From Sutcliffiella horikoshii (GTDB lineage Bacteria; Bacillota; Bacilli; Bacillales; Bacillaceae_I): a DNA stretch of 64,000 bases. Position numbers and translations under genes: made by a program. The stretch's first letter is position 1. Each line of letters opens with the position of its first letter. The notes beneath the pieces were generated by a model. The model was not told the DNA's origin and ran no database searches. It saw only the letters and a program-made list of their open reading frames with translations. The stretch covers positions 868,001-932,000 of the forward strand of contig NZ_CP020880.1 in the NCBI RefSeq assembly GCF_002157855.1, written 5' to 3'. Positions 1 to 64,000 of this stretch are shown piece by piece.

Positions 1-26
1 ATTATCGGAGAAAAAGGGGGATATTG

Positions 27-314
27 ATGAAACCTATCACAATTAATGCGATCATGACTGCCAAACCCGGTATGGAAGATGACCTGTTTCAGGAAATGCA
101 GAAAATGGTGGCACCGTCACGTGCGGAAAAAGGCTGTGAAGAATATACGCTTCATCAGTCCGTTGAGCAGGATGGTGTTTTTGTTTTCTATGAAACCTGG
201 CAGGATGAACAGGCTTTTAAGGAACATATTGAAACGGAACATTATCAAAACTACCGACGGAAAATTGAAAGTTTAGTGGAAAAACGGGAAGTATATAGAC
301 TTACAAAGGTCTAA
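27..314 (+). CDS. ABM-domain putative quinol monooxygenase
   Basis: A 95-residue protein of the antibiotic-biosynthesis-monooxygenase (ABM, dimeric alpha/beta barrel) family, closest in style to YgiN-like quinol monooxygenases. It shows the usual pattern: an early beta strand (ITINAIMTAKPG), the R-x-E-x-G-C segment near residues 33-40, then Y-T-L-H and a FYETWQDE strand before a helix ending in H-x-x-x-H-Y. Members are small cytosolic enzymes or cofactor-free oxygenases whose substrate cannot be read from sequence. The ATG at 27 is preferred over the in-frame TTG at 24 because the G-rich Shine-Dalgarno (AAAAAGGGGG) lies 6 nt before it. A truncated LysR-type remnant follows, so its former regulator may be lost. 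Confidence 0.8.
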   Translation: MKPITINAIMTAKPGMEDDLFQEMQKMVAPSRAEKGCEEYTLHQSVEQDGVFVFYETWQDEQAFKEHIETEHYQNYRRKIESLVEKREVYRLTKV

Positions 315-349
315 TTTTATGTATGGAAATGCACCGTCCTTCTTAGTGA

Positions 350-625
350 AGAGCGGAGGTTTCTTATAGAAAGGAATTTAATAAGAGACCGGAAATACAG
401 CCGTCACATGTGATTCCTGATTTAAGAGCCGTGTTGGAAGCAATTGAGAACAACATGGGGATTAGTGCGCTGCCTACCTATCTTATAAGGGATTCAATTG
501 AGGCTGGAAAAACAAAGATGTTGTTCCCACAACTTGCGGTAGAAAACACTATTTACCTGGCTTATAAAATGGAAAACCAAGATCATCCGCATGTTCTGGA
601 GATTTTGAGGTGGTTGAATCGGTAG
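350..625 (+). pseudogene. LysR-type regulator remnant (C-terminal effector domain only)
   Basis: The open frame from 350 to 625 encodes about 91 residues resembling the C-terminal part of a LysR-type effector-binding domain (SYRKEFNKRPEIQPSHVIPD, then LEAI, MGISALPTYL and a Trp-Leu end). The winged-helix DNA-binding domain and most of the effector domain are absent, and the frame is closed by a TGA at 347. No credible start or ribosome site precedes it; the GTG at 410 falls inside the conserved domain. It sits 35 nt downstream of the monooxygenase stop, so a deletion probably fused this tail to the end of that gene. It is unlikely to function. Confidence 0.75.
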
Positions 626-652
626 GGGTTGAGGAGGACGTAAAATAAGAAT

Positions 653-964
653 GGCGTCTCAAGGCATGAAGAGGGTGGGAGAGTGGAAGACGGTAACAGA
701 GGAGGGCGTCTCAAGGCCTGAAGAGTGGTGGGAGAGTGGCAAACGGTAACAGAGAAGGCGTCTCAAGGCCTGAAGCGTGGTGGGAAAGTGGCAAACGGTA
801 ACAGAGAAGGCGCCTCAAGGCCTGAAGCGAGGTTGGAGAGTGGAAAACGGTAACAGAGAAGGCGTCTCAAGGCCCGAAGCGTGGTGGGGAAGTGACAAAC
901 GGTAACAGAGAAGATGTCTCAATGCGTAAAGCTCAGTGAAATCCAGGGAATTTGTCTAATAGAA
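653..964. repeat. 52-bp tandem repeat array 1 (five good units plus one decayed)
   Basis: The motif GGCGTCTCAAGGC recurs at 653, 705, 757, 809 and 861, with a decayed form at 913 (GATGTCTCAATGC), giving an exact 52-bp period. Each unit continues with TGAAGCGTGGTGGGA-like sequence and ends in CGGTAACAGAGAA. Units 2, 3 and 5 are nearly identical; unit 6 keeps only its ends. The period is not a multiple of three and no long reading frame crosses it, so it is non-coding. It fills the space between the LysR remnant and the terminator of the convergent lipoprotein gene. Confidence 0.95.
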
Positions 965-1020
965 TCCATATTTCACTAAATGCATATCTCATCTCCCTCA
1001 GTTCAGTCCCGAAATCCATA

Positions 1021-1058
1021 CAAAAAGTGGCCACATAGATACCGTCTATGTGACCACC
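1021..1058 (-). terminator. Intrinsic terminator of the transglutaminase-like lipoprotein gene
   Basis: Read on the minus strand, GTGGTCACATAGA and TCTATGTGGCCAC form a 13-bp stem (one wobble pair) around CGGTA, followed directly by TTTTTG. It lies just after the minus-strand stop at 1073. Confidence 0.85.
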
Positions 1059-1072
1059 AAAATTACAACTCA

Positions 1073-2773
1073 TCAATACCTAACCCCAGTCCGAGTATGT
1101 GTCTTTTTAAAATCATCCGGGTTTGGATCAAAATAATCCTCATTATAAGCAGTAACAAACTTATCATCACGATCGATATATCCTGATCCCCATGTAGGGT
1201 CCATCTCGATCCACTCGCCGTCCAAATTCGCCTCGACCCATGCATGATTCCCCGGCCATGGAGAGCCAGCTCGCCCCTCCACATATCTAGCCTCGACCCC
1301 ACTTGCACGCATTAGAGCAATTGCCAGGTAGGCATAATCTTGACAGACACCTGTCATAGAATCCAACGTCTTCAGTGCACTGTCGTCCCACTCAAACTCA
1401 TTGTTTCTATATTTTTGCACATCATAGCTGACATTCTTAGCAACATATTCGTATATTGTTTTTGCCTTCTCGCGGTCAGAATCCATACGAGCAGTCAGCT
1501 CTTCAGCAAGTTTAATAATCTCAGGCGCATCAGACTGAACGCCTCGAGAAGGCAATAGATCCCGTCTATCTTCCGCTGAAGCGGTCACATCAAATTTAGC
1601 AAATCCATAATAGCGGAAAAAATCACTATTTTCTTCTTTGATTTCAGGAACGCTCAATGTTACCTCATACTCACCAGGTCCGAAACGCAGATAAAAGGAA
1701 CCGTTAAACTCATAGTTTTCCACAGGGATTACATCAAGTGCCTCGTCGTCGCCTTTTTTCGTCGTTACATAAATGTGGGTAGTCTGTGGCCCAAACTCAG
1801 CTTCAGGGTCAATTCTACCTTTTACTGAATAGGTTCCTTCCGCCTCGTCCCCTCCGTATTGTGGGGATTCAAGTGTCACGCCACGCTCTTTATATGCAGA
1901 ATAATATTCTAATGGCTGCATTACTCGTTCAGAGGCGTTGTCTATATATAGAGTCGATGCAAGTTGATAGTAGTCTTCCCGCTCACCATCCGGGACCAAT
2001 ACTTCCAGTTGGTGAAGTCCTTTTCCATAGAACAGTGGAATGTCTGTTGAAAATTGTCCATTTTCAACAGTGACCATATGCTTCCAAATATCGGAGTCCT
2101 TTTTTAACTGAAGCATGATGGTATCCCCGTCTAAGAGATTACTTGCTTTCCCTTCGAAAGAGAATAGCTCATTTTCCTTTAAAAATGACGATTCTACATC
2201 GAACTGAAGTCCGGCATCATGTCCAAAAGGAGTTAGTGAAACATCATATGTTGATTCCGGGTTTACATTATGGACGGTAAAACTAGCAGTATCGTAGTAA
2301 TAGTTTTCACGATTGGTGTCCGGAAGTTGAACAGTGACCCGATATTCCCCTTCACCATTAAAGAAAGAGATGTTCTCTTTAAACTCGCCATCTTGTATTG
2401 GTGCATAATATTCCATCACATTACCTGTAGGCCCATCCTCATCGGAACGAACCTTAATCCAAACGTACTCCCCTTTTAAATCAGCATGCTTCTCAACGGT
2501 TCCTGCGATCTCTACTTGGCCGTTTGTACTGAATTCCTTGTACTCAGGTGTAAGGAACGTCGCATTAACTTCTTCTGCATAAGAGGTTAGCTCAAGTGCT
2601 TCGAGCTTCAATTCTGCATTCTTTTTATCCACAAGTTGTTCATATTTGTCTTTTACTACTTCTTGCTCAGCAGGCTGATTTTCCTCGACGCTCGTATTTT
2701 TATCTGAACAGGCAGAGAGAATTAAACTGCTGCTCAAAACTAACACTGTTATATACCGGTAATTTATTACCAT
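1073..2773 (-). CDS. Transglutaminase-like domain lipoprotein
   Basis: A 566-residue surface lipoprotein. The N-terminus has a signal peptide ending in a lipobox (ILSAC, Cys22), so it should be tethered to the outer face of the membrane. Residues about 40-410 contain several beta-rich stretches that look like repeated Ig-like or carbohydrate-binding-like modules. Residues about 420-555 form a transglutaminase-like cysteine protease fold with the expected Cys (GVCQDYA), His (NHAWVEA) and Asp (EMDPTWG) triad. Relatives act on peptide or protein substrates at the cell surface; whether this one cross-links or hydrolyses cannot be told. The start is fixed by AAGGAGG 5 nt upstream. It is monocistronic with its own terminator. 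Confidence 0.85.
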   Translation of the reverse strand: MVINYRYITVLVLSSSLILSACSDKNTSVEENQPAEQEVVKDKYEQLVDKKNAELKLEALELTSYAEEVNATFLTPEYKEFSTNGQVEIAGTVEKHADLKGEYVWIKVRSDEDGPTGNVMEYYAPIQDGEFKENISFFNGEGEYRVTVQLPDTNRENYYYDTASFTVHNVNPESTYDVSLTPFGHDAGLQFDVESSFLKENELFSFEGKASNLLDGDTIMLQLKKDSDIWKHMVTVENGQFSTDIPLFYGKGLHQLEVLVPDGEREDYYQLASTLYIDNASERVMQPLEYYSAYKERGVTLESPQYGGDEAEGTYSVKGRIDPEAEFGPQTTHIYVTTKKGDDEALDVIPVENYEFNGSFYLRFGPGEYEVTLSVPEIKEENSDFFRYYGFAKFDVTASAEDRRDLLPSRGVQSDAPEIIKLAEELTARMDSDREKAKTIYEYVAKNVSYDVQKYRNNEFEWDDSALKTLDSMTGVCQDYAYLAIALMRASGVEARYVEGRAGSPWPGNHAWVEANLDGEWIEMDPTWGSGYIDRDDKFVTAYNEDYFDPNPDDFKKTHTRTGVRY

Positions 2774-2978
2774 TATATCCTCCTTGGGACGGGTCTTTTT
2801 CGTCCAATTAAGTTGTATCTTTTACATACGTATGTACGAACTAGAAAGTTTCTGATGCTATCTTACTATTAAATTGGAAAACTTTGAATAGAAAGGGTGA
2901 AACAATGTGGTGGTAGAATTAGGAATTTGGAGGTGTTATAGTTAGGCTATAGGTAAAATATTCCTTGGAGGTCAAACT

Positions 2979-3980
2979 ATGCTAGAGAAGATAAAGGAAA
3001 CGATTGAACAACTATCCGAAAAGGATGCTAAAACATGGCTGCGCTTAACCTTGCTCCGTTTAGATCAATTAACGAAAATAGACGTGCCAAAAGAAGAAAT
3101 TATAGAAGAGATACAGCATATAGTTCAAATAATTGACCACCAGCCACCACCTCGAACAAATTATGACATGATACATATTGCAGGGAGCGAATCTACTGCC
3201 GGATCACTAAAGGTCGGTTTGGAGAGAAACCATAAGGTAATAGGTTTTTGGGAAATGTTCGATATCGGTCCCTTAGGTGATTCATCTACTAGGCAAGAGT
3301 GGCTCCAAGATCATATTAATATTTTTGAAGATTTCTTTGAAGAAGAGTTTACTAGCAAATTTAAAAAAGCGATCGAAGAATTAAACCATATTCCTCCACA
3401 TTTCCCTGTAATTCTATGGACAGCTGATAATGCCCATGAACAAATTTTCCATAGATACATTCTTCACCACTTGCGTAACAGTGATAATGAAGTGGTTCTT
3501 ATTAATGCAACCAAAGGTTATGGAAACCTTCCACTTTCCAAGCATTTTGTCCCTGCTCATTCGGGTGAAATCATGCCGGAAACGTTGAAAGTTATTTTTG
3601 AAAATGAATCGGAAAATATTCTGCCCATAAATGCTAGAAACCAATTATCAGACGAGTGGCTTCAACTAAAAGGAACGAAGGACCTGCTTCGTATTTGGAA
3701 GAACGAGGAGATACAAGGGGTCCCTGAAGAGTATATAGACCAAGAATTACTTCATTGTGCTCAAAAAGTCCAAAGGGATTTTGCCGAAAATGATTTTGTA
3801 AAGGCAACGCGTATTATCGGTGAAATGCATGGTCAGTTAGAAGGGGAATTCAATACTGCGTTTTTAGAATATCGCCTTCGAACTCTTGCTTTTGAAGGTT
3901 ATTTCAAGATAAAGGGGATACCAAAATCCATGCGACACTATAGCGTTAGATTAAAAGATAGGGAGGGGGAACATGCGTGA
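2979..3980 (+). CDS. DUF1835/DUF3658-type protein
   Basis: A 333-residue soluble protein with the DUF1835 signature: MIHIAGSESTAGSLK near residue 65, then F-x-x-x-F-D-I-G-P-L and an ILWTADNAHEQ segment, followed by a DUF3658-like C-terminal half (LSDEWLQL, RIIGEMHG). No catalytic function is established for the family. Residues 1-60 are helical and charged. The ATG follows TTGGAGG by 7 nt. The stop overlaps the GTG start of the next gene by 4 nt, so the two are translationally coupled. Confidence 0.75.
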   Translation: MLEKIKETIEQLSEKDAKTWLRLTLLRLDQLTKIDVPKEEIIEEIQHIVQIIDHQPPPRTNYDMIHIAGSESTAGSLKVGLERNHKVIGFWEMFDIGPLGDSSTRQEWLQDHINIFEDFFEEEFTSKFKKAIEELNHIPPHFPVILWTADNAHEQIFHRYILHHLRNSDNEVVLINATKGYGNLPLSKHFVPAHSGEIMPETLKVIFENESENILPINARNQLSDEWLQLKGTKDLLRIWKNEEIQGVPEEYIDQELLHCAQKVQRDFAENDFVKATRIIGEMHGQLEGEFNTAFLEYRLRTLAFEGYFKIKGIPKSMRHYSVRLKDREGEHA

Positions 3981-4930
3981 AAAAAGTATTATCGTTTTTG
4001 TTTGTTCTCATTTTATTGGTGATTGGAGCGACAGTGGTTTTTGGTCAATTAAAAGAAACGTTTAGTTTTAATTTCAGTACGTCTCCGATTGAACAAGAAG
4101 AAACAGTGAGCGGCAGTGAAGCGGAAAACATAGAAATCCGCGCCACATCCGCGGATATCAAAGTGGTTTCTGTGGAAAGAGAGGACATCTATGCGAAATT
4201 ATCAGGAGATGTTAGTGAGAAAAACAAGGGCAAGTATAAACTTATAGTTAAGGAAGTCGACGGAACAATACAAATTGAAGTCGAACAACCAAACATGGAA
4301 TTCCAAATTGGTACCAACATAACAAGCTTGAAAGTCGAAATAGAAGTACCGGAAAAAACTTATACAGAGTTATCCACCATTTCCACATCAAGCGATATTC
4401 AAATGTCAGGGTTGCAAGTGAATTCCTTGAGAACAGAGGTGACTTCTGGGGATATTATGGTCGAAAATATTACCATAAAAGATAGTTATTTCATTGAACT
4501 GACAAGTGGTGATGTTCGCATTGAGAACACGGAAGCCAAGAACATAACTATAGAAGGAACAAGCGGCGATATCACCTTCAAGGAAGTTCTAGCGGATCTT
4601 CAAGTGGATACCACATCAGGAGATATCAATGTCTGGGGTGTTGAAGGGAATGTAGACGTTGAGACTACTTCTGGGGATATCGAGATAGATAATAAACGTG
4701 TAACAGGCAATCTGGAGGTGGAGGTAACAAGCGGAGATGTGAGTGTTAAGTTCGACGAAAATCCTTCCTCTCTAGCAGTTGACTTCAAAGGGCGATCAGG
4801 AAAGGGAACAGTAAACTTAGATGGAATGCAATATAAAGAGAAAAGTGAGAGGAATATAGAAGGACAAATTGGAGACGGGGAATTCTTGCTAAAAGTAAGA
4901 ACGACTTCAGGGGATTTTAGACTAAATTAA
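3977..4930 (+). CDS. DUF4097 (LiaG/YvlB-like) beta-repeat membrane-anchored protein
   Basis: A 317-residue protein with one N-terminal hydrophobic helix (residues 4-24) and no lipobox, so probably membrane anchored and facing outward. The rest is DUF4097: a ladder of short beta strands in which T-S-G-D-I/V/F recurs about eight times, predicting a right-handed beta-solenoid. B. subtilis LiaG of the cell-envelope stress operon has this architecture, but no lia two-component genes lie nearby. The GTG start overlaps the upstream stop and is served by GGGAGGGGG. Function is unknown beyond an envelope location. Confidence 0.75.
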   Translation: MKKVLSFLFVLILLVIGATVVFGQLKETFSFNFSTSPIEQEETVSGSEAENIEIRATSADIKVVSVEREDIYAKLSGDVSEKNKGKYKLIVKEVDGTIQIEVEQPNMEFQIGTNITSLKVEIEVPEKTYTELSTISTSSDIQMSGLQVNSLRTEVTSGDIMVENITIKDSYFIELTSGDVRIENTEAKNITIEGTSGDITFKEVLADLQVDTTSGDINVWGVEGNVDVETTSGDIEIDNKRVTGNLEVEVTSGDVSVKFDENPSSLAVDFKGRSGKGTVNLDGMQYKEKSERNIEGQIGDGEFLLKVRTTSGDFRLN

Positions 4931-5017
4931 TTTAATGAAATTAACAATGTATATTCCTTCCACCATCCCTATGCTATATTTATAAAGTAATTCTACATAG
5001 ATAAACATGGGGGCATT

Positions 5018-6634
5018 ATGAAAAGATCGTTCAGTTTACAGGCACTATTATCAGCAAGTTTTGCAACATTGATTATTGTTTTGACGATTGTGTTGAGCGT
5101 TGCGATTGGACACCGTTCCAATGATGAGGTTCGAAGTGAGATAGGAAATTCGCTTAAAGAGACATCTTATATTATGGCAGGGAAATTAGATCATTATATG
5201 TGGTCGCGTTACGGAGAGGTCTCCATGCTGAGCACTCTATCAGAAATGAGACAGACAGAAGATTTGGTTGGACAACAGCAAATTCTTGATCGGCTGAAGG
5301 AGAAATTCCCTTCTTTTTCTTGGATAGGAATGACAGATAAGGACGGTGCTGTCCTGTCCTCAACCGATGGAATTTTACAAGGGGCAGACATATCAGAAAG
5401 GCCGGTATTCACAGAAGCACAAAATAAAACTTTTATCGGCGATGTCCATGAAGCGGTACTACTTGCAGAATTGCTACCGAACCCTACCGGTGAAGTAATG
5501 AAGTTCGTGGATATCAGTACGCCAGTATATAATGAAAAAAATCAATTTATTGGTGTATTGGCGGCTCATTTAAGCTGGGAATGGGCCAAGGAAATTGAGG
5601 ATTCCATGTTAAAACCACTTCAGAAAAGAAACAGTTTGGATATGTTTATTGTAAGTGGAGTGGATGATAGTGTGTTGCTTGGACCAGAAGAAGAGCTCGG
5701 AAGTATGCTGCAACTGACAAGCGTGAAAGAAGCCCGAAAAGGGGGTAACGGCTGGGTTCTTGAAAAGTGGCCGAATGGGAAAGAGTATCTGACCGGATAT
5801 GTCCTGGCAAGTGGCTACAAAGATTATCCTGGGCTCGACTGGGTGATTCTTGTTCGTCAACCAATAGATGCTGCTTATGCTCCAATTAAAGAAACACAGC
5901 AATACATCTACACGTTTGGATTTATTTTGGCTGGGCTGCTTGCAATCCTTGGTTGGATTGTTGCCGGTAAAATAACCTTACCGTTAAAAAATATAACAAC
6001 TGCTGCGGATCAGTTGAGGCGTGGGGAACGGGTAACTATACCTGCCCACAAAGGCATTAAGGAAATAGAAGTTCTCTCGTATTCTTTAAAAAAACTGATC
6101 TCTAAGCTCACGAAAACAGAGACTGCGCTAGAGAAAATGGAAAACGTCGCCCATCGCGATCATTTAACTGGACTGTTAAACCGAATCCCGTTGTATGCTT
6201 TTATAGAGGAAACAATGAAAAAGGATCTTCCATTCGCTGTTCTCTATATGGACTTGGATGGTTTCAAAAAAGTTAATGACAATCTAGGTCATGAAGTAGG
6301 GGATATTCTTCTAAAAGATGTTAGTGAGAGGCTTAGTGAAGTGACACCTGCAGGGGGGATGGTTGCCAGAATGGGTGGAGATGAATTTGTCATGGTCCTG
6401 CCTGTTGCTGCTCACCCTGAAAAAGAAGGATTGAAAGTGGGGGAAAGCGTCATCGCCTCCATCAACAAGCCATTCAAAGTGAACGTACAAGAAGTTTCTG
6501 TCGGTTGTAGTATAGGGGGAGCTGTGTGGGACCCGGCTACTTTTGATACGAGTAAAGTGAACGAGATAATAAGGAGAGCTGATGAGGCCCTTTATAAGGT
6601 AAAACGAACGGGCAAAAATAGAATGGCATTTTAA
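5018..6634 (+). CDS. dCache-HAMP-GGDEF diguanylate cyclase
   Basis: A 538-residue membrane sensor that should make cyclic di-GMP. Order: TM helix at about 8-30, extracytoplasmic Cache-type sensor at about 35-295, second TM at about 298-320, HAMP linker to about 370, and a GGDEF domain to the end (DHLTGLLNR, then GGDEF at 453-457). The active-site motif is intact, so catalysis is likely. The inhibitory I-site (R-x-x-D just before the A-site) is replaced by P-A-G-G at 444-447, so product inhibition through that site should be absent. No EAL domain. The ATG follows a GGGGG ribosome site; a strong terminator follows. Confidence 0.9.
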   Translation: MKRSFSLQALLSASFATLIIVLTIVLSVAIGHRSNDEVRSEIGNSLKETSYIMAGKLDHYMWSRYGEVSMLSTLSEMRQTEDLVGQQQILDRLKEKFPSFSWIGMTDKDGAVLSSTDGILQGADISERPVFTEAQNKTFIGDVHEAVLLAELLPNPTGEVMKFVDISTPVYNEKNQFIGVLAAHLSWEWAKEIEDSMLKPLQKRNSLDMFIVSGVDDSVLLGPEEELGSMLQLTSVKEARKGGNGWVLEKWPNGKEYLTGYVLASGYKDYPGLDWVILVRQPIDAAYAPIKETQQYIYTFGFILAGLLAILGWIVAGKITLPLKNITTAADQLRRGERVTIPAHKGIKEIEVLSYSLKKLISKLTKTETALEKMENVAHRDHLTGLLNRIPLYAFIEETMKKDLPFAVLYMDLDGFKKVNDNLGHEVGDILLKDVSERLSEVTPAGGMVARMGGDEFVMVLPVAAHPEKEGLKVGESVIASINKPFKVNVQEVSVGCSIGGAVWDPATFDTSKVNEIIRRADEALYKVKRTGKNRMAF

Positions 6635-6644
6635 AAAGATTAGT

Positions 6645-6686
6645 GGAGTTCCAAGAAATGAAAAGTCTTGGGACTCCCTTTTTTAT
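6645..6686 (+). terminator. Terminator after the diguanylate cyclase gene
   Basis: GGAGTTCCAAGA and TCTTGGGACTCC pair over 12 bp with one wobble, followed by CTTTTTTATT. Confidence 0.85.
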
Positions 6687-6762
6687 TGTTTTGGATATTA
6701 TTTATTCGATATCATGTATACTAAGCTGATAGATGCCATAACCGAAAGGGGGCTAACACCTG

Positions 6763-6954
6763 ATGAAATTTTTTAAATCACAAATGAAACAGCTTATTAA
6801 AGACAATGATGAATTGCAGCAACGTTTAAGAGAATTGATGGACGAGCACGGCTTAGAAAAGAACTTCGCCTTAAAAGCTCTCTATCACTCTGAAGTGGCA
6901 GAAGGCGGAAAGTATCAAACAGATTATCAAGCGCTTGATGCATCGAAAAACTAA
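6763..6954 (+). CDS. Small charged helical protein, unknown
   Basis: A 63-residue cytosolic protein, mostly amphipathic helix with leucine and charged heptads (LIKDNDELQQRLRELMDEHG) and a polar tail. No membrane segment, signal or cysteine motif is visible. GGGGG lies about 10 nt before the ATG, and it is closely followed by a terminator, so it forms its own short transcription unit. I do not recognise the family. Confidence 0.6.
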   Translation: MKFFKSQMKQLIKDNDELQQRLRELMDEHGLEKNFALKALYHSEVAEGGKYQTDYQALDASKN

Positions 6955-6971
6955 TAGCATGAAAAATGAAC

Positions 6972-7005
6972 AGAGCAGACCCTAAATCGGGTTTGCTCTA
7001 TTGTT
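6972..7005 (+). terminator. Terminator after the 63-residue gene
   Basis: AGAGCAGACCC and GGGTTTGCTCT form an 11-bp stem around TAAATC, followed by ATTGTTT. Its position inside the longest possible frame of the next gene argues that the aminotransferase starts downstream at 7065. Confidence 0.8.
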
Positions 7006-7064
7006 TATCAAGTGATAAGTTTAAAATAGAAGGAACTTATAAATTGGAAAGGTGTCTGGTACCA

Positions 7065-8258
7065 ATGAACACGGAATCTTTTTTTCCTAAAAACATCAAA
7101 GCGGCCCTACAAAATAACCCTCCCGGCGATTGGATCCCATCCGTTCCAGCTAAAGCAATACGTTTGCATTCCGGCTACCCTGCACCTCATTTAGTACCTT
7201 CAAAGGATTTAAAAGAAGCAGTCGCTCAATTGCTCGAAGAAGAAAATGACCTTCCACTACACTACATAGGAAGTCCGAGAATTGATAAGTTGAAAGAATG
7301 GGTACGGCTGAGGCAGGAAGTAAGAGGGATGGTTGCAAAAGATGACGAGCTTTTAATCACAGCAGGCGCGTGCCAGGCTATTGATCTTATTGCTCGAATC
7401 TTTCTTGATAAGGATGCTGTTGTTATCGTCGAGTCACCAACCTACATGGAGGCACTTGAGATATTTCAAAATTACACAGAGCAGATTATTACCGTTCCGG
7501 TAGATAAGGATGGTCTTCAAACGGGACAGTTAGCGGAGTTGCTTGCGGAGAGAAAGCAAAAAGGGTTGACGATGCCAAGTTTTTTATATACCATCCCAAC
7601 CTTCCACAATCCAACTGGTACGACGATGACAGAAGAGCGGAGGGGACAGGTTCTAAAACTGGCAGAGGAATACGATTTCTTGGTGCTAGAAGACGATGCA
7701 TATGGCGAGCTTGGTTTTAAGGAAAATCCGAAGACACTTAAGTCCATGGATACGAAGGATAGAGTTCTCTATGTCGGTTCCTTGTCAAAAGTCGTTGCCC
7801 CAGGCATGCGAATTGGCTGGGTACATGCTACAGAAAGATTCATTCAAGCCTTATTCTGGTTCAAAAAAGATTTGGAGCATCCTTTCGCACAAGCGACCAT
7901 GGCCACACTCTTGGAAAATACAGATTTTACATCGCGGTTGCAAACTTTAAGTGAGTCATATCAAAGAAAATGCCAAGTTATGCTGGCAGCCCTCGAAAAG
8001 TCCCTTCCTGAAAATGCGTCCTGGTTTGTACCAAAAGGCGGTTATTTTGTATGGGTGAAGATCACGGGTGTAGACACGGAGAAACTTCTTTCAAAGGCAA
8101 CCGAGGGAGGAGTGTCATTCCTTCCTGGCAAATATTTTTTCCTCGATCAGGCAGAAGGAGCAGAATACCTCCGTTTGTCATTCAGCTATGAGAGTGAGGA
8201 GAATATTGAGGAAGGTATTCAAGTATTAGGAGATGTCGTTCAATCTTTTTTGAGATAA
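7065..8258 (+). CDS. PLP-dependent aminotransferase, class I/II (MocR/2-aminoadipate-type)
   Basis: A 397-residue fold-type I aminotransferase. Visible landmarks are HYIGSPRIDKLKEW, TAGACQAIDLIAR (cofactor phosphate region), SPTYMEA, PTFHNPTG, LEDDAYGEL and the Schiff-base lysine in VGSLSKVVAPGMRIGW (Lys242). It resembles multisubstrate aminotransferases related to kynurenine/2-aminoadipate aminotransferase and the catalytic half of MocR regulators, but lacks the GntR DNA-binding domain. The amino donor is not deducible. The frame stays open to 6966, but that region contains the previous gene's terminator, and GGAAAGG precedes the ATG at 7065, so that start is chosen. Confidence 0.85.
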   Translation: MNTESFFPKNIKAALQNNPPGDWIPSVPAKAIRLHSGYPAPHLVPSKDLKEAVAQLLEEENDLPLHYIGSPRIDKLKEWVRLRQEVRGMVAKDDELLITAGACQAIDLIARIFLDKDAVVIVESPTYMEALEIFQNYTEQIITVPVDKDGLQTGQLAELLAERKQKGLTMPSFLYTIPTFHNPTGTTMTEERRGQVLKLAEEYDFLVLEDDAYGELGFKENPKTLKSMDTKDRVLYVGSLSKVVAPGMRIGWVHATERFIQALFWFKKDLEHPFAQATMATLLENTDFTSRLQTLSESYQRKCQVMLAALEKSLPENASWFVPKGGYFVWVKITGVDTEKLLSKATEGGVSFLPGKYFFLDQAEGAEYLRLSFSYESEENIEEGIQVLGDVVQSFLR

Positions 8259-8261
8259 ATC

Positions 8262-8308
8262 AAAGGGGCGGCTCGATTGCTTATAAAGCATCGGAGCTGT
8301 CCTTTACT
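8262..8308 (+). terminator. Probable terminator after the aminotransferase
   Basis: An imperfect hairpin (AAAGGGGCGGCTCGATTGCT with AAGCATCGGAGCTGTCCTTT) starts 4 nt after the stop. The stem has mismatches and the T-run is short. Confidence 0.5.
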
Positions 8309-8385
8309 AATTAATGCTCGATTTTTCGGCTCATGGGCTGAGCTTGAACACGATGAAGACAATCCCAGAGTGGAAATCGATGTAA

Positions 8386-8416
8386 AAATGTCTTCATAAC
8401 AGGTATGAAGACATTT
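8386..8416. repeat. Perfect inverted repeat, intergenic
   Basis: AAATGTCTTCATA and TATGAAGACATTT form a perfect 13-bp stem around ACAGG. It is followed by GGTCTTTAGACATTTTATT, so a terminator role is possible. The rest of the 8259-8514 gap shows nothing else clear. Confidence 0.7.
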
Positions 8417-8514
8417 GGTCTTTAGACATTTTATTTTTAAATAATGGAACCTTATTTAGCTCACAAACGTAGAGAATAGTAGATATTTTTATATAAATTT
8501 AAGAAGGTGATCAT

Positions 8515-8766
8515 TTGGAAAAAGTAAGGTGGTTTTTGTACACAGTTGCAGGATTGTTGATTGTGATTCCAACAATGTATGTTTTTATAGCAGATACTTA
8601 TTTTAGCTCTGTGACTAGTAACATTCTAATATCTATAGCAATATTGTTGGTGATACTCGGTAAGTTAATAAGTGTATTTGAAAAGAAGAAAGAGAATGGT
8701 AGATACGCGGTTGATATTGGGGCAATCATTGGACTTGCGATTGTATTAATTATAGGTATCGTATAA
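8515..8766 (+). CDS. Small two- or three-TM membrane protein
   Basis: An 83-residue hydrophobic protein with membrane segments at about 7-27, 36-52 and 62-82, a short basic loop (EKKKENGR) and no cysteines or signal cleavage site. The start is TTG at 8515, with AAGAAGGTG 6 nt upstream; no closer ATG gives both TM segments. It lies 38 nt before another small membrane protein and is probably co-transcribed. Family not recognised. Confidence 0.6.
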   Translation: MEKVRWFLYTVAGLLIVIPTMYVFIADTYFSSVTSNILISIAILLVILGKLISVFEKKKENGRYAVDIGAIIGLAIVLIIGIV

Positions 8767-8804
8767 TAATTGGGAAACATTTCTATTAGAGAGGAGATGC
8801 GTAC

Positions 8805-9011
8805 ATGATACAGCTTTTCTTAATAATTGGTATTGTTGCTATCGTCGTTTCTGGTATGTTTCTAGGAGTCTGGACGAGCGGACAGCAACAAAGGTCGAAT
8901 TATCATTCAGAGACTAAGGAACACCGAGCTTTTAGATTAAAAGTTGGTATTTTTTCTGGATTGATAGGCTTGGTTTCGTTAGGATTAGCAGGATTATTAT
9001 TTTACATTTAA
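8805..9011 (+). CDS. DUF5316-like small membrane protein
   Basis: A 68-residue protein with a TM segment at about 3-24, a polar loop containing NYHSETKEHRAFR, and a second TM at about 48-67. The NYHSETKEDR-like loop between two helices is typical of DUF5316 proteins in Bacillus, as I recall them; function unknown. GAGAGGAG precedes the ATG. Confidence 0.65.
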   Translation: MIQLFLIIGIVAIVVSGMFLGVWTSGQQQRSNYHSETKEHRAFRLKVGIFSGLIGLVSLGLAGLLFYI

Positions 9012-9037
9012 CGACGTTCCTATTTATTGGGGAAGTT

Positions 9038-9559
9038 TTAACCTCCCCGAATCTCCCTCAATAACTGGAAAATCTGCCCCCGGTGATGTGCCTCATGTTC
9101 AACTAGATGATAAATCACCCACTCAGGTGTTACTTCATATTCATCAAGCACCCTAACTCTGCGCCAATCTTCCAAATTCATAGAACGAAAGTGGGAAAGC
9201 AAGGTCTCTCTCACTTTATTTAATCGATGAAGGTGGGTTTCGAGAGTATCCCCTTCAATATGTACCAATTTCCCGTCAGGCCATCCATCCAATGGGAAAA
9301 AATTTTCTATTTCTAAGTCCCACGTTTCTTTTTCCATTACTTCCCCATAAAGCCAACCAGCTTCTACATAAGCAATGTGGTACAACAGAGATCCAATGGA
9401 TTGTCTGGACCCCATTTTTTTATCAAGTTCACGTTGGCTGAGTCCTTTTAACTTTTCTGTTAGGTTGTGGCGTACATCTTCTAAACACCATAGAGAACGG
9501 CCAATTTCCAGTTCATAGCCTGATAAGGATGTGATTTGCAAAATGGTTTTTGTAGTCAT
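9038..9559 (-). CDS. DinB-family four-helix-bundle protein
   Basis: About 173 residues of the DinB/YfiT-like superfamily, small four-helix bundles that usually bind a divalent metal through three histidines. Candidate ligands are the His in LLYHIAYVE and two in the LVEHEAHHRGQI motif, which matches the family's H-x-x-x-H-R-G-Q signature. Relatives include bacillithiol- or mycothiol-dependent transferases, but most are unassigned. AGGAGGAGAG sits just before the internal ATG at 9559, which is preferred over the upstream in-frame start at 9577. It is last in a three-gene minus-strand operon. Confidence 0.85.
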   Translation of the reverse strand: MTTKTILQITSLSGYELEIGRSLWCLEDVRHNLTEKLKGLSQRELDKKMGSRQSIGSLLYHIAYVEAGWLYGEVMEKETWDLEIENFFPLDGWPDGKLVHIEGDTLETHLHRLNKVRETLLSHFRSMNLEDWRRVRVLDEYEVTPEWVIYHLVEHEAHHRGQIFQLLREIRGG

Positions 9560-9577
9560 TTTTTCTCTCCTCCTCAT

Positions 9578-9829
9578 TTATCCAGTCACAAAATAAGTAA
9601 CACTCAACAATAATGAAAACAAACCAAAGCCAAATGCAATCCGATATAAGTGAAATCCTCTATTATTCCGGTGTTGGAGCATAAGGTTTCCCATGGATAG
9701 TGTGACAACCAAAGTAAGAAGAAGTGGAAAAATATCATTGTTGCCTGAGAGTCCTGCCCATATCAGGAAAATGGTTGCCAGCACCGTCATGGCTAATAAG
9801 AGTACCTGTACTTTATTTTTAACCTTCAT
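9578..9829 (-). CDS. Small membrane protein
   Basis: An 83-residue protein with three predicted membrane helices (about 8-27, 32-50 and 62-82) and a basic loop (QHRNNRGFH). The ATG at 9829 overlaps the upstream TGA by one base, with AGAAGG as ribosome site, so translation is coupled to the endonuclease-like gene. I do not recognise the family. Confidence 0.6.
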   Translation of the reverse strand: MKVKNKVQVLLLAMTVLATIFLIWAGLSGNNDIFPLLLTLVVTLSMGNLMLQHRNNRGFHLYRIAFGFGLFSLLLSVTYFVTG

Positions 9830-10620
9830 CACCTTCTCAAAAGTTTTACCTTTGCCAAAACAGGATAATGATCTGACGGGTACCCTCCATCAAAACTGTC
9901 TCTAATAATGCAGGCAGTAAGAAACTCTACCCCGTTCAAGCCGAATATGTAATCGATGGGACTACCTTTTATTCCGCCTTCGTATGCATGAAAAGTAAGA
10001 CGGTTATGCTTCTCTTCTGCAGTAAAACAAGAATAACAGCTTTCCATGGACGAAACTTCCGCTAATGCCTCACTTTCAGGCACATCATTAAAATCGCCGG
10101 TTAAAATAACTGGCAAGCTTTGCTCGTTATCTTTCCTACGAATCACATCACAAATTAGTTTCAATCCATTCTTCCTTGCAAGCTTCCCCATATGATCAAG
10201 GTGTGTATTAAAAAAGCGCAAAACTGGTTCGGTTTGTCTCTTTGGAATAAGCTCCACCCAGGAACAAATTCTTTCGCAGTGTGCATCCCAGCCCATAGTC
10301 CCGATTATTTCTGGAGTTTCTGATAGCATAAAGGATCCTTTTGAACCTATGATGAAACGGGACTTTTTAACAAATACAGCACTGAATTCTCCAACCTCCG
10401 TGGATTCGGTTCGATTGGCTGCGTATACTTCATAGGACTCTTTGAAAGTCTCTTTTAGCCATTCAAGCATTGGAATGGTTGCTTCCTGTGTGCCGATAAC
10501 GTCAGGCGTATAAGTATTTATGGTGTCTGCAATCCAGTGTTTTCGATCATCCCAGCTAAATGGGTCAGACGCAACAATAACACGCAGATTAAAGGACATG
10601 ACGGTATATGTATGTTCCAA
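9829..10620 (-). CDS. Endonuclease/exonuclease/phosphatase (EEP) family protein
   Basis: About 263 residues of the metal-dependent EEP superfamily. Core motifs are intact: FNLR near the N-terminus, DVIGTQEA (metal-binding Glu), NTHLDH, GDFND and the C-terminal SDHYPV catalytic His. No signal peptide, so cytosolic. Members cleave phosphodiester or phosphate esters in DNA, lipids or inositol phosphates; the substrate cannot be assigned. AAGGAGG lies 7 nt before a TTG at 10620, whereas the GTG at 10626 almost touches it, so the TTG is chosen. First gene of the operon with the 83-residue membrane protein and DinB protein. Confidence 0.8.
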   Translation of the reverse strand: MEHTYTVMSFNLRVIVASDPFSWDDRKHWIADTINTYTPDVIGTQEATIPMLEWLKETFKESYEVYAANRTESTEVGEFSAVFVKKSRFIIGSKGSFMLSETPEIIGTMGWDAHCERICSWVELIPKRQTEPVLRFFNTHLDHMGKLARKNGLKLICDVIRRKDNEQSLPVILTGDFNDVPESEALAEVSSMESCYSCFTAEEKHNRLTFHAYEGGIKGSPIDYIFGLNGVEFLTACIIRDSFDGGYPSDHYPVLAKVKLLRR

Positions 10621-10692
10621 GGCCACTCCTCCTTAAAAGTTTTCGGTAACAACTATTTCGATAAAACAATTAAGAGTTCCTGCAAATTGGGA

Positions 10693-10728
10693 GACAAAAC
10701 AAAAAAGTGCCAAATTCTATTGGCACCT
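10693..10728 (-). terminator. Terminator of the zinc-ribbon gene
   Basis: On the minus strand GGTGCCAA and TTGGCAC pair around TAGAATT and are followed by TTTTTTGTTTTG. Confidence 0.85.
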
Positions 10729-10741
10729 TTCAGGGTATCTA

Positions 10742-10951
10742 TTAACGTGAAGCCTTTGGTGGCTGGCACACGTCACATTTGCGTTGGTTGTTATTCTTAA
10801 ATTTTGTAAAAGTCTTTTCAAAGTTGCTTCCACAATCACATTTAAAAAGTAACTTCTGAGAAAAGCCGTGGTATTCAGTGGATAGCAATTTACTATCTGA
10901 ATTCTTCTCCACAAACTCATATATTTTACTAATAGTCCATCGTTTATTCAT
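10742..10951 (-). CDS. Orphan small zinc-ribbon protein
   Basis: A 69-residue protein with a C-D-C-G ... C-D-V-C arrangement spaced like a four-cysteine zinc ribbon (residues about 38-61), preceded by an IYEFVEKNSDSKLLSTEY helix. The same module occurs, often repeated, in larger phage and plasmid proteins related to homing endonucleases, where it probably helps bind nucleic acid (from memory of the family pattern). Here it stands alone with its own GGAGGTG ribosome site and terminator, so it is either a free-standing small protein or a leftover of a larger mobile gene. Confidence 0.65.
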   Translation of the reverse strand: MNKRWTISKIYEFVEKNSDSKLLSTEYHGFSQKLLFKCDCGSNFEKTFTKFKNNNQRKCDVCQPPKASR

Positions 10952-10993
10952 TATCTAACACCTCCATCAGATTATAACACGGTTGTGGGTAGA

Positions 10994-11038
10994 AGGGACA
11001 GGCAATTCGACCCAATAGTGGTCAAGGTGCCTGTCCCT
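10994..11038. repeat. REP-like palindromic element, copy 1
   Basis: A 45-bp element with perfect 11-bp arms AGGGACAGGCA and TGCCTGTCCCT and an inner stem GACC/GGTC around CAATAGT. A second element with the same design lies at 13668. No long T-run follows, so it is not a simple terminator. Confidence 0.8.
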
Positions 11039-11106
11039 GAAATAAGCTAAAACTTCTGTGCATATAGTTAAGATGGAACAGATTGAACTGTAAAGGTGGG
11101 ACAACG

Positions 11107-12891
11107 ATGGCTAAAGAATCACAGACAATCAAGAAACCCAATTTTCTCATCCTGATGGTAGATCAGCAACGTTACCCGAGCGTATATGAAAACGAAGAAC
11201 TTAGAAGATGGCAACGGGAAAACTTGCAAACTCAGGAGCTACTAAAGAAGAATGGCTTTGAATTTACACAACACTATGTTGGAAGCACCGCTTGCTCTCC
11301 AAGCAGAACCACTCTATATACTGGACAATATCCATCCCTTCATGGTGTGACACAAACGAGTGGTGCGGCAAAAACCTCTTTTGATCCGGACATGTTTTGG
11401 CTTGATCCTAATACCGTGCCAACTATGGGGGAATATTTTCGGACAGCAGGTTACAAAACTTTTTGGAAAGGCAAATGGCATGCGTCTGAAGAAGACATTC
11501 TAATACCAGGAACGAAAAACTCTTTGCCAAGCTATACCTCTACAGGAAGACCGGACAAGAGAAATGTAGAGAAATACCTTGCCTCCAACCGTTTGGGCAA
11601 TTACGGATTTGAAGGTTGGGTCGGACCAGAGCCACATGGTTCCTCTCCTCGGAACTCGGCAAGCTCCGCTGCAATTGGGGTAAGCGGAAGAGATGTCATC
11701 TATGCTCAAGAAACTGTCGAGCTCCTTCAGTCATTGGAAAATGATTGTCATAGAAATTCCTCCCCGTGGCTTGTCATGTGCTCGCTCGTCAACCCTCATG
11801 ACATTGCAATCTATGGCATTTACACAGAACTAAGCCCATTGTTTAACTTTGAAATTGATCCATCCGTGCCTTTCATCCCGCCACCGCCGACTGCCAATGA
11901 ATCACTAAGTACCAAGCCTTCCGCCCAAGAGAGCTATCGTGAGATTTACCCAAAGGCACTCCAGCCGATAAGAGACAACGTTTCTTACAGACAGCTCTAT
12001 TATTCTTTGCAAAAGAAGGCAGACCAAGAAATGTGGAAGGTTTTCCGAACCTTGCAGGATTCTACCTTTTATGAAAATACTATTGTCATCTTTCTTTCTG
12101 ACCACGGAGAGTTGCTTGGTGCGCATGGCGGCCTTTATCAGAAATGGTATAACACTTACGAAGAATCGATTCATGTGCCATTGATTATCCATAGCCCAAA
12201 ACTTTTCTCCGGAAAAGAAACCAACGACATGCTTACAAGTCATGTTGATGTTCTGCCAACCATGTTAGGACTCGCAGACATTGACGTAGATGAGATTCAA
12301 AAACAACTTAAGCGTGATCACACAGAAGTTCACCCATTAGTAGGTCGTGATTTAACACCACTACTCATGGCGAAAAATAAATTCTACCGTGCGAACGAAC
12401 CGCTTTATTTTATGAGTGACGACGATGTTACCCAAGGCCCTAACCAAGTTTCGGCAACGGGGGAACCTTATCATGCTGTCATTCAACCAAACCACACGGA
12501 AGCCATTATCACTAAGCTCGCCACAGGAGAAAATGGCACAAAGGAAATCTGGAAACTTACACGTTATTACGATAACCCACAGTTTTGGAGTAATCCGGGA
12601 GTTGAGAACGTCACAACCACTCAAGTTTCAAAAACATCTACAGGTGAGCATATAGACTGTGCATTGTGCATCACGACCACTAAAACGAGACCAGTACCAG
12701 ATCAGTATGAACTTTACAATTTGACTAAAGATCCGTTGGAAGAAAGCAACCTTGCCTACTCAGACAATCGAACACCAGAAACAATGGCTATTCAGAAACT
12801 CCTGATGGTGGGCCTTGAAGAACAGTGTAAGCAAAAAAGGTTGGAGCCATCAAGCGGTGAGGTTCCTGGAATGCCCTCCTGTAAAAACTAA
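11107..12891 (+). CDS. Cytosolic sulfatase (alkaline-phosphatase superfamily)
   Basis: A 594-residue type I sulfatase-like enzyme. Asp19-Gln20 (LMVDQQ) begin the metal site, the C-S-P-S-R motif (Cys63) is the site oxidised to formylglycine, and SDHGELLGAHGG supplies further metal ligands and a catalytic His. No signal peptide is present, so it should act on an imported sulfate, phosphonate or phosphate ester. Length fits choline-sulfatase/phosphonate monoester hydrolase-type members. No formylglycine-generating enzyme or anSME maturase is seen in the window. The ATG at 11107 follows AGGTGGG by 6 nt; the in-frame upstream ATG at 11083 has no ribosome site. Confidence 0.85.
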   Translation: MAKESQTIKKPNFLILMVDQQRYPSVYENEELRRWQRENLQTQELLKKNGFEFTQHYVGSTACSPSRTTLYTGQYPSLHGVTQTSGAAKTSFDPDMFWLDPNTVPTMGEYFRTAGYKTFWKGKWHASEEDILIPGTKNSLPSYTSTGRPDKRNVEKYLASNRLGNYGFEGWVGPEPHGSSPRNSASSAAIGVSGRDVIYAQETVELLQSLENDCHRNSSPWLVMCSLVNPHDIAIYGIYTELSPLFNFEIDPSVPFIPPPPTANESLSTKPSAQESYREIYPKALQPIRDNVSYRQLYYSLQKKADQEMWKVFRTLQDSTFYENTIVIFLSDHGELLGAHGGLYQKWYNTYEESIHVPLIIHSPKLFSGKETNDMLTSHVDVLPTMLGLADIDVDEIQKQLKRDHTEVHPLVGRDLTPLLMAKNKFYRANEPLYFMSDDDVTQGPNQVSATGEPYHAVIQPNHTEAIITKLATGENGTKEIWKLTRYYDNPQFWSNPGVENVTTTQVSKTSTGEHIDCALCITTTKTRPVPDQYELYNLTKDPLEESNLAYSDNRTPETMAIQKLLMVGLEEQCKQKRLEPSSGEVPGMPSCKN

Positions 12892-12935
12892 AAAAAAGCC
12901 AAACGACCTGTTCCCAATAGGTTGTTTGGCTTTTG
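12892..12935. terminator. Bidirectional terminator between sulfatase and LysE genes
   Basis: AGCCAAACGACCT and AGGTTGTTTGGCT form a 13-bp stem with one wobble, with an A-run before it and TTTTG after it. It can serve both convergent genes. Confidence 0.9.
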
Positions 12936-12950
12936 ATTATTATACTCTTT

Positions 12951-13583
12951 TTACTGCGATCCCTTTTCCAACGCTAACTTCACCCCAAACCCAATCAACA
13001 CAATACCAGTAATGGATTCAATAACAGTAGTGGTTCGAGGTTTTTTCATAAATGCACTAATTTGGTCCACTAGATAGATGTAAAGGACAAACCAAATGGC
13101 TGTTAGTACAGCGTAGGTAACTCCCATAAGTAGGAAAGGTCCGATTGTGCTAGTTCCCGGGTCAACGAATTGTGGCAGGAAGGTCAGAAAAAAGACCGCC
13201 ACTTTTGGATTCAGCATATTTGTCAGGAAACCTTGCTTAAAGTGGGATTGATTTTTGTATCTATTAGCCACGTTGCTGTCCATTGGAATCTCTGCTTTCT
13301 TGTTTCGGAGTGCCCAAATCGTTTTAACCCCCAGATAAACAAGGTAAACGGCACCAACATATTTGAAGACAGAGAACAGAAATGCAGATTTAACAATAAT
13401 GGCGGATAGGCCAACGACAGCTGCAATTGTATGGATAAGGATGGCACAAAAGGTACCTAAAACGGTTTTGAAACCGCCGATTCTCCCGGCAGATAAGGTG
13501 TTTTTGGTGGCTATAGCCGTGTCAGGTCCAGGTAAAATGATCAGTAAGACACTCATAACGACAAACAGAAAAAAGTTTTCCAT
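12951..13583 (-). CDS. LysE/RhtB-family amino-acid exporter
   Basis: A 210-residue inner-membrane protein with about six TM helices, the family's LPGPDTAIATKNTLSAGR motif near residues 17-34, and the NMLNPKVAVFFLTFLPQF motif at about 122-139. RhtB-type proteins export amino acids or small derivatives by proton exchange. The exact substrate is unknown. GGGGTTTTCACC precedes the ATG. It is convergent with the sulfatase and bracketed by REP-like elements. Confidence 0.85.
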   Translation of the reverse strand: MENFFLFVVMSVLLIILPGPDTAIATKNTLSAGRIGGFKTVLGTFCAILIHTIAAVVGLSAIIVKSAFLFSVFKYVGAVYLVYLGVKTIWALRNKKAEIPMDSNVANRYKNQSHFKQGFLTNMLNPKVAVFFLTFLPQFVDPGTSTIGPFLLMGVTYAVLTAIWFVLYIYLVDQISAFMKKPRTTTVIESITGIVLIGFGVKLALEKGSQ

Positions 13584-13667
13584 GGTGAAAACCCCAATCT
13601 CAGTGAAATTTATTAAGATTCATTCTAACAGAAATCAGAATATTTTTAAAAATACTTTTTGGGTTTT

Positions 13668-13711
13668 GGGAACAGGCACCGCGAACCTTAGTGGATCGCC
13701 GTGCCTGTCCC
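13668..13711. repeat. REP-like palindromic element, copy 2
   Basis: Arms GGGAACAGGCAC and GTGCCTGTCCC with an inner GCGAACC/GGATCGC stem around TTAGT. It has the same outer core (ACAGGCA/TGCCTGT) and the same CC-loop-GG inner design as the copy at 10994. Confidence 0.8.
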
Positions 13712-13718
13712 TGTTCTG

Positions 13719-14936
13719 TTACCCACTAACTTGCTTCAATACTTCTCTACTGAAATCCTTCATTTTCGAATCTAGGAAGGGCTCTAGGTTTTCCACGGCT
13801 TTTTGTGCGGCAGTCACGGCTTCTTCTGTCCTACCAAGCTCCATCAGGATGAGAGCCTGATAGGATTCTTTTAGATAGAAGTTGGAAAGGTCAATCGGGT
13901 GGTGGATGTCGGGAATAACAACCTTTTCAATAGATTGAAGTGCCTCCTCAAACATGCCGAGATAATAGAGTGCTTTTGCTTTTTCGAGAATGAACCACGG
14001 GGTATAAAAATCCATCAGATCCCCGGAAGAGAGGCATACTTCAACTTTTTCAAGTGCTTTTGTATATTCTTGATTTTCCGAAATTAATTCAATTATTTCG
14101 AACAGTTCACAAAAGTAGATTGAGGAGATATGGTCCGCAAATTCCCCATACTGCTTTAGCTTCAATAGGTAGTAATCCTTTTCTTTCTTATTTCCCTCCA
14201 TCAACGCATGTGCGGCTGCAAGTCGATAAAGGTCATCAATCAGATAAAAAATCCTTTTATCTTTGGAGTAGGCAAGCGCCTTTTCCATGGTTTCGATGGC
14301 AGCCTCTGAATTCCCTACTGCATATAACAAAATCGCTTCACTGTAATCAAGGTCCAGTCTGGCCATTGGTTCAATGTATGCATGTTTTGCTTCAATTTCA
14401 TTCCGTTCGGCCATTAAGATTTTGAGCGCTTCTTGATAGTTGTGTTCGAAAAAAGCGATATTGGAACGAAATATTCCAATAGCAGTCCGATTAGAAGAGA
14501 TATTCATTTGATCGAACATGTCAGCGGCTATATCTAGAAGGCTTTCCCAACCTGGCTTTTTCTCAATTTGAAGCGCGTAGCTGTATATCTCCATTAACCT
14601 TGCACTTTCATACCCATTTGAAAGTTTCCCGATGTGTGGCTCAATTAGTTCAATCAGTTGCCTATATTTATCTGGAAAGCCTTGCCTGAATGGAATGTTA
14701 AATATCTTTTCGGCGCGTTCCAAAGTTTCGCGCAATTCCTCGGAACTAACCTCTCCTAATAAATCTAACATTTCCACTCCAAGCTGACGGGCTATATAGG
14801 TTAGGCTTTCCATTGAAGGGTTGGCTTTATTGTTTTCTATAAGGCTGAGCATTCCTTTTGTCAGCTCTGTCCCAGCAACAGCTTCTAACGTCAATTTCTT
14901 TTGTTTTCTTAATTTTCTTATCCGGTCTCCGAGCAT
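13719..14936 (-). CDS. XRE-family regulator with TPR-like sensor domain
   Basis: A 405-residue regulator. Residues 1-62 are a Cro/CI-type helix-turn-helix (DRIRKLRKQKKLTLEAVA ... MLSLIENNKANPSMESLTYI). The rest is all-helical with TPR-like pairs (ALKILMAERNEIEAKHAYIE, YLGMFEEALQSIEKV, LMELGRTEEAVTAAQKAVEN). The layout resembles quorum-peptide-responsive RRNPP regulators, but a peptide ligand is not shown; no small exported pheromone gene is obvious beside it. It is divergent from an MFS transporter, with two identical-style palindromes in the shared spacer, so it probably controls both. Confidence 0.85.
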   Translation of the reverse strand: MLGDRIRKLRKQKKLTLEAVAGTELTKGMLSLIENNKANPSMESLTYIARQLGVEMLDLLGEVSSEELRETLERAEKIFNIPFRQGFPDKYRQLIELIEPHIGKLSNGYESARLMEIYSYALQIEKKPGWESLLDIAADMFDQMNISSNRTAIGIFRSNIAFFEHNYQEALKILMAERNEIEAKHAYIEPMARLDLDYSEAILLYAVGNSEAAIETMEKALAYSKDKRIFYLIDDLYRLAAAHALMEGNKKEKDYYLLKLKQYGEFADHISSIYFCELFEIIELISENQEYTKALEKVEVCLSSGDLMDFYTPWFILEKAKALYYLGMFEEALQSIEKVVIPDIHHPIDLSNFYLKESYQALILMELGRTEEAVTAAQKAVENLEPFLDSKMKDFSREVLKQVSG

Positions 14937-14968
14937 TTAGGTGTGCACTCCTTGAAAAGAACTATTTT

Positions 14969-14985
14969 GTTTAATTATATTAAAC
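14969..14985. promoter_or_regulatory. Palindromic operator 1 in the XRE/MFS divergent spacer
   Basis: GTTTAATTATATTAAAC, a perfect 7-3-7 inverted repeat, 33 bp upstream of the regulator's start codon. It is the near twin of the site at 15024, suggesting binding by the adjacent XRE regulator. Confidence 0.7.
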
Positions 14986-14991
14986 TTTTTA

Positions 14992-15021
14992 TTGAATTGG
15001 AACACCTTATTATGGTACGAT
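14992..15021 (+). promoter_or_regulatory. Candidate promoter of the MFS gene
   Basis: TTGAAT, 18-bp spacer, TACGAT. It lies between the two operator palindromes; the second begins 2 bp after the -10 and would cover the start site. Confidence 0.5.
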
Positions 15022-15023
15022 TT

Positions 15024-15040
15024 GTTTAATTAAATTAAAC
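15024..15040. promoter_or_regulatory. Palindromic operator 2 in the XRE/MFS divergent spacer
   Basis: GTTTAATTAAATTAAAC, differing from operator 1 only at its centre; the centres are 55 bp apart, about five helical turns, which would suit cooperative or looped binding. Confidence 0.7.
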
Positions 15041-15064
15041 TTTTATATAAACGGGGTGCTTTTA

Positions 15065-16375
15065 ATGGAGGAAAGTTTAAAATTGAAAAGAGCGACATAC
15101 CATCTGTACACCTTTATGATTAGTAAATTAATCTCCACTTTCGGATCACAGGTATATGCATTTGCTATCAGCTTCTATATTTTGCAGCTTACTGGTTCTG
15201 CAACAAGCTTTGCGACAAACCTTCTATGTAATATTCTACCACGAACACTTGCTGGGCCATTTGTTGGAGCTATCACTGACCGATATTCTAGAAAAAAGAT
15301 TGTTATAATCTCACAAGTAGCCACAACCCTTGCTATCACAGGACTTCTCATATACACCCTTACATCAGGACTCTCTCTCATAGCGATTTACACAACAACT
15401 TGTATCCTTTCGTTGACTTCCATGTTTTCAGGCATTGCATTTACTTCATCTATTACAGGTTTAATTGATCAAGCTCGAATTCAAAAAGCAATGGCGATGA
15501 ATCAGATGGCGATTTCCTTTGCTGCAATAGGAAGCCCTGCCGTTGGTGGTCTTTTATATGGAACTGTTCCTATACCTGTTTTCCTTGTTATGTTTATTGT
15601 TGCCTCTGTCATTGCGGTAATTTTGGAATCAACGATGAACTTCCGCTTGTTTTCTGGTGAAAAGAGTAGTGTAGAGAAGGGGGAGCAGAAGGAATCTATG
15701 TGGCAAAGCATGAAAGCAGGCTTAAGCTATATACGATTCCAAAAAACCATTATGGTCATGCTCTGGATTAGTTTGCTCATTAATTTCCTTTTCGGAGCTT
15801 ATGAAGTGGGCTATTCGTATATCTTGATTGAGAAATTGCAAATAGAGTCGCAGCATTTCGGTTTGACCCAAGGAGCATTTTCTCTTGGCATGTTGCTAAT
15901 GTCGGTTTATTTTTCTGCTAGAAAAGAAGTGCGATTTCCGTTGCTACTTTCAAAACGAGGGATTATAGGTCTTGGGGCAGTTATGGGATCAATCTCTCTG
16001 CCGCTTTTATTATCAATGAATTATTGGATGATGTTCTCCTATTTTATGATACTCATGTTCAGTTTCGGATCGCTTATCATTATCGTCAATACGCCATTGC
16101 AAGTGATGCTTCAAAAGACCATTGCTGACGAATTCAAAGGGCGTGTATTTTCTATTATTGAAACGATGGCGATGGCACTTATTCCACTTGGGATGGTCAT
16201 TTACGGTGTGTTGTATGATATCTTTCCTGGGGAGTGGATCTTGCTCTTATCAGCGGGGATGCTCATCGTTATTACACTCATCATGGCGAGGCCGTCGGTT
16301 ATTCGAAAAGTGCACCCAGAGATTGGTGAGAAGCAGAGTGGCCGTGTTGTGGAGACGGGGAGTGTGGCACGTTAA
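15065..16375 (+). CDS. MFS transporter (MefA/EntS-like efflux type)
   Basis: About 436 residues with twelve predicted membrane helices and the MFS loop motif between TM2 and TM3 (GAITDRYSRKK). It resembles the MFS_3 group that includes macrolide and siderophore exporters. The substrate is not deducible. GGGGTGC lies before the ATG at 15065, preferred over the in-frame GTG at 15056 that sits inside that ribosome site. It is probably repressed or activated by the divergent XRE-TPR protein through the palindromes upstream. A 52-bp repeat array starts 6 bp after its stop. Confidence 0.85.
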   Translation: MEESLKLKRATYHLYTFMISKLISTFGSQVYAFAISFYILQLTGSATSFATNLLCNILPRTLAGPFVGAITDRYSRKKIVIISQVATTLAITGLLIYTLTSGLSLIAIYTTTCILSLTSMFSGIAFTSSITGLIDQARIQKAMAMNQMAISFAAIGSPAVGGLLYGTVPIPVFLVMFIVASVIAVILESTMNFRLFSGEKSSVEKGEQKESMWQSMKAGLSYIRFQKTIMVMLWISLLINFLFGAYEVGYSYILIEKLQIESQHFGLTQGAFSLGMLLMSVYFSARKEVRFPLLLSKRGIIGLGAVMGSISLPLLLSMNYWMMFSYFMILMFSFGSLIIIVNTPLQVMLQKTIADEFKGRVFSIIETMAMALIPLGMVIYGVLYDIFPGEWILLLSAGMLIVITLIMARPSVIRKVHPEIGEKQSGRVVETGSVAR

Positions 16376-16380
16376 GAGGG

Positions 16381-16646
16381 TATGAAGACCTATGTCGAAG
16401 AGTATTGAGGTCAGAGAGGTCTTGATAGGCAGTATGAGGACATCAGAAAGGGAAAATCGAGGTCAGAGAGGTCTTGATAGGCAGTATGAAGACATCAGAA
16501 AGGGAAAATCGAGGTCAGAGAGGTCTTGATAGGCAGTATGAAGACATCAGAAAGGGAAAATCGAGGTCAGAAAGGTCTTGATAAGTAGTATGAAGACATC
16601 AGAAGGGGAGAATCTTAGTCAGAGAGGTCTTAACGAAGACCTCTCT
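16381..16646. repeat. 52-bp tandem repeat array 2, ending in a hairpin
   Basis: AGGTCTTGAT recurs at 16417, 16469, 16521 and 16573, with a fifth AGGTCTT at 16625, an exact 52-bp period. Units run on as AGGCAGTATGAAGACATCAG then AAAGGGAAAATCGAGGTCAG. A partial unit (GAAGACCTATG...) precedes the first. Units 2 and 3 are identical. The last unit becomes a perfect 11-bp hairpin, AGAGAGGTCTT/AAGACCTCTCT (16621-16646, loop AACG), without a T-run. The array fills the space between two convergent genes and is non-coding. Confidence 0.95.
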
Positions 16647-16663
16647 CCTTAAAACATCTACCC

Positions 16664-17302
16664 TCACTTCTTCAAACTACTATACACAACCAACCGATCG
16701 GAGTAATTCCTACTTTCCCGGTTAAACGTTCCTGTACAGGTAATCAGGTTTAAATTGCTCTGGAAAGAATAATCAAAGAGGGCTTCTACAGGAGACTCAT
16801 CCTCGGGATAGGTTTCTATTCTGTCCACCACATAGGTCAGGGATTCGCCATCTGCATTAGAAACAATAATTTCGTCACCAGCTTCTAGATTTTTTAACTC
16901 GAAAAACACTGCAGGGCCGTTGCGGCTGTCGACATGTCCAGAGATGACGGAGTTTCCGCGCTCTCCTGGCATGGGGCCTTCATTATACCAGCCGACTGTC
17001 TCGAAAGATTCGGGGACGCCCATTTGACCGTTTTCGATAACCCCTACTTGTTCAACTAGTGCATCGACACCGATAGAGGCGATTTCGATTCGGTGGGGTT
17101 CAATACTGATCGATTCATCTTTTATGACTTTCCCGTTTTCATTTGTTGTTTGTGTACGGGTAGGGAGGGGAGTTTTTTGATTGGTAGGGGCCGCAGTTGC
17201 TTCGTTTGGAGATTCTTTTTCCGTAGTTTGATCACCAGCTGTCCCCGAACTGCATCCGACCAGTAAAAGAAGCATAAATGATAAAGCGGTTAGTAGTTTC
17301 AT
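16664..17302 (-). CDS. Class F-type sortase, lipoprotein form
   Basis: A 212-residue sortase. Catalytic residues are in place: His123 (SGHVDS), Cys189 (NLITCTG) and Arg203 (YSDRLVVY). The fold region (residues about 66-210) matches single-domain class F enzymes such as those beginning RIEIASIGVDA. The N-terminus has a lipobox (LLLVGC, Cys17) followed by a Thr/Pro-rich linker of about 45 residues, so the enzyme appears lipid-anchored. It lies 70 nt downstream of the duplicated His-containing surface protein, probably in one operon, suggesting that protein as substrate. Confidence 0.9.
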   Translation of the reverse strand: MKLLTALSFMLLLLVGCSSGTAGDQTTEKESPNEATAAPTNQKTPLPTRTQTTNENGKVIKDESISIEPHRIEIASIGVDALVEQVGVIENGQMGVPESFETVGWYNEGPMPGERGNSVISGHVDSRNGPAVFFELKNLEAGDEIIVSNADGESLTYVVDRIETYPEDESPVEALFDYSFQSNLNLITCTGTFNRESRNYSDRLVVYSSLKK

Positions 17303-17372
17303 AGTTCTTCTCCTTCTAGAAAATGATAGTAGGAAAGAGAGGGAGCGCTCCCTCTCTTCTTATTTCAAACTA

Positions 17373-18731
17373 TTATTCTTGTGTCGCTTTTCTTCTAAAT
17401 GCAATGACTTGCGTTAAGACAATTGCGGAAATCAATCCTGCAACCGTCCAAGCGATAGCAGCGTTCATTCCATTATCAGCTGCACCACCCATACCTGCAG
17501 CAGGCATGTCAGTTGGCATGTCTTTTTCAAAGTTCTCTGGGAATTGGTCCACAATCGCACCAGACATCATTTCGCCGACACCGAACATGTGGGCATATGA
17601 TTCACGGATTGTGTTGTAAGTAGTTTCATAGTTTGCTTCGTTATAACTGTTGAAAGCAAGAAGTAACTCATCAATGTGCATTTGCAATCCTTCTTCAAGG
17701 TCAGCTGCTTTTAGGCGGCCTTCTGTTGCTGTATCAAGGAATGCAGCCTGTTCTACTTTATACTCTTCCAATTCAGCAATTGCTACTTCACGGCCTTCTT
17801 CATTTTCTTCACCAGTTGCAACCACATAATCTACGAAATATCCGATATGGCTGCTCCATATCTCTTCGAATGCTGCTCCGCCTTCTTCACCATAAACAGA
17901 TCCTACAGCTACAGATAGATCAGCAGTGTTTTCATTTAAAGCTCCTGCAGCATTTTCAAAGTCACCAGCTCCATCAATTCCTTTTTGCATAGCTAGAACT
18001 GCTAGCGCAGCGTGCTCAGCGAAAAGGTGGTTCAAGTCAGCGCGTAAGTCTGCTGCTGGTGTGTCAACACTAGTATTCTCGAATTTTTCCGGGAATTGGT
18101 CTGTGATCGCCCAAGATAATCCTTTCCCTGGCTCATACATATGCTCGATTGCATGACGGACATTGTCATATGCTTTGTCAAAGTCACCAGCGACATAGTT
18201 GTCAAATGCCCAAACTAGTTGCTCCACGTGCATTTTTAGTCCAGCTTCTAGTTCGCTTGCTTTTAGGCGACTTTCTGTTGCAGTGTCCAGAAACGCTGCT
18301 TGTTCTGCTGTATATTCATCCAACTCGGCTAATGCCTGTTGTCTGCCTTCTTCATTTTCTTCCGCAGTAGCTGTTACATAATCTACGAAATATCCAATAT
18401 GGCTGCTCCAAATTTCTTTGAATGCTGCTCCGCCTTCTTCACCATAAACGGAAGCTACTGCTGCGGACAAATCATTTGTATTTGCATTTAATGCGCCAGC
18501 TGCTTGCTCGAAGTCTTCTGCTCCGTCAATTCCTTTTTGCATCGCTACGACTGCCAAGAAAGCATGCTCTGATAACAATGCATCTAAAGAAGCTCTCAAG
18601 TCAGATGCCGGTGTGGATACAGAGGCGTGTGGATGATGATGTTCTCCATCGTGTGCACTTGCTACTTGAAAAGTCGGTACTAATAATCCTACGCTAAGTG
18701 GTACGGCTACCATTGCTTTTTTCCAGTTCAT
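17373..18731 (-). CDS. Tandemly duplicated helical surface protein with conserved His, unknown function
   Basis: A 452-residue exported protein. The signal peptide probably ends at Ala-Ser-Ala26, exposing an N-terminal HDGEHHHPH stretch. Two copies of a helical domain follow (about 38-217 and 222-401) with an exact 184-residue offset: His56/240, His111/295, His168/352 and His197/381 are all conserved, suggesting a metal-binding helical bundle per copy. The C-terminus has MPAAG (409-413), a TM helix at about 423-444 and an RRK tail, shaped like a degenerate sortase signal. Relatives are sometimes labelled copper amine oxidase, but no such catalytic motif is visible. AAAAGGAGTG precedes the ATG. 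Confidence 0.7.
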   Translation of the reverse strand: MNWKKAMVAVPLSVGLLVPTFQVASAHDGEHHHPHASVSTPASDLRASLDALLSEHAFLAVVAMQKGIDGAEDFEQAAGALNANTNDLSAAVASVYGEEGGAAFKEIWSSHIGYFVDYVTATAEENEEGRQQALAELDEYTAEQAAFLDTATESRLKASELEAGLKMHVEQLVWAFDNYVAGDFDKAYDNVRHAIEHMYEPGKGLSWAITDQFPEKFENTSVDTPAADLRADLNHLFAEHAALAVLAMQKGIDGAGDFENAAGALNENTADLSVAVGSVYGEEGGAAFEEIWSSHIGYFVDYVVATGEENEEGREVAIAELEEYKVEQAAFLDTATEGRLKAADLEEGLQMHIDELLLAFNSYNEANYETTYNTIRESYAHMFGVGEMMSGAIVDQFPENFEKDMPTDMPAAGMGGAADNGMNAAIAWTVAGLISAIVLTQVIAFRRKATQE

Positions 18732-18885
18732 GATCTAAGCACTCCTTTTTAGTTGGTTTCACTTACCTAACGGAGCAGATCAGAAACTGGATCACTTTTT
18801 TTGAAAAAAATAAAAAAGTCTTCCACTTTGTCTGTATAATGGAAATTAGAAGTGGTTGAAAAATACATATCGTGGGAGTAATACC

Positions 18886-19509
18886 ATGAAGCTACCTATT
18901 TCAAAATTAGATATCCACAAACTTACCGATGAACAAATGACTGACCTATTATTTAAAAATATTAAAGATGACAATAGAAATGGCGACTGTATTTTCGTTC
19001 CTGGGAGTAGCAAGGCGGTCCAATATCGGTTGCCTCCAGCTATTCAGCTCTATAAGGAAGGAAGAGCAGGGAAAATATTATTTTCAGGTGGAGTAATTTG
19101 GGACGGTAACAAACTTAGCGAGGCACAGCTCTTGGCAGAGAAGGCGATGGAATTAGGGGTGCCTTCTGAGGATATCCTCATTGAAAACCAGTCCCTGCAC
19201 ACAAAGGAAAATGTCCTGGCATCTTTGCTCGTATTAGATAGAGCGCTCCATCTTCATAAAATAAACCGGTTGCTTGTGGTGACAAGTCATTATCATATGA
19301 GACGGATGAACTTGAAACTCCAAACTTATATGCCAAATTGGATTGATTATTCTCTTTGTCCTGTCAATGACAGAACTACACGAGAAGACAACTGGTTTCT
19401 TAATCCCTATGGTAGACAACGGGTGGAGGCAGAGTCTGCTAAGCTGATCAGTTATGTGAAACAGGGAATTATCATAGATCAGGAGTTGGAATTTACCAAT
19501 CTCCCATAA
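18886..19509 (+). CDS. DUF218 (YdcF-like) protein
   Basis: A 207-residue protein of the YdcF/SanA-like DUF218 family: CIFVPGSSKAVQYRL near residue 39, GKILFSGGV, LIENQSLHTKENV and VVTSHYHMRR are the usual conserved segments, forming a Rossmann-like fold. It lacks the N-terminal membrane anchor of some members, so it should be cytosolic. Function is not established. GGGAG lies 7 nt before the ATG at 18886; the upstream in-frame TTG at 18856 has no ribosome site. Confidence 0.8.
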   Translation: MKLPISKLDIHKLTDEQMTDLLFKNIKDDNRNGDCIFVPGSSKAVQYRLPPAIQLYKEGRAGKILFSGGVIWDGNKLSEAQLLAEKAMELGVPSEDILIENQSLHTKENVLASLLVLDRALHLHKINRLLVVTSHYHMRRMNLKLQTYMPNWIDYSLCPVNDRTTREDNWFLNPYGRQRVEAESAKLISYVKQGIIIDQELEFTNLP

Positions 19510-19544
19510 GTACGAAAATTTTATTTAACACCAGGAGGTACACA

Positions 19545-20129
19545 TTGAAAAAAAACATATCATTTCAATTTCCAATTGAAAAGCAAGATTACACCGAACT
19601 ATTCCGATACATGCCATATTTTAAATCTATCTTCAAAATGGCGACTGTAGGGAACTTGGTTGCACTCTTTTTATTTTGTGGTTACAACATTATTGCCAAC
19701 CTTCAGATCGCACAAGATGGCACGCAATTCCTTATTTTGAATATTGTTACCGTCGTTATTGGATTTGTCATGTACTATGTCATTCTGTTCTTGATCCGCT
19801 TGTTCTTCAGGAAGATTATTGAGAATAGAAGCAACAAACTCCATTCGCTATATTTTAAATCCAATAATACCTATCAAGTTGGGTTCGATCCCCGTTTTAA
19901 TGCCTTTGTACTTGGGAAGGAAAAGATGAAAATTCCTGCTGACCAATCCTTCACCGTGATTGAAACAGAACGTAATTTATTGTTTTATGTGGGCAAAGGA
20001 AAAGGAAAGGAGGACAAGTTCTTCATCTCAAAATCGGGTTCGGCACCCGACCATGCGCTAAAGCTCGAGCGCTTCACCACTATGTTACAAGAGAAGGGAA
20101 TTGCCGTACAAACGACAAAACCAATCTAA
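19545..20129 (+). CDS. Two-TM membrane protein (YcxB-like C-terminal region), unknown
   Basis: A 194-residue protein with TM helices at about 34-56 and 65-90 followed by a soluble beta-rich domain of about 100 residues (TYQVGFDPRFNAFVLGKEKM, NLLFYVGKGKGKEDKFFIS). The plan, two helices then a PH-like cytosolic domain, is like the YcxB-type family, but the match is weak. TTG start at 19545 with AGGAGG 6 nt upstream. Confidence 0.55.
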   Translation: MKKNISFQFPIEKQDYTELFRYMPYFKSIFKMATVGNLVALFLFCGYNIIANLQIAQDGTQFLILNIVTVVIGFVMYYVILFLIRLFFRKIIENRSNKLHSLYFKSNNTYQVGFDPRFNAFVLGKEKMKIPADQSFTVIETERNLLFYVGKGKGKEDKFFISKSGSAPDHALKLERFTTMLQEKGIAVQTTKPI

Positions 20130-20200
20130 TATTACCGGTTTTTGAAAATATCAGAAACCAATCTAGGCGTTTTTTCATACTATGGTGTTGAGGTGAAATT

Positions 20201-20638
20201 ATGGCTAGAGTTAAGTTTACAGATTCAGATGTAGCGTTAGTGGCAAGGATGATGAGAGCGGAAGCAGAGGGTGAAGGCAAGCAAGGTATGCTTTATGTCG
20301 GCAATGTTATAACCAATCGTGCAGTAGCCGATTGTTTAGATTTCAAAGAAGTAAGAACCATTCGGCAAGTTATCTATCAAGTGCAAGGCGGAAATTATTC
20401 ATTTGAAGCGGTTCAAAAGGGTAATTTATTTTATAACAGAGCAAGATCGGTTGAAAAAAACTTAGCTAGAAAGACGTTGACTTCTTGGAGAGAGCATCCA
20501 GCAAAATATGCCTTATGGTATTTCAATCCTTACGCACCATGTCCTCCAACATGGTATGATCAACCTTTTTCCGGTCAATTCAAACAGCATTGTTATTACG
20601 AACCGATTGCGGGTACTTGTGCAAGTGTTTATTCGTGA
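20201..20638 (+). CDS. cwlJ: CwlJ-type spore cortex-lytic hydrolase
   Basis: A 145-residue SleB/CwlJ-family enzyme (Hydrolase_2 domain only, no signal peptide or peptidoglycan-binding domain), as in B. subtilis CwlJ of about 142 residues. Conserved RAEAEGEG (catalytic Glu21), GMLYVGNVITNR, DCLDF and the C-terminal CPPTWYDQPF ... YEP are all present. CwlJ is made in the mother cell, sits in the coat and degrades cortex during germination in response to calcium-dipicolinate. GAGGTG precedes the ATG. A CATACTAT element about 20 nt further up resembles a SigE -10, but no clear -35 is seen. The usual partner gerQ is not in the window. Confidence 0.9.
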   Translation: MARVKFTDSDVALVARMMRAEAEGEGKQGMLYVGNVITNRAVADCLDFKEVRTIRQVIYQVQGGNYSFEAVQKGNLFYNRARSVEKNLARKTLTSWREHPAKYALWYFNPYAPCPPTWYDQPFSGQFKQHCYYEPIAGTCASVYS

Positions 20639-20658
20639 ACCAACTATCATTACTTATT

Positions 20659-20696
20659 AGAGGACTCTTTGGCAGCTATGCGGAGTTCTCTTTTTT
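20659..20696 (+). terminator. Terminator after cwlJ
   Basis: AGAGGACTC and GAGTTCTCT pair (one wobble) and are followed by TTTTTT. Confidence 0.85.
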
Positions 20697-20824
20697 ATAG
20701 GAAAAGATTAAATTCATTTCCTGTTATTGGGTTTTTAATGGGAGAATGGTAGAATTATAGGGATGGTTTTACTTGGAATGGGGTGTGTAATCTGACTATT
20801 AATTTCGGGTATGCGGAGAACATT

Positions 20825-21541
20825 ATGGAGTTGCTTTGTATCTTACTTGCATGGGGATTGATTGCTGTGCTTGTTATTCGTATTTATCTTGGGCAAGATG
20901 CAGAAGAACGTCCAAAATTATGGAAGATAATTATTGCTGTTTTATTGGGGCTGTTTTCATTTACCTTCTCGTTCCCACTTTTTAATGAACCATTTTCCAT
21001 TGCAATTCTTCCACTTGGAGTATGGATATTATATGGGCTATTGAATAGAAAAGGACGTTGGCAAGCTTACCGGAAATATGCTTGGACGGGATTTGGAGGC
21101 AACTTTATATTTTTGAGTACAGCAATTCTTGCGATCGGATTAGCTACTGTGTTCTATCCAAGCGATGAAGTGCGGACGTATCTTACAGATGTTTCAGAAG
21201 TGGAATTGTTGGTGACTCACCCATCTGGCGGCGAAGTGAAAATAAATGAGGAAAAGTTTAAGGACTCTCTATCTACTTTTAATTACGAGCGCTCGAACGT
21301 CATTCAATGGTTTGAAGAAATACGAGAGCAGATTTGGCCAGAAGAAGAGAGTGAAGAGCCAGTCGAAATTCAAGAGAAATTTCCATATCTGTTAACAGGC
21401 GTAAAAACGAAAACTGGTGACAAGATTCGTGTTTATGTGGAACAAGACGGTAAGGGACTGCTTGTTACCACGAAGGAAAAACAGCATTACTATCGATCAA
21501 AGACGGCTTCCTTTTTAGAAGAAAGGGGGAATGCTGAATGA
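20825..21541 (+). CDS. Membrane protein with extracytoplasmic domain, unknown
   Basis: About 238 residues: four predicted TM helices in the first 115 residues (LLCILLAWGLIAVLV, IIIAVLLGLFSFTFSF, IAILPLGVWILYGLL, FLSTAILAIGLATVF), then a polar acidic domain of about 120 residues. GCGGAG precedes the ATG at 20825; the GTG at 20783 lacks a ribosome site. Its stop overlaps the next start by 4 nt (ATGA), so the two are an operon. I do not recognise the family. Confidence 0.6.
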   Translation: MELLCILLAWGLIAVLVIRIYLGQDAEERPKLWKIIIAVLLGLFSFTFSFPLFNEPFSIAILPLGVWILYGLLNRKGRWQAYRKYAWTGFGGNFIFLSTAILAIGLATVFYPSDEVRTYLTDVSEVELLVTHPSGGEVKINEEKFKDSLSTFNYERSNVIQWFEEIREQIWPEEESEEPVEIQEKFPYLLTGVKTKTGDKIRVYVEQDGKGLLVTTKEKQHYYRSKTASFLEERGNAE

Positions 21542-22254
21542 CGAAAAAAGCAATTTTTCTAATATTCTTTGTAGTAGCTTTAATCGCTGGCACTATTATA
21601 ACGTACATAATGATGACACCAAAAGCGTTCTATTCAGAGGACGAAATCATCGAAAATATGGATTATTTAACTCAAGAAATTGAAGTGTTAGATAGTATGC
21701 AATTAGATGAAAAAACTTATTTTGTCCCACACTTATCAAATGATGGTAAATCCTATGGTTCTAGCATTTGGGTGTGGAGTGGTTGGAAATGGGAATGTGT
21801 TGGTGCAACGACCGCTTCTGATCCACAAATAGTAGTTAATGAGGGGAACTCTTATATTTTCTGGAATGTTCACCCTAAGGATGAGGTACGTGAATGGGAG
21901 TTTTATTTAACATCTGAGCGGAATTATTCTGTAACGTCGGTAGGGGATAATAATCAGTTGGAGGTTTATTATCCAAAGATACAGATGAAACATTCTGTAG
22001 AATTAGAAAAGGGAAGTTATGGGTATGTAAAAGTGCCAAGTAAATGGAAAGAAGTGATTGGTTCCTTTGATTCGTATCCAGCTGAAACGGGAATTATTCC
22101 TTCCAGCCATTCGTATATGTATCAATGGCAGGCTTTTAATGACGACGGAGAATCAATTCGTCTTGAGCATACGTTCCGACGCGGTGGAGGAGGTTCTTAT
22201 GGTGGGAATTATTTCTACCATATGACACAGTTAAATCCTGAAAATTTGGAATAG
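21538..22254 (+). CDS. Membrane-anchored extracytoplasmic protein, unknown
   Basis: A 238-residue protein with an N-terminal membrane helix (residues 5-26) without lipobox, then a beta-rich outward domain with many Trp and Tyr (SIWVWSGWKWECVG, VREWEFYLTSE) and a Gly-rich RRGGGGSYGG stretch near the end. Translation is coupled to the preceding membrane protein. No known family recognised. Confidence 0.55.
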   Translation: MTKKAIFLIFFVVALIAGTIITYIMMTPKAFYSEDEIIENMDYLTQEIEVLDSMQLDEKTYFVPHLSNDGKSYGSSIWVWSGWKWECVGATTASDPQIVVNEGNSYIFWNVHPKDEVREWEFYLTSERNYSVTSVGDNNQLEVYYPKIQMKHSVELEKGSYGYVKVPSKWKEVIGSFDSYPAETGIIPSSHSYMYQWQAFNDDGESIRLEHTFRRGGGGSYGGNYFYHMTQLNPENLE

Positions 22255-22293
22255 ACCTGAAAGAATTAGTAAAGAAGATTTGAGGTAATAGAA

Positions 22294-22890
22294 ATGTTTC
22301 AACAATCAAGCAAGCAATATTATATTTTGGTGTTTCTTTTATTTATTTCTGTATTATATGGATTTCAGAAGCATGTGGAAGTGAATAAGCAACAAGATTT
22401 TTTGGAACCGCATCTTAAAGAAATGGTAGGGAACTTGCAATCGGAGACCAATACTATTTCAAGTATCATGCAAAGGCTGATGAGTGAAAAAGAGATTCCT
22501 TATGCCCAATGGGTTCAATTGAAGAATGGATTCAACTACATAGAGGATACTAGCTATGAAATTGAAAAGCTGGCCAAGGCGATTTATCCACGGCATTCTG
22601 ATGGATTACAGTTTGCAACTAAAACTAGTGCTAGTTTAATTGCAGAGGAATTAAGATATATCGAGGAAACACTGTTGGAAGAGGATATGGATAGATTGGA
22701 TACAGTCGCTTTTCCTACGGAAGTTGAAGCGACATTAGTCCGCATACATGACACTGCAGCTGGGTGGAGTGAAGCAACAAATCCTTTTATAGGCTTACCG
22801 AGCAATTTATTAAGCCGAACAGGTTGGGTAGATATGCTAAAAGAGATGGAAGATGATTCAATTGCGTATCAGGGTGATTATGGGAGCTAA
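22294..22890 (+). CDS. Membrane-anchored helical protein, unknown
   Basis: A 198-residue protein with one N-terminal TM helix (about 9-24) and a long helical, Glu-rich outward region. It starts 40 nt after the previous gene, with TTGAGGTAATAGAA before the ATG, so it is probably the third gene of this operon. No recognised motif. The third 52-bp repeat array lies downstream. Confidence 0.55.
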   Translation: MFQQSSKQYYILVFLLFISVLYGFQKHVEVNKQQDFLEPHLKEMVGNLQSETNTISSIMQRLMSEKEIPYAQWVQLKNGFNYIEDTSYEIEKLAKAIYPRHSDGLQFATKTSASLIAEELRYIEETLLEEDMDRLDTVAFPTEVEATLVRIHDTAAGWSEATNPFIGLPSNLLSRTGWVDMLKEMEDDSIAYQGDYGS

Positions 22891-22953
22891 CTAAAATTAG
22901 GTGTGGCGGAGGTTCTGTTGATGTTGATGGGCCTCTCTTTTTATTACATGGAT

Positions 22954-23185
22954 AGGTTCTATACGCCCGAAGCATGATGGAAAACAGTTGAACGGTTATA
23001 TAAAACGGCTCTATACGCCTGAAGCAACATGAAAATAGTGTTAAAGGTCATATAGAACGGCTCTATACGCCTGAAGCAACATGAAAACAGTGTTAAAGGT
23101 CACATAGAACGGCTCTATACGCCCGAAGGAACATGAAAATAGTGTTAAAGGGCATATAGAACGGCTCTATATGCCCGAAGTATCC
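22954..23185. repeat. 52-bp tandem repeat array 3
   Basis: TCTATACG recurs at 22958, 23010, 23062 and 23114, with TCTATATG at 23166, an exact 52-bp period. A typical unit is CGGCTCTATACGCCTGAAGC, then AACATGAAAA, then a segment ending GGTCATATAGAA. The three middle units are nearly identical; the first is diverged and the fifth decays after about 20 bp. It shares TCT, GCCTGAAGC and the terminal AGAA with array 1 at equivalent unit positions. The 22891-23301 gap holds nothing else clear besides this array. Confidence 0.95.
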
Positions 23186-23301
23186 CTAACACAGGTTCAA
23201 CTGTCTTCAACATATTAAAAAATGACAGAATATTAAATAAATGAAACTTTTCATAAAAGTAATCGTATAAATATATATAAGATCAAAAGGAGGAGTCTCA
23301 C

Positions 23302-23499
23302 ATGATCTGGTTATTTATCATCGTACCAATAGTGCTACTTGTCGGAATAACTATCTATATGGATAAAAGAAATAAAGGAATGGGCCAGGCTCCGGATGTA
23401 AACAGAGGCAATCAAAATATTGAATCCGAAACAACTAGAAATCAATTCAACCAGTGGAACAATCATGGTGGGGGAAGCGATGGCGGAGGATCAAACTAA
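23302..23499 (+). CDS. Small single-TM protein with Gly/Asn-rich tail
   Basis: A 65-residue protein: TM helix at residues 2-20, a basic stop-transfer (DKRNKGMG), then a polar Asn/Gln/Gly-rich tail ending GGGSDGGGSN. Strong AAAAGGAGGAG site before the ATG. The coding end overlaps the probable start of the next gene, so it leads a small operon. Function unknown. Confidence 0.6.
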   Translation: MIWLFIIVPIVLLVGITIYMDKRNKGMGQAPDVNRGNQNIESETTRNQFNQWNNHGGGSDGGGSN

Positions 23500-23917
23500 G
23501 ATGGATTACGCTATCCAAGCAAACCATCAAAACATGAAAATCTTGAAGGCTTCCATCGATTGTTTTGGAAGTCATCTTAAGCTTAAAATCACTTTACCTG
23601 ATGGAAATATAGTAATCAGGTGGGGGCTTGCTGACGAGGATTACTTAAGAATTAGAAATATCATCAAAGAAAATTATTTTGATAGCCTAGAAGTAGGCTA
23701 TCATTATGAGTTACTCCCCTATGTTGGTGTAAGTCTTGACAAACCAAATGGTAAACAAAAATTCCTTGCAAACCTCCGTTGTGTACAAGGACAAAAAGCT
23801 GCAAGAATTGAATTCGAATGCTCAGAAAGGTTTGCTGGGAATATGGAGTGGTTTAAAAATGATGTTAGGTGTATACAAGATTTGAAGCATCTGAAATGGG
23901 AGAAGTTTAACGTATGA
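23480..23917 (+). CDS. Hypothetical soluble protein
   Basis: About 145 residues, alpha/beta, without TM or signal. Visible segments are LKLKITLPDGNIVIRWGLAD and YHYELLPYVGVSLDKPNG; no catalytic motif. The ATG at 23480 has GGGGGA 5 nt upstream but overlaps the previous gene by 20 nt; an alternative ATG at 23501 lies one base after the previous stop with a GGAGG 12 nt upstream. The stop overlaps the next gene by 4 nt. Family not recognised. Confidence 0.5.
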   Translation: MAEDQTKMDYAIQANHQNMKILKASIDCFGSHLKLKITLPDGNIVIRWGLADEDYLRIRNIIKENYFDSLEVGYHYELLPYVGVSLDKPNGKQKFLANLRCVQGQKAARIEFECSERFAGNMEWFKNDVRCIQDLKHLKWEKFNV

Positions 23918-24282
23918 AAAAACGAAGAGCCCAACTAATAGGACTATTAATTTTAGTAGGAATAGTTTTCCTATTCATGGGAAAAAAAGATGTTCAAGTG
24001 ATAACAAATAGCCATACATTTGGTGTCTTCTATGTAGAGGAAAAAGACCATCATATAGAACCAGGAGAGTATATGGAGATGTGGGTTATTGGCTATAACG
24101 GGGCTGAGAAAGAAGAGAATAGGGAGTACTTCAAGGTGTACATTAGGGATGCTAATGTTTATAACCTTATTGAAGCAGAAGAAACCTATTTGTTTTCGTT
24201 TTCTTCAACGGGAGACGATCGATACTATTTAGATCAAGTTTTCCCCGAAAATGGTACTCAGTTGACTGGAGAGGGAAGATGA
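23914..24282 (+). CDS. Small membrane-anchored protein, unknown
   Basis: A 122-residue protein with a basic N-terminus, TM helix at about 7-22, and an outward beta-rich domain of about 95 residues. It is translationally coupled (ATGA overlap) to the preceding gene and ends the three-gene operon before a terminator. No recognised family. Confidence 0.55.
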   Translation: MKKRRAQLIGLLILVGIVFLFMGKKDVQVITNSHTFGVFYVEEKDHHIEPGEYMEMWVIGYNGAEKEENREYFKVYIRDANVYNLIEAEETYLFSFSSTGDDRYYLDQVFPENGTQLTGEGR

Positions 24283-24363
24283 AAAGATAAGTAAAAGAAG
24301 GTACCATTCTTAGGCTTTAAATGGAATCAGTTATGTAGAAACAATATCCTCAAATAACCACTG

Positions 24364-24394
24364 AAAAATGCACGCTTATATGTGCATTTTTTTT
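24364..24394 (+). terminator. Terminator after the 23302-24282 operon
   Basis: AAAATGCAC and GTGCATTTT form a stem around GCTTATAT, followed by TTTTTCTTT. Confidence 0.85.
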
Positions 24395-24445
24395 CTTTAT
24401 TTCATGAACCTCTAACAAAGACTCCTTCTAAATAAACACTTTTCT

Positions 24446-24475
24446 CGAATAAAAAAAAGAATAAGTAAAATAATA
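24446..24475 (+). promoter_or_regulatory. Candidate SigG promoter of the ger operon
   Basis: CGAATA, 17-bp spacer, AATAATA, against a SigG consensus of roughly TGMATA and CATANTA. Germinant-receptor operons in Bacillus are typically expressed by SigG in the forespore, so position and type agree. The A-rich context makes chance matches possible. Confidence 0.45.
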
Positions 24476-24538
24476 CTTCGTAGTACAGTGAAAAGTATTT
24501 AATCAGCCAGAGACTTATACAAAAAATGAGGTAATTGT

Positions 24539-26023
24539 GTGTTTAATAAGAGACCTTCTCGTGGCAGCAAACAGCTTCAATCAGTAATGAAGCCAAACTA
24601 TGAAGAATATTTGAAAAAGAAAATTCAAGTAGATGATACAACCATTCCTAATGATCAAACATCTTTTCAGGAAATTATTAAACATGTTTTTGAAGATGTA
24701 GGTGATTTTCAAGTTAGGTATATACCTAAAAACGATGAACTAGGCTTGTATGTCTATTACATCTCCGGAATAACTGATGTAACTAAATTAGAAGAGCAGC
24801 TACTACTTTCAGATGAATTGGAGATAGCGGCATTAAAAGAAAATATTAGAAACTATGACTACTATGAGGCTGATTCTTGGAAGTCTTGTATCCAAGGATG
24901 TTTGGAAGGTCATGTAATCATTCACTTACCAGGGGAAGTACCTTTCTTAGTGAACTATGTTAAGAAAGAACAACGAACAGTAACAGAACCTACGACACAG
25001 TATCAAGTGTATGGGCCGAAAATCGGCTTTATTGAAGATAGCAGAACAAATATTTCTCTTATTCGTAAGCTAATCAAGGACCCGAGACTGAAGTTGAAAG
25101 AGTTTACCGTCGGAACATTAAGTCACACCCATGTTGGTTTATTATATTTGGAGGAATATGTGGATACTGATCTATTGGAGTTGGTTACAAGTAGATTAGA
25201 AAGTCTGACAATGGAACAATTGAACGATGGTGGGGAGATTGCAAAAAAAATAGTGGATTATCCTATGTCCATTTTCCCGCAAGTGTATGAAACAGAAAGA
25301 CCGGACTATACCTCTATTGCACTAGGGCAGGGGAAAATTGTGTTGGTAGTTGATAATTCCACCTTTTGTGTCGTTTTGCCTGCAACCTTGTTTAATCTTA
25401 TCGAAATCAGTCCCGACAATTTTCGGATGGCATTGGATAATACCTTTATCCGTTTGTTGCGAATTGTATCCATACTGGTAGCAACTATTCTTCCTGCCCT
25501 ATATGTTGCCTTGGTTGGGTATCATCCAGAACTGCTTCCGACAACACTTGCCTTAACGATAGCTGATTCCAGAAATAATATCCCATTCCCCATTTACTTG
25601 GAAGCGATTATGATGATTTTTGCTTTGGATGTATTAGTGGAAGCAAGTCTAAGGCTTCCAAGTTTTGTAGGGCAGACCATTGGTATTGTAGGAGGACTTG
25701 TTGTCGGTCAGGCTGCTGTTGAAGCAGGTTTAGTTAGTAATACAATGATTATTGTTAGTGCATCCACCGCTATTACATCCTTCACATTACCAACATGGCA
25801 TTTAATTTCTTCATGGAGAATCGCGAGATATCTATTAATAATGATGTCTTCATTATTAGGGATATTTGGGTTAACAATTGGTATAGCGTATCTGACATTT
25901 TGCTTATGTAACCTTAGTTCTTTTGGGAAACCTTATTTATCACCTGCAACCCCTCTTAATCCGAAAGAATTATGGAATCTTTTTTTTAGATTAAAAAACA
26001 ACCAATTTACTAAACCAAAGTAA
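24539..26023 (+). CDS. Germinant receptor A subunit (GerA/GerKA family)
   Basis: A 494-residue GerA-family subunit. An N-terminal soluble domain (about 1-280, including YQVYGPKIGFIEDSRTNISL and LEEYVDTDLLELV) is followed by five or six membrane helices (about 300-465), with the conserved PATLFNLIEISPDNF stretch between. It assembles with B and C subunits in the spore inner membrane to sense a nutrient germinant, whose identity cannot be read. GTG start at 24539 with a GAGG about 8 nt upstream. First gene of a gerA-type tricistron; length fits the family. Confidence 0.92.
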   Translation: MFNKRPSRGSKQLQSVMKPNYEEYLKKKIQVDDTTIPNDQTSFQEIIKHVFEDVGDFQVRYIPKNDELGLYVYYISGITDVTKLEEQLLLSDELEIAALKENIRNYDYYEADSWKSCIQGCLEGHVIIHLPGEVPFLVNYVKKEQRTVTEPTTQYQVYGPKIGFIEDSRTNISLIRKLIKDPRLKLKEFTVGTLSHTHVGLLYLEEYVDTDLLELVTSRLESLTMEQLNDGGEIAKKIVDYPMSIFPQVYETERPDYTSIALGQGKIVLVVDNSTFCVVLPATLFNLIEISPDNFRMALDNTFIRLLRIVSILVATILPALYVALVGYHPELLPTTLALTIADSRNNIPFPIYLEAIMMIFALDVLVEASLRLPSFVGQTIGIVGGLVVGQAAVEAGLVSNTMIIVSASTAITSFTLPTWHLISSWRIARYLLIMMSSLLGIFGLTIGIAYLTFCLCNLSSFGKPYLSPATPLNPKELWNLFFRLKNNQFTKPK

Positions 26024-26038
26024 AAGGAGGATGAAGTC

Positions 26039-27139
26039 TTGCGTAATACAATTCAACAATTCCGAGGCTTTGATTTGTTTGCCTTTACGTTTTCCTCCAC
26101 TATTACTTTGGGAGTAGCTTTTTTACCGTACGTGGCAGATGGGGAAATCAGAAGTGCCTGGTTAAAGCTAATTCTTACTTCCATCCCCTACTTCTTTTTG
26201 ATTTGGCTGATATCTAAATACTTCCGTTTATATGATAATAACGATTTTTTTAAGATATTGAGAAAAAATGCAGGTTATTTAGTGTATTTCATCATAATGG
26301 CTTATTTGATACTCAGTTCCATTTTTAGCACGATGAAAGTAACACAAGACCTAACTTTTCTAGTAAGAACATTTATGTTAAAAACCACTCCTACTTTTTT
26401 GATTATATTACCATTCATTCTGCTTATTTCACTTGCTGTTCATTATGGGCTACTCACAATTGTTAGGTTTGTTTCGTTTTTTGTTGTCGCAGAGATACTA
26501 CTACTTGCGACATTTTTGTCTTGGGGGTTGTTTAGTGAATATTTTAATTGGATTTTCATTCCACCTGTTATGAATGTAGAATTACCTGTTTTTCTGAAGA
26601 GTTCTATGTCAGATGCTGCACGGTATGGAGGAATAGTTACTCTCCTTGGTTTTATTCAATATGTAAAACGGGACGAAAAGACTTTTCGTGCAATGAGTGC
26701 AGGATTACTATGTGTCATGCTAATTTATGTAACTTTGAGTTTGGTTGTATTAGGGATTTTCGGATATGAAGAGGCAATCCATCTCATATCACCAATTATT
26801 ACGTTGGTTCAATCAATTACACCTAGTACTGGACTGTTAGAAAGGATGGATCTCTTGTTTTTGGGGTTTTGGGTCATCTCTTTTATAAAAGTTTCCTGTA
26901 TCCTATTTTGGTTTTCGATTTATTTATTAGAGCAACTATTCCCCAAAATAAAAAGAAGTATATTAATCGCTTGCATTACTCCCTTATTTTTTATATATGC
27001 GAATTGGGTTCCTTTTCAATTTATTGAAGGTTGGCAGGTTTATAATATCAATGTATTAGTAGCTTCATTGCTACTCCCTTGTCTGTTGTTACTCTTTGTC
27101 ATTGCAAAACACCGTCACTCTCGGGAGGTGGTTTCATGA
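26039..27139 (+). CDS. Germinant receptor B subunit (GerAB/GerKB family)
   Basis: A 366-residue, ten-helix membrane protein of the GerAB family, which has an APC-transporter-like fold and carries the main germinant-binding pocket in known receptors. TM stretches run throughout, for example LFAFTFSSTITLGVAFLPY at the start and VYNINVLVASLLLPCLLLL near the end. TTG start with a strong AAAGGAGG 8 nt upstream. The stop overlaps the C-subunit start by 4 nt. Confidence 0.92.
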   Translation: MRNTIQQFRGFDLFAFTFSSTITLGVAFLPYVADGEIRSAWLKLILTSIPYFFLIWLISKYFRLYDNNDFFKILRKNAGYLVYFIIMAYLILSSIFSTMKVTQDLTFLVRTFMLKTTPTFLIILPFILLISLAVHYGLLTIVRFVSFFVVAEILLLATFLSWGLFSEYFNWIFIPPVMNVELPVFLKSSMSDAARYGGIVTLLGFIQYVKRDEKTFRAMSAGLLCVMLIYVTLSLVVLGIFGYEEAIHLISPIITLVQSITPSTGLLERMDLLFLGFWVISFIKVSCILFWFSIYLLEQLFPKIKRSILIACITPLFFIYANWVPFQFIEGWQVYNINVLVASLLLPCLLLLFVIAKHRHSREVVS

Positions 27140-28305
27140 TGGGGCAAAAACCAATATATTTTGCATTACTGCTTATCTTGTTTTTAAGCGGTTGCAATGA
27201 TATGCGTGAAATTGACCAAAGAGGAATGGTATTAGGAATCTCTATTGATCAAGGAGAGGAAAAAAAGTATAAAATAAGCATCCAGTTACCGATTCTGGGG
27301 AAAAGTCAAAACGGAGGAGGAGGTCCTGCTAAGTCCGGAGAGTTTGAGGTGTTGTGGAGTGAAGGGGATACAGTTTGGGAAGCAATTACTAACTTGGAAT
27401 CAAAAACACCGAATGTATTATTTTTTGGTCACCTGAAGGTTATCGTAATTTCAGAGAAGATTGCGGCAACTAGTATTAATGGTTCGTTAGATTTGGTGGA
27501 CAGAATTCCCGATATAGGGAACAAGGTCTTTCTCATAATAAGCAAGGATGAAGAAGCTAGTAAGTTTTTAAAAACAGAGTCCTCTCTGATAAAGTTACCG
27601 GCATTGTATGTTAACCGGTTCTTCCGGGCTGACAAAAAGCTTTCTCGTACACAGCCAATTAAAGTTTTCCAATATAGACGTGATAGAAATACCGTATCTT
27701 CAGCGGCAGTTATTCCCTTTGCAAAAACAATTGACAGTGAAATTATTATTGAAGATATGGGAGTATTAAAAGACGATTCATTAGTAGAAATATTGAAAGG
27801 GAACGAAGTGGCAGCAAGTCAGCTGATAAAAGGCGAGAAAGTGGAAGAAATGAATTATATCACGCATATAGAATCAAAAGGAAAAAAAGTATCTGTTTCA
27901 TTATCTAGAATAATGCTAGAAAGTAAAGTGGATTTAAAAAAGATAACTCCGGTAACATTTGAGATTTATGTGAAGGGTGAAGGGAACCTTGTTGAACTTT
28001 CTGCAGGTGAAACATCCAAAGGTTTTATTGAAAAGCTCGAATCCCAATTAAATAAAGAGATTAAAACGGATATAGAACAAACGATAGAAAAAATGAAGAA
28101 AGCAAATGTGGAGCCATGGCTATTGGGACATAGAATATGGATAAAGGATCAAACTTATTTTGAATCCTTAAAGTGGAAGGAAGAAGGGTTTAAAGAAGCT
28201 TTATTTACTGTGAATGTTGATATTAGAATTGATACAACAGGTCAGAAAGGGTTGTTCAACAAATCGCCTATTTATCAGAAGTCAACTAGAGATGATGGGG
28301 AGTAA
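27136..28305 (+). CDS. Germinant receptor C subunit (GerAC lipoprotein)
   Basis: A 389-residue Ger(x)C-family lipoprotein. The signal peptide ends in a lipobox (FLSGC, Cys20), followed by the family's NDMREIDQRGMVLGISIDQG. Three domains are expected; a C-terminal LLGHRIWIKDQTYFESLKWKE segment is typical. Lipidation by Lgt anchors it to the spore inner membrane. ATG at 27136 overlaps the B-subunit stop (ATGA), with GGGAGGTGG upstream. No clear terminator follows. Confidence 0.92.
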   Translation: MMGQKPIYFALLLILFLSGCNDMREIDQRGMVLGISIDQGEEKKYKISIQLPILGKSQNGGGGPAKSGEFEVLWSEGDTVWEAITNLESKTPNVLFFGHLKVIVISEKIAATSINGSLDLVDRIPDIGNKVFLIISKDEEASKFLKTESSLIKLPALYVNRFFRADKKLSRTQPIKVFQYRRDRNTVSSAAVIPFAKTIDSEIIIEDMGVLKDDSLVEILKGNEVAASQLIKGEKVEEMNYITHIESKGKKVSVSLSRIMLESKVDLKKITPVTFEIYVKGEGNLVELSAGETSKGFIEKLESQLNKEIKTDIEQTIEKMKKANVEPWLLGHRIWIKDQTYFESLKWKEEGFKEALFTVNVDIRIDTTGQKGLFNKSPIYQKSTRDDGE

Positions 28306-28410
28306 GAATGGAAACGTGTATAAATATTTTTCCACGCTCAACGGGTTAAACTAGAAAATAATTATAAAAATTAGTGTTTATAAAAAAATCTTATATACAA
28401 AGGACAAATC

Positions 28411-28884
28411 ATGATTGGATTAATTTTAGCTATCCTCATATTTAATGGAATTGCATGGAAAGTAAATAAAAAACTATCTCGAAATCAAATGGTCCATATT
28501 TGGTTTTTTACGATTGCCTTCCAGCAAACACATGATTTCATTGTGGAATTTAAATTGGGGGGATACTGGTATTTTAATCCCGGGGTTGATTGGGCAGGGC
28601 TCTTGGCTCATACGATATTAATCGCTCCAGTAAATATATTGTTCCTGAATTTTTTCCCTTTTAGGAACAACTTCAATAAAAATTTTCTTTATTTAAGTGC
28701 ATGGCTTGCCTTTATTATTATTTATGAGATCATTGCTGCTCTACCTGAACCATATGGTTATTTTCACTATGGTTGGTGGAAGTTGCAATATTCCATGGTA
28801 GAAGATGTAATACTGTTATTGATTCTATTAGGCTTTTATAAATACATTGTAAGTCTGGAGAAACCCATTGGAGGAATTCAATGA
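28411..28884 (+). CDS. CBO0543-family-like membrane protein
   Basis: A 157-residue protein with four or five membrane helices. The run of MVHIWFFTIAFQQTHDFIVE, GGYWYFNPGVDW and PEPYGYFHYGWW resembles CBO0543-type proteins common in spore formers, whose function is unknown. AAAGGAC before the ATG. The stop overlaps the next gene by 4 nt, an operon with the NmrA-like reductase. Confidence 0.6.
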   Translation: MIGLILAILIFNGIAWKVNKKLSRNQMVHIWFFTIAFQQTHDFIVEFKLGGYWYFNPGVDWAGLLAHTILIAPVNILFLNFFPFRNNFNKNFLYLSAWLAFIIIYEIIAALPEPYGYFHYGWWKLQYSMVEDVILLLILLGFYKYIVSLEKPIGGIQ

Positions 28885-29723
28885 ACATACTTGTCACAGG
28901 ATTTAACGGAAAAGTCGGGAAGGAAGTAGCCAAAAATTTAAAAGCAAAAGGATTATCTATCAAATGCGCAGTGAGGAATGCAGATAGCTTAAAGAGAGAG
29001 CAGAATACATATGAATTTGTGTCACTTGATTTTACAAATCCATCCACATTTGATCATGCTTTAAACGAGATAGATAAAATATTTTTGATTTATCCTCCAG
29101 GAGCAGATATCAAATTTGAAGAATTCTTAAATGTTGCAAAGCAAAAAAAAGTAAAGCATATTATTTATTTATCTGTTAAAGATGTACAATTCTTGCCCTT
29201 TATCCATCATTATAAGAATGAAAAATTAATTAAAAAATCAGGTACTCCATTTACATTCATACGTGCCGGGTATTTTATGCAAAATCTAAATGACTTTCTA
29301 GGTGCAGAACTGAGAGAAAATCGGCGAATATTTGTACCTGCTGGGAAAGGTAAGACGAGCTTTGTAGATACTAGGGATCTTGCCGAAGTTGCTTCCATAG
29401 CATTTCAAAATACGGAAGAGCATCAAAATAAAAAGTATGTTATCACCGGTGATGAAGCATTGGACTTTTATGAAGTGGCTCAAATGATGACAGATGTGAT
29501 GCATGTAGATATTCACTATACTAATCCTTCTGTGAAAGAATTTAGAAAATGTATGCTGAAAAAAGGTGCAAAGGAACAATTTATTAATGTGGTCGTCGGT
29601 ATTCATTTCCCAACTAAACTTGGATTGGCGAAAGGGATTACCAATGAGTATGAAAAACTAACGAAAATAAAGCCCAGGAAAATGAAGAACTACATAATGG
29701 ACTACCAAGAGGAATGGTTATAA
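28881..29723 (+). CDS. NmrA/atypical SDR-family NAD(P)-binding protein
   Basis: A 280-residue Rossmann protein: ILVTGFNGKVGKEVAKNL is the dinucleotide-binding loop, with LSVKDVQF, FIRAGYFMQN and VDTRDLAEVAS as conserved later segments, matching NmrA-like/NAD(P)H-azoreductase-type atypical short-chain dehydrogenases. The catalytic Tyr-Lys pair of classical SDRs is not evident, so it may sense redox cofactors or act on quinones; the substrate is unknown. Translationally coupled to the membrane protein before it; a perfect terminator follows. Confidence 0.8.
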   Translation: MNILVTGFNGKVGKEVAKNLKAKGLSIKCAVRNADSLKREQNTYEFVSLDFTNPSTFDHALNEIDKIFLIYPPGADIKFEEFLNVAKQKKVKHIIYLSVKDVQFLPFIHHYKNEKLIKKSGTPFTFIRAGYFMQNLNDFLGAELRENRRIFVPAGKGKTSFVDTRDLAEVASIAFQNTEEHQNKKYVITGDEALDFYEVAQMMTDVMHVDIHYTNPSVKEFRKCMLKKGAKEQFINVVVGIHFPTKLGLAKGITNEYEKLTKIKPRKMKNYIMDYQEEWL

Positions 29724-29776
29724 GAAGCTGAGACTGTTTTCCATTTATGTGGATAGTACATGGAACCTATTAGAGC

Positions 29777-29806
29777 AAAGAGTAAGACACCGTTGTCTTA
29801 CTCTTT
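29777..29806. terminator. Bidirectional terminator
   Basis: AAAGAGTAAGACA and TGTCTTACTCTTT form a perfect 13-bp stem around CCGT between convergent genes ending at 29723 (+) and 29810 (-). Confidence 0.85.
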
Positions 29807-29809
29807 GAA

Positions 29810-31240
29810 TTATCTAAACCACCTAATATACCTTTCCATCACTTTAGGTAGGAAACCTTCAAATAGCTTCTTCCTCCAATAGGCATCTGCTGTACGTTGA
29901 ACGGCTGCGCTATGATTTGGATATGGATGAATGACATTTGATATGCTACCGAGCTTCTTTTTAAACTGTTTGGAAAACACCGCCTCCTGCATCCAGTCCC
30001 CGGCATGTTTTCCAATGGCATGAGCTCCCAAGATATGACCTTTTTTATCCGTGATAATTTTTACAAAACCAGTTGTCTGGTGATCTGTTACGAATCGATC
30101 GACTTCGGAAAGGTCCACCTTATAGGCATCATAGTCTAATCCTTGTTCTTTTGCTTCTGCTTCTGTTAAACCCAAATGAAATATTTCCGGTGAAGTGTAG
30201 GTGACCCATGGAACGTTTGAATAATCTATTTTTCTTCTTAAACCAATCAGTGCGTTTTGGACGACTAGCTTGCCCTCCATCCCTGCTACATGCGTAAAAG
30301 GTAATGTTCCGTTTATATCACCTACAGCATAGATATGAGGGATGTTTGTTTGCAGACGCACATTCACTTTTATATGTCCTCGATCATCTGTTTGTACATT
30401 TGCTTTATTTAACTGGAGTTTGTCAGTATTAGGTGTTCTTCCTGTGGCAACCAGTATTTCATCCACTTCAATAGAAATTTCCTGTTCTGCTGTTTCCACT
30501 GTTAAATGAACAACTTTCCCGTTGGGTCCAGATTCAATAGATTTGACGTTAGCATTATAGAGAAGCATCATCTCTTTAGAAAGAACATCATTCATAAGTT
30601 GCTGTACATCCTCGTCCTCTTTTCCTAGTACACCATCAGATCTCTCAACAACTGTCACGTCACTTCCTAGTCTCGCCATCGCCTGGGCCATCTCGATTCC
30701 TATTGGCCCACCGCCTAACACTAATAGCCTTTTGGGCAATTTGGATATGGAAAAAATGGTTTCATTGGTGATAAATCCATTTTCTTTCAAGCCAGGAATT
30801 GATGGAACAAATGGCCTTGAACCTGTAGAAATCACAATTCTCTTCCCAACAATAATTTCTCCACTATTAATAATCACTTCATTCTTAGATTGAAAAGCCC
30901 CCATTCCAATATAAACATCAACCCCTAGTTTACGAAACCGATCCGCATCATCATGTACTTGAATATGGTCAATGGCTTCCTTCACTTTCTTCATGACAGC
31001 TTCCATTCTAATATTCTCAGAAACGTGAACACCAAATTCCTCAAGGGAACGTGCGCTTTTGATGCGGTTTGCAATCTCAATTAAAGCTTTGGATGGCACG
31101 CAACCAAAATGTAGACAATCGCCGCCAGGCTGTTCTTCCTTTTCTATTAACGCAACTTTTCCTCCTAAAGAAGCAGCGCCGGCGGCTACCGTTAATCCCC
31201 CGGCTCCTCCTCCAATGACAATGAGGTCATACTTTTTCAT
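29810..31240 (-). CDS. FAD-dependent pyridine nucleotide-disulfide oxidoreductase (MerA/Lpd-like)
   Basis: A 476-residue class I flavoprotein disulfide reductase. FAD-binding GGGAGG, redox-active Cys pair in GGDCLHFGCVPSKA, NAD-binding LVLGGGPIGIEMA, second FAD motif IYAVGDI and the C-terminal HPYPNHSAAV dimerisation/His-Pro region are all visible. It lacks the N-terminal heavy-metal domain and the C-terminal Cys pair of true mercuric reductase, so the natural disulfide or quinone substrate is open. ATG at 31240 (AAGG upstream) is preferred over GTG at 31252. Encoded 8 nt after the TVP38 gene, an often seen pairing. Confidence 0.85.
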   Translation of the reverse strand: MKKYDLIVIGGGAGGLTVAAGAASLGGKVALIEKEEQPGGDCLHFGCVPSKALIEIANRIKSARSLEEFGVHVSENIRMEAVMKKVKEAIDHIQVHDDADRFRKLGVDVYIGMGAFQSKNEVIINSGEIIVGKRIVISTGSRPFVPSIPGLKENGFITNETIFSISKLPKRLLVLGGGPIGIEMAQAMARLGSDVTVVERSDGVLGKEDEDVQQLMNDVLSKEMMLLYNANVKSIESGPNGKVVHLTVETAEQEISIEVDEILVATGRTPNTDKLQLNKANVQTDDRGHIKVNVRLQTNIPHIYAVGDINGTLPFTHVAGMEGKLVVQNALIGLRRKIDYSNVPWVTYTSPEIFHLGLTEAEAKEQGLDYDAYKVDLSEVDRFVTDHQTTGFVKIITDKKGHILGAHAIGKHAGDWMQEAVFSKQFKKKLGSISNVIHPYPNHSAAVQRTADAYWRKKLFEGFLPKVMERYIRWFR

Positions 31241-31248
31241 AAAAACCT

Positions 31249-31917
31249 TCACCTCTTTTCTTCGGTTTTCGCAAATCCTAATTTAGAACGGACTTTTTTA
31301 CTTAAAATTAAAGGAAGGACACTTATCAAAATAAAAACAACAACTGCAAAAATAATGATCAATTTATTATCGCCGACAAAACTGGATCCTAGAAAATTGT
31401 AAGCAAAAGTACCAGGAATGATCCCAATTACTGTAGCCAAAACAAAATGCGACAGCTTCACCTTGGAAAGCCCCGCCAGGTAACTTATTAGGTCAAAATT
31501 GAACAATGGTATTAAGCGAAGAAGTAGCACATAGAAAAATCCATTGACCTCCATTTGTGATTGAACCTTTTTAACTCTCACGTTTGAAGCTTTATTCTTC
31601 GTTATATTTTTACCGAATTTCTTCGCAACTAGGAATGCTACAACAGCTCCTAATGTCGCTCCAATAATGGTATATACCGTTCCCCATAAAGCCCCAAAAG
31701 CAAGTCCTGCTGCTAAAGAGAGAATAGATGCGGGAAATAAGATAAGTGGGCGAATCGTATACAAAACAATATAGATAACTGGGGCCAATATGCCAAAGGA
31801 TAGAATCCATTCTCGAATTCCTTCGGGTCTGATATTTAGATAGTTGTGATTGATGAATATCAAGGAACCTACTAAGATAGCCAGTAGTACACCTTTTATC
31901 CAATTCTTTTTCGTCAT
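31249..31917 (-). CDS. TVP38/TMEM64 (DedA-superfamily) membrane protein
   Basis: A 222-residue protein with about six membrane helices and the family's FPASILSLAAGLAFGALWGT and LRLIPLFNFDLISYLAGL segments (re-entrant loops with the conserved Gly and Arg-Pro). DedA/VTT proteins include lipid scramblases, although the role of this branch is unsettled. GGAAGGAAGGG precedes the ATG. First of a two-gene operon with the flavoprotein reductase. Confidence 0.85.
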   Translation of the reverse strand: MTKKNWIKGVLLAILVGSLIFINHNYLNIRPEGIREWILSFGILAPVIYIVLYTIRPLILFPASILSLAAGLAFGALWGTVYTIIGATLGAVVAFLVAKKFGKNITKNKASNVRVKKVQSQMEVNGFFYVLLLRLIPLFNFDLISYLAGLSKVKLSHFVLATVIGIIPGTFAYNFLGSSFVGDNKLIIIFAVVVFILISVLPLILSKKVRSKLGFAKTEEKR

Positions 31918-32006
31918 GAAACCCTTCCTTCCGGTATACCTTATCTTCTATTATTAACCCAACGGCACATCAATGAGCAACAAATAAGGTGCAAGAATGA
32001 GTTTTA

Positions 32007-32879
32007 TCAGGATTTTAAAGGCTTCCTATTTCCAACCACAATCCCACCTAAAATAAGTGCAACCCCGGCCCATTGGTACATACTAATATGCTCCGATAAT
32101 ACAATTGCTGACATGATAACTGCGACAGGGAGCTCGGAGGCTGTAAGGATTGTTCCAAGACCAGGTCCCACATGCGGCATCCCGATAGAAAAGAGTAATG
32201 GGGGAAGCACCACACCAAATACACCTAGAATTAACCCATAAGGAGCTATTCCTACTATGGTTGGAAGATTGACTAAAAACAGAGGAGGAAACAAGATAAA
32301 AGTAATAAGCAAGCCCCCGGTGGAAAGAAGTACACTTTTTTGAATCGCAGGGATTTCTTTGCCGATAACCCCACTCAGAAATATAAAAATAGAAAAAGTA
32401 AAAGCAGAAAATATTCCCCAAGTCGCACCTTGCCATGAAATGGACTTTATACTTTCTCCCAAAAATCCGGCTGCCAAAACGGATCCCGAAAGTAAGGTCA
32501 CAATTGATATAATCTTACTTGATGAAGGACGCTTCTTATAGAAAATCCATTCAATTAATGTGCCTATCCAGATAAATTGAAACAAACAAATGATAGCGAG
32601 GGATGCTTCGAGTGTTTGCAAGGATTGATAGTAAAGCAATCCTGTTAGTCCCATCGGTATCCCTGCTAACACAATCTTCAAAGTTTGAAGGACATGTAAT
32701 TTTTTCTTTTCGATAAAAAAAGATACAATCCAAATAATGATAGTACCAACTAACACCTGACTACCTGTAACCTCACTCATGGAATAACCGGCAGCATATG
32801 CAAGCTTCACGAATGTAGATAAGATCCCAAGAGAGCAGCCGCCTAAAAATACCATCAACGCATAATGCCAAGTCTTCAT
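32007..32879 (-). CDS. EamA/DMT-family transporter
   Basis: A 290-residue protein with ten membrane helices in two EamA repeats (second begins near GATWGIFSAFTFSIF). DMT transporters export or import amino acids, nucleosides or other metabolites; the substrate is unknown. GAAGG lies 8 nt before the ATG. Transcription probably starts near 33015 from a near-consensus promoter, producing a leader of about 135 nt with a strong intrinsic terminator before the coding region, so expression is probably controlled by attenuation. Confidence 0.85.
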   Translation of the reverse strand: MKTWHYALMVFLGGCSLGILSTFVKLAYAAGYSMSEVTGSQVLVGTIIIWIVSFFIEKKKLHVLQTLKIVLAGIPMGLTGLLYYQSLQTLEASLAIICLFQFIWIGTLIEWIFYKKRPSSSKIISIVTLLSGSVLAAGFLGESIKSISWQGATWGIFSAFTFSIFIFLSGVIGKEIPAIQKSVLLSTGGLLITFILFPPLFLVNLPTIVGIAPYGLILGVFGVVLPPLLFSIGMPHVGPGLGTILTASELPVAVIMSAIVLSEHISMYQWAGVALILGGIVVGNRKPLKS

Positions 32880-32919
32880 TTAATTTACCTTCTTTCAATG
32901 ATTTGTTTGAAGAAAAATA

Positions 32920-32958
32920 CAAAAAAGCCACACAACTGTCTGAAGACAATCGTGTGGC
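32920..32958 (-). terminator. Leader terminator (attenuator candidate) upstream of the EamA gene
   Basis: On the minus strand GCCACACGATTGTC pairs with the facing arm ending GTTGTGTGGC over up to 15 bp (two wobbles), followed directly by TTTTTTG. It lies between the promoter at 33022-33050 and the start codon at 32879. A short hairpin TAGAGATAACTCTA and an upstream TTGTGG that can pair with CCACAC offer a competing fold. Confidence 0.7.
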
Positions 32959-33021
32959 GAAAATAGAGTTATCTCTAGAAAAATCCACAAGAAACATTTT
33001 ATTATTAAATTTCTCCACCAA

Positions 33022-33050
33022 ATTATACTGAAATGATCCCTCCTTTTCAA
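33022..33050 (-). promoter_or_regulatory. SigA promoter of the EamA transporter gene
   Basis: TTGAAA, 17-bp spacer, TATAAT on the minus strand, almost a perfect vegetative consensus. Confidence 0.8.
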
Positions 33051-33141
33051 TAAAAAATTTCACTTTCAGCACAACACATTAAAAGTTGTTTTTCCATTAA
33101 TTAAGGAGCAAAGTTAGGAGTAACAGGAAAGGGGACGGAAA

Positions 33142-33345
33142 ATGAATTTTAAAAACTCAATATCAGATACAAAGTTGAAAATGGTCCAATTGGAAAGAGA
33201 ACTGACGAGGCTAGAAAATTTGAAAAGAGCGGAAGATGTAAATAGTTTACATGACAGACTAAAGTATATAAATAAAGATATCGATGCATTGATTCTTGAA
33301 GCGAATAAAAAAACAGGAAGAGTTAGTGATGGAATGATGGTTTGA
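33142..33345 (+). CDS. Small coiled-coil protein, unknown
   Basis: A 67-residue, highly charged helical protein with heptad-like leucines (MVQLERELTRLENLKRAED, LHDRLKYINKDIDALILEA). No TM or signal. GGAAAGGGGACGG precedes the ATG. It precedes the squalene-cyclase gene by about 80 nt in the same direction, but a shared transcript is not shown. Family not recognised. Confidence 0.5.
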   Translation: MNFKNSISDTKLKMVQLERELTRLENLKRAEDVNSLHDRLKYINKDIDALILEANKKTGRVSDGMMV

Positions 33346-33423
33346 AGTAGGTTTTCAGACGGCCTTCTAAATTGTGTAAACGTACATAAGTTTTAGTATG
33401 ACGTGAACATAATGGAGGGACAT

Positions 33424-35313
33424 ATGAATACGGAAAATAAAATAAACGAGAAGCTTAAGGAAATGATAAGCACCCTTCTCAGCAAACAATCGGATAATGG
33501 TGCTTGGAATTTTTGCTTTGAAGGAAGCATCATGACAGATGCTTATATGATTATTCTAATAAGAACACTTGAAATAACTGATGAGGAAGTATTGGTAAAA
33601 GATTTGGTAGAGCGGATAAAATCTAGGCAATCCCCGAACGGAGCCTGGAAAGTGTACCCTGATGAGAACAAAGGAAATTTGAGTGCCACAATAGAGGGGT
33701 ACTTTTCTTTATTATATTCAGGGTACGTTGGCGAAGAAGCGAGCTATATGCGTAAGGCGGAGCGCTTCATACGCGATAATGGAGGACTTGCAAAAAGTGA
33801 TTGGTTGACCAAAATGATGCTTGCTTTAACAGGGCAAATTAAATGGCCAAGTATCATTAAAATCATTCCGATTGAAATCATGTTACTACCAAGGTGGTCC
33901 CCCATCACCATTTATCAGCTGGTAGGGTATGCACGAGCACACTGGATTCCGATTCTTATCTGCAGTAATCTGAACAAATCGTTCGTTGCACCTCAAACCC
34001 CTAACATATCCCATCTTCAAGAAAGATTAATGGATTCTGAAAATGACCGGATTTTGGAAGAAATGCAGAATCTACAACTTTATTTTAAACATGCTCTCAA
34101 GAAACTTTCAAAATCACCTGAAATCCTCAAGAAAGAAGCTTTTATCAAAGCGGAAAACTATATTATCGAGAGAATCGAAGAAAATGGAACCATGTATAGT
34201 TATTTCAGTGCAAGCTTCTTTATGGTTTTTGCGTTTCTTGCATTAGGCTATGATGCTAATCATCCTCTTATCCGTAACGCCTTTCAAGGGATGAAGTCCT
34301 ATCTTTGCAGAAATGCTGAACAACCCTTTATTCAAAATTCTCCCTCTACCGTATGGGACACGGCGCTTCTCACTGCTGCTTTACAACAGGCTGGAGTCTC
34401 TTATCGACATTCTTCCATCATGAAAGCAAACAACTATCTTTTATCTAGACAGCATCAGAAATACGGTGATTGGGCCGTCAATAACCCTGACGTTATTCCA
34501 GGTGGATGGGGCTTTTCGGATATAAACACCTTTGTCCCTGACATTGATGACACGACTGCGGCATTAAGAGCCATCACACCGTTAACGCAAACGAATATTC
34601 TATATAAAGAAGCGTGGAACAAGGGGGTAGAGTGGATCCTGTCCATGCAAAATGGTGATGGTGGCTGGTCGGCCTTTGAAAAGAATATGGATAACTATTT
34701 ATTATCCCTTATCCCTTTTAAATATGAAGACAGGGTACTTTTTGACCCTTCGACAGCTGATTTAACAGGGAGGACTTTATATTTTTTAGGGGAGTATACA
34801 ACCATTCCTCTGGAGTCTGAAATTTTTCAAACAGCAAAAGAGTGGTTCGAACGCAATCAGGAGGCGAACGGGTCGTGGTATGGAAGATGGGGGAATTGTT
34901 ATATTTATGGGACATGGGCTGCCATAACAGGCTTGAAGGCTATCGGAGTTTCCAATGATGATCCCATAATCAGTCGTGCAGTGAGATGGCTACTTTCCGT
35001 ACAAAATGAGGATGGGGGCTGGGGAGAATCCTGTGCAAGTGATATCAAGAAACGCTATATTCCTCTGCCCCACAGCACTCCTTCTCAAACTGCATGGGCG
35101 TTAGACGCGCTCATTTCTGCATCTGATAATCCTACGTCCAGAATAGAAGTGGGGATTCACGCACTATTAAATATACTAGAAGCAAATGATGGCAGAAGTA
35201 ACTATCCTACAGGTGCAGGAATACCAGGCGGGTACTATATACACTACCATAGCTACAAGTATATTTGGCCATTGCAAGCCTTTAGCCACTATAAGAATAA
35301 ATATGATTTATGA
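33424..35313 (+). CDS. sqhC: Squalene-hopene-cyclase-family sporulenol synthase
   Basis: A 629-residue terpene cyclase. The catalytic acid motif of the SHC family, D-I-D-D-T-T-A (373-376), is present, and QW repeats are recognisable (SKQSDNGAW, SRQSPNGAW, SMQNGDGGW, NQEANGSW, SVQNEDGGWGE). B. subtilis SqhC (632 residues) cyclises tetraprenyl-beta-curcumene to sporulenols of spores; the matching length and spore-forming host suggest the same, although squalene cyclisation is not excluded. ATG at 33424 with GGAGG 5 nt upstream is preferred over 33403. No prenyltransferase partner is next to it. Confidence 0.88.
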   Translation: MNTENKINEKLKEMISTLLSKQSDNGAWNFCFEGSIMTDAYMIILIRTLEITDEEVLVKDLVERIKSRQSPNGAWKVYPDENKGNLSATIEGYFSLLYSGYVGEEASYMRKAERFIRDNGGLAKSDWLTKMMLALTGQIKWPSIIKIIPIEIMLLPRWSPITIYQLVGYARAHWIPILICSNLNKSFVAPQTPNISHLQERLMDSENDRILEEMQNLQLYFKHALKKLSKSPEILKKEAFIKAENYIIERIEENGTMYSYFSASFFMVFAFLALGYDANHPLIRNAFQGMKSYLCRNAEQPFIQNSPSTVWDTALLTAALQQAGVSYRHSSIMKANNYLLSRQHQKYGDWAVNNPDVIPGGWGFSDINTFVPDIDDTTAALRAITPLTQTNILYKEAWNKGVEWILSMQNGDGGWSAFEKNMDNYLLSLIPFKYEDRVLFDPSTADLTGRTLYFLGEYTTIPLESEIFQTAKEWFERNQEANGSWYGRWGNCYIYGTWAAITGLKAIGVSNDDPIISRAVRWLLSVQNEDGGWGESCASDIKKRYIPLPHSTPSQTAWALDALISASDNPTSRIEVGIHALLNILEANDGRSNYPTGAGIPGGYYIHYHSYKYIWPLQAFSHYKNKYDL

Positions 35314-35332
35314 GCAGAATGAGATAAATATG

Positions 35333-35367
35333 AAAGGTGATTCTAATAAACGGAATCACCTTTTTTC
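35333..35367 (+). terminator. Terminator after sqhC
   Basis: AAAGGTGATTC and GGAATCACCTTT form a stem around TAATAAAC, followed by TTTC. Confidence 0.85.
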
Positions 35368-35371
35368 TTTG

Positions 35372-35403
35372 CTCACACTTTATTCACATTTTTGGAGTAA
35401 AAT
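35372..35403 (+). promoter_or_regulatory. Candidate response-regulator box and -10 of the two-component operon
   Basis: CTCACA-N5-TTCACA, an 11-bp-phased direct repeat typical of OmpR-family binding sites, 9 bp before a TAAAAT -10. A similar repeat precedes the PepSY gene at 38484. Confidence 0.5.
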
Positions 35404-35436
35404 AAGGATTAATAGTTCTATTTAGGAGTGTTACGG

Positions 35437-36414
35437 ATGAAGAATCCTTTTATAATAATCGCCTTAATAATGGCGGTGATGTTAACCGGATGTACAAGCT
35501 CTGATATTGTATTGCCAAAAATAGAGAACGATGATTCGGTCATGTATATAAGCCACTTGAAAGAAAATGCTATAACAGCCTTGGACCTTACCACAGGTAG
35601 GGAGGAAAAAGTAAGTCTGCCATTCCGATTTTCATCAATTGTTGAAATAAAATCAGGTGTTTATATGGCATCTGTCAAAGAGGAAGAAAGCCTTTATGAA
35701 GTTAATATAAAAGAGAATAAAATTTCTCCATACATGGAAATAGAGACTGGAATTCTTGAGCTAAAGTATGATCGCGAAAATGGTCTTCTTTACACGGCAA
35801 ATGGAAAAACCAACAACATTCAAGTGATAGATATTGAGAAGAAAGAGGTTCTCAAAGAAGTTAGAGTGGGAGAGTATCCGTCCAAAATGGTACACCATGG
35901 AGAACGTTTGTATGTGCTTGCTTCTAAGAGCGGGGAAATAAATGTGATGGACACTTCTACCAACAACATTATGAACTCGTTTTCGGTGAATGAGAGACCG
36001 GAAGGGTTGCACTTTGATGGGAAGAATATATGGACAGGCGGGCATGGTGCTACCGGTGAATTGAATGAAAAAGTATTTGCTTATGACCCGGAAACCGGCG
36101 AAGAGGTAAAAATCGTGACAACCGGTCTAATGCCAATCCAGATTTCGCAAGTGAACGGAGATTCTTTTATTTATGTGCTAAGCCATGGGGACCACAGCCT
36201 AACGAAATTCAACGCAGACACTTATGAAGTGGAAAAGAAAATAAATGTCGGGGATAACCCGAGCTTTATGATTGCGGATGGGAAAAATTTATACGTGTCA
36301 AGCCTTGATGGCGACGAGGTCTTCGTACTAGATAAAGATAGCTTGGATGTTTTAGACAAGTATGCCATAGCGAACGGTCCTTACCTTTTATTTAAAGGAG
36401 GCGTTGGAGAATGA
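35437..36414 (+). CDS. YncE-like beta-propeller lipoprotein
   Basis: A 325-residue lipoprotein (LTGC, Cys19) whose mature part is a repeated-blade beta-propeller: blades such as NNIQVIDIEKKEVLKEVRVG, EINVMDTSTNNIMNSFSVNE and HSLTKFNADTYEVEKKINVG follow the YncE/YVTN pattern. Likely an extracytoplasmic binding or sensing protein. ATG at 35437 with AGGAG 9 nt upstream is preferred over GTG at 35428. Its stop overlaps the response-regulator start, making it the first gene of a five-gene operon and a possible co-sensor for the kinase. Confidence 0.8.
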   Translation: MKNPFIIIALIMAVMLTGCTSSDIVLPKIENDDSVMYISHLKENAITALDLTTGREEKVSLPFRFSSIVEIKSGVYMASVKEEESLYEVNIKENKISPYMEIETGILELKYDRENGLLYTANGKTNNIQVIDIEKKEVLKEVRVGEYPSKMVHHGERLYVLASKSGEINVMDTSTNNIMNSFSVNERPEGLHFDGKNIWTGGHGATGELNEKVFAYDPETGEEVKIVTTGLMPIQISQVNGDSFIYVLSHGDHSLTKFNADTYEVEKKINVGDNPSFMIADGKNLYVSSLDGDEVFVLDKDSLDVLDKYAIANGPYLLFKGGVGE

Positions 36415-37094
36415 AAAATTCCTTTCAAATATTAGTGGTGGATGATGAAGCGGATATGCGAGAAATGCTCGGGATGTATCTTCATAACGAGAACTACCAA
36501 GTACTCCATGCGGAAAACGGAGAAGAAGCGATGGATATGCTTTATGACCATGAGGTGGACCTGATTATCCTTGATGTGATGATGCCAGAGATGGATGGCT
36601 TTACTGCCTGTAAAAAAATACGCGAAAGGTACATGATGCCAATCCTGATGTTGACAGCTAAAAGTGACGAGTTGGACAAAGTCAGAGGCTTGAAGCTTGG
36701 AGCAGATGATTATGTGATGAAGCCTTTTAGCCCTAAGGAGCTTTTAGCCAGGGTGGAGGCATTGCTCCGCCGTTCTAATCAAGCATTCTTTGATGTGGTC
36801 TCGCATAGGGAGATAACGGTTCAGAAAAGTGCTAGGCAAGTGCATGTCGGAGGGGAACGGGTGAACCTTGCTCGAAGGGAATATGATCTTTTACTTTTTT
36901 TGATGGAACATGAAGGGAAAGTATTTTCAAGAGAACAGCTTCATGATGTCATCTGGGGTTTGGATACGGAAAAGGGCTCATTTCGTACAGTGGATACACA
37001 TGTGAAGACGTTGCGATTTAAGCTTAAGGATGCAGGAGCGAAAATAAAAACGGTATGGGGCATCGGTTATAAATTTGAGGCTGAGGAAACATGA
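36411..37094 (+). CDS. OmpR/PhoB-family response regulator
   Basis: A 227-residue regulator: receiver domain (acidic Asp11-Asp12, phosphoacceptor Asp55 in LIILDVMMPE, conserved Lys in VMKPFSPKE) and winged-helix output domain (LARREYDLLLFLMEHEGKVF ... VDTHVKTLRFKLKD). It should be phosphorylated by the kinase encoded next and probably binds the direct repeats at 35372 and 38484. Overlaps both neighbours by 4 nt (ATGA), indicating coupled translation. Confidence 0.95.
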   Translation: MKNSFQILVVDDEADMREMLGMYLHNENYQVLHAENGEEAMDMLYDHEVDLIILDVMMPEMDGFTACKKIRERYMMPILMLTAKSDELDKVRGLKLGADDYVMKPFSPKELLARVEALLRRSNQAFFDVVSHREITVQKSARQVHVGGERVNLARREYDLLLFLMEHEGKVFSREQLHDVIWGLDTEKGSFRTVDTHVKTLRFKLKDAGAKIKTVWGIGYKFEAEET

Positions 37095-38479
37095 AGTCAT
37101 TATCCATACGCAACAAAATTTGGCTGACCATCATTTCCGTATCCGTCTTGACCATCATTCTCGTGGTGGTCGTTTCCTATTACTTGTATCAAACATTGTA
37201 TATAGAAAAACAGACAGAAACTCTGTTAAAACAAGGGCAATTCCTGGAACAATCCTACTATGAGAATAACCCGGGTGATTTTTCAGAAAGGTTAGACTGG
37301 TTAGAAGGTAGCACGGAAACCTCGGTTATATTTACGGATGACCAGATGCAATTGGCAAGTGGTGCACCTTTCGACTCTTTCGCGGACGAAAATCTAATCA
37401 CCTTTTCCGAAAGACAGGACTTATTAAAAGGGAAAACGCTGACCTTCACGAAATTCCACACCGGACTGAACCAAGAAATCAGTGCAGTTGTCATTCCATT
37501 AAGTATGGAGGATAGGTTGGAAGCCGTTATTTTTCTATATATTCCTTTAACCGCCATCACTGAGGCCTTTGAGCCAATCAGGAATTTCCTAATTGTGGGA
37601 GTGTTCCTGGTGATTATTCTTCTGATCTTAGTTGGAACGAAAATGACAAATAGGATTGTACAACCAATTAAGCAGATGGAAAAAGTGGCAAAAGATATTG
37701 CACAAGGGGATTTCTCTAAAAGGTTATCCTTAACAGGCGAGGATGAAATGGCAAGCCTTGGAAGATCCATTAATACCATGACATCCAATCTTGATGAAGT
37801 CGACAGAAACAGACGTGAATTCTTAGGTAATGTATCCCACGAATTAAGGACGCCAATTAGCTATCTTAAAGGGTACAGTGAGGCGTTGGATGAAGGAATT
37901 ATTTCAATAGAAAAGTTTGCAAAAACTGTCAAGAAAGAAACGGATAGAATGGATCGCCTTGTTCATGATCTTTTGGATCTTGCTCAGTTAGAGGGAGACT
38001 CGTATCCAATGAACAAGGAACCGGTCATACTGGCTGAACTGGTAAAAGAAGTGCTGGACCGTTTTCGCTTAAAGCTGGATGACAAGAATCTTATTGCGGA
38101 GGTCCAACTTGATGAAGGGGTTGTCGTGAATGGCGATTACGGGAGACTCGATCAAGTAATTGATAACCTATTGAGCAATGCTATCAAATTTTCTGCTAAT
38201 AATAGGACGATTAGAATTTCTGTCGTGGAAGTAAAAACGATGGGTATCCTTAAATTGGAGGATGAAGGAATAGGAATTCCAGAAGAGGATGTTCCCTATA
38301 TTTTTGAAAGGTTTTACCGAGTCGAAAAAGCCCGGACTAGAAAAAGTGGCGGAACCGGCCTTGGCCTCTCCATTGTTCAGCAGATCATTAATAAGCATGA
38401 GGGCAGGATTCATATTGATTCAAAGCGTGAAAAAGGCACCGTAGTGACAGTGGAAATTCCGTTGTTCCATTTTTATTAA
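37091..38479 (+). CDS. HAMP sensor histidine kinase
   Basis: A 462-residue kinase: TM1 at about 10-33, extracytoplasmic sensor of about 120 residues, TM2 at about 163-182, HAMP to about 238, HisKA with phosphoacceptor His250 (GNVSHELRTP), N-box DNLLSNAIKFS, G1 DEGIGIP and G2 GGTGLGLSI. Complete and presumably active. It partners the regulator immediately upstream. The signal is unknown; the surrounding PepSY, FixH/YtkA-like and propeller proteins suggest metal, redox or envelope conditions. Confidence 0.95.
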   Translation: MKSLSIRNKIWLTIISVSVLTIILVVVVSYYLYQTLYIEKQTETLLKQGQFLEQSYYENNPGDFSERLDWLEGSTETSVIFTDDQMQLASGAPFDSFADENLITFSERQDLLKGKTLTFTKFHTGLNQEISAVVIPLSMEDRLEAVIFLYIPLTAITEAFEPIRNFLIVGVFLVIILLILVGTKMTNRIVQPIKQMEKVAKDIAQGDFSKRLSLTGEDEMASLGRSINTMTSNLDEVDRNRREFLGNVSHELRTPISYLKGYSEALDEGIISIEKFAKTVKKETDRMDRLVHDLLDLAQLEGDSYPMNKEPVILAELVKEVLDRFRLKLDDKNLIAEVQLDEGVVVNGDYGRLDQVIDNLLSNAIKFSANNRTIRISVVEVKTMGILKLEDEGIGIPEEDVPYIFERFYRVEKARTRKSGGTGLGLSIVQQIINKHEGRIHIDSKREKGTVVTVEIPLFHFY

Positions 38480-38483
38480 TTCC

Positions 38484-38520
38484 TTCATTCTTTTTTCACA
38501 ATTGCCCGTCAGAATATAAG
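38484..38520 (+). promoter_or_regulatory. Candidate response-regulator box upstream of the PepSY gene
   Basis: TTCATT-N5-TTCACA, the same 6-5-6 direct-repeat geometry as at 35372, followed by AATATAAG as a possible -10. It could give the last two genes their own regulated promoter. Confidence 0.45.
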
Positions 38521-38550
38521 CATACGAAGAAAAATTGAAGGAGTATGCTT

Positions 38551-39930
38551 ATGGAAAATACAACGAATCAAGATAAGAGCAAAAATCAGACCAGGAATGG
38601 CCTCTACCAAACCATGTGGAGATGGCACTTTTATGCTGGGATCATTTTTGCTCCTTTTTTAATCATCTTGGCTTTCAGTGGTGCTGTTTACTTATTTAAG
38701 CCTCAGATTGAGTCCTATATGTATAAAGGTCTTTACTATGTAGAAGAGACAAAGGAAACACGGTTGTCCGTCAACACTCAAGCTGAAAAGATACGAGAGG
38801 AGTATCCTAATGCATCCATTAGCGGAGTGTCCGTTTTTGATGAGGAAGACCGTACAACTAAGTTTATTACCATGCAAGATGGTCAACCTGTGAGTGTTTT
38901 CGTTGATGGATACACTGGAAATGTCATGGGCGCTCTACCAGTTGAAAAGGAGTTTATGACCATTTTTAAGAAGTTGCATAGCGAACTGATTGTCGGTGGG
39001 ACAGTTGCCAACCGTTTAGTCGAGCTTGCTGCTTGTTGGGCCATCATTCTTATTTTAACAGGACTGTATATTTGGTGGCCGCGAAACCGGGCTTCCATTT
39101 GGGGAACCGTCCTTCCGAGATTAAGAAGTAAAGGCCGCGTGTTTTGGCGTGATATGCATGCAGTCCCAGCATTCTGGCTGTCCATTGGCCTTTTGGTGTT
39201 AATTTTGACAGGGCTCCCATGGTCCGGAGTCATGGGAGAGCAAATCAACCGATTGGCAACAGCGACAAATACTGGTTATCCAGCATTCTCTTTCAGTTTT
39301 GGACCAAAACCTGAATCGGTTACAGTGACAAAGGATGTTGCTGAAGATGTCCCATGGGCTGCAGAAAATGTTCCAGTACCTTCATCGTCAACTAATCAAT
39401 ATGTGCCATTAACCTTAAATGACGCGGCAGGCATTGCGGAGATGAAAAATATCCAAAAACCATACACTATTTCCTTGCCACAAGGGGAAAGCGGTGTATT
39501 TACCATTGCTACATCTCATTCCAGACCGTTTGATAATGCTACTTTGCATGTTGATCAATATAGTGGTGCGGTGCTGACAGATGTCAGATATGAGGATTAT
39601 GGATTAATGGGGAAAGCAATAACGCTTGGAATCGCCCTTCATGAAGGGAAACTATTCGGATTGGCTAATCAACTATTGGGGCTGCTCCTTTGTGTGGGTC
39701 TGATAGGAATGATGGTAAGCTCTCTTGTTATGTGGAGAAAAAGAAAACCCAAAAACGGGTTGGGAGCTCCAGGTCAAAATGTAGATATCAAAATAAAAAG
39801 AGCAGTAACCATTATCATGCTACTTTTGGGACTTGTCATGCCGTTGGTGGGAATCTCCATTATTGTGGTGCTTTTATTAGATAAGCTTGTATTTGTAAGA
39901 ATTAAACGTTTAAAATCCTGGTTAGGGTAA
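38551..39930 (+). CDS. PepSY-associated TM (PepSY_TM) protein
   Basis: A 459-residue membrane protein with four main helices and the PepSY_TM layout: WRWHFYAGIIFAPFLIILAF near the N-terminus, KKLHSELIVGG, LTGLYIWWPR, FWRDMHAVPAFW and a late LHEGKLFGL segment. Histidines in or near helices resemble haem-binding positions of cytochrome-b-like ferric or quinone reductases in this family; reductase function here is inference. GGAG lies 7 nt before the ATG at 38551. Fourth gene of the operon. Confidence 0.85.
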   Translation: MENTTNQDKSKNQTRNGLYQTMWRWHFYAGIIFAPFLIILAFSGAVYLFKPQIESYMYKGLYYVEETKETRLSVNTQAEKIREEYPNASISGVSVFDEEDRTTKFITMQDGQPVSVFVDGYTGNVMGALPVEKEFMTIFKKLHSELIVGGTVANRLVELAACWAIILILTGLYIWWPRNRASIWGTVLPRLRSKGRVFWRDMHAVPAFWLSIGLLVLILTGLPWSGVMGEQINRLATATNTGYPAFSFSFGPKPESVTVTKDVAEDVPWAAENVPVPSSSTNQYVPLTLNDAAGIAEMKNIQKPYTISLPQGESGVFTIATSHSRPFDNATLHVDQYSGAVLTDVRYEDYGLMGKAITLGIALHEGKLFGLANQLLGLLLCVGLIGMMVSSLVMWRKRKPKNGLGAPGQNVDIKIKRAVTIIMLLLGLVMPLVGISIIVVLLLDKLVFVRIKRLKSWLG

Positions 39931-39950
39931 GAAAGAAAGGTGTGTTAGAA

Positions 39951-40430
39951 ATGAAGAAATTACTGCTAGTGGTTGTTCCGTTCTTATTATTGTTGGTAGG
40001 GTGTACTAGTGCATCTGAGGAGAAAACTTCGTTGGAAGTCGTGGAGGTTGAAATAAAACTTCCTGAAAACGTGAAGGAAGAAGAGGAAGTAGTGGTTAAG
40101 ACCTTAGTAACGCAGGGCGAGGAAAAAGTGGAAGATGCTAAAGAAGTGCAGATTGAGATTTGGAATGTGGAGAATGGAAAAGAAAACAGTGTCCTTCTTG
40201 ATGCAGAGCATGTTGGTGATGGAGTTTATGAAGTGAAACATTCTTTTGATGAGAGGGGAGTCTATCGAGTTCAGTCCCATGTGACCGCTCGTGACATGCA
40301 TGTGATGCCTACTAAGCAATTGGTTGTGGGGGATCTAAGTCAGGAAGAGGTTGATGCTATCATTGAAAGTGAAGCGGAAGAAGAGAATCATGATAGCGGG
40401 GATCATGGGGAGCACGGGAGTCATCACTAA
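39951..40430 (+). CDS. FixH/YtkA-like lipoprotein with His-rich tail
   Basis: A 159-residue lipoprotein (LLLVGC, Cys18) with an Ig-like beta domain of the FixH/YtkA type (VEIWNVENGKENS, YRVQSHVTARDMHVMPTK). The C-terminus is His/Asp/Glu-rich (NHDSGDHGEHGSHH), a probable metal-binding tail. YtkA-like domains are linked to copper handling and oxidase assembly. ATG at 39951 with AAAGGTG upstream; it starts 20 nt after the PepSY gene, so the same operon. Confidence 0.8.
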   Translation: MKKLLLVVVPFLLLLVGCTSASEEKTSLEVVEVEIKLPENVKEEEEVVVKTLVTQGEEKVEDAKEVQIEIWNVENGKENSVLLDAEHVGDGVYEVKHSFDERGVYRVQSHVTARDMHVMPTKQLVVGDLSQEEVDAIIESEAEEENHDSGDHGEHGSHH

Positions 40431-40457
40431 AAGGTAGAGAAAATTAGTTCAGTTGAG

Positions 40458-40500
40458 AGAAAGAGTGGATTGACTCTTTCTTCTTGACCGGGCTTTTTTT
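40458..40500 (+). terminator. Terminator after the two-component operon
   Basis: AGAAAGAGT and ACTCTTTCT pair around GGATTG; short TCTT then a longer T8 run at about 40494. Confidence 0.6.
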
Positions 40501-40540
40501 TGTTGACTGAGGTAGGATTGGCTGTTAAAAAGAGAAATGG

Positions 40541-41209
40541 ATGGTACTGTCATTGGTCACGGCGGAAGAGGCGTCTGCTTATAACTGGACTAGGACGTTA
40601 AGTGAGGGTTCTAATGGTACGGATGTAAGAGAAGTGCAGATCCGGGTAGCAGGCTGGGCAGCTGATTCACCGCAACAAACAGTAGTCAGTGTGGATGGTC
40701 AGTTTGGACCGGGTACGAAAGCTGCGGTCATCCGATTTCAACGTGCTTACGGATTGACGGCAGATGGGGTAGTTGGACCGCAAACACAAGCAAAGTTAAA
40801 TGAATTAGAATCACCAAACGGAACGAAACACTTCAGTTATAGCGAATTTTATTCTAAAGACGGAAGCGGGTTCAACGGCGGTAATGTTTCGGCAACAACC
40901 GTACGCGAAAATGTACGTCGTATGATGTACAAGCTTGAGGCGATCCGAGTGAAAATTGGAAACCGCCCAATGAATGTCAACTCCGGTTTTAGAAGCATCT
41001 CTCACAACCGCAATGTTGGCGGAGCTTCCAACAGCCAGCACACCTATGGGATTGCTGCAGACATCAGCGTATCCGGTGTGAGCACTACCACTGTACGCAA
41101 TGCTGCGAAAAGTTCAGGATTTAGCGGCATCTACAGCGAAGGCAGCTTTACGCATATGGATAGCCGAGTGGAATATCCGTATGGTACACAGTCTTGGTGG
41201 TGGGAATAA
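40541..41209 (+). CDS. Peptidoglycan-binding plus M15-type peptidase, with shortened signal peptide
   Basis: A 222-residue wall hydrolase. Residues about 16-90 are a PG_binding_1 domain (GTDVREVQIRV, DGQFGPGTKAAVIRFQ); residues about 97-210 are a peptidase M15-type zinc domain with SGFRS, His167 and Asp174 (SQHTYGIAADIS) and His205 (FTHMDSR). The visible N-terminus is only MVLSLVTAEEASA before the mature sequence: the ATG at 40541 gives a hydrophobic core of about 8 residues and no basic n-region, and an in-frame TAA lies at 40526. A TTG at 40518 with a good GAGGTAGGA site starts AVKKRN in another frame, so a small deletion or frameshift in the signal peptide is suspected. Confidence 0.75.
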   Translation: MVLSLVTAEEASAYNWTRTLSEGSNGTDVREVQIRVAGWAADSPQQTVVSVDGQFGPGTKAAVIRFQRAYGLTADGVVGPQTQAKLNELESPNGTKHFSYSEFYSKDGSGFNGGNVSATTVRENVRRMMYKLEAIRVKIGNRPMNVNSGFRSISHNRNVGGASNSQHTYGIAADISVSGVSTTTVRNAAKSSGFSGIYSEGSFTHMDSRVEYPYGTQSWWWE

Positions 41210-41228
41210 ATCTATAAAGATTCAAAAA

Positions 41229-41264
41229 GAGGACATATCCAGATATCGGATATGTCCTCATTTT
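41229..41264. terminator. Bidirectional terminator
   Basis: GAGGACATATCC and GGATATGTCCTC form a perfect 12-bp stem around AGATATC, with an A-run before it and ATTTTATT after it, between convergent genes. Confidence 0.9.
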
Positions 41265-41835
41265 ATTCTACATCTACAAGTGGTATGTAAAGTTCTGATG
41301 AAATAAAATTCTCTTCTAATAGTATATATGGGTGTGTTTCGAATAAAATTGTTTGAAGTTGTATCGGCATTTGCTCTGCTTCATATGCACAGATTAATGG
41401 GAAGGATAGGCTTATCACTTTTTCATCTGCAGTTCGCTCAATATCTTCTATTAAATGTAGTGGATCCCCTACTGAAGCCCATTCTACGTGTGCCCATGTT
41501 CGAAATGAGAGGTTTTTGTCTAGATAAGGTTGAACCGTTTTATTAAAGTATTCTAATATTGCAGGGGGTTGATAACTGCCATTTGTAAAATAGAAATCGA
41601 AGTTGTTGACCCGGTGTAAAAATTTAAACTGCTCAAATGTTAACCTGCTACTCAACTCTCTATGAATCAATCGATAATTACGCTCATTTTCAATTAGAAT
41701 CACATAATCTCCAGCCATTATGCCATTCAACACAAAATCTACAACTGTACTTATGTAATTCTTTAACCCAACATAAGGATACAGAACATGAACACTTCTC
41801 TGCTCCTCAAACAGTTGATACATCTTGCTATGCAA
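41263..41835 (-). CDS. MEDS-domain protein
   Basis: About 190 residues resembling the MEDS (DcmR sensory) domain: HVLYPYVGLKNYISTVVDFV, an ILIENERNYRLI strand-helix, WAHVEWAS and a late PLICAYEAEQMP segment, similar to KaiC-like ATPase-derived sensors found in stress and dichloromethane regulators. It lacks a DNA-binding domain, so a sensory or partner role is likely. The TTG at 41835 has AAGGGG 8 nt upstream; the GTG at 41844 overlaps that site, so TTG is preferred. Confidence 0.7.
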   Translation of the reverse strand: MHSKMYQLFEEQRSVHVLYPYVGLKNYISTVVDFVLNGIMAGDYVILIENERNYRLIHRELSSRLTFEQFKFLHRVNNFDFYFTNGSYQPPAILEYFNKTVQPYLDKNLSFRTWAHVEWASVGDPLHLIEDIERTADEKVISLSFPLICAYEAEQMPIQLQTILFETHPYILLEENFISSELYIPLVDVE

Positions 41836-42008
41836 TCGGACCACCCCTTAGATTGGCATCATTTAGTAATATATATTTTACTTGATATAAGGATCGAAAG
41901 CGAAATAATTATTTCTATTAAATATAAATATTAGAGAAGGATTTTGGAACCACTTTATGGAAATTTATAGAGTGAAATTCTGAGGAATAAAAGAGGGGAA
42001 AAACATTT

Positions 42009-42287
42009 ATGCCATTTGCAATTATCGTATTGGTTTTATTCATAGGTGTAGGTATCATACTGAGCCGTAAATATGAAAATAGAGCATTAATCATTTGGGG
42101 ACTTATAACCATGCTTTCCATTGCTCCATTTTTCAGCTGGATTGTTGCCATGCTTGTTGCGGTAAGTGTAGGAGATGGATTTGCGGGAGTAGCGGTTATG
42201 TGGTTGATGTTCCCGTTATTGTTTTTAATAGGAGTGGGGATGGTTGGTGCTGGGGTGTATAAGAAGGTGACGGGGGAGAATCTTTAA
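42009..42287 (+). CDS. Small membrane protein, unknown
   Basis: A 92-residue protein with three membrane helices (about 2-18, 27-52 and 61-83) and a short basic loop (SRKYENR). GAGGGG lies about 10 nt before the ATG. A small cytosolic protein gene follows 29 nt later. Family not recognised. Confidence 0.55.
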   Translation: MPFAIIVLVLFIGVGIILSRKYENRALIIWGLITMLSIAPFFSWIVAMLVAVSVGDGFAGVAVMWLMFPLLFLIGVGMVGAGVYKKVTGENL

Positions 42288-42316
42288 GGGGATTGAATGC
42301 AAGGGAGGACGATAAA

Positions 42317-42583
42317 ATGAAAAATATTGATAAAAGAAACCGTTTGGATGAATCACCTTTCAGCTACCGCATCTCAAAGGACAATACCATCTTCCTGGAT
42401 TATGAAAACCGACAAGTAAAAATCCTTAAAGGAAAAGAAGCGAATAAATTCCTTGAGCGGATGGAAGCTGCGGATGATGATAAAGCTAAGCAATTGATAA
42501 TGGCAAAAATAACCAGAAATTTTAAAAGAGGCAATGAGAAAAGTGCAAACTCTGATAAACAAAATAATTTCATGGGGTCGTGA
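42317..42583 (+). CDS. Small charged soluble protein, unknown
   Basis: An 88-residue, lysine-rich protein (SYRISKDNTIFLDYENRQVK, ILKGKEANKFLERMEAADDD). GGGAGGACG lies before the ATG at 42317, preferred over the start at 42293. No recognised motif. The pattern (short beta, then basic helix) is seen in small Bacillus proteins of unknown role. Confidence 0.55.
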   Translation: MKNIDKRNRLDESPFSYRISKDNTIFLDYENRQVKILKGKEANKFLERMEAADDDKAKQLIMAKITRNFKRGNEKSANSDKQNNFMGS

Positions 42584-42663
42584 GGAGATAACTCGTAAAC
42601 GCATAAATCCCGGCCTTTTTTTCTGAATAGTGTGATATAGTAATATTTGTAAAGGTATAAACA

Positions 42664-42694
42664 GCATCGGGAGCAGTTCCGGTGCTTTTCTTTT
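42664..42694 (+). terminator. Terminator before the second MFS gene
   Basis: GCATCGG and CCGGTGC pair (one wobble) around GAGCAGTT and are followed by TTTTCTTTT. It ends 28 nt before the MFS start, so a leader-attenuator role is possible but not shown. Confidence 0.65.
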
Positions 42695-42722
42695 ATGTGT
42701 AGAAAGAGAAAAGGGTGGTCAT

Positions 42723-43937
42723 ATGTCTACTTGGAAGTACCCCCTCTTATTGATTGCCGGAATCGGCATTTCTTATTTGGGGAGCTGGATTTACTTAATT
42801 GCACTAAATATCTCAATCTTGAACATGACAGGTTCAGCAGCCGCCGTTGCGGGGTTATACATAATCAGGCCAATAGCCATTTTACTAACCAATACGTGGG
42901 CCGGAAGTGTCATTGACAGGGTTAATAAAAGAAAGTTGATGATCTGGGTGGATATTGCCCGTGGGGGATTGGTATTTCTCATACCTTTCATTGATTCTCT
43001 TTGGACTATCTACTTTATATTGCTAGTTATCAATATGGTCGGGGCATTTTTTGGACCGAGTTCCTCTGTATACATAACGAAACTTATTCCGGTCAACGAA
43101 CGTAAAAGATTCAACTCACTCATGAGCATGACAAGCTCTGGCGCGTTCCTTTTGGGCCCGGCCATAGCCGGGTTCCTCATCATGTATGTGAGTACCGACA
43201 TATGTATTTTAATCAACGCAGTGACGTTCTTAGTTTGTGCATTCTTCATTTTCTTGCTGCCGGATGTGGATGAGAAGGTTAAAAACAAACGAGAACCCAT
43301 TCGCCTACAAACTCTATTGGGGGATTGGAACATTGTCAAAGACTTTTCAATGAAAGCAAAATTTTTCATCACTGTTTATCTCCTGTTCCAATCAGCTATG
43401 TTACTTGGATTTGCTTTGGATTCGCAAGAGGTGACTTTTATCAAACAAGTCCTGGAATTGTCCGACCGTGATTATGGATTAATCGTAAGTTTAACGGGAC
43501 TTGGGGCCTTGGGCGGTGCGTTTGTGTCGGCACTAGTCGCCAAAAAAGTAGCATTAAAAGTTTATTTAGGAGTTGGAATGCTTCTGACCTCTGCAGGATA
43601 TGTGGCCTTTTATGCCTCTTACGACTTTTTTACTGCAACGGCTGCCTTTGTTTTCCTCGGCTTCTTTATGGCATTTGCCAATGCAGGGTACGCGACATTT
43701 TTCCAAAACACTGTTCCTGTTGACATCATGGGGAGATTCGCGAGTATAACAGAAATGTTCCAAGGTATGGTACAAATAGCACTTACCTTACTCCTTGGAT
43801 TTGCAGCTGAGGTGTTCTCCTTGCAATTTGTTTGCCTGATATTTTCAGGTGTTTCCACCGCTTTTGCATTGATTTTGTTAATTTCCATTTTTAGACCGTC
43901 GAAAGCAAGCTATTTTAAGGAAGAAGTTTCTGTTTAA
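42723..43937 (+). CDS. MFS transporter (MFS_3/MefA-like)
   Basis: A 404-residue, twelve-helix major facilitator. The loop motif GSVIDRVNKRK lies between TM2 and TM3. Similar in class to the transporter at 15065 but clearly diverged and shorter. Likely drug or metabolite efflux; substrate unknown. GGGTGG precedes the ATG. A histidine-phosphatase gene starts 12 nt after its stop, suggesting co-transcription. Confidence 0.85.
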   Translation: MSTWKYPLLLIAGIGISYLGSWIYLIALNISILNMTGSAAAVAGLYIIRPIAILLTNTWAGSVIDRVNKRKLMIWVDIARGGLVFLIPFIDSLWTIYFILLVINMVGAFFGPSSSVYITKLIPVNERKRFNSLMSMTSSGAFLLGPAIAGFLIMYVSTDICILINAVTFLVCAFFIFLLPDVDEKVKNKREPIRLQTLLGDWNIVKDFSMKAKFFITVYLLFQSAMLLGFALDSQEVTFIKQVLELSDRDYGLIVSLTGLGALGGAFVSALVAKKVALKVYLGVGMLLTSAGYVAFYASYDFFTATAAFVFLGFFMAFANAGYATFFQNTVPVDIMGRFASITEMFQGMVQIALTLLLGFAAEVFSLQFVCLIFSGVSTAFALILLISIFRPSKASYFKEEVSV

Positions 43938-43949
43938 AGGGGGATTATA

Positions 43950-44504
43950 TTGACTAATTTGTATTTCATTAGGCATGCACACTCAATTTACACTCCTGAT
44001 GAATTGGAGCGGCCCTTATCTGAAAAAGGTAAAAAGGATGCTGTAAGAATACTAGCTATGATTCAACCGGACAATATTGATGTGGTAGTTTCCAGTCCTT
44101 ATAAAAGAGCTGTCCAAACAGTAGAAGGTGTGGCTCAGCACTACAATCTGGAGATTGAGATTTTTGAAGACTTGAAAGAACGCACATTGACAGTTAAGCC
44201 TGCCGAAGACTTCAAAGCTGCCATCACGAAAGCTTGGGAGGAACCAAACTTCGCATGGGAGGGTGGGGAATCCAATATGGCGGCGCAGGCTAGAGGTGTG
44301 AGGGTCATCCAACACCTATTGAAAAAGTACGAAGATGAAAACGTGGCAATCGGAACGCACGGAAACATAATGGTGTTAATTATGAACTATTTTGACAAGC
44401 AGTATGATTTCTCGTTTTGGAATGGGTTGGATATGCCGGATATCTATAAGATAACTTTTGATGGAGATCTGTTGGTTGGGGTAAGGCGGTTGTGGGAACA
44501 GTAG
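43950..44504 (+). CDS. Histidine phosphatase (phosphoglycerate-mutase-like)
   Basis: A 184-residue histidine phosphatase. The catalytic LYFIRHAHS motif (phospho-accepting His near residue 9), SSPYKRAVQT, ERTL and the second catalytic His in AIGTHGNIM are present. Such small branches dephosphorylate varied sugars or nucleotides; not a glycolytic mutase by length. TTG start at 43950 with GGGGG 6 nt upstream. Followed closely by an alpha/beta hydrolase. Confidence 0.85.
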   Translation: MTNLYFIRHAHSIYTPDELERPLSEKGKKDAVRILAMIQPDNIDVVVSSPYKRAVQTVEGVAQHYNLEIEIFEDLKERTLTVKPAEDFKAAITKAWEEPNFAWEGGESNMAAQARGVRVIQHLLKKYEDENVAIGTHGNIMVLIMNYFDKQYDFSFWNGLDMPDIYKITFDGDLLVGVRRLWEQ

Positions 44505-44527
44505 ATGGAGGAAGGTGTGGGGGATAT

Positions 44528-45256
44528 ATGTTATTACATACAGAGGTTTTTGGAGATGGAGAACCAATCGTTTTTTTACATACAGGCTTGCAGACAGGGA
44601 TGACTGATTTTGAGGAGCAGCGGGAGTATTTCCAGTCGGAATTTAAAGTGATATTGCCGGACTTAAGAGGTCATGGGAAATCCACTTCACAAGAGCTATC
44701 TAACTATTATGAGGATAGTGCTGCTGATTTAAAGGACACGCTTGATCACTTAGGAGTGGAATCTGCTCATATAGTTGGCTGTTCCATTGGTGCTTTGGTT
44801 GGGCTATTCTTTGCGAAAAGATTTCCTGAAAAGGTGAAGACCTTGACACTTTCTGGGATGATGGCGGAGAAACCTGCTAATTGGTCTGAAATACATCTGA
44901 ATATGGTGGAACAGCAAAATAGTCTTTTAGAGAATGAACAAGTAGGAGCCTACTTTGACCAGCTTCATGGTGATGGATGGAGAGAGTTTATCAATTTGGC
45001 TAGGCAAGAAGATTCCTGTCCATTTGAGGAAACAGCCGATTTGGGTGGGCTTGAGACGCCAACATTGTTAATGGTAGGAGAAGGGAACGCGAATGAAACG
45101 AAAGCTGCCGTCATTGTTCCAAAGTTAAATAAGCAAATCCACGTATCAGTCTTACCATTTGCCGGACATCTTGTACATTCCGAGCAGCCGGAGGTCTATA
45201 ACCAGATTTTAAACGGGTTTTTGAAGAAATATAGTGTGGTTGGTGTAGAAAGTTAG
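44528..45256 (+). CDS. Alpha/beta hydrolase
   Basis: A 242-residue alpha/beta-hydrolase-fold enzyme: oxyanion-hole IVFLHTGL, DLRGHGKST, nucleophile elbow VGCSIGA (G-x-S-x-G) and catalytic His in FAGHLVHSEQP. Cytosolic; ester, lactone or peptide substrate unknown. GGGGGATAT precedes the ATG at 44528; the longer frame from 44492 overlaps the previous gene and lacks a site. Confidence 0.85.
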   Translation: MLLHTEVFGDGEPIVFLHTGLQTGMTDFEEQREYFQSEFKVILPDLRGHGKSTSQELSNYYEDSAADLKDTLDHLGVESAHIVGCSIGALVGLFFAKRFPEKVKTLTLSGMMAEKPANWSEIHLNMVEQQNSLLENEQVGAYFDQLHGDGWREFINLARQEDSCPFEETADLGGLETPTLLMVGEGNANETKAAVIVPKLNKQIHVSVLPFAGHLVHSEQPEVYNQILNGFLKKYSVVGVES

Positions 45257-45376
45257 TTGAAATGAGGCTATAAGTACAAACGGAATACCTCTTCCTGGTA
45301 AGGCAGCAGGGTGCTAGGATGATATATCAAGAAATCTGGGAATATATCAAGAATTCAACCAAGAGGGTGTGAAAGA

Positions 45377-46327
45377 GTGGTGAAATCTACCAGAACTGAG
45401 TGCTTGCCTATTCAATTAAGAGCCCTTCAAATTGAAGATTTCCCTGTGGTGGAAAAGTGGAGCAAAGATCATGCGTTCTGCCTCGCAAACGGCTGGGAAA
45501 CCGGTAGAAGCAAGGATGAATTTTTTTCATGGTGGCATAATTGTGTGCATAACCACTCCCATAACTTTCTTAGATTAGGAATCGAATTTGAGTCAAAGTT
45601 GATTGGCTATGCAGATTTGGCAAACATCAATACTATTAGCGCAGAGATTGGCATAGCCATAGGAGAAAGCAAGGCGTGGGGACGCGGGTTCGGTACGGCA
45701 GCTTTGAAGCAATTAATGATTTATGCAACCGAGAAGTATGGTACTCAAGTTTTTGATGCAGAAACGCATAAAACCAACATACGCTCTAAAAATATGTTAG
45801 AGAAACTAGGATTCACTGAGATAAGTAGAATCGGGTCCGAGGAATACATGGGAAAAGATAATCAATTAATTCAATACCAATATAACAAGGAGGAATATAC
45901 AATGGTACAAAAAGAAAGAGTGACACCAAAACACATCATTTCGGCAGCGACAGTTGTTTTGAATGACAAGAATGAAGTTCTTTTAATAAAAGGACCACGC
46001 CGTGGATGGGAGATGCCTGGCGGACAAGTGGAAGAGGGAGAATCCCTGAAGGATGCTGCCATCAGGGAAACGAAGGAGGAGTCGGGGATCGACGTGGAAA
46101 TCGTGAAATTCTGTGGCGTTTTCCAAAATGTCAGTGGCTCCATTTGTAACACGCTTTTCCTAGCTAGAGCGATTGGTGGCACTCCGACTACTTCACCGGA
46201 GAGTCTGGAAGTTGGTTTTTACCCAGTAGAGCAGGCATTGGAAATGGTGACTTATAAGAATTTTAGAGAGCGAATTGAATATTGTTTAAAGGAAGAAATG
46301 AACCCTTTTTACATAGAGTTTAATTAA
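45377..46327 (+). CDS. GNAT acetyltransferase-Nudix hydrolase fusion
   Basis: A 316-residue two-domain protein. Residues 1-170 are a GNAT N-acetyltransferase (IQLRALQIEDFPVVEKW, acetyl-CoA loop AWGRGFGTAALKQLM, NIRSKNMLEKLGF). Residues 176-316 are a Nudix hydrolase with G-G-Q-V-E-E-G-E ... R-E-T-K-E-E-S-G near 215-238. At the junction an in-frame ATG (Met176, at 45902) is preceded by AAGGAGG with 8-nt spacing, so a separate Nudix protein may also be made. The domains otherwise occur as independent proteins, which suggests recent gene fusion by loss of a stop codon. Confidence 0.85.
   Translation: MVKSTRTECLPIQLRALQIEDFPVVEKWSKDHAFCLANGWETGRSKDEFFSWWHNCVHNHSHNFLRLGIEFESKLIGYADLANINTISAEIGIAIGESKAWGRGFGTAALKQLMIYATEKYGTQVFDAETHKTNIRSKNMLEKLGFTEISRIGSEEYMGKDNQLIQYQYNKEEYTMVQKERVTPKHIISAATVVLNDKNEVLLIKGPRRGWEMPGGQVEEGESLKDAAIRETKEESGIDVEIVKFCGVFQNVSGSICNTLFLARAIGGTPTTSPESLEVGFYPVEQALEMVTYKNFRERIEYCLKEEMNPFYIEFN
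45887..45904 (+). promoter_or_regulatory. Internal Shine-Dalgarno and start for the Nudix half
   Basis: AAGGAGG, 8 nt, ATG, inside the GNAT-Nudix fusion and in the same frame. It reads through as codons Lys-Glu-Glu-Tyr-Thr-Met. Confidence 0.65.
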
Positions 46328-46341
46328 CTGGAGTGATCACG

Positions 46342-47127
46342 ATGAAACCAATTCAACATGAAGAAATACCGGCTGAAATAAAAGAGTATGTAAGCAACAT
46401 TCATTCCATCACCTTCCCCCGTCAAGGATGTACATCTGATGTTGGCATCATTCAAAGTGACAACGGTGGATATGCACTAAAACGTACTAAGACACCACAA
46501 TTCAATGCGTGGCTTAAGAAAGAGATAATGGTATTAAGATACTTAAATCAGGAAACCTCTTTGCCCGTTCCAAAGGTTGAAAAATTTGTAGAGATAGACG
46601 GCCAATCTTGGGCTTTATTAGAGTTTCTAGAAGGGGAAACAGTAAGGGCTGCTCTAACCAAAACCCATCATAAAGGGGAGAGAGAAGAGTTGTTAATTAA
46701 CTTCGGCAAAGTCGTTTATGATGTCCATGCTACCCCGTGTCCGGAAGGTTTAAAGAACCAGAAAATTTGGTTGGATGATATGCTGGATCAAGCCGCATAC
46801 AATCTTCTAAACTACGAGGTGGATGGTTCGGAAGACTTGTTGGAACAAATCAAAGAAAACCGACCTAATAATATGAAGCATTGCCTTATCCATGGCGACT
46901 TGACTGTTGATAATGTATTAGTACATAACGGAGTGGTTACAGGAATTATTGATTGGAGCGGTGGAGCATATGGTGATCCTAGGTACGATATTTCTTTAGC
47001 TATTAGACCGAAACCAGATGTGTTTGAATGGGAGAGGGACAAGAAAAGTTTTTTTGAAGGGTATGGAGGTAGCATCCTTACTGAAGGGGATTACGACTAT
47101 TTTCTTAATCTATATGAGTACTTTTAA
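46342..47127 (+). CDS. APH/choline-kinase-like phosphotransferase
   Basis: A 261-residue kinase-fold protein of the aminoglycoside-phosphotransferase family. ATP-binding Lys in ALKRTKTPQF, catalytic loop LIHGDLTVDNVL and metal-binding IIDWSGGAYGD are intact. Family members phosphorylate antibiotics, choline, fructosamines and other small molecules; no evidence identifies a resistance phenotype. GGAG lies 8 nt before the ATG at 46342. It precedes a second, distinct APH-like gene by 16 nt. Confidence 0.8.
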   Translation: MKPIQHEEIPAEIKEYVSNIHSITFPRQGCTSDVGIIQSDNGGYALKRTKTPQFNAWLKKEIMVLRYLNQETSLPVPKVEKFVEIDGQSWALLEFLEGETVRAALTKTHHKGEREELLINFGKVVYDVHATPCPEGLKNQKIWLDDMLDQAAYNLLNYEVDGSEDLLEQIKENRPNNMKHCLIHGDLTVDNVLVHNGVVTGIIDWSGGAYGDPRYDISLAIRPKPDVFEWERDKKSFFEGYGGSILTEGDYDYFLNLYEYF

Positions 47128-47143
47128 AAGTGAGGAGTGTACA

Positions 47144-47890
47144 ATGAACCTAGGCGAGCCAATTGCATCTGGCAACACGGCCAACATCTATTTTTATGAA
47201 AATACAATCATCAAAATCTTTAAGGATCATCTACCAGATACCGAACCTGAATATGAAGCTCGTAAACAAAGGGTTGCCTATGGAAGTGGCCTCCGGGTTC
47301 CCAACATAATCGATGTCAAAAAAGTAAATGGAAAACAGGCAATTATCATGGAATATGTCGACGGAAAAACGCTAGGTGAACTCGTGACAGAGAACATGGC
47401 GCAAGTAGAGTCCTTCCTGCAAAAGTCCGTGGATATTCAAATTGATATTCATACGGTGCTTGCGGAGTCGTTAGAACCCATGCGTAACAAACTCCACCGG
47501 CAAATAGAAGCAGTTGAAGGATTGGATGAGCAAGTAAAAACGTCATTGCTAATGAAATTGGAATCTATGGACGTGGAAAACAGACTCTGCCACGGGGACT
47601 TTCACCTTTATAACTTAATAAAATCTGGTGAAGAGGTTTTCATCATTGATTGGGTCGATGCAAGTGCCGGGGATCCGCGGACAGATGTATGCCGTACATA
47701 TATTCTTTATACCCAAGTTTCTGTTGAAATGGCCGAATTGTATTTGAAACTATATTGCGAGAAAAGTGGTCGGGGTAGAAAAGAAATACTGGAATGGGCA
47801 CCGATTATCGCGGCAGCAAGGCTTTCTGAAAATGTCGCCACAGAAGATTCAAATAGGCTGATGAAATACATAAGTAATGGAGGAGAATAA
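47144..47890 (+). CDS. APH-like kinase
   Basis: A 248-residue APH-family protein: IASGNTANIYFYENTIIKIF (nucleotide loop and Lys), IMEYVDGKTLGEL hinge, LCHGDFHLYNLI catalytic loop and IIDWVDASAGDP metal loop. Smaller than classic aminoglycoside kinases and diverged from the preceding kinase. GAGGAG before the ATG at 47144; the longer frame from 47018 overlaps the previous gene. Substrate unknown. Confidence 0.8.
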   Translation: MNLGEPIASGNTANIYFYENTIIKIFKDHLPDTEPEYEARKQRVAYGSGLRVPNIIDVKKVNGKQAIIMEYVDGKTLGELVTENMAQVESFLQKSVDIQIDIHTVLAESLEPMRNKLHRQIEAVEGLDEQVKTSLLMKLESMDVENRLCHGDFHLYNLIKSGEEVFIIDWVDASAGDPRTDVCRTYILYTQVSVEMAELYLKLYCEKSGRGRKEILEWAPIIAAARLSENVATEDSNRLMKYISNGGE

Positions 47891-47892
47891 TC

Positions 47893-48339
47893 ATGAATCA
47901 AGCATCTTTAGAGTACTGGAATAATTATTGGAAAGGTCAAGAAAAGCCGGAAAGAGTGACGGCTTGGCAGTTCGGTGGGAGTCCGGACTACCTCGCGCAA
48001 TTAGTGATAGATGGGGTAAAGAAAGCAACCTGTTCTGGTCATGTTTTTTATGAAGTGGAGAATGAACCTCTACCAACAACAGAAGATTACAGTGTTGTTT
48101 TAAACAGTAAAGACGAACCTGTTGCCATTATTAAAACGGTGGACGTGCAGATTATGCCGATGAACGAAGTACCGGAAGAATTTGCAATTTCAGAGGGAGA
48201 AGGAGACCGTACATACAAGTATTGGTGGGACGCGCATGAGCGCTTTTTTACAAAAGAGCTGCGTGAAATAGGTAGGGAGTTTTCTGAGGATATGCTTTTA
48301 GTTTGTGAGCGTTTTGAAGTGGTGGATGTTAAAAGATAA
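47893..48339 (+). CDS. ASCH-domain (DUF984/YhfF-like) protein
   Basis: A 148-residue ASCH-fold protein with GVKKATCSGHVFYEV, an acid-rich DEPVAIIKTVDV strand and a C-terminal VCERFEVVDV strand. ASCH domains are RNA-binding or amidohydrolase-like beta-barrels; the YhfF group includes N4-acetylcytidine amidohydrolase-like enzymes, but this activity is not proven here. GGAGGAG precedes the ATG, two bases after the previous stop. Confidence 0.8.
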   Translation: MNQASLEYWNNYWKGQEKPERVTAWQFGGSPDYLAQLVIDGVKKATCSGHVFYEVENEPLPTTEDYSVVLNSKDEPVAIIKTVDVQIMPMNEVPEEFAISEGEGDRTYKYWWDAHERFFTKELREIGREFSEDMLLVCERFEVVDVKR

Positions 48340-48355
48340 AAAATGGGGTGGTCAC

Positions 48356-48556
48356 GTGGATGTCAAATATTATTGTGATGGTGAGTTAATCTATGAAACT
48401 CACACATCTGACTTGAGCGGACTTATGATGGCGATTGAAAAATCAAACAGTATTCATTTCGAGAATGATGCCTATACTTTTGACGCTTTTTTCTTAAATC
48501 ATTATGAACAAGATGGAATCTGGTTTGAGGAGCTGGTGGTTTATTTGGTGAAGTGA
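48356..48556 (+). CDS. Small hypothetical protein
   Basis: A 66-residue acidic soluble protein (VKYYCDGELIYETHTSDLSG, FFLNHYEQDGIWFEELVV). GTG start at 48356 with GGGGTGG 4 nt upstream, so coupled to the ASCH gene; the longer frame from 48305 overlaps that gene. No recognised family. A strong terminator follows. Confidence 0.5.
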   Translation: MDVKYYCDGELIYETHTSDLSGLMMAIEKSNSIHFENDAYTFDAFFLNHYEQDGIWFEELVVYLVK

Positions 48557-48560
48557 AAAA

Positions 48561-48592
48561 AACACACGAGATAGCAAACTCGTGTGTTTTTT
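48561..48592. terminator. Bidirectional terminator
   Basis: AACACACGAG and CTCGTGTGTT pair perfectly around ATAGCAAA, flanked by an A-run and TTTT, between convergent genes. Confidence 0.9.
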
Positions 48593-48594
48593 GG

Positions 48595-49242
48595 TTAGTA
48601 ACTTTTAGCACCAATATATTTGTCCTTCCAGTAGGAACTTCCGATTTCACTTATTTTAACGCCTTCTGTAGATGATGCGTGGATAAACTCGCCACTACCG
48701 ATATAAAGTCCTGCATGACTCGGCCCGTTTCCTTCAATATCAAAGAAAACAATATCACCAACAGCTGGCGACTCGGCTTTCGTTCCTTCTGCATAGATGT
48801 CTTTTACCGTTCGTGGTAGGTCTTTATTTTCTGCTTCATCAAAGATATAATTTAAGTATCCACTGCAGTCAAAGCCTTCTTCAGGTGTTTCCCCACCCCA
48901 CTGATAAGGTGTACCCTCATACTTCTTCGCAACTTCAACGATATTTGACTCGTTACTTTCAATGCCCAGGGCTTCAAATGTTTCCTCTCCGGCAATACCA
49001 TTCACCGTGATTCCATTATCAGCTTGAAACTTTTTCACGGCATCTGTTGTATATTCACCATAATAGGTAGTGGTTTCTGAATAACCGAAATATCCTTTAT
49101 CGTCCAGGACTTGTTGTAGTTCTTTTACATCTTCATGATACATTCCAGGTTTGAGCGTTTGATCTCCAAGCTCCGCATGACCTATCACCGGATTAAATGC
49201 CAATACACCTGCTAATGCTAACCCTGCTGTTAATCGCTTCAA
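48595..49242 (-). CDS. Peptidoglycan-binding NlpC/P60 endopeptidase
   Basis: A 215-residue exported wall hydrolase: signal peptide to about residue 23 (GHAE), one PG_binding_1 domain at about 30-92 (DVKELQQVLDDKGYFGY, DAVKKFQADNGI) and an NlpC/P60 domain at about 100-215 with catalytic Cys (GFDCSGY) and His (PSHAGLYIG). It should cleave gamma-D-Glu-diaminopimelate bonds or related crosslinks. TTG start with GAGGGG 8 nt upstream. Stands alone on the minus strand. Confidence 0.9.
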   Translation of the reverse strand: MKRLTAGLALAGVLAFNPVIGHAELGDQTLKPGMYHEDVKELQQVLDDKGYFGYSETTTYYGEYTTDAVKKFQADNGITVNGIAGEETFEALGIESNESNIVEVAKKYEGTPYQWGGETPEEGFDCSGYLNYIFDEAENKDLPRTVKDIYAEGTKAESPAVGDIVFFDIEGNGPSHAGLYIGSGEFIHASSTEGVKISEIGSSYWKDKYIGAKSY

Positions 49243-49508
49243 ACAATCATCCCCTCATCTATGTAATCTGACCTGTCCCATATTAACAGGCGGAGATGAC
49301 AACGGGATTTTATAGGGGTTACACTGGGATAACAATTTGTGGGGTGGAATGTAATATTTACTACTATTACAAATGTAGGTTGGAATATTCCCAACAAATA
49401 ATGATAGTAATAAACCTTTCCACAGTGTAAAATTATTTTACTAACCAAGTAAAAGTACGTATTAAATATTCAGAATATTAATAACACTATAAAAGAGGTT
49501 GATGTTAG

Positions 49509-50162
49509 TTGACGATGGATACAAGAGATTTAACTGTTAAGGAACAGACTATTTTCCCTCATGTTGGCAATAAAATAAAAACAGAAGATAGAGAGATTGC
49601 GATCATTGCCCGATTCGAAGAGCCGCTTGTCGTTGTGCTTGCAAATGTACTTAGCGATGAGGAATGTGATGCGCTGATTCAACTTTCTAAGGATAAGATG
49701 AAGCGTTCGAAAGTTTCTAATGGCCTTGAAGTGGATGCGATTAGGACAAGCAGCAGTACTTTTTTCCAAGAAGGCGAAAATGAGCTTGTTGCTAGGATTG
49801 AAAAAAGAGTTTCGCAGATTATGAATGTGCCTGTGGAACACGGAGAAGGCTTGCAAATATTGAACTATCAAGTTGGCCAGGAATATAAGGCGCATTTTGA
49901 CTTTTTTAAGTCTTCAAACAAGCCGGTAAGCAATCCTCGAATCAGCACGCTTGTCATGTACCTGAATGATGTGGAAGAAGGCGGGGAAACGTATTTTCCT
50001 AAGCTGAAATTATCTGTATCTCCACAAAAGGGAATGGCTGTATATTTCGAGTATTTTTACGATGACCAGGAACTGAATGAATTGACCTTACATGGTGGCT
50101 CGCCGGTTGTGGTTGGGGATAAATGGGCGGCAACTCAGTGGATGAGAAGAAAGAAATACTAG
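49509..50162 (+). CDS. 2-oxoglutarate/Fe(II) prolyl-4-hydroxylase-like oxygenase
   Basis: A 217-residue P4H-type dioxygenase. Iron ligands are the H-x-D in KAHFDFF and the distal His in LTLHGGSPV, with Lys in VVGDKWAATQW binding 2-oxoglutarate; LVMYLNDVEEGGETYFP is the family core. Length and motifs match the Bacillus anthracis-type collagen-like prolyl hydroxylase. Substrates could be collagen-like spore or surface proteins, but none is in the window. TTG at 49509 is used (GAGG about 10 nt upstream); an ATG two codons later is possible. Confidence 0.85.
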   Translation: MTMDTRDLTVKEQTIFPHVGNKIKTEDREIAIIARFEEPLVVVLANVLSDEECDALIQLSKDKMKRSKVSNGLEVDAIRTSSSTFFQEGENELVARIEKRVSQIMNVPVEHGEGLQILNYQVGQEYKAHFDFFKSSNKPVSNPRISTLVMYLNDVEEGGETYFPKLKLSVSPQKGMAVYFEYFYDDQELNELTLHGGSPVVVGDKWAATQWMRRKKY

Positions 50163-50236
50163 ATTTGGGGACGCTAATCTCTTGGGAGGTTGGCGTTATT
50201 TGCATTTATAAGTAAAAATGGGGCGTCCTTGAGATT

Positions 50237-50358
50237 TTATTTTCCGTTACACGAGTTTTATTTTCCGAAACTCACACTTTATTTTCCGTTACGAAAATAT
50301 ACGAGCCGCACCATGTGATTTATTTTCCGATTCAAAGATTTACGAGCAGTTCGACAAA
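50237..50358. repeat. TTATTTTCCG repeat cluster (21/41-bp phased)
   Basis: TTATTTTCCG recurs at 50237, 50258, 50279 and 50320, spacings 21, 21 and 41 bp. The short units carry TTACACGAG; the longer units carry TACGAGC after about 20 bp. It occupies most of the 50163-50443 gap. No coding potential is seen. Confidence 0.8.
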
Positions 50359-50443
50359 CTCTCTGAAATTCTGACACAACCTCCCCGAAACATATCCCCC
50401 AACCAATACGTCATATACATAAATAGAAAAGGACTGATTCCTA

Positions 50444-50910
50444 ATGGATTACATAAAACACCTAAGATCAATGGTAGGAAACGAAAAAGTAATTATGGTG
50501 GTTGCTGGAGCATTTGTTTTTGACGCAGATGAAAGGCTGCTCCTTCAACAACGTACAGATAATGGACAGTGGGGGCTGCCAGGCGGCTTCATGGAGCTTG
50601 GTGAAAATATAAGTGATACTGCCAGAAGAGAAGTCTATGAAGAAACTGGTCTTCAACTAGAACAACTAGAGCTTTTCGGGATTTACTCAGGGCCTGAGCA
50701 CGATAAGACATTTGAAAACGGAGACCAAGTCTCACTAGTGCTAATAATATTTACCTGTAAGCAATACAAAGGGGACTTCATCAAAGTAATGATGAGTCAC
50801 TAAAAAATGAATTTTTCCATCTACATAGCTTACCAGAAAATATCTTCACTGAGCATCGTGTATTGATTGATGATCTTCTGACAAAACAGAACCGCCCTAT
50901 CGTTAAATAA
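50444..50910 (+). pseudogene. Nudix hydrolase, frameshifted
   Basis: The first 113 residues are a normal Nudix hydrolase with the Nudix box in GGFMELGENISDTARREVYE then ETGL. The frame then stops after FIKVMMSH at about 50803. Restoring one A in the A-run at 50783-50785 continues the protein through SNDESLKNEFFHLHSLPENI to a stop at 50910, giving about 155 residues, the usual family length. The catalytic box is unaffected, but the C-terminal helix is lost. The cause is either a real frameshift or a homopolymer sequencing error. A second Nudix gene starts 18 nt later. Confidence 0.75.
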
Positions 50911-50928
50911 AGGAGAGGTGGACACTAA

Positions 50929-51378
50929 ATGCCTATATCAGATTATTACCGTAAGTTACGTGAGAAGGTGGGGACCGACCTTCTACTTCTCCCCAGTGTT
51001 GCAGCAGTCATCAGAAATGAAAACTCGGAAATATTGTTTCAGTATCCTAGAAACAGTGATGTCTGGAGTTTGCCAGCAGGTGCCATCGAGCCTGGAGAGT
51101 CCCCAGCTGAAGCAGTAGTGAGAGAAGTATGGGAAGAGACAGGGCTAACCATTAAGCCACTCAGTATCATTGGTGTTTTTGGAGGGAAGGAATTCCGCCA
51201 CACCTATGCAAATGGAGATCAGGTGGAATATCAAGTAACAGTATATGAGTGCAAAATAGTCAATGGTACTTTGGAAGCGGTGGATGGGGAGTCAGAGATA
51301 TTAAAGTATTTTATAGAAGACAACATTCCAAAGCTTGTGTTGCCATACCCAGAATGGATCTTTAGAAAGAAGGAGTAA
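50929..51378 (+). CDS. Nudix hydrolase
   Basis: A 149-residue Nudix hydrolase with an intact G-x5-E-x7-R-E-x2-E-E-x-G box (GAIEPGESPAEAVVREVWEE). It probably cleaves a nucleoside diphosphate derivative. AAAGGAGAGGTGG before the ATG. Together with the frameshifted Nudix gene before it and the deoxyribosyltransferase-like gene after it, it suggests a small nucleotide-repair or salvage operon. Confidence 0.88.
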   Translation: MPISDYYRKLREKVGTDLLLLPSVAAVIRNENSEILFQYPRNSDVWSLPAGAIEPGESPAEAVVREVWEETGLTIKPLSIIGVFGGKEFRHTYANGDQVEYQVTVYECKIVNGTLEAVDGESEILKYFIEDNIPKLVLPYPEWIFRKKE

Positions 51379-51383
51379 AAGGT

Positions 51384-51776
51384 ATGCAAAAATTCTACAT
51401 AGCATCAAGCTTCACAAATATAAACAAGGTACGAGAAGTAAGTAGCATACTCAAAAACAATGGCTTCATCCAAACCTATGATTGGACCCAAAACGAGCGC
51501 GCTGCCACCTTGGAAAATCTAAAGGACATCGGGTCCAAGGAACTTTCAGCGGTGTCAGAAGCAGACTTTCTCATCGTCTTACTACCTGCGGGAAAAGGGA
51601 GTCATATAGAATTTGGGATTGCCCTTGGTCAAGGAAAGAAAATATATTTGTTTTCAGAGAATGATGATATAGATAACTTTCAAATTACAAGCACTTTTTA
51701 TCACCTAGACAGCGTGGAGAAGATTATGGGGACTATTGAAGACCTTGTGAAGAGAGTGAGTCAAGAAAAGGAGTGA
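51384..51776 (+). CDS. Nucleoside 2-deoxyribosyltransferase-like protein
   Basis: A 130-residue protein of the nucleoside deoxyribosyltransferase/DNPH1-like fold: IASSFTNINKVREV at the N-terminus, the catalytic-type Asp/Glu region (DIGSKELSAVSEADFLIVLL) and GKGSHIEFGIALGQGKKIYL, which carries the S-x-x-E nucleophile region. Activity could be transferase or nucleotide N-hydrolase. GAAGGAG before the ATG; 5 nt after the Nudix stop. Confidence 0.8.
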   Translation: MQKFYIASSFTNINKVREVSSILKNNGFIQTYDWTQNERAATLENLKDIGSKELSAVSEADFLIVLLPAGKGSHIEFGIALGQGKKIYLFSENDDIDNFQITSTFYHLDSVEKIMGTIEDLVKRVSQEKE

Positions 51777-51782
51777 ACCAAC

Positions 51783-52039
51783 ATGCAAGATTTCATCATC
51801 ATTCTCGTTATTCTCAGCATTATTACTAGCCCAATCCTATACTTTCAAATAGGGAAAAAGAAGGTTTCATTCTGGTCGTGCTAGCTATAAGTTACCATCT
51901 AAACGGATATTTAATAGCTCTTGATGTTTCACTATTTTTTGATATTATCCTTGTATACATAACTCCTATGTTTCTATTCACCATTTTACTGATCGGTGCT
52001 TTCCCATACGACCGAGGAGTGGGCAGGCAACAAACTTAA
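51783..52039 (+). pseudogene. Small membrane protein, frameshifted
   Basis: ATG at 51783 with AAGGAGTG upstream begins a hydrophobic helix (MQDFIIILVILSIITSPILY), then stops after 33 codons. In the next frame, from the A-run at 51855-51859, a second part reads on as GFILVVLAISYHLNGYLIAL, then a further helix and PYDRGVGRQQT to a stop at 52039. One missing A in the run would join both into an 85-residue, three-helix protein. Function unknown. Confidence 0.6.
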
Positions 52040-52156
52040 CCTATCCCACTATAAATTTCCATAAATATTACACATCTTCCAGCAAGTCCAACACCTCTAT
52101 TACGGTAAAATTAGGATATAAAGATAAATCCTAACATTTGAAAAGAGGAGATGTGG

Positions 52157-52645
52157 TTGGAGACTAAGCTGAATTCTAAAAAGTTCTTATTCTATTTTTT
52201 CGGTGGATATCTATTCTTGATTGTGGCGCTTATCTTTTTTTCTTCATCAGCAGATATTTCCGGTGGAGGTAGCACGGAAAATCTTAGGCAGTCGTTTGAA
52301 GAGGGTATAGCACATACGGAGAAAAAGAACGAGGAGAAAGCGAAAAAAGAGCCGTTATGGGATGTCCCGAACCACATTGCTGCACCAATCCTCATCATGG
52401 CATCCATACTCGATATTGTCATAATCCTTCTATGGGCGCGTAACGAGAACAGAAAGCGAGAGGCTCAAGAAGCTGGTACCATCCCGGTTAAGAAGAGGTG
52501 GACTGATAGCAAGTGGTTCTGGCATATTATAGCTTTAGGAATTGTGCAGCCGAAAAATGGTAGAATAGTAGTTAATTGGCGCAATCTAGTGGCAGCTTTT
52601 GTACTGCTAACTGTATTGAAGTTTGCTATTTTAGAACAACTGTAA
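52157..52645 (+). CDS. Membrane protein, unknown
   Basis: About 162 residues with TM helices at about 10-30, 75-95 and 140-160 and a charged Lys/Glu-rich loop (HTEKKNEEKAKKEPLW). TTG at 52157 with GAGGAG 6 nt upstream is preferred over ATG at 52151, which touches that site. Family not recognised. Confidence 0.55.
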   Translation: METKLNSKKFLFYFFGGYLFLIVALIFFSSSADISGGGSTENLRQSFEEGIAHTEKKNEEKAKKEPLWDVPNHIAAPILIMASILDIVIILLWARNENRKREAQEAGTIPVKKRWTDSKWFWHIIALGIVQPKNGRIVVNWRNLVAAFVLLTVLKFAILEQL

Positions 52646-52806
52646 AAACGAGGTATCTACTAAAGCAATACCCTGACTTAAAGTTCGGTGCTCAATCTAT
52701 CAATGATTATAAAAGCAACTTTACAAGAATGAATGTGCTTGCTCTATATTTTCTGCAAACCTTTTGGGTACACTATTTATATAGAACTCCAAGGAGGTTA
52801 AATTAC

Positions 52807-53403
52807 ATGAAAAAAAGGAAGCTATTAGGAGCCCTGACCATGGCTGCGGCCATCATATTATCCGGTTGTGCAGCAGTTGAAAATGAAGTGGAAGCGCCAA
52901 ATACTAATCAAGCAAATAATGCAGAAGAAGAATCCCACGATGGTGGACACGGAGATCACTCCGGCATGGATATGTCCGGTTCAGGTGAGGTTCCTGAAGG
53001 ATTGAAAGAAAAAGAAAATCCAACTTTTGAAGTAGGAAGCACGGCTACGATTACTGACGCGCACATGCCAGGTATGGAAGGTGCGGAAGCGACGATTGTC
53101 GGAGCCTATGAAACAACTGTCTATTCTATTTCTTATGACCCGACCGATGGCGGAGACAGAGTGGAAGACCATAAGTGGATCATCCATGAAGAAGTGAAAG
53201 ATGCCCATGAAGAGCCCTATCAAGTTGGCGACGAAGTAGAAGTGGATGCCGACCATATGGAAGGCATGCAAGGTGCTACGGCAACCATTGACTCTGCTGA
53301 AGAAACAACGGTTTATATGGTGGACTTTACCCTCACTGACAGTGGCAAAGAAGTGACCAACCATAAATGGGTGACAGAGAGTGAGTTGTCAAAAGAAGAA
53401 TAG
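52807..53403 (+). CDS. ydhK: YdhK/DUF1541 lipoprotein
   Basis: A 198-residue lipoprotein (ILSGC, Cys21) very like B. subtilis YdhK: a His/Asp/Met-rich segment (HDGGHGDHSGMDMSG) followed by two DUF1541 repeats (ITDAHMPGMEGAEATIVGAY and VDADHMEGMQGATATIDSA), each with H-M-x-G-M. The Met/His content and its neighbour, a copper-storage-type protein, suggest extracytoplasmic copper binding, an inference. AAGGAGG lies 9 nt before the ATG. Confidence 0.88.
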   Translation: MKKRKLLGALTMAAAIILSGCAAVENEVEAPNTNQANNAEEESHDGGHGDHSGMDMSGSGEVPEGLKEKENPTFEVGSTATITDAHMPGMEGAEATIVGAYETTVYSISYDPTDGGDRVEDHKWIIHEEVKDAHEEPYQVGDEVEVDADHMEGMQGATATIDSAEETTVYMVDFTLTDSGKEVTNHKWVTESELSKEE

Positions 53404-53410
53404 GAATTGA

Positions 53411-53463
53411 AAAAAGCTTGGAAGCAGAGAGAAGTGGTTGTCTCTATTTCCAAGCTTTTTTTT
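53411..53463. terminator. Bidirectional terminator
   Basis: AAAAAGCTTGGAA and TTCCAAGCTTTTT form a perfect 13-bp stem between the convergent ydhK and yhjQ genes; the long loop itself contains AGAGA/TCTCT. Confidence 0.85.
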
Positions 53464-53464
53464 A

Positions 53465-53800
53465 TTAGTGGCTAATCATTTCCCTGCAAGCCGCCGCACA
53501 ACGTCTACATGCTTCCGCACATTTCTGGCAGTGATCATGAGTATGCTTCCTGCACTCCTCTGCACATGCCTCGCATATTTCTGCACACAGGCTGCAAATC
53601 TGTTCCATAAAAGGACTGTTGGATTGGATTGCTCTTGCTGCAAGTGCACAAATATCCGAGCATTCTCTATCCAGTCGAATGCAGGCTGCCATCATGTTCA
53701 CATCTTCCTCATTCAAACATGCATCAAAGCAGGTGTTACACGCCTCCATACAAGCAAGGCACTCCTCTAAACATTTTTGGTGCTGTTCATTACTTAACAT
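53465..53800 (-). CDS. yhjQ: Four-helix-bundle copper-storage protein (Csp/YhjQ, DUF326)
   Basis: A 111-residue, cysteine-rich helical protein with about 17 Cys spaced along four helices (CLEECLACMEACNTCFDACL, CAEICEACAEECRKHTHDHC, CAEACRRCAAACREM), the hallmark of Csp copper-storage bundles in which thiolates line the core and bind many Cu(I). No signal peptide, so cytosolic Csp3-type. AAAGGAG precedes the ATG. Convergent with the YdhK lipoprotein. Confidence 0.9.
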   Translation of the reverse strand: MLSNEQHQKCLEECLACMEACNTCFDACLNEEDVNMMAACIRLDRECSDICALAARAIQSNSPFMEQICSLCAEICEACAEECRKHTHDHCQKCAEACRRCAAACREMISH

Positions 53801-53982
53801 AATTAAAAGCTCCTTTCAAAAGTAGTGTCCGTATTTGTTTACCCGTCAAATCAGGATAATAACTTAATAGGGGAAACTCCTAAGAATCTGTATATTTTTG
53901 TAACAAAACTAGAAAATGGATTGTATTTACAGTTAATATTTGAAATAATCAGAAATATAAAGCGGAAAAGGAGTGGACTGTA

Positions 53983-54459
53983 TTGAAGGTGAAAAGGATT
54001 AAAGAACCAGTGGTTAAAAATCTGGAGGAACTCAAATTAACAGGGTTCCGGGTATTATGCGCGGGTGAAGAATATGCACTGGAAATACCGAAAGCTTCCA
54101 AACTATTAGAATCACGGCTGTCTGAAATTAAAAACGTAAAGAATAAAGATATTCAGTTTGGTGCCTTCATTGTGGATACCAACTCAGAAGAGGAAGATGG
54201 ATACTTGGTGGCGGTCGAAGTGGAGGAGTTTGAAAATACACCCGAAGGAATGTTCACGCTAACTGTTCCTGCACAAAGGTATGCGTCAGCAAATTATGAA
54301 GGTCCAAACATAGGCATTTTTAACGCATATGAAGAATTACATAGCTGGGCTGCAGAGCAAGGTCACAAAAGACTTAAAGACAAATGGCATGTCGAGAAAT
54401 TCAAGTCTTGGGAGGATCCCAATAACTTAGTAGTGGAATTATTAGATACGATTGAATAA
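53983..54459 (+). CDS. GyrI-like effector-binding-domain protein
   Basis: A 158-residue stand-alone AraC-effector/GyrI-like domain: a two-fold repeated beta-beta-alpha pattern with GAFIVDTNSEEEDGYLVAVE and FTLTVPAQRYASANYEGP. Such proteins bind small hydrophobic or toxic molecules and some hydrolyse them. TTG start at 53983 with GGAG about 9 nt upstream. A VOC gene starts 13 nt after its stop. Confidence 0.75.
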   Translation: MKVKRIKEPVVKNLEELKLTGFRVLCAGEEYALEIPKASKLLESRLSEIKNVKNKDIQFGAFIVDTNSEEEDGYLVAVEVEEFENTPEGMFTLTVPAQRYASANYEGPNIGIFNAYEELHSWAAEQGHKRLKDKWHVEKFKSWEDPNNLVVELLDTIE

Positions 54460-54472
54460 AGGGGGAAGTCAA

Positions 54473-54886
54473 ATGACTGAGAAATTATGGAGAGTGGGAA
54501 CGACGTATATTCCAGTTATAGATGTTAAAGCTTCTGCTGACTGGTATGTAAGCAAATTGGGAGCAGAATTGAATTACCACGATCAAGACAAAGCAATTAT
54601 TAACCTTGCAGATCAAAGTCTGTTTCTTGTAAAAGCGAAAGAAGGTCAAACTTCGAATTTTATAGATGTAAAGGGACAGGTGCGCTTCTCTTTAACTTTT
54701 GAAGTAGATGGTCAAAGCGCTCTAGAGAGTATGCACCATGATTTTATTAACAAAGGAATCAAGGTAGGCGAAATAGAAAATAGAGGCCATGTCGGAAGAA
54801 ATTTTGTATTTGAAGATCTAGATGGGAATAAATTTGATGTGTGGAGCGAGTTGAGTCCTACATTTCGAAAGAAACAAGTAAAATAA
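54473..54886 (+). CDS. VOC-family (glyoxalase/bleomycin-resistance fold) protein
   Basis: A 137-residue VOC protein: TTYIPVIDVKASADWYVSKL opens the first beta-alpha-beta module and GRNFVFEDLDGNKFDVWSEL closes the second. Metal-binding residues are not complete enough to name a reaction. AAAGGGGGAAG precedes the ATG at 54473; the longer frame from 54452 overlaps the previous gene. Confidence 0.8.
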   Translation: MTEKLWRVGTTYIPVIDVKASADWYVSKLGAELNYHDQDKAIINLADQSLFLVKAKEGQTSNFIDVKGQVRFSLTFEVDGQSALESMHHDFINKGIKVGEIENRGHVGRNFVFEDLDGNKFDVWSELSPTFRKKQVK

Positions 54887-54944
54887 ATGGTTTTAGTATT
54901 ATGCTTTCTATTAAGCTAGAACAATTAAACAAACAAATTTTCTC

Positions 54945-54973
54945 TTGCAATGGTTAACGATATTGATTATCAT
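54945..54973 (+). promoter_or_regulatory. Promoter of the first siderophore-binding lipoprotein gene
   Basis: TTGCAA, 17-bp spacer, TATCAT, with a Fur-like box overlapping the -10. Confidence 0.65.
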
Positions 54974-54978
54974 TATCA
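54964..54978. promoter_or_regulatory. Fur box 1
   Basis: TGATTATCATTATCA, close to the 7-1-7 Fur consensus TGATAATNATTATCA, overlapping the -10 of the gene at 55021. Confidence 0.8.
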
Positions 54979-55020
54979 ACGACACAACTATTTTACTACA
55001 TATCATTGGAGGAGAAAATT

Positions 55021-55995
55021 TTGAAGCGAAAAACATTACCTTTTATTTCTGCAATGTTTGCTATCATTCTGTTATTAACAGCGTGCGGAAATGAAAATAA
55101 TAGTACAAATAATGGATCGGCGTCAAATGACGCAGATAAACAAGATAAACGAGTAGTTGAGCATCTTTATGGTGAAACTGAAATTCCAGAAAAGCTTGAT
55201 CGTGTTCTATCCTTACGTCCTTCTTTTACTGACCACATTCTTGCATTAGAGGAAAAACCCTTTGCAGTAACAGGAGAAGAACAATATGGGGGAGGATATA
55301 TCCCGTATCTTGCAGATCAATTAGATGGTGTTGAGATTGTTGGAAATCAAGCATCCATTGATTTAGAAAAAATATTATCTCTAAATCCTGATTTAATCTT
55401 AATTGACGACTATGTAGCTTCACAGGTGTATGAAGATTTAAATAAAATTGCTCCAACCATTGTCATTGGGACAGAGGATCCGGATGCGCAAAATGATCCG
55501 GACTATTGGCAAGAAGATTTCCTTAAAATTGCAGAAATCTATGGAAAAACAGAACTTGCTGAGAAAAAGATTAAGGAGTTAGATCAGAAGGTTGCAGCAG
55601 CTAAGGAAGAAATAAGTAAACTCGAAAGCAAAAATCTTGCATTTCTTCGTATTCGCAAAGATGCAATACAGCTTTATGCTGAATCAGGACATCCCATGAA
55701 CTCTCTTCTTTATAAGGATTTAGGGTTTATGCCATCTGACCTTACAGATCCAGAAGAACGTAAAGACCTATCTTTAGAAGTTGTACCAGATATGAATGCA
55801 GATTATATTTTTCTTCAAGTGGATTCCTCAGGAGGGCCAGACAATTTGTCCACAATTAAAGAAAGTCCTCTATGGCAAGGTCTATCTGCCGTCAAAAATA
55901 ATAATGTAGAGGAAACTGACTTTTGGATCTACAAAGGCTGGGGTGTCATCGGACGTACACAAATCATCGATGAAGTTCTTTCCTATATAAAGTAA
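55021..55995 (+). CDS. Iron-siderophore ABC transporter substrate-binding lipoprotein (1)
   Basis: A 324-residue class III binding protein. Lipobox LLTAC (Cys22), an Asn/Ser-rich linker, then the two-lobe FepB/YfiY-type fold with RVLSLRPSFTDHILALEEKP, LNPDLILIDDY, KIAPTIVI and a C-terminal WIYKGWGVIGRTQIIDEVL. It should deliver a ferric siderophore to the permease encoded at 56933-59010. TTG at 55021 with GGAGG 8 nt upstream is chosen over 55006, which lies inside the ribosome site. Preceded by a Fur box. Confidence 0.9.
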   Translation: MKRKTLPFISAMFAIILLLTACGNENNSTNNGSASNDADKQDKRVVEHLYGETEIPEKLDRVLSLRPSFTDHILALEEKPFAVTGEEQYGGGYIPYLADQLDGVEIVGNQASIDLEKILSLNPDLILIDDYVASQVYEDLNKIAPTIVIGTEDPDAQNDPDYWQEDFLKIAEIYGKTELAEKKIKELDQKVAAAKEEISKLESKNLAFLRIRKDAIQLYAESGHPMNSLLYKDLGFMPSDLTDPEERKDLSLEVVPDMNADYIFLQVDSSGGPDNLSTIKESPLWQGLSAVKNNNVEETDFWIYKGWGVIGRTQIIDEVLSYIK

Positions 55996-56000
55996 TCATT

Positions 56001-56031
56001 AAAAAGGTTGAATTCATAATTCAACCTTTTT
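56001..56031. terminator. Bidirectional terminator
   Basis: AAAAAGGTTGAATT and AATTCAACCTTTTT form a perfect 14-bp stem around CAT between convergent genes. Confidence 0.9.
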
Positions 56032-56764
56032 ATCGTTGATTGTCAGAGATCAGCGGACATGTTCCACAACATCTACTTTTGTCCCCCTCATGCAAAAGAT
56101 AGGCCAAACAGCAATGGTTCCGAACATAAAACGATTCTTTCCCATCTTCTGAAGTGTATAAACGATACTGGTGCTGGTACGTGTCCCCATTTTTTAATTT
56201 TACTTCATATATTTCTAACAGGAAATGAAGTGTTTCTTCAATTAAGTGATTTTTCTCAGGTAAGACATCTTTAAGTGTGGCTGATTTTTGCACAAGATTG
56301 TGGCTGACCAAAGAGTGCATATGACTTTCCTTACTTTTGGTTTCTTTCGCAATAACAGCGAAGAGTGGCAAAAGGTGCTCGGTGAAAAATGTTCTCTTTA
56401 ATTCTTCTTTTTGTTCACGATCTAGGTGATCTGAATGTAGAATTGCATTTGGGGATAGTGTATAACGCATGCCACCATTGTTGCGCAGCACGATACCTAC
56501 ATTAGAAGGACGGAGATCTAGTAAAATACCATATTGTATGTACATATCTAAAAAGGCCATGGCAAGCACTGAATATCTTTTACCAAAAATTGTTCCCGTA
56601 ATAGTAGGTGCACATTGATTCATTTGGCTAGTTTGAACTTTAGTCATATGTCTTACTACATCAGTATCTTCAATGAGGTTATGGACCATGATCGATTCAG
56701 GTTCATGGCCTATGGAAATAAAGTACTTGTTTTTAATGTAATCATTTATTTCTGAAAGTTGCAT
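56030..56764 (-). CDS. FhuF-like siderophore ferric reductase (1)
   Basis: A 244-residue protein resembling the FhuF/IucA-C-terminal-type iron reductases. The C-terminus carries CCLAYLLHEGDKSRCCGTC, a Cys-Cys ... Cys-x2-Cys arrangement that binds a [2Fe-2S] cluster in FhuF. No signal, so cytosolic; it would reduce and release iron from imported ferric siderophore. AGGAG precedes the ATG. It is divergent from the permease genes, sharing a spacer with three Fur-like boxes. Confidence 0.8.
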   Translation of the reverse strand: MQLSEINDYIKNKYFISIGHEPESIMVHNLIEDTDVVRHMTKVQTSQMNQCAPTITGTIFGKRYSVLAMAFLDMYIQYGILLDLRPSNVGIVLRNNGGMRYTLSPNAILHSDHLDREQKEELKRTFFTEHLLPLFAVIAKETKSKESHMHSLVSHNLVQKSATLKDVLPEKNHLIEETLHFLLEIYEVKLKNGDTYQHQYRLYTSEDGKESFYVRNHCCLAYLLHEGDKSRCCGTCPLISDNQR

Positions 56765-56805
56765 GGGTACTCACTCCTAATTGCATTTCTAAGTCGAATA
56801 ACTTA

Positions 56806-56834
56806 ATGATAATGGTTTTCAATTTCATTGTAAA
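56806..56834 (-). promoter_or_regulatory. Promoter of the FhuF-like gene (1)
   Basis: On the minus strand TTTACA, 17-bp spacer, TATCAT, overlapped by Fur box 2. Confidence 0.6.
56807..56821. promoter_or_regulatory. Fur box 2
   Basis: TGATAATGGTTTTCA, overlapping the -10 of the minus-strand FhuF-like gene. Confidence 0.7.
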
Positions 56835-56849
56835 TGAAAATCATTATTG
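56835..56849. promoter_or_regulatory. Fur box 3
   Basis: TGAAAATCATTATTG, facing Fur box 2 across 13 bp so that the pair forms a larger imperfect palindrome. Confidence 0.65.
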
Positions 56850-56860
56850 ACGTACTAAGC

Positions 56861-56889
56861 TTGTTATCCTATCATTAATAGATGATAAT
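56861..56889 (+). promoter_or_regulatory. Promoter of the FecCD permease operon
   Basis: TTGTTA, 17-bp spacer, GATAAT, with Fur box 4 covering the -10. Confidence 0.65.
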
Positions 56890-56897
56890 GATTCTCA
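56883..56897. promoter_or_regulatory. Fur box 4
   Basis: TGATAATGATTCTCA, a good Fur match over the -10 of the permease operon. Confidence 0.8.
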
Positions 56898-56932
56898 ATT
56901 TAGTAAAAAAGTATTAAAAGGCGGAATAGATA

Positions 56933-58003
56933 ATGAGTTTACGAGAAAGAAACACAGAAGAAACAGCTACTTCTGTAAAAGTAAATAAGGATTCAGAGAA
57001 AATTAATTCTAGACCGATAGTTGCAACCGTAATTCTTTTTGCTGGACTATTATTATTAGTCCTATCACTAGGGACGTCTATTTCTTTCGGAGCTGCGGAA
57101 ATTGATTTGAAAACGGTGTGGGAAGGCGTTTTTCAATATGATTCTTCTTTAACCACGCACCAAATTATTCAAGAGTTACGTATGCCGCGCGCGTTGGCAG
57201 CGGCAATTGTGGGGGCTTTCCTAGCTGTATCAGGAGCAATTATGCAGGGTATGACTAGGAATCCTCTTGCATCACCTTCCATTATGGGGATAAGTGCAGG
57301 ATCTGCGTTTATGATAGCGATAGCCTTTGCCTTTTTTCCTGGCACTACCTATTTAGGATTAATGGGTATGTCCTTTATCGGAGCAGGACTAGCTGCAGCC
57401 ATTGTTTTCGGAATAGGGGCCTTTTCAAAGGGGGGATTGACTCCAGTTAAGTTAGCCCTTGCAGGTACTGCAGTTGGAGCGCTTTTAAGTTCAATTTCTT
57501 CCGCTATTGCTATCCACTACAATGTTGCTCAAGATATGAGCTTTTGGTATGCAGGTGGAGTAGCAGGGACGAAATGGATTAGTATTCAACTTTTAATACC
57601 AATTGCATTAATTGGAATAGGGTTAGCGATGGTCTTGTCGCGATCGATTACTGTACTTAGTCTTGGAGACGATGTTGCCAAAGGGCTCGGGCAAAAAACA
57701 GGATTAGTTAAGGTCTTTGGGACGGTCGTCGTTCTTCTTTTAACTGGGGCGGCAGTTAGTGTGGCAGGTACAATTGGCTTTATTGGCCTTGTGATACCGC
57801 ATATTACAAGATTTTTGGTTGGGATGGATTATCGTTGGATTATTCCATGTTCTGCTATCTTAGGGGCACTATTATTAGTACTTGCCGACTTAGGAGCTAG
57901 GATGGTCAATCCACCTTTTGAAACACCGGTCGGTGCAATAACAGCACTTATCGGTGTACCATTTTTCCTTTACCTTGCAAGAAATGAAGGGAGGGGACTT
58001 TGA
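56933..58003 (+). CDS. Iron-siderophore ABC permease (FecCD family, 1)
   Basis: A 356-residue permease with about ten membrane helices. LRMPRALAAAIVGAFLAVSG, MQGMTRNPLASPSIMGISAG and GLVIPHITRFLVG are conserved FecCD motifs, the last near the ATPase-coupling loop. The first 28 residues are a polar cytosolic extension. Resembles YfiZ of B. subtilis. First gene of a three-gene operon; its TGA overlaps the next ATG by one base. Confidence 0.92.
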   Translation: MSLRERNTEETATSVKVNKDSEKINSRPIVATVILFAGLLLLVLSLGTSISFGAAEIDLKTVWEGVFQYDSSLTTHQIIQELRMPRALAAAIVGAFLAVSGAIMQGMTRNPLASPSIMGISAGSAFMIAIAFAFFPGTTYLGLMGMSFIGAGLAAAIVFGIGAFSKGGLTPVKLALAGTAVGALLSSISSAIAIHYNVAQDMSFWYAGGVAGTKWISIQLLIPIALIGIGLAMVLSRSITVLSLGDDVAKGLGQKTGLVKVFGTVVVLLLTGAAVSVAGTIGFIGLVIPHITRFLVGMDYRWIIPCSAILGALLLVLADLGARMVNPPFETPVGAITALIGVPFFLYLARNEGRGL

Positions 58004-59010
58004 TGCAATCTAATAGAAAGATTACTTTGGCTATAGCCATCATTGTTGCCATGATATTTTTCACTTTTTTCGCAAGCTTGAATATGGGATATATTCGAAT
58101 TGCTCCAATTGATGTAATTCAAACGCTATTTGGTTTTGGTACAGAGAAAGACGAACTTGTATTATTCGATTTTCGATTGCCTCGCATGGTTATTGCTTTG
58201 TTAATTGGAGCAGGACTTGCTGTATCAGGTGCCATTTTACAAGCCGTATCGCAGAACGGTTTAGCTGACCCAGGTATACTTGGAATTAATGCAGGGGCTG
58301 GTTTGGCTGTCGTACTTTTTATTTATTTCTATCAAGGCTCTTCCACTAGTCTTGGATTGGACTCTATCTTTTTAATGCCGTTAGCTGCCCTACTTGGAGG
58401 GATATTTGCAGCATTTCTTATCTATACCATTGCCTGGAAAAAAGGAGTTACTCCAATAAGGCTGATTTTAGTAGGAATTGGTGTTAACGCGGCATTTGGT
58501 GCAGCATTAATCATATTTCAGCTACGGATGGATCCAAGAGATTTTATGCAAGCAACCATATGGCTTTCTGGAAGTATTTGGGGAACGAACTGGAAATTTG
58601 TATTAGCTGTATTGCCCTGGATATTCATTTTAATTCCCTATACCATTTACAAGGCACGCTATTTAAACATTCTCAATCTAGGCGATCAGATTGCAACCGG
58701 ATTGGGTGCGGCTGTTGAAAGAGAAAGAAGATTACTACTGGTTTTATCAGTAGCACTAGCAGGTAGTTGTGTAGCAGTTGGTGGTGGTATAGCGTTTCTT
58801 GGATTGGTTGCACCTCATCTAGCACGACGCATTGTAGGACCTAAACACCAAGCAATGTTACCGACCTCTGCATTGATGGGAGCTTTGCTTCTATTAATAG
58901 CAGACACCATTGGACGTAATCTCCTTGCACCGTCTGAAATCCCTGTAGGTATTGTTGTATCTGCTATTGGTGCACCTTATTTTATCTATCTATTAATGAA
59001 AACCAATTAG
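58003..59010 (+). CDS. Iron-siderophore ABC permease (FecCD family, 2)
   Basis: A 335-residue FecCD permease, the second half of the heterodimer: FRLPRMVIALLIGAGLAVSG, LQAVSQNGLADPGILGINAG and GLVAPHLARRIVG. Resembles YfhA of B. subtilis. ATG at 58003 (GAGGGG 6 nt upstream) is preferred over the TTG one codon earlier. The ATPase gene starts 14 nt after its stop. Confidence 0.92.
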   Translation: MQSNRKITLAIAIIVAMIFFTFFASLNMGYIRIAPIDVIQTLFGFGTEKDELVLFDFRLPRMVIALLIGAGLAVSGAILQAVSQNGLADPGILGINAGAGLAVVLFIYFYQGSSTSLGLDSIFLMPLAALLGGIFAAFLIYTIAWKKGVTPIRLILVGIGVNAAFGAALIIFQLRMDPRDFMQATIWLSGSIWGTNWKFVLAVLPWIFILIPYTIYKARYLNILNLGDQIATGLGAAVERERRLLLVLSVALAGSCVAVGGGIAFLGLVAPHLARRIVGPKHQAMLPTSALMGALLLLIADTIGRNLLAPSEIPVGIVVSAIGAPYFIYLLMKTN

Positions 59011-59024
59011 AAAGGATGGGTAAT

Positions 59025-59852
59025 ATGACGAGATTATCCACGCAAAAGCTTGGAATAGCATATGGGGACTTGGATATTGTAACAGGACTTGATTTAGAGA
59101 TACCAGAAGGGAAAATCACAACAATTATCGGACCAAATGGTTGTGGAAAATCTACAATTTTAAAGACCATGTCACGTATATTGGAGGCTAAAACAGGGGC
59201 TGTGTATTTGGATGGAAAAGCGATTCATAAAACACCAACAAAAGAAATTGCGAAGAAAATGGCAATTCTCCCCCAAACTCCAGAGGCGCCTAATGGATTA
59301 GACGTCACAGAACTTGTTTCATATGGCCGCTTTCCTCATCAAAGAGGATTTGGACGTCTGGGCAAGGAAGATAAGGAAATTGTACATTGGGCTCTGGAGG
59401 TAACAGGGATGATGCCATATGCGAAGCGTCCTATAGAGGCTCTGTCTGGTGGACAACGACAAAGGGTGTGGATTGCAATGGCCCTGGCCCAAGAAACAGA
59501 TTTATTGCTATTGGATGAGCCAACAACTTATCTGGACATGGCCCATCAACTTGAAGTGTTGCAGTTACTAAAACAATTAAACGAAGGAGAAAAGCGAACA
59601 ATTGTCATGGTCATCCACGATTTGAATCACGCAGCACGTTTTGCTCATCATATGATTGCCTTGAACAATGGAATGATTATTAAAGAAGGTAAACCAGATG
59701 AAGTGATGACATCAAAGGTACTTCGAGAAGCCTTCAATATTGATGCGGAAATCGTGCATGATCCTCGTAGTGGAAAGCCTGTTTGTTTAACCTATGACCT
59801 GGTTGGCGAGAGAGAGTCTAGTAGAACTGTTGATTTAGTCGGGGCGTTATAA
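59025..59852 (+). CDS. Iron-siderophore ABC transporter ATPase
   Basis: A 275-residue FecE/YusV-type ATPase with Walker A GPNGCGKST, Q-loop LPQTPEAP, signature LSGGQRQR, Walker B LLLLDEPT and switch His in VIHDLNHAA. It powers the permease pair encoded just upstream. ATG at 59025 with AAAGG 9 nt upstream is preferred over 59016. Unlike B. subtilis yfiZ-yfhA, which relies on a distant ATPase gene, this locus encodes its own. Confidence 0.93.
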   Translation: MTRLSTQKLGIAYGDLDIVTGLDLEIPEGKITTIIGPNGCGKSTILKTMSRILEAKTGAVYLDGKAIHKTPTKEIAKKMAILPQTPEAPNGLDVTELVSYGRFPHQRGFGRLGKEDKEIVHWALEVTGMMPYAKRPIEALSGGQRQRVWIAMALAQETDLLLLDEPTTYLDMAHQLEVLQLLKQLNEGEKRTIVMVIHDLNHAARFAHHMIALNNGMIIKEGKPDEVMTSKVLREAFNIDAEIVHDPRSGKPVCLTYDLVGERESSRTVDLVGAL

Positions 59853-59875
59853 AATTTATTAATGTCTGGTAAAGC

Positions 59876-59905
59876 AGGTTCCTTTTTAATAAGAGGGAAC
59901 CTTTT
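59876..59905 (+). terminator. Terminator after the permease-ATPase operon
   Basis: AGGTTCC and GGAACCT pair around a T/A-rich loop and are followed by TTTT. Confidence 0.8.
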
Positions 59906-59976
59906 TACTATAAATAAATATGTCCTGTCTGTTTCACAAATAAAAAGCACCAATCGTACATGGAGGGAGAGTAATA

Positions 59977-61137
59977 ATGACTCATTCATTCAATCCAATA
60001 AAGGATGCTTGCACATATATGGAAAAATATTTTTCAGATGAAATTACCCTTGATATGTTGGCTGAATCTGCTGGAATGACTCCTAGTTATTTTTCAAAAA
60101 AATTCAAAGAGCAACTTGGAGTTAGTCCCATTCAGTATTTACTTGAAATCAGGATGAAGGTAGCTCGTGATCTTTTGAAGGAGCAAGAACAAAACGTAAA
60201 GCGAATATCACAAAAAATAGGATTTCAAGATGAGTTTTATTTTAGTAGGAAATTTAAATCATATTATGGAGTTTCCCCTCGTTTATATAGAAAAAAGATG
60301 GTTAGAGAAACTAAGCCAATGAAAAACTCTATATTATCCATAAGCAGTGACAAAAGAATTGTTGTAACTCTCCAAAGACTAGCAGACCCACTTATTGCAT
60401 TGGGTATTAATCCTACAGCAATTGGCTGCTTTGGAACAACCATTGAAAATACGTATCTACACTCTCATATTTCTCCCCTGACCAAGGACCTTGGTGAATA
60501 TCCTCCACAAAGAGAAGCTATTGAAAGTACTACTGATGTTATAATTGCCGACCAATGGAGAACCGGAGAGGAGTACCGAGAATATGCAGAAATCTCACCT
60601 ACTGTAATCATCAGTGGAAAAGATTGGAGGGATTATCTCCAAAGAATTGCACAACTTTTTGGTATGGAACATCAAGGTGCAGAATTATTGAGAGAGTATG
60701 AACAAAAAGTCCAATATGCTAAACAAAAACTGCGTCAGAGCATCAATGAAAAACAAGTTATCATGTTAAGGGTCTTAAAACACGAGCTTCAAATATATAA
60801 TCCTTCTCCATATGGAGTTGGTGGAGTTCTCTATAATGATTTAGGGTTAAAACCTCCCGAACCAATAAATAGTGCAGGAACTATGAGGACAATTAGTTTA
60901 TCAGAATTAGCTATCTTAAACCCTGATTATATTTTTGTAGAAATCGTTCCCTGGCTGAATGGCTCTTCTGAATACTTTCAAGAATTTATTAAGGACTCGA
61001 CAGAATGGAGTAAAATAAACGCTGTACGAAATGAGAAAGTAGCCTTTGTAGAAAACAATCTTTGGGTTGAAGGGGACGGAATTATTGGTAGGACTATGAT
61101 GGTGGAAGAAATCCTACGAATATTAAGTCCATTATGA
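59977..61137 (+). CDS. AraC regulator with fused siderophore-binding domain (Btr-like)
   Basis: A 386-residue transcription activator. Residues 1-108 are an AraC DNA-binding domain with two helix-turn-helices (LDMLAESAGMTPSYFSKKFK and ISQKIGFQDEFYFSRKFKSY). Residues about 125-386 are a cytosolic class III substrate-binding fold without signal peptide. That domain is clearly paralogous to the lipoprotein encoded next (VTLQRLADPLIALGI versus VTLQRIADPMLALGI; LWVEGDGIIGR versus VWVEGDGPIGR). As in Bacillus Btr, it probably binds the imported siderophore and activates the uptake genes. GGAGGGAG precedes the ATG; a weak A/T-rich hairpin follows the stop. Confidence 0.9.
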   Translation: MTHSFNPIKDACTYMEKYFSDEITLDMLAESAGMTPSYFSKKFKEQLGVSPIQYLLEIRMKVARDLLKEQEQNVKRISQKIGFQDEFYFSRKFKSYYGVSPRLYRKKMVRETKPMKNSILSISSDKRIVVTLQRLADPLIALGINPTAIGCFGTTIENTYLHSHISPLTKDLGEYPPQREAIESTTDVIIADQWRTGEEYREYAEISPTVIISGKDWRDYLQRIAQLFGMEHQGAELLREYEQKVQYAKQKLRQSINEKQVIMLRVLKHELQIYNPSPYGVGGVLYNDLGLKPPEPINSAGTMRTISLSELAILNPDYIFVEIVPWLNGSSEYFQEFIKDSTEWSKINAVRNEKVAFVENNLWVEGDGIIGRTMMVEEILRILSPL

Positions 61138-61180
61138 AAGATAAAAAAATCCATCTTTTGTTGCGGATTATCTATTTTTA

Positions 61181-61209
61181 TTTCACCTAATATTAAGTAA
61201 AATTATCAG
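61181..61209 (+). promoter_or_regulatory. Promoter of the second binding lipoprotein gene
   Basis: TTTCAC, 17-bp spacer, TATCAG, followed by Fur box 5 over the likely start site. Confidence 0.5.
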
Positions 61210-61215
61210 TGGGAA

Positions 61216-61230
61216 TGAAAATCATTATCA
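61216..61230. promoter_or_regulatory. Fur box 5
   Basis: TGAAAATCATTATCA, 20 bp before the ATG at 61251. Confidence 0.75.
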
Positions 61231-61250
61231 CCTAGAAAGAGTGGGATAAA

Positions 61251-62207
61251 ATGAAGACGAAAAATAGATACACCATTATTCATGTTTTTATTGCTGTAAT
61301 GTTGTTACTAGTTGCTGGTTGCAGCCAAACGGAGAAAAACACTGTTGAGACTCAAGCAACTAATTCAACAGAAGGGAATTCCAGTAAAACAAGGGTAATA
61401 GAACACAGCTTGGGTGAAACAGAAATACCAGAAAATCCGGAACGTATTTTTGTAACATTACAACGAATTGCAGATCCAATGCTGGCTCTTGGAATAAAAC
61501 CACATGCTATTAGTGCTTATGGAGATCTTAGCTATTTGGATGGACAATTAAATGAAGTCAAGGTTTTTGACGAATACCCTCTAAATGTAGAAGCAATCTT
61601 AGCAGAAGCACCTGATTTAATTGTGGCAGATCCTTGGACAGATCAAGAAAGATACGAGCAATTAAGCAAAATTGCACCAACAGTCGTTATTGATGGTAAT
61701 GATTGGAGAGAATTTTTCCCTAATGTTGCTGAAGTGTTTGGGAAAGAGAAGGAATATAAGCAATGGATGGAAGCCTATAAGAAAAAGGCGGACGAAGCAA
61801 AGGCACAGTTGGAGAAAGAACTAAAAGATGAAACGGTAATGATCCTTCGTGTTCAGCAAGACTTTATCGGTGTCTGGAGTGGATCTGGTGGCGCAAGCGC
61901 CGTCCTGTTTGAAGACTTAGGATTAACTCCGCATGAAAAGGTAACAAACGATTGGAATGAGCTTTCTCTTGAAGCGCTTCCTGACTTTGATGCAGATCAT
62001 ATTTTTCTCGAAGTTAGAAGTACAGCTGAGGGCTCACAAAAATACTTTGATGATAATATGAAAGACAGTTCAATATGGAATAACATGAAAGCTGTGAAAA
62101 ATGGAAACGTTTATCCCGTATCTTCAGATGTTTGGGTTGAAGGGGATGGACCTATAGGTCGCGACCAAATTATTGATCAAGTGCTGGAAGACTTAACAGG
62201 AAATTAA
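61251..62207 (+). CDS. Iron-siderophore ABC transporter substrate-binding lipoprotein (2)
   Basis: A 318-residue class III binding lipoprotein (LLVAGC, Cys24), similar to B. subtilis YfiY, which takes up hydroxamate-carboxylate siderophores such as schizokinen. Key segments: PERIFVTLQRIADPMLALGI, APDLIVADPW, KIAPTVVIDGNDW and VWVEGDGPIGRDQIIDQVL. Its close similarity to the ligand domain of the adjacent AraC regulator implies the same ligand. Less similar to the lipoprotein at 55021, so the locus may handle two siderophores. GTGGGATAA is the ribosome site. Confidence 0.92.
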   Translation: MKTKNRYTIIHVFIAVMLLLVAGCSQTEKNTVETQATNSTEGNSSKTRVIEHSLGETEIPENPERIFVTLQRIADPMLALGIKPHAISAYGDLSYLDGQLNEVKVFDEYPLNVEAILAEAPDLIVADPWTDQERYEQLSKIAPTVVIDGNDWREFFPNVAEVFGKEKEYKQWMEAYKKKADEAKAQLEKELKDETVMILRVQQDFIGVWSGSGGASAVLFEDLGLTPHEKVTNDWNELSLEALPDFDADHIFLEVRSTAEGSQKYFDDNMKDSSIWNNMKAVKNGNVYPVSSDVWVEGDGPIGRDQIIDQVLEDLTGN

Positions 62208-62225
62208 TTGTATGCAAAAGGAGGA

Positions 62226-62255
62226 AAGTCGTTGATTCAACGGCTTTTCGTTTTA
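62226..62255 (+). terminator. Terminator or attenuating hairpin after the second lipoprotein gene
   Basis: AAGTCGTTG and CAACGGCTT pair (one wobble) around ATT, followed by TTCGTTTT. It lies 27 nt before the next gene in the same direction, so it may lower rather than block downstream expression. Confidence 0.65.
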
Positions 62256-62281
62256 GAAATTCATAAAAAGGAGTGTGTAAA

Positions 62282-63064
62282 ATGAGAACATATAGTGACA
62301 CATTTTTAGAAGAAAATTTCTATCTTAGAAAGACTGATCATCCTAATATGCTTTTTACGGTTAATTTATATAAGTTAATTCATGAAAATAAAATGAAGGA
62401 ATTCATTGATAATTTCGGGCCGAAGATTAAAGCATGCAATTCCGATGTTGTAGCTACATACTTTGCAAAATATTTAGGATGGGCATTGTCTGGGTATCAT
62501 TATATACTATCACTTGGCGATACGTTTGAATTCTCATTAAAAAATACCGAACTACAAATATTCTATGATAAAAAATACGATTATTATGGGTTGTCCTTTA
62601 AAATTATTGATTTTACTTTAATGCCTACCCTAACGAAAAAGCCAATAATTGAAGATTTTTATTTAAATTTCGTTACTCCCCTTTTACAAACCTTCGTAAC
62701 AAGTTCCAACGTGAAAATTAGAGATCTATGGGGGCAAGTAGCTATTGGTGTCTACCATGGCCATGATAACAATTTAGAATTAGCTCAAACAGATGAAGAA
62801 AAGGAATCCATATTAAATTTTTTTCAATTCATCACGAAAGAGTTAAAGCCAGGATTTTTTTCAGCAAAGAGAAATCCTCTTGATATCACCTTCAGAATGA
62901 CAGAAAGTCCAACCAAACCAGGAGAACTGCAACGATTAAACCCCACCTGTTGCTTGTATTATCAAACCGAAGGAGCTACTACTATGTGCTTTGGCTGTCC
63001 AAGGATGAATGAAGAGGAACGGGATAAGAGAAGGGAAGAAATAAGAGCCAAAAATGCCGGGTAA
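62282..63064 (+). CDS. FhuF-like siderophore ferric reductase (2)
   Basis: A 260-residue cytosolic protein with the C-terminal CCLYYQTEGATTMCFGC cluster motif (Cys-Cys ... Cys-x2-Cys) of FhuF-type [2Fe-2S] reductases, followed by a charged tail. The rest is diverged from the FhuF-like protein at 56030, so the locus has two reductases, perhaps for two siderophores. GGAG precedes the ATG at 62282. It has no Fur box of its own and may depend on read-through from the lipoprotein gene. Confidence 0.78.
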   Translation: MRTYSDTFLEENFYLRKTDHPNMLFTVNLYKLIHENKMKEFIDNFGPKIKACNSDVVATYFAKYLGWALSGYHYILSLGDTFEFSLKNTELQIFYDKKYDYYGLSFKIIDFTLMPTLTKKPIIEDFYLNFVTPLLQTFVTSSNVKIRDLWGQVAIGVYHGHDNNLELAQTDEEKESILNFFQFITKELKPGFFSAKRNPLDITFRMTESPTKPGELQRLNPTCCLYYQTEGATTMCFGCPRMNEEERDKRREEIRAKNAG

Positions 63065-63313
63065 AGTAATCAAAGTACCTTAACCAAGCAAGGTGTAGAA
63101 TTTGCAAGGATTCCTTGTAGAAGTTCACTAATCGACTAAAGCTCTATTCTTTTACTTAATAGATTACTAATTCTATAAGATCAGGTATACTCTTTTTGTA
63201 ATCGAAATTTTAAATTTAAAAATGGAAATATGTTAAAGTTAGTGTATCTATATGATTGAGAGGCTAGAATGAATAAAAAATAACGCTTTACTCGCATAGT
63301 TAGGAGGAAAAAT

Positions 63314-63889
63314 ATGACAAATAATACTGCTAGTGATAAGAGTCTATCACCAGAACAAACTGTAGAATTAATATCTGCTTTAAAGAAACGGTTTGAGAAA
63401 AACATGCAACGCCATGAAGAGATTGAATGGGATAAAGTTCAGGCGAAGTTGGAAAATAGTCCAGAAAAAATTTGGTCTCTCTCCGAAATGGAACGTACCG
63501 AAGGGGAGCCAGATGTAATTGGTTATGATAAGGAAAAGGATGAGTTTCTATTTTGCGATTGCTCTAAAGAGAGTCCTAAGGGCCGCAGAAGTGTGTGTTA
63601 CGACCGCGCGGCACTAGAGGCAAGAAAAAAGTTTAAGCCGGAAAATAGTGCAATGGATATGGCCGCTGAAATGGGAATTGAACTGTTGACAGAAGAGCAA
63701 TATCGAGAGTTACAAAAGATTGGAGAGTTCGATTTAAAAACATCCAGCTGGGTGCAAACACCTGAAGAAATTAGAAAGCTTGGCGGTGCATTATTCTGTG
63801 ATCGTCGCTTTAATCACGTTTTCGTGTACCACAATGGAGCTGACTCTTACTATGGTGCACGGGGATTCCGTGGGATGCTAAGGATATAA
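63314..63889 (+). CDS. DUF4256 protein
   Basis: A 191-residue soluble protein matching DUF4256: ISALKKRFEKNMQRHEEIEW, SLSEMERTEGEPDVIGYDKE, FCDCSKESPKGRRSVCYDRA and a C-terminal GALFCDRRFNHVFVYHNGAD. Function unknown. TAGGAGG lies 6 nt before the ATG. The 249-bp gap before it holds nothing I can identify apart from A/T-rich sequence. Confidence 0.85.
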   Translation: MTNNTASDKSLSPEQTVELISALKKRFEKNMQRHEEIEWDKVQAKLENSPEKIWSLSEMERTEGEPDVIGYDKEKDEFLFCDCSKESPKGRRSVCYDRAALEARKKFKPENSAMDMAAEMGIELLTEEQYRELQKIGEFDLKTSSWVQTPEEIRKLGGALFCDRRFNHVFVYHNGADSYYGARGFRGMLRI

Positions 63890-63902
63890 ATATATTTTAT
63901 AT

Positions 63903-63945
63903 AGACGTAGAAGGGATACATTCTTCTGCGTCTTTTATTTTTTAT
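63903..63945 (+). terminator. Terminator after the DUF4256 gene
   Basis: AGACGTAGAAG and CTTCTGCGTCT pair with one wobble and are followed by TTTATTTTTT. Confidence 0.85.
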
Positions 63946-64000
63946 ATAAAAATTGGAAACTTTTCTAGCTTTTAATCGTATTTAAACAAGAGCGAATAAA

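Follow-up and report, generated by a model that had tools for sequence, protein, structure and literature searches.

Tandem arrays of 52-bp period in Sutcliffiella horikoshii: a published repeat class with an inverted-repeat core, strand polarity and resident insertion sequences

Tandem repeats (satellites) of 52 nt have already been described in Bacillus by Subirana and Messeguer (PMC8161180), who also argue for selection on length, report turnover of arrays between strains and list a family 22_52_12 for B. horikoshii in their Table 1. The terms "orientation", "leading strand" and "stop codon" are absent from that text, and no sequence conservation is stated there. The same paper describes tandem repeats of 20-21 nt, which are likewise mostly non-coding and of fixed length.

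Here, we show that three arrays in the window, the 64,000-nucleotide stretch of the S. horikoshii chromosome that was analysed, belong to this known class of 52-nt non-coding tandem repeats of Bacillaceae, with which they share a period of 52 (51-53), a non-coding location, several families per genome and a variable copy number. To the published description we add strand polarity, a core common to 18 genera and targeting by insertion sequences (IS).

Two further systems bear likeness to the arrays. SRS/KOPS motifs, which serve SpoIIIE/FtsK, are purine-rich, polar with respect to the leading strand, short and scattered. They have purine richness and leading-strand polarity in common with the arrays, yet GAGAAGGG, the B. 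subtilis SRS, is absent from the sampled arrays, and an SRS/KOPS identity was rejected on this ground. REP palindromic repeats are not known to be locked to a tandem 52-bp period. Palindromic intergenic repeats that serve particular IS as landing sites are common to both systems (PMC1525189 for REPs); the Mutator-type IS of the 52-bp arrays has also entered arrays of other sequence and period.

The three arrays of the window

Arrays and neighbouring features, with coordinates in the window:
410..625, + strand: short frame 5' of array 1, probably a LysR-like C-terminal remnant
648..922, + strand: array 1 (family C, GAGAAGGCGTCTCAAGGCCTGAAGC...CGGTAACA); TRF counts 5.3 units of 52 bp
1073..2773, - strand: gene for a transglutaminase-core protein (Pfam PF01841), converging on array 1
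15056..16375, + strand: MFS transporter gene (Pfam PF07690), upstream of array 2
16381..16646, + strand: array 2; 4.3 clean copies (TRF 16407-16631) plus decayed ends; a variant of family A
16419..16441, no strand assigned: first inverted repeat of array 2, GTCTTGAT-N7-ATGAGGAC, repeated each 52 bp; read from the sequence
16621..16646, no strand assigned: end of array 2, a perfect inverted repeat AGAGAGGTCTT-N4-AAGACCTCTCT amid converging genes; read from the sequence
16664..17302, - strand: sortase gene (Pfam PF04203), converging on array 2
22294..22890, + strand: gene upstream of array 3; no Pfam match at 1e-5
22958..23180, + strand: array 3 (family B, TAGAACGGCTCTATACGCCYGAAGC...GGTCA); TRF counts 4.3 units of 52 bp

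An earlier note on this DNA had claimed an exact 52-bp period for all three arrays, and this is what TRF returns for each of them at a score of at least 30; the 15 other rows in the window all have periods of 21 or less. Whole 52-bp units repeat within the arrays at 88-94 percent matches (TRF) and unique spacers are absent, which excludes a CRISPR identity. The arrays are non-coding, as the note had said, and the extents it gave, with decayed ends, are about right: the decayed tail of array 1 runs on to about 964, and the decayed edge of array 2 lies 5 bases past the upstream stop. A location directly behind a stop codon holds loosely, in that the arrays lie 3' of genes, with gaps between stop and TRF start of 22, 31 and 67 bases for arrays 1, 2 and 3, respectively. 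The short frame 5' of array 1 looks like a decayed LysR-type gene.

At the best ungapped rotation, the units of arrays 1 and 3 are identical at 28/52 positions, a likeness beyond chance (shuffle p 0.0005), although the resulting 54 percent is below the roughly 60 percent put forward earlier. The same comparison does not exceed shuffles for arrays 1 and 2 (25/52, p 0.07) or for arrays 2 and 3 (23/52, p 0.25). Relatives of arrays 1 and 3 are present at other sites of the chromosome; by eye, neither array has a matching unit in Table 1 of PMC8161180. Family A equals the published 22_52_12 of B. horikoshii up to rotation. With regard to the marks of the class in PMC8161180, we found 51-53 to be a dominant length, the arrays to be non-coding, several families to have the same length, the window arrays to hold at least four repeats (the SATFIND setting) and one consensus to be published. 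The suggestion that no named element fits is not supported, since PMC8161180 describes exactly such a 52-nt class.

Period and core across the chromosome and other genera

The main contig measures 4.28 Mb, of which we sampled 2.0 Mb as 100 stretches of 20 kb, spaced about evenly, with two stretches set side by side at 2.16-2.20 Mb, the apparent site of the strand switch. Period 52 accounts for 52 of the 239 TRF rows with a score of at least 50 (44 of these with at least three copies), whereas the neighbouring periods 51 and 53 occur in 3 and 4 rows, bringing the range 51-53 to 59/239; further rows lie at 103-106 and 156. The period is thus fixed across the genome and much of the sequence varies, in agreement with what had been claimed for the three arrays, and the broad spread of periods that the earlier note named as refuting did not appear. 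Extrapolation gives about 110 arrays of the class on the chromosome. Families A to E, which are related to one another, cover the sampled arrays, with A the largest and 2/51 arrays fitting none; some arrays outside the window are shorter than the 4.3-5.3 copies found within it. Merged arrays lie outside genes, as called with a home-made caller, in 52/54 cases, and 52 is not divisible by three. The second large period class, 20/21, comprises 65 rows, and a further 23 lie at 40-42; period 18 comes next with 14 rows. In this 20-21-nt class, 48/66 merged arrays lie outside called genes; it differs in spanning two helical turns, in its sequences and in a polarity that looks weaker by eye.

No gradient from origin to terminus was detected, as array density does not rise in the direction of the terminus (KS p 0.71, n 51). 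Family A lies closer to the terminus than do families B and C (p 0.017), a weak result from one of several tests that was set aside. At the place orthologous to array 2, five other loci carry an array and a sixth a remnant, with copy numbers from about 2.8 to 19 and a period that is always 52.

Many units contain an inverted repeat. The pattern TGTCNTTCAT-N7-ATGAANGACA occurs in 29/397 Bacillales genomes and 18/135 genera, with up to 108 copies per genome that are, among the matches listed, often 52 apart; the reversed-pattern control occurs in 0/397 of these genomes, and the pattern itself in 0/398 genomes of a phylum-wide set. The exact wide core is found in none of the 16 Sutcliffiella genomes searched, where the arms are one base shorter; judged by likeness, the ATGARGAC half-site of Sutcliffiella family A may be akin to it. 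Across array-2 units of six loci, unfiltered, 15/16 arm columns are invariant, compared with 18/36 other columns. In the 2.0 Mb, only five core matches of at least 14/16 lie outside TRF arrays, four being two-unit remnants 52-53 bp apart and one lying in a gene, so that the core hardly ever stands alone.

Sequence is kept more than pairing in family A (97 units from 21 arrays): 11 arrays have C-A at pair 4, a G-G mismatch occurs in 32/42 units of the array-2 locus (seven loci), and A-C mismatches on the sense strand number 48 against 9 G-T. These family-A units were chosen at 12/16 or more consensus letters, which partly builds in their arm invariance. The core is near-invariant in other genera, and periods 51-53 recur at loci of many genera with the rest of the unit diverged; both are partly built in, as the loci were picked by similarity to published 52-bp units and the core filter was 18/20 letters. 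The 397-genome scan and the unfiltered six-locus comparison are less biased. Core pair 5 changes on both sides across loci (majority C-G in 13, C-A in 3, T-A in 3, G-C in 1), which also fits a hairpin. In families B, C and E, to which window arrays 3 (B) and 1 (C) belong, the inverted repeats are different and weaker. Over 54 arrays the arms reach 0.82 and 0.49 bits against 0.42 for the rest, just mildly higher, and an inverted repeat beyond shuffles (p<0.05) is present in just 24/54 units and in 17/27 published consensuses. Units are not independent and the p values take no account of this; the locus scans scored two, or at most six, or at most forty candidates per genome.

Strand polarity and resident insertion sequences

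In three Sutcliffiella genomes, 51/52, 39/40 and 33/34 loci have the array on the leading strand, and the exceptions sit near the strand switch; one scan behind these counts took at most forty candidates per genome. Orientation was assigned by homology for BLAST matches and by leading-strand purine excess for TRF arrays. For G001 and G002, the replication direction was taken from the arrays' own switch, with local GC skew checked at two exception loci and several G002 stretches. A search of the genome with a Bacillus dif sequence gave no match at 3 mismatches, and the best match at the skew switch (8 mismatches) was discarded. The leading-strand purine fraction exceeds 0.5 in 51/52 TRF arrays and is 0.50 in one, two reversed halves being excluded, and the sense strand is purine-rich (0.63 v 0.50-0.53).

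Of the sampled TRF arrays, 49/54 run in the sense direction of a leading gene upstream of them, some of the neighbours so counted being IS genes; in loci of other genera, oriented by purine excess, 23/30 arrays are sense relative to the upstream gene. The polarity exception in this chromosome is antisense to each neighbouring gene. Divergent gaps, which make up 231/908 gaps, hold 0 arrays once IS-split arrays count as one; two apparent cases were rejected as halves of such split arrays. Polarity is not a universal rule: G319 and G226, with purine-neutral units, show none among the matches listed, and the strand with more purines matches the sense of the upstream gene in 10/19 of their arrays, purine excess being weak on near-neutral units. 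The contrast of G132 with G319 and G226 suggests that polarity may follow the purine asymmetry of the unit.

All copies of a Mutator-type IS (8/8) and of an IS3-like element (2/2) lie within arrays, against 0/6 copies of three other multi-copy elements. In two other genomes, an array adjoins or lies near one or both ends of 5/5 and 6/6 examined copies of the Mutator-type IS. This element also entered a 41-bp array in G014, and therefore its targeting needs neither the 52-bp core nor the period. The earlier note had named as refuting that the units might be fragments of a known mobile element; no sign of this was found, and mobile elements instead insert into the arrays.

Phased sites and rival explanations

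The earlier note argued that a period kept amid drift implies selection on length. Such selection is not a necessary reading: the families share an inverted-repeat core, and descent from one 52-bp ancestor could have kept the length without it. A length of 52 bp comes near to five turns of the helix, as the note had pointed out, and we lean, somewhat short of even confidence, towards each unit being a binding site for a dimer, with the units phased so that all sites face the same side of the DNA and length is held while sequence drifts. Each unit would be one site for a candidate dimeric DNA-binding protein, made of an inverted repeat and a linker of about 29 bp, with the half-site ATGARGAC in Sutcliffiella family A and TGTCNTTCAT-N7-ATGAANGACA in many other genera. 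As such a unit spans about five turns, dimers on successive units would share one face and could bind cooperatively, and another unit length would lose cooperativity; length would therefore be held, the core would drift slowly with its protein, and the linkers would drift more. Copy number would shift through slippage or unequal recombination, with the units of one array homogenised. In Sutcliffiella, where the unit is purine-rich, an array would be kept almost only with that strand leading and 3' of a leading-strand gene. The landing of two kinds of IS in arrays would be expected of physically marked sites, and the putative cellular role would be nucleoid clustering, segregation or similar. 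Phased sites are supported by the spike at 52, the 18-genus core, arm invariance, the keeping of sequence over pairing, the rarity of the core alone, IS targeting, the orthologous arrays at 52 and the lack of Rfam matches in the window and five loci. Against them speak the absence of the exact wide core from the 16 Sutcliffiella genomes searched, the two-sided changes at core pair 5, the weaker inverted repeats of families B, C and E, and the Mutator-type IS in a 41-bp array; a palindromic site also leaves the polarity unexplained, and G319 and G226 show no polarity among the matches listed.

A neutral or selfish satellite is a less probable account that we take seriously: one ancestral 52-bp unit spread, slippage expanded it and length was inherited, position and polarity being what remained once arrays at promoters or in the lagging orientation had been purged. 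The relatedness of the families within the genome, the highly variable copy number at the array-2 orthologous place, the avoidance of promoter gaps and the strain-to-strain turnover (PMC8161180) all suit such a satellite, whereas an identical core pattern in 18 genera would hardly be kept by neutral drift, and periods 51-53 recur in many genera despite unit divergence, at loci picked by similarity. Somewhat more doubtful is a function in RNA, in which arrays would be 3' UTRs of the upstream genes, transcribed into chains of hairpins that affect termination or the stability of the mRNA or act as a protein sponge; copies in head-on orientation would be purged via purine-rich R-loops that harm head-on replication. 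The sense orientation in Sutcliffiella and other genera, the inverted repeats of published consensuses and the RNA-seq reads reported over B. coagulans arrays (PMC8161180, PMC8625621) are consistent with transcripts of this kind; however, pairing is not maintained in family A, G319 and G226 lack the sense bias, and the polarity exception here runs antisense to the genes on both sides. A known RNA was rejected, as a search of the window and five loci against Rfam gave 0 matches at gathering score.

The near-absolute polarity, with exceptions just near the strand switch, and the purine-rich sense strand might also suggest polar guidance sequences for a chromosome translocase (SpoIIIE or SftA), similar to SRS/KOPS. 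We consider this improbable, since GAGAAGGG occurs 0 times in the sampled arrays yet is skewed 52:15 outside them, arrays are not enriched near the terminus, and polarity is missing among the matches listed in G319 and G226. Polarity would also result if a Y1 (RAYT-type) transposase spread REP-like elements on lagging-strand template DNA, and each of the 16 Sutcliffiella genomes searched has at least one Y1_Tnp match, one of them weak. This origin is highly improbable: the 18 kb around the Y1 gene of this genome contain no 52-bp array, and a 43-bp repeat with a GGGTCAGACCCC palindrome, 1.7 kb from the gene, is the likelier partner, as in two relatives. With the Y1 gene not flanked by a 52-bp repeat, RAYT mobilisation of the arrays was rejected.

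Returning to phased sites, we offer as a speculative extension, which may well prove wrong, that a new candidate Bacillales protein reads TGTCNTTCAT-N7-ATGAANGACA and its drifted forms at five turns, in co-facial clusters that would number about a hundred per chromosome, oriented to the fork where units are purine-rich, for chromosome organisation or segregation.

The 52-nt class is reportedly a riddle, with a fixed length, no conserved sequence and no function. The core pattern in 18 genera provides a concrete bait for the candidate binding protein. Furthermore, replication-based and transcript-based models can be told apart by the strand rule, together with its exceptions close to the switch and its lack in two purine-neutral lineages, and IS copies landing in arrays offer natural probes of any mark that these sites carry.

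The 52-bp arrays as members of a published class

The earlier note had described three arrays with an exact 52-bp period in the window (bases 868,001-932,000 of a 4.28-Mb contig; genome total 4.296 Mb), and all three were confirmed by TRF:

Array 1, 648-922, period 52 (unit family C)
Array 2, 16407-16631, period 52 (variant of family A)
Array 3, 22958-23180, period 52 (family B)

Two short frames lie ahead of array 1 (24-314 and 410-625), the second of which resembles a LysR C-terminal piece and is probably a decayed gene. Judging from the MFS gene that precedes array 2, the genome would belong to the genus Sutcliffiella: the closest named loci are from S. horikoshii or Bacillus sp. (one named Bacillus horikoshii), at 79-93 percent protein identity in a comparison that possibly excluded the window's own genome, followed by B. 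tianshenii (77 percent) and S. halmapala (73 percent).

The note's further statement that no named element fits does not hold. Family A, the largest in this genome (G000; 20 of 51 arrays), is family 22_52_12 of B. horikoshii in Table 1 of PMC8161180, and the class is therefore already known. In that paper, Subirana and Messeguer (2021) reported 1886 tandem repeats of 51-53 nt across 176 Bacillus genomes. These repeats were non-coding, with a constant length and a variable sequence, and their function was unknown to the authors, who proposed a binding protein or small RNAs (PMC8161180). We found no report of strand polarity for 52-nt arrays: the text of PMC8161180 lacks "orientation", "leading strand" and "stop codon", "orientation" is likewise missing from the available parts of the sister papers PMC8625621 and PMC6749651, and no work by other authors was among the matches listed in literature searches.

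A TRF search of 2.0 Mb of G000 shows periods concentrated at 52 and 20/21. Among 239 TRF rows, 65 have period 20/21 and 52 have period 52, with 3 more rows at 51 and 4 at 53. After merging, the 52 class comprises 54 arrays; counting each of three IS-split arrays once reduces this to 51. The arrays occupy 13.9 kb of the sample, and their number extrapolates to ~110 per chromosome. The second fixed-length class (20-21 bp, also 40-42) includes several families, e.g., AATGGATATATCGTTTTTAC and TTCGGTCAA...CAAAAC; 48 of its 66 merged arrays lie outside called genes, and its orientation, by eye, seems biased, not absolute.

Other repeats were also observed. On the main contig, a two-gene block (by reading, nucleotidyltransferase-like and serine-hydrolase-like frames) is duplicated at 348 kb and 574 kb with >90 percent identity (loci L054 and L059), and a RAYT-like Y1 gene at ~4.006 Mb (L202, 8827-9519), of unusual regional composition (GC 45 percent, AT skew -0.17), lies 1.7 kb from a 43-bp repeat with the palindrome GGGTCAGACCCC. 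In G017, from another genus of the family, a 133-bp tandem repeat has 3.9 copies with 97 percent match (L225, 16900-17424).

Strand polarity

BLAST of the three window arrays against G000 gave 83 hits at 52 loci (merging distance 2 kb), 51 of which run in the leading-strand direction given by GC skew (flip at ~2.094-2.097 Mb). The sole exception, at 2.169-2.171 Mb, lies ~75 kb beyond the flip, antisense to both adjoining genes. With a family-A array as query, the leading strand was matched at 39/40 loci in genome G001, 33/34 loci in G002 and 7/7 hits in G015, while G010, G014, G016 and G017 gave zero hits. In G001 and G002 the exception is the same orthologous array, which follows a head-on gene at its 3' end in the sense direction; that both copies oppose the leading strand was confirmed from local GC skew. 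All three exceptions lie at most ~150 kb from the strand switch, its position in G001 and G002 being taken from the arrays themselves.

Could the arrays merely follow genes, of which 1618 of 2028 called are leading? Under such a model, at least 51 leading arrays among 52 would arise with p ~1e-4. In addition, 49 of the 54 arrays lie downstream of a leading gene and in its sense orientation (17 of these ahead of a converging gene); the remainder are two halves of the reversed array, two second halves behind an IS transposase gene, and one array without a called upstream gene. None of the 54 lies between two head-on genes. Using gaps of at least 100 bp as the null set (LL 512, HL 231, LH 109, HH 56), we found p ~1e-5 for none of 49 arrays following a head-on gene in its sense orientation, where 621 gene ends are leading and 165 are head-on. 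Altogether, these two tests tie the array to both the gene end and the leading strand in the G000 chromosome.

The sense strand of G000 arrays is purine-rich (0.63 vs 0.50-0.53 in other gaps). Genome G132, whose unit is also purine-rich (0.70 at the fetched locus), has the expected orientation at the places listed (+ at 0.87, 0.94, 1.34, 1.94 and 2.00 Mb; - at 3.21, 3.83 and 4.33 Mb). The arrays of G319 and G226 are near purine-neutral (0.44-0.57), and both orientations alternate along the chromosome among the matches listed; of 20 stretches fetched, 19 carry an array and one does not. Relative to the upstream gene, the strand with more purines is the sense strand in 10 of these 19 and the antisense strand in 9. 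As such, polarity may track how purine-asymmetric the unit is, and it is not a property of the whole 52-nt class.

Insertion sequences within arrays

All eight G000 copies of a 1.5-kb element, whose transposase matches PF00872 (Mutator family), lie within 52-bp arrays; the chance of this is ~6e-11 given how much of the non-coding gap length the arrays make up. Target duplications span 8-9 bp and fall at several unit positions (by eye). Among related copies listed, an array is found at, or close to, one or both ends of 5/5 from G002 (97 percent; one copy ~60 bp away from its array) and 6/6 from G014 (73-74 percent). In G014, one such element lies within a 41-bp array (C1:3639338-3641652, L220), indicating that targeting extends beyond 52-bp arrays. 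An IS3-like element was also within family-A arrays in 2/2 sampled copies; three other multi-copy elements (genes >=600 bp, 90 percent identity) had 0/6 copies near arrays.

The inverted-repeat core

Inverted repeats exceed shuffles at p<0.05 in 17/27 published consensuses and 24/54 consensuses of G000. Array 2 recurs behind the same gene, on the same strand, at six other loci: five have a period-52 array with a copy number between 2.8 and 18.9 (L182, L183, L185, L186, L188) and L184 a remnant of ~1.5 units (by eye). It is absent at L187 and L189-L191, and TRF found no 52-bp array at L192-L197. In Bacillus litorisediminis, a 21-bp array near the MFS relative has 18.6 copies (L194, 2846-3237).

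The arms of the inverted repeats could serve as a hairpin or as a protein site. In array-2 units from six loci, 15/16 arm columns are invariant vs 18/36 of the others. In filtered scans, one arm pair of family A is C-A in 11/21 arrays, and a G-G mismatch is retained in 32/42 units of the array-2 locus. Arm sequence appears to be conserved above pairing, and a protein site is therefore a better fit than a hairpin. Across all 54 arrays, the arms are only mildly raised (0.82 and 0.49 bits vs 0.42 elsewhere). Away from arrays, the family-A core occurs almost exclusively as two-unit remnants.

In genera other than the window's, the core TGTCNTTCAT-N7-ATGAANGACA occurs in 29/397 genomes and 18/135 genera, with up to 108 copies per genome, frequently spaced 52 bp at the places listed; its reversed control had no match in the same search. 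It is missing from all 16 genomes searched of the window's genus and from 398 genomes drawn phylum-wide. Its variable pair, by majority at 20 loci, is C-G in 13, C-A in 3, T-A in 3 and G-C in 1.

The reading we favour, although it is slightly less likely than not, is that the 52-bp arrays are phased arrays of dimer binding sites. The period, the array and IS positions, the polarity counts and the occurrence of the core were observed directly, whereas it is inferred that a protein binds the units, that it does so on one face of the DNA, that length is under selection and that the arrays have a role in the cell. To the published class, our analysis adds a shared core, lineage-dependent polarity and IS targeting.
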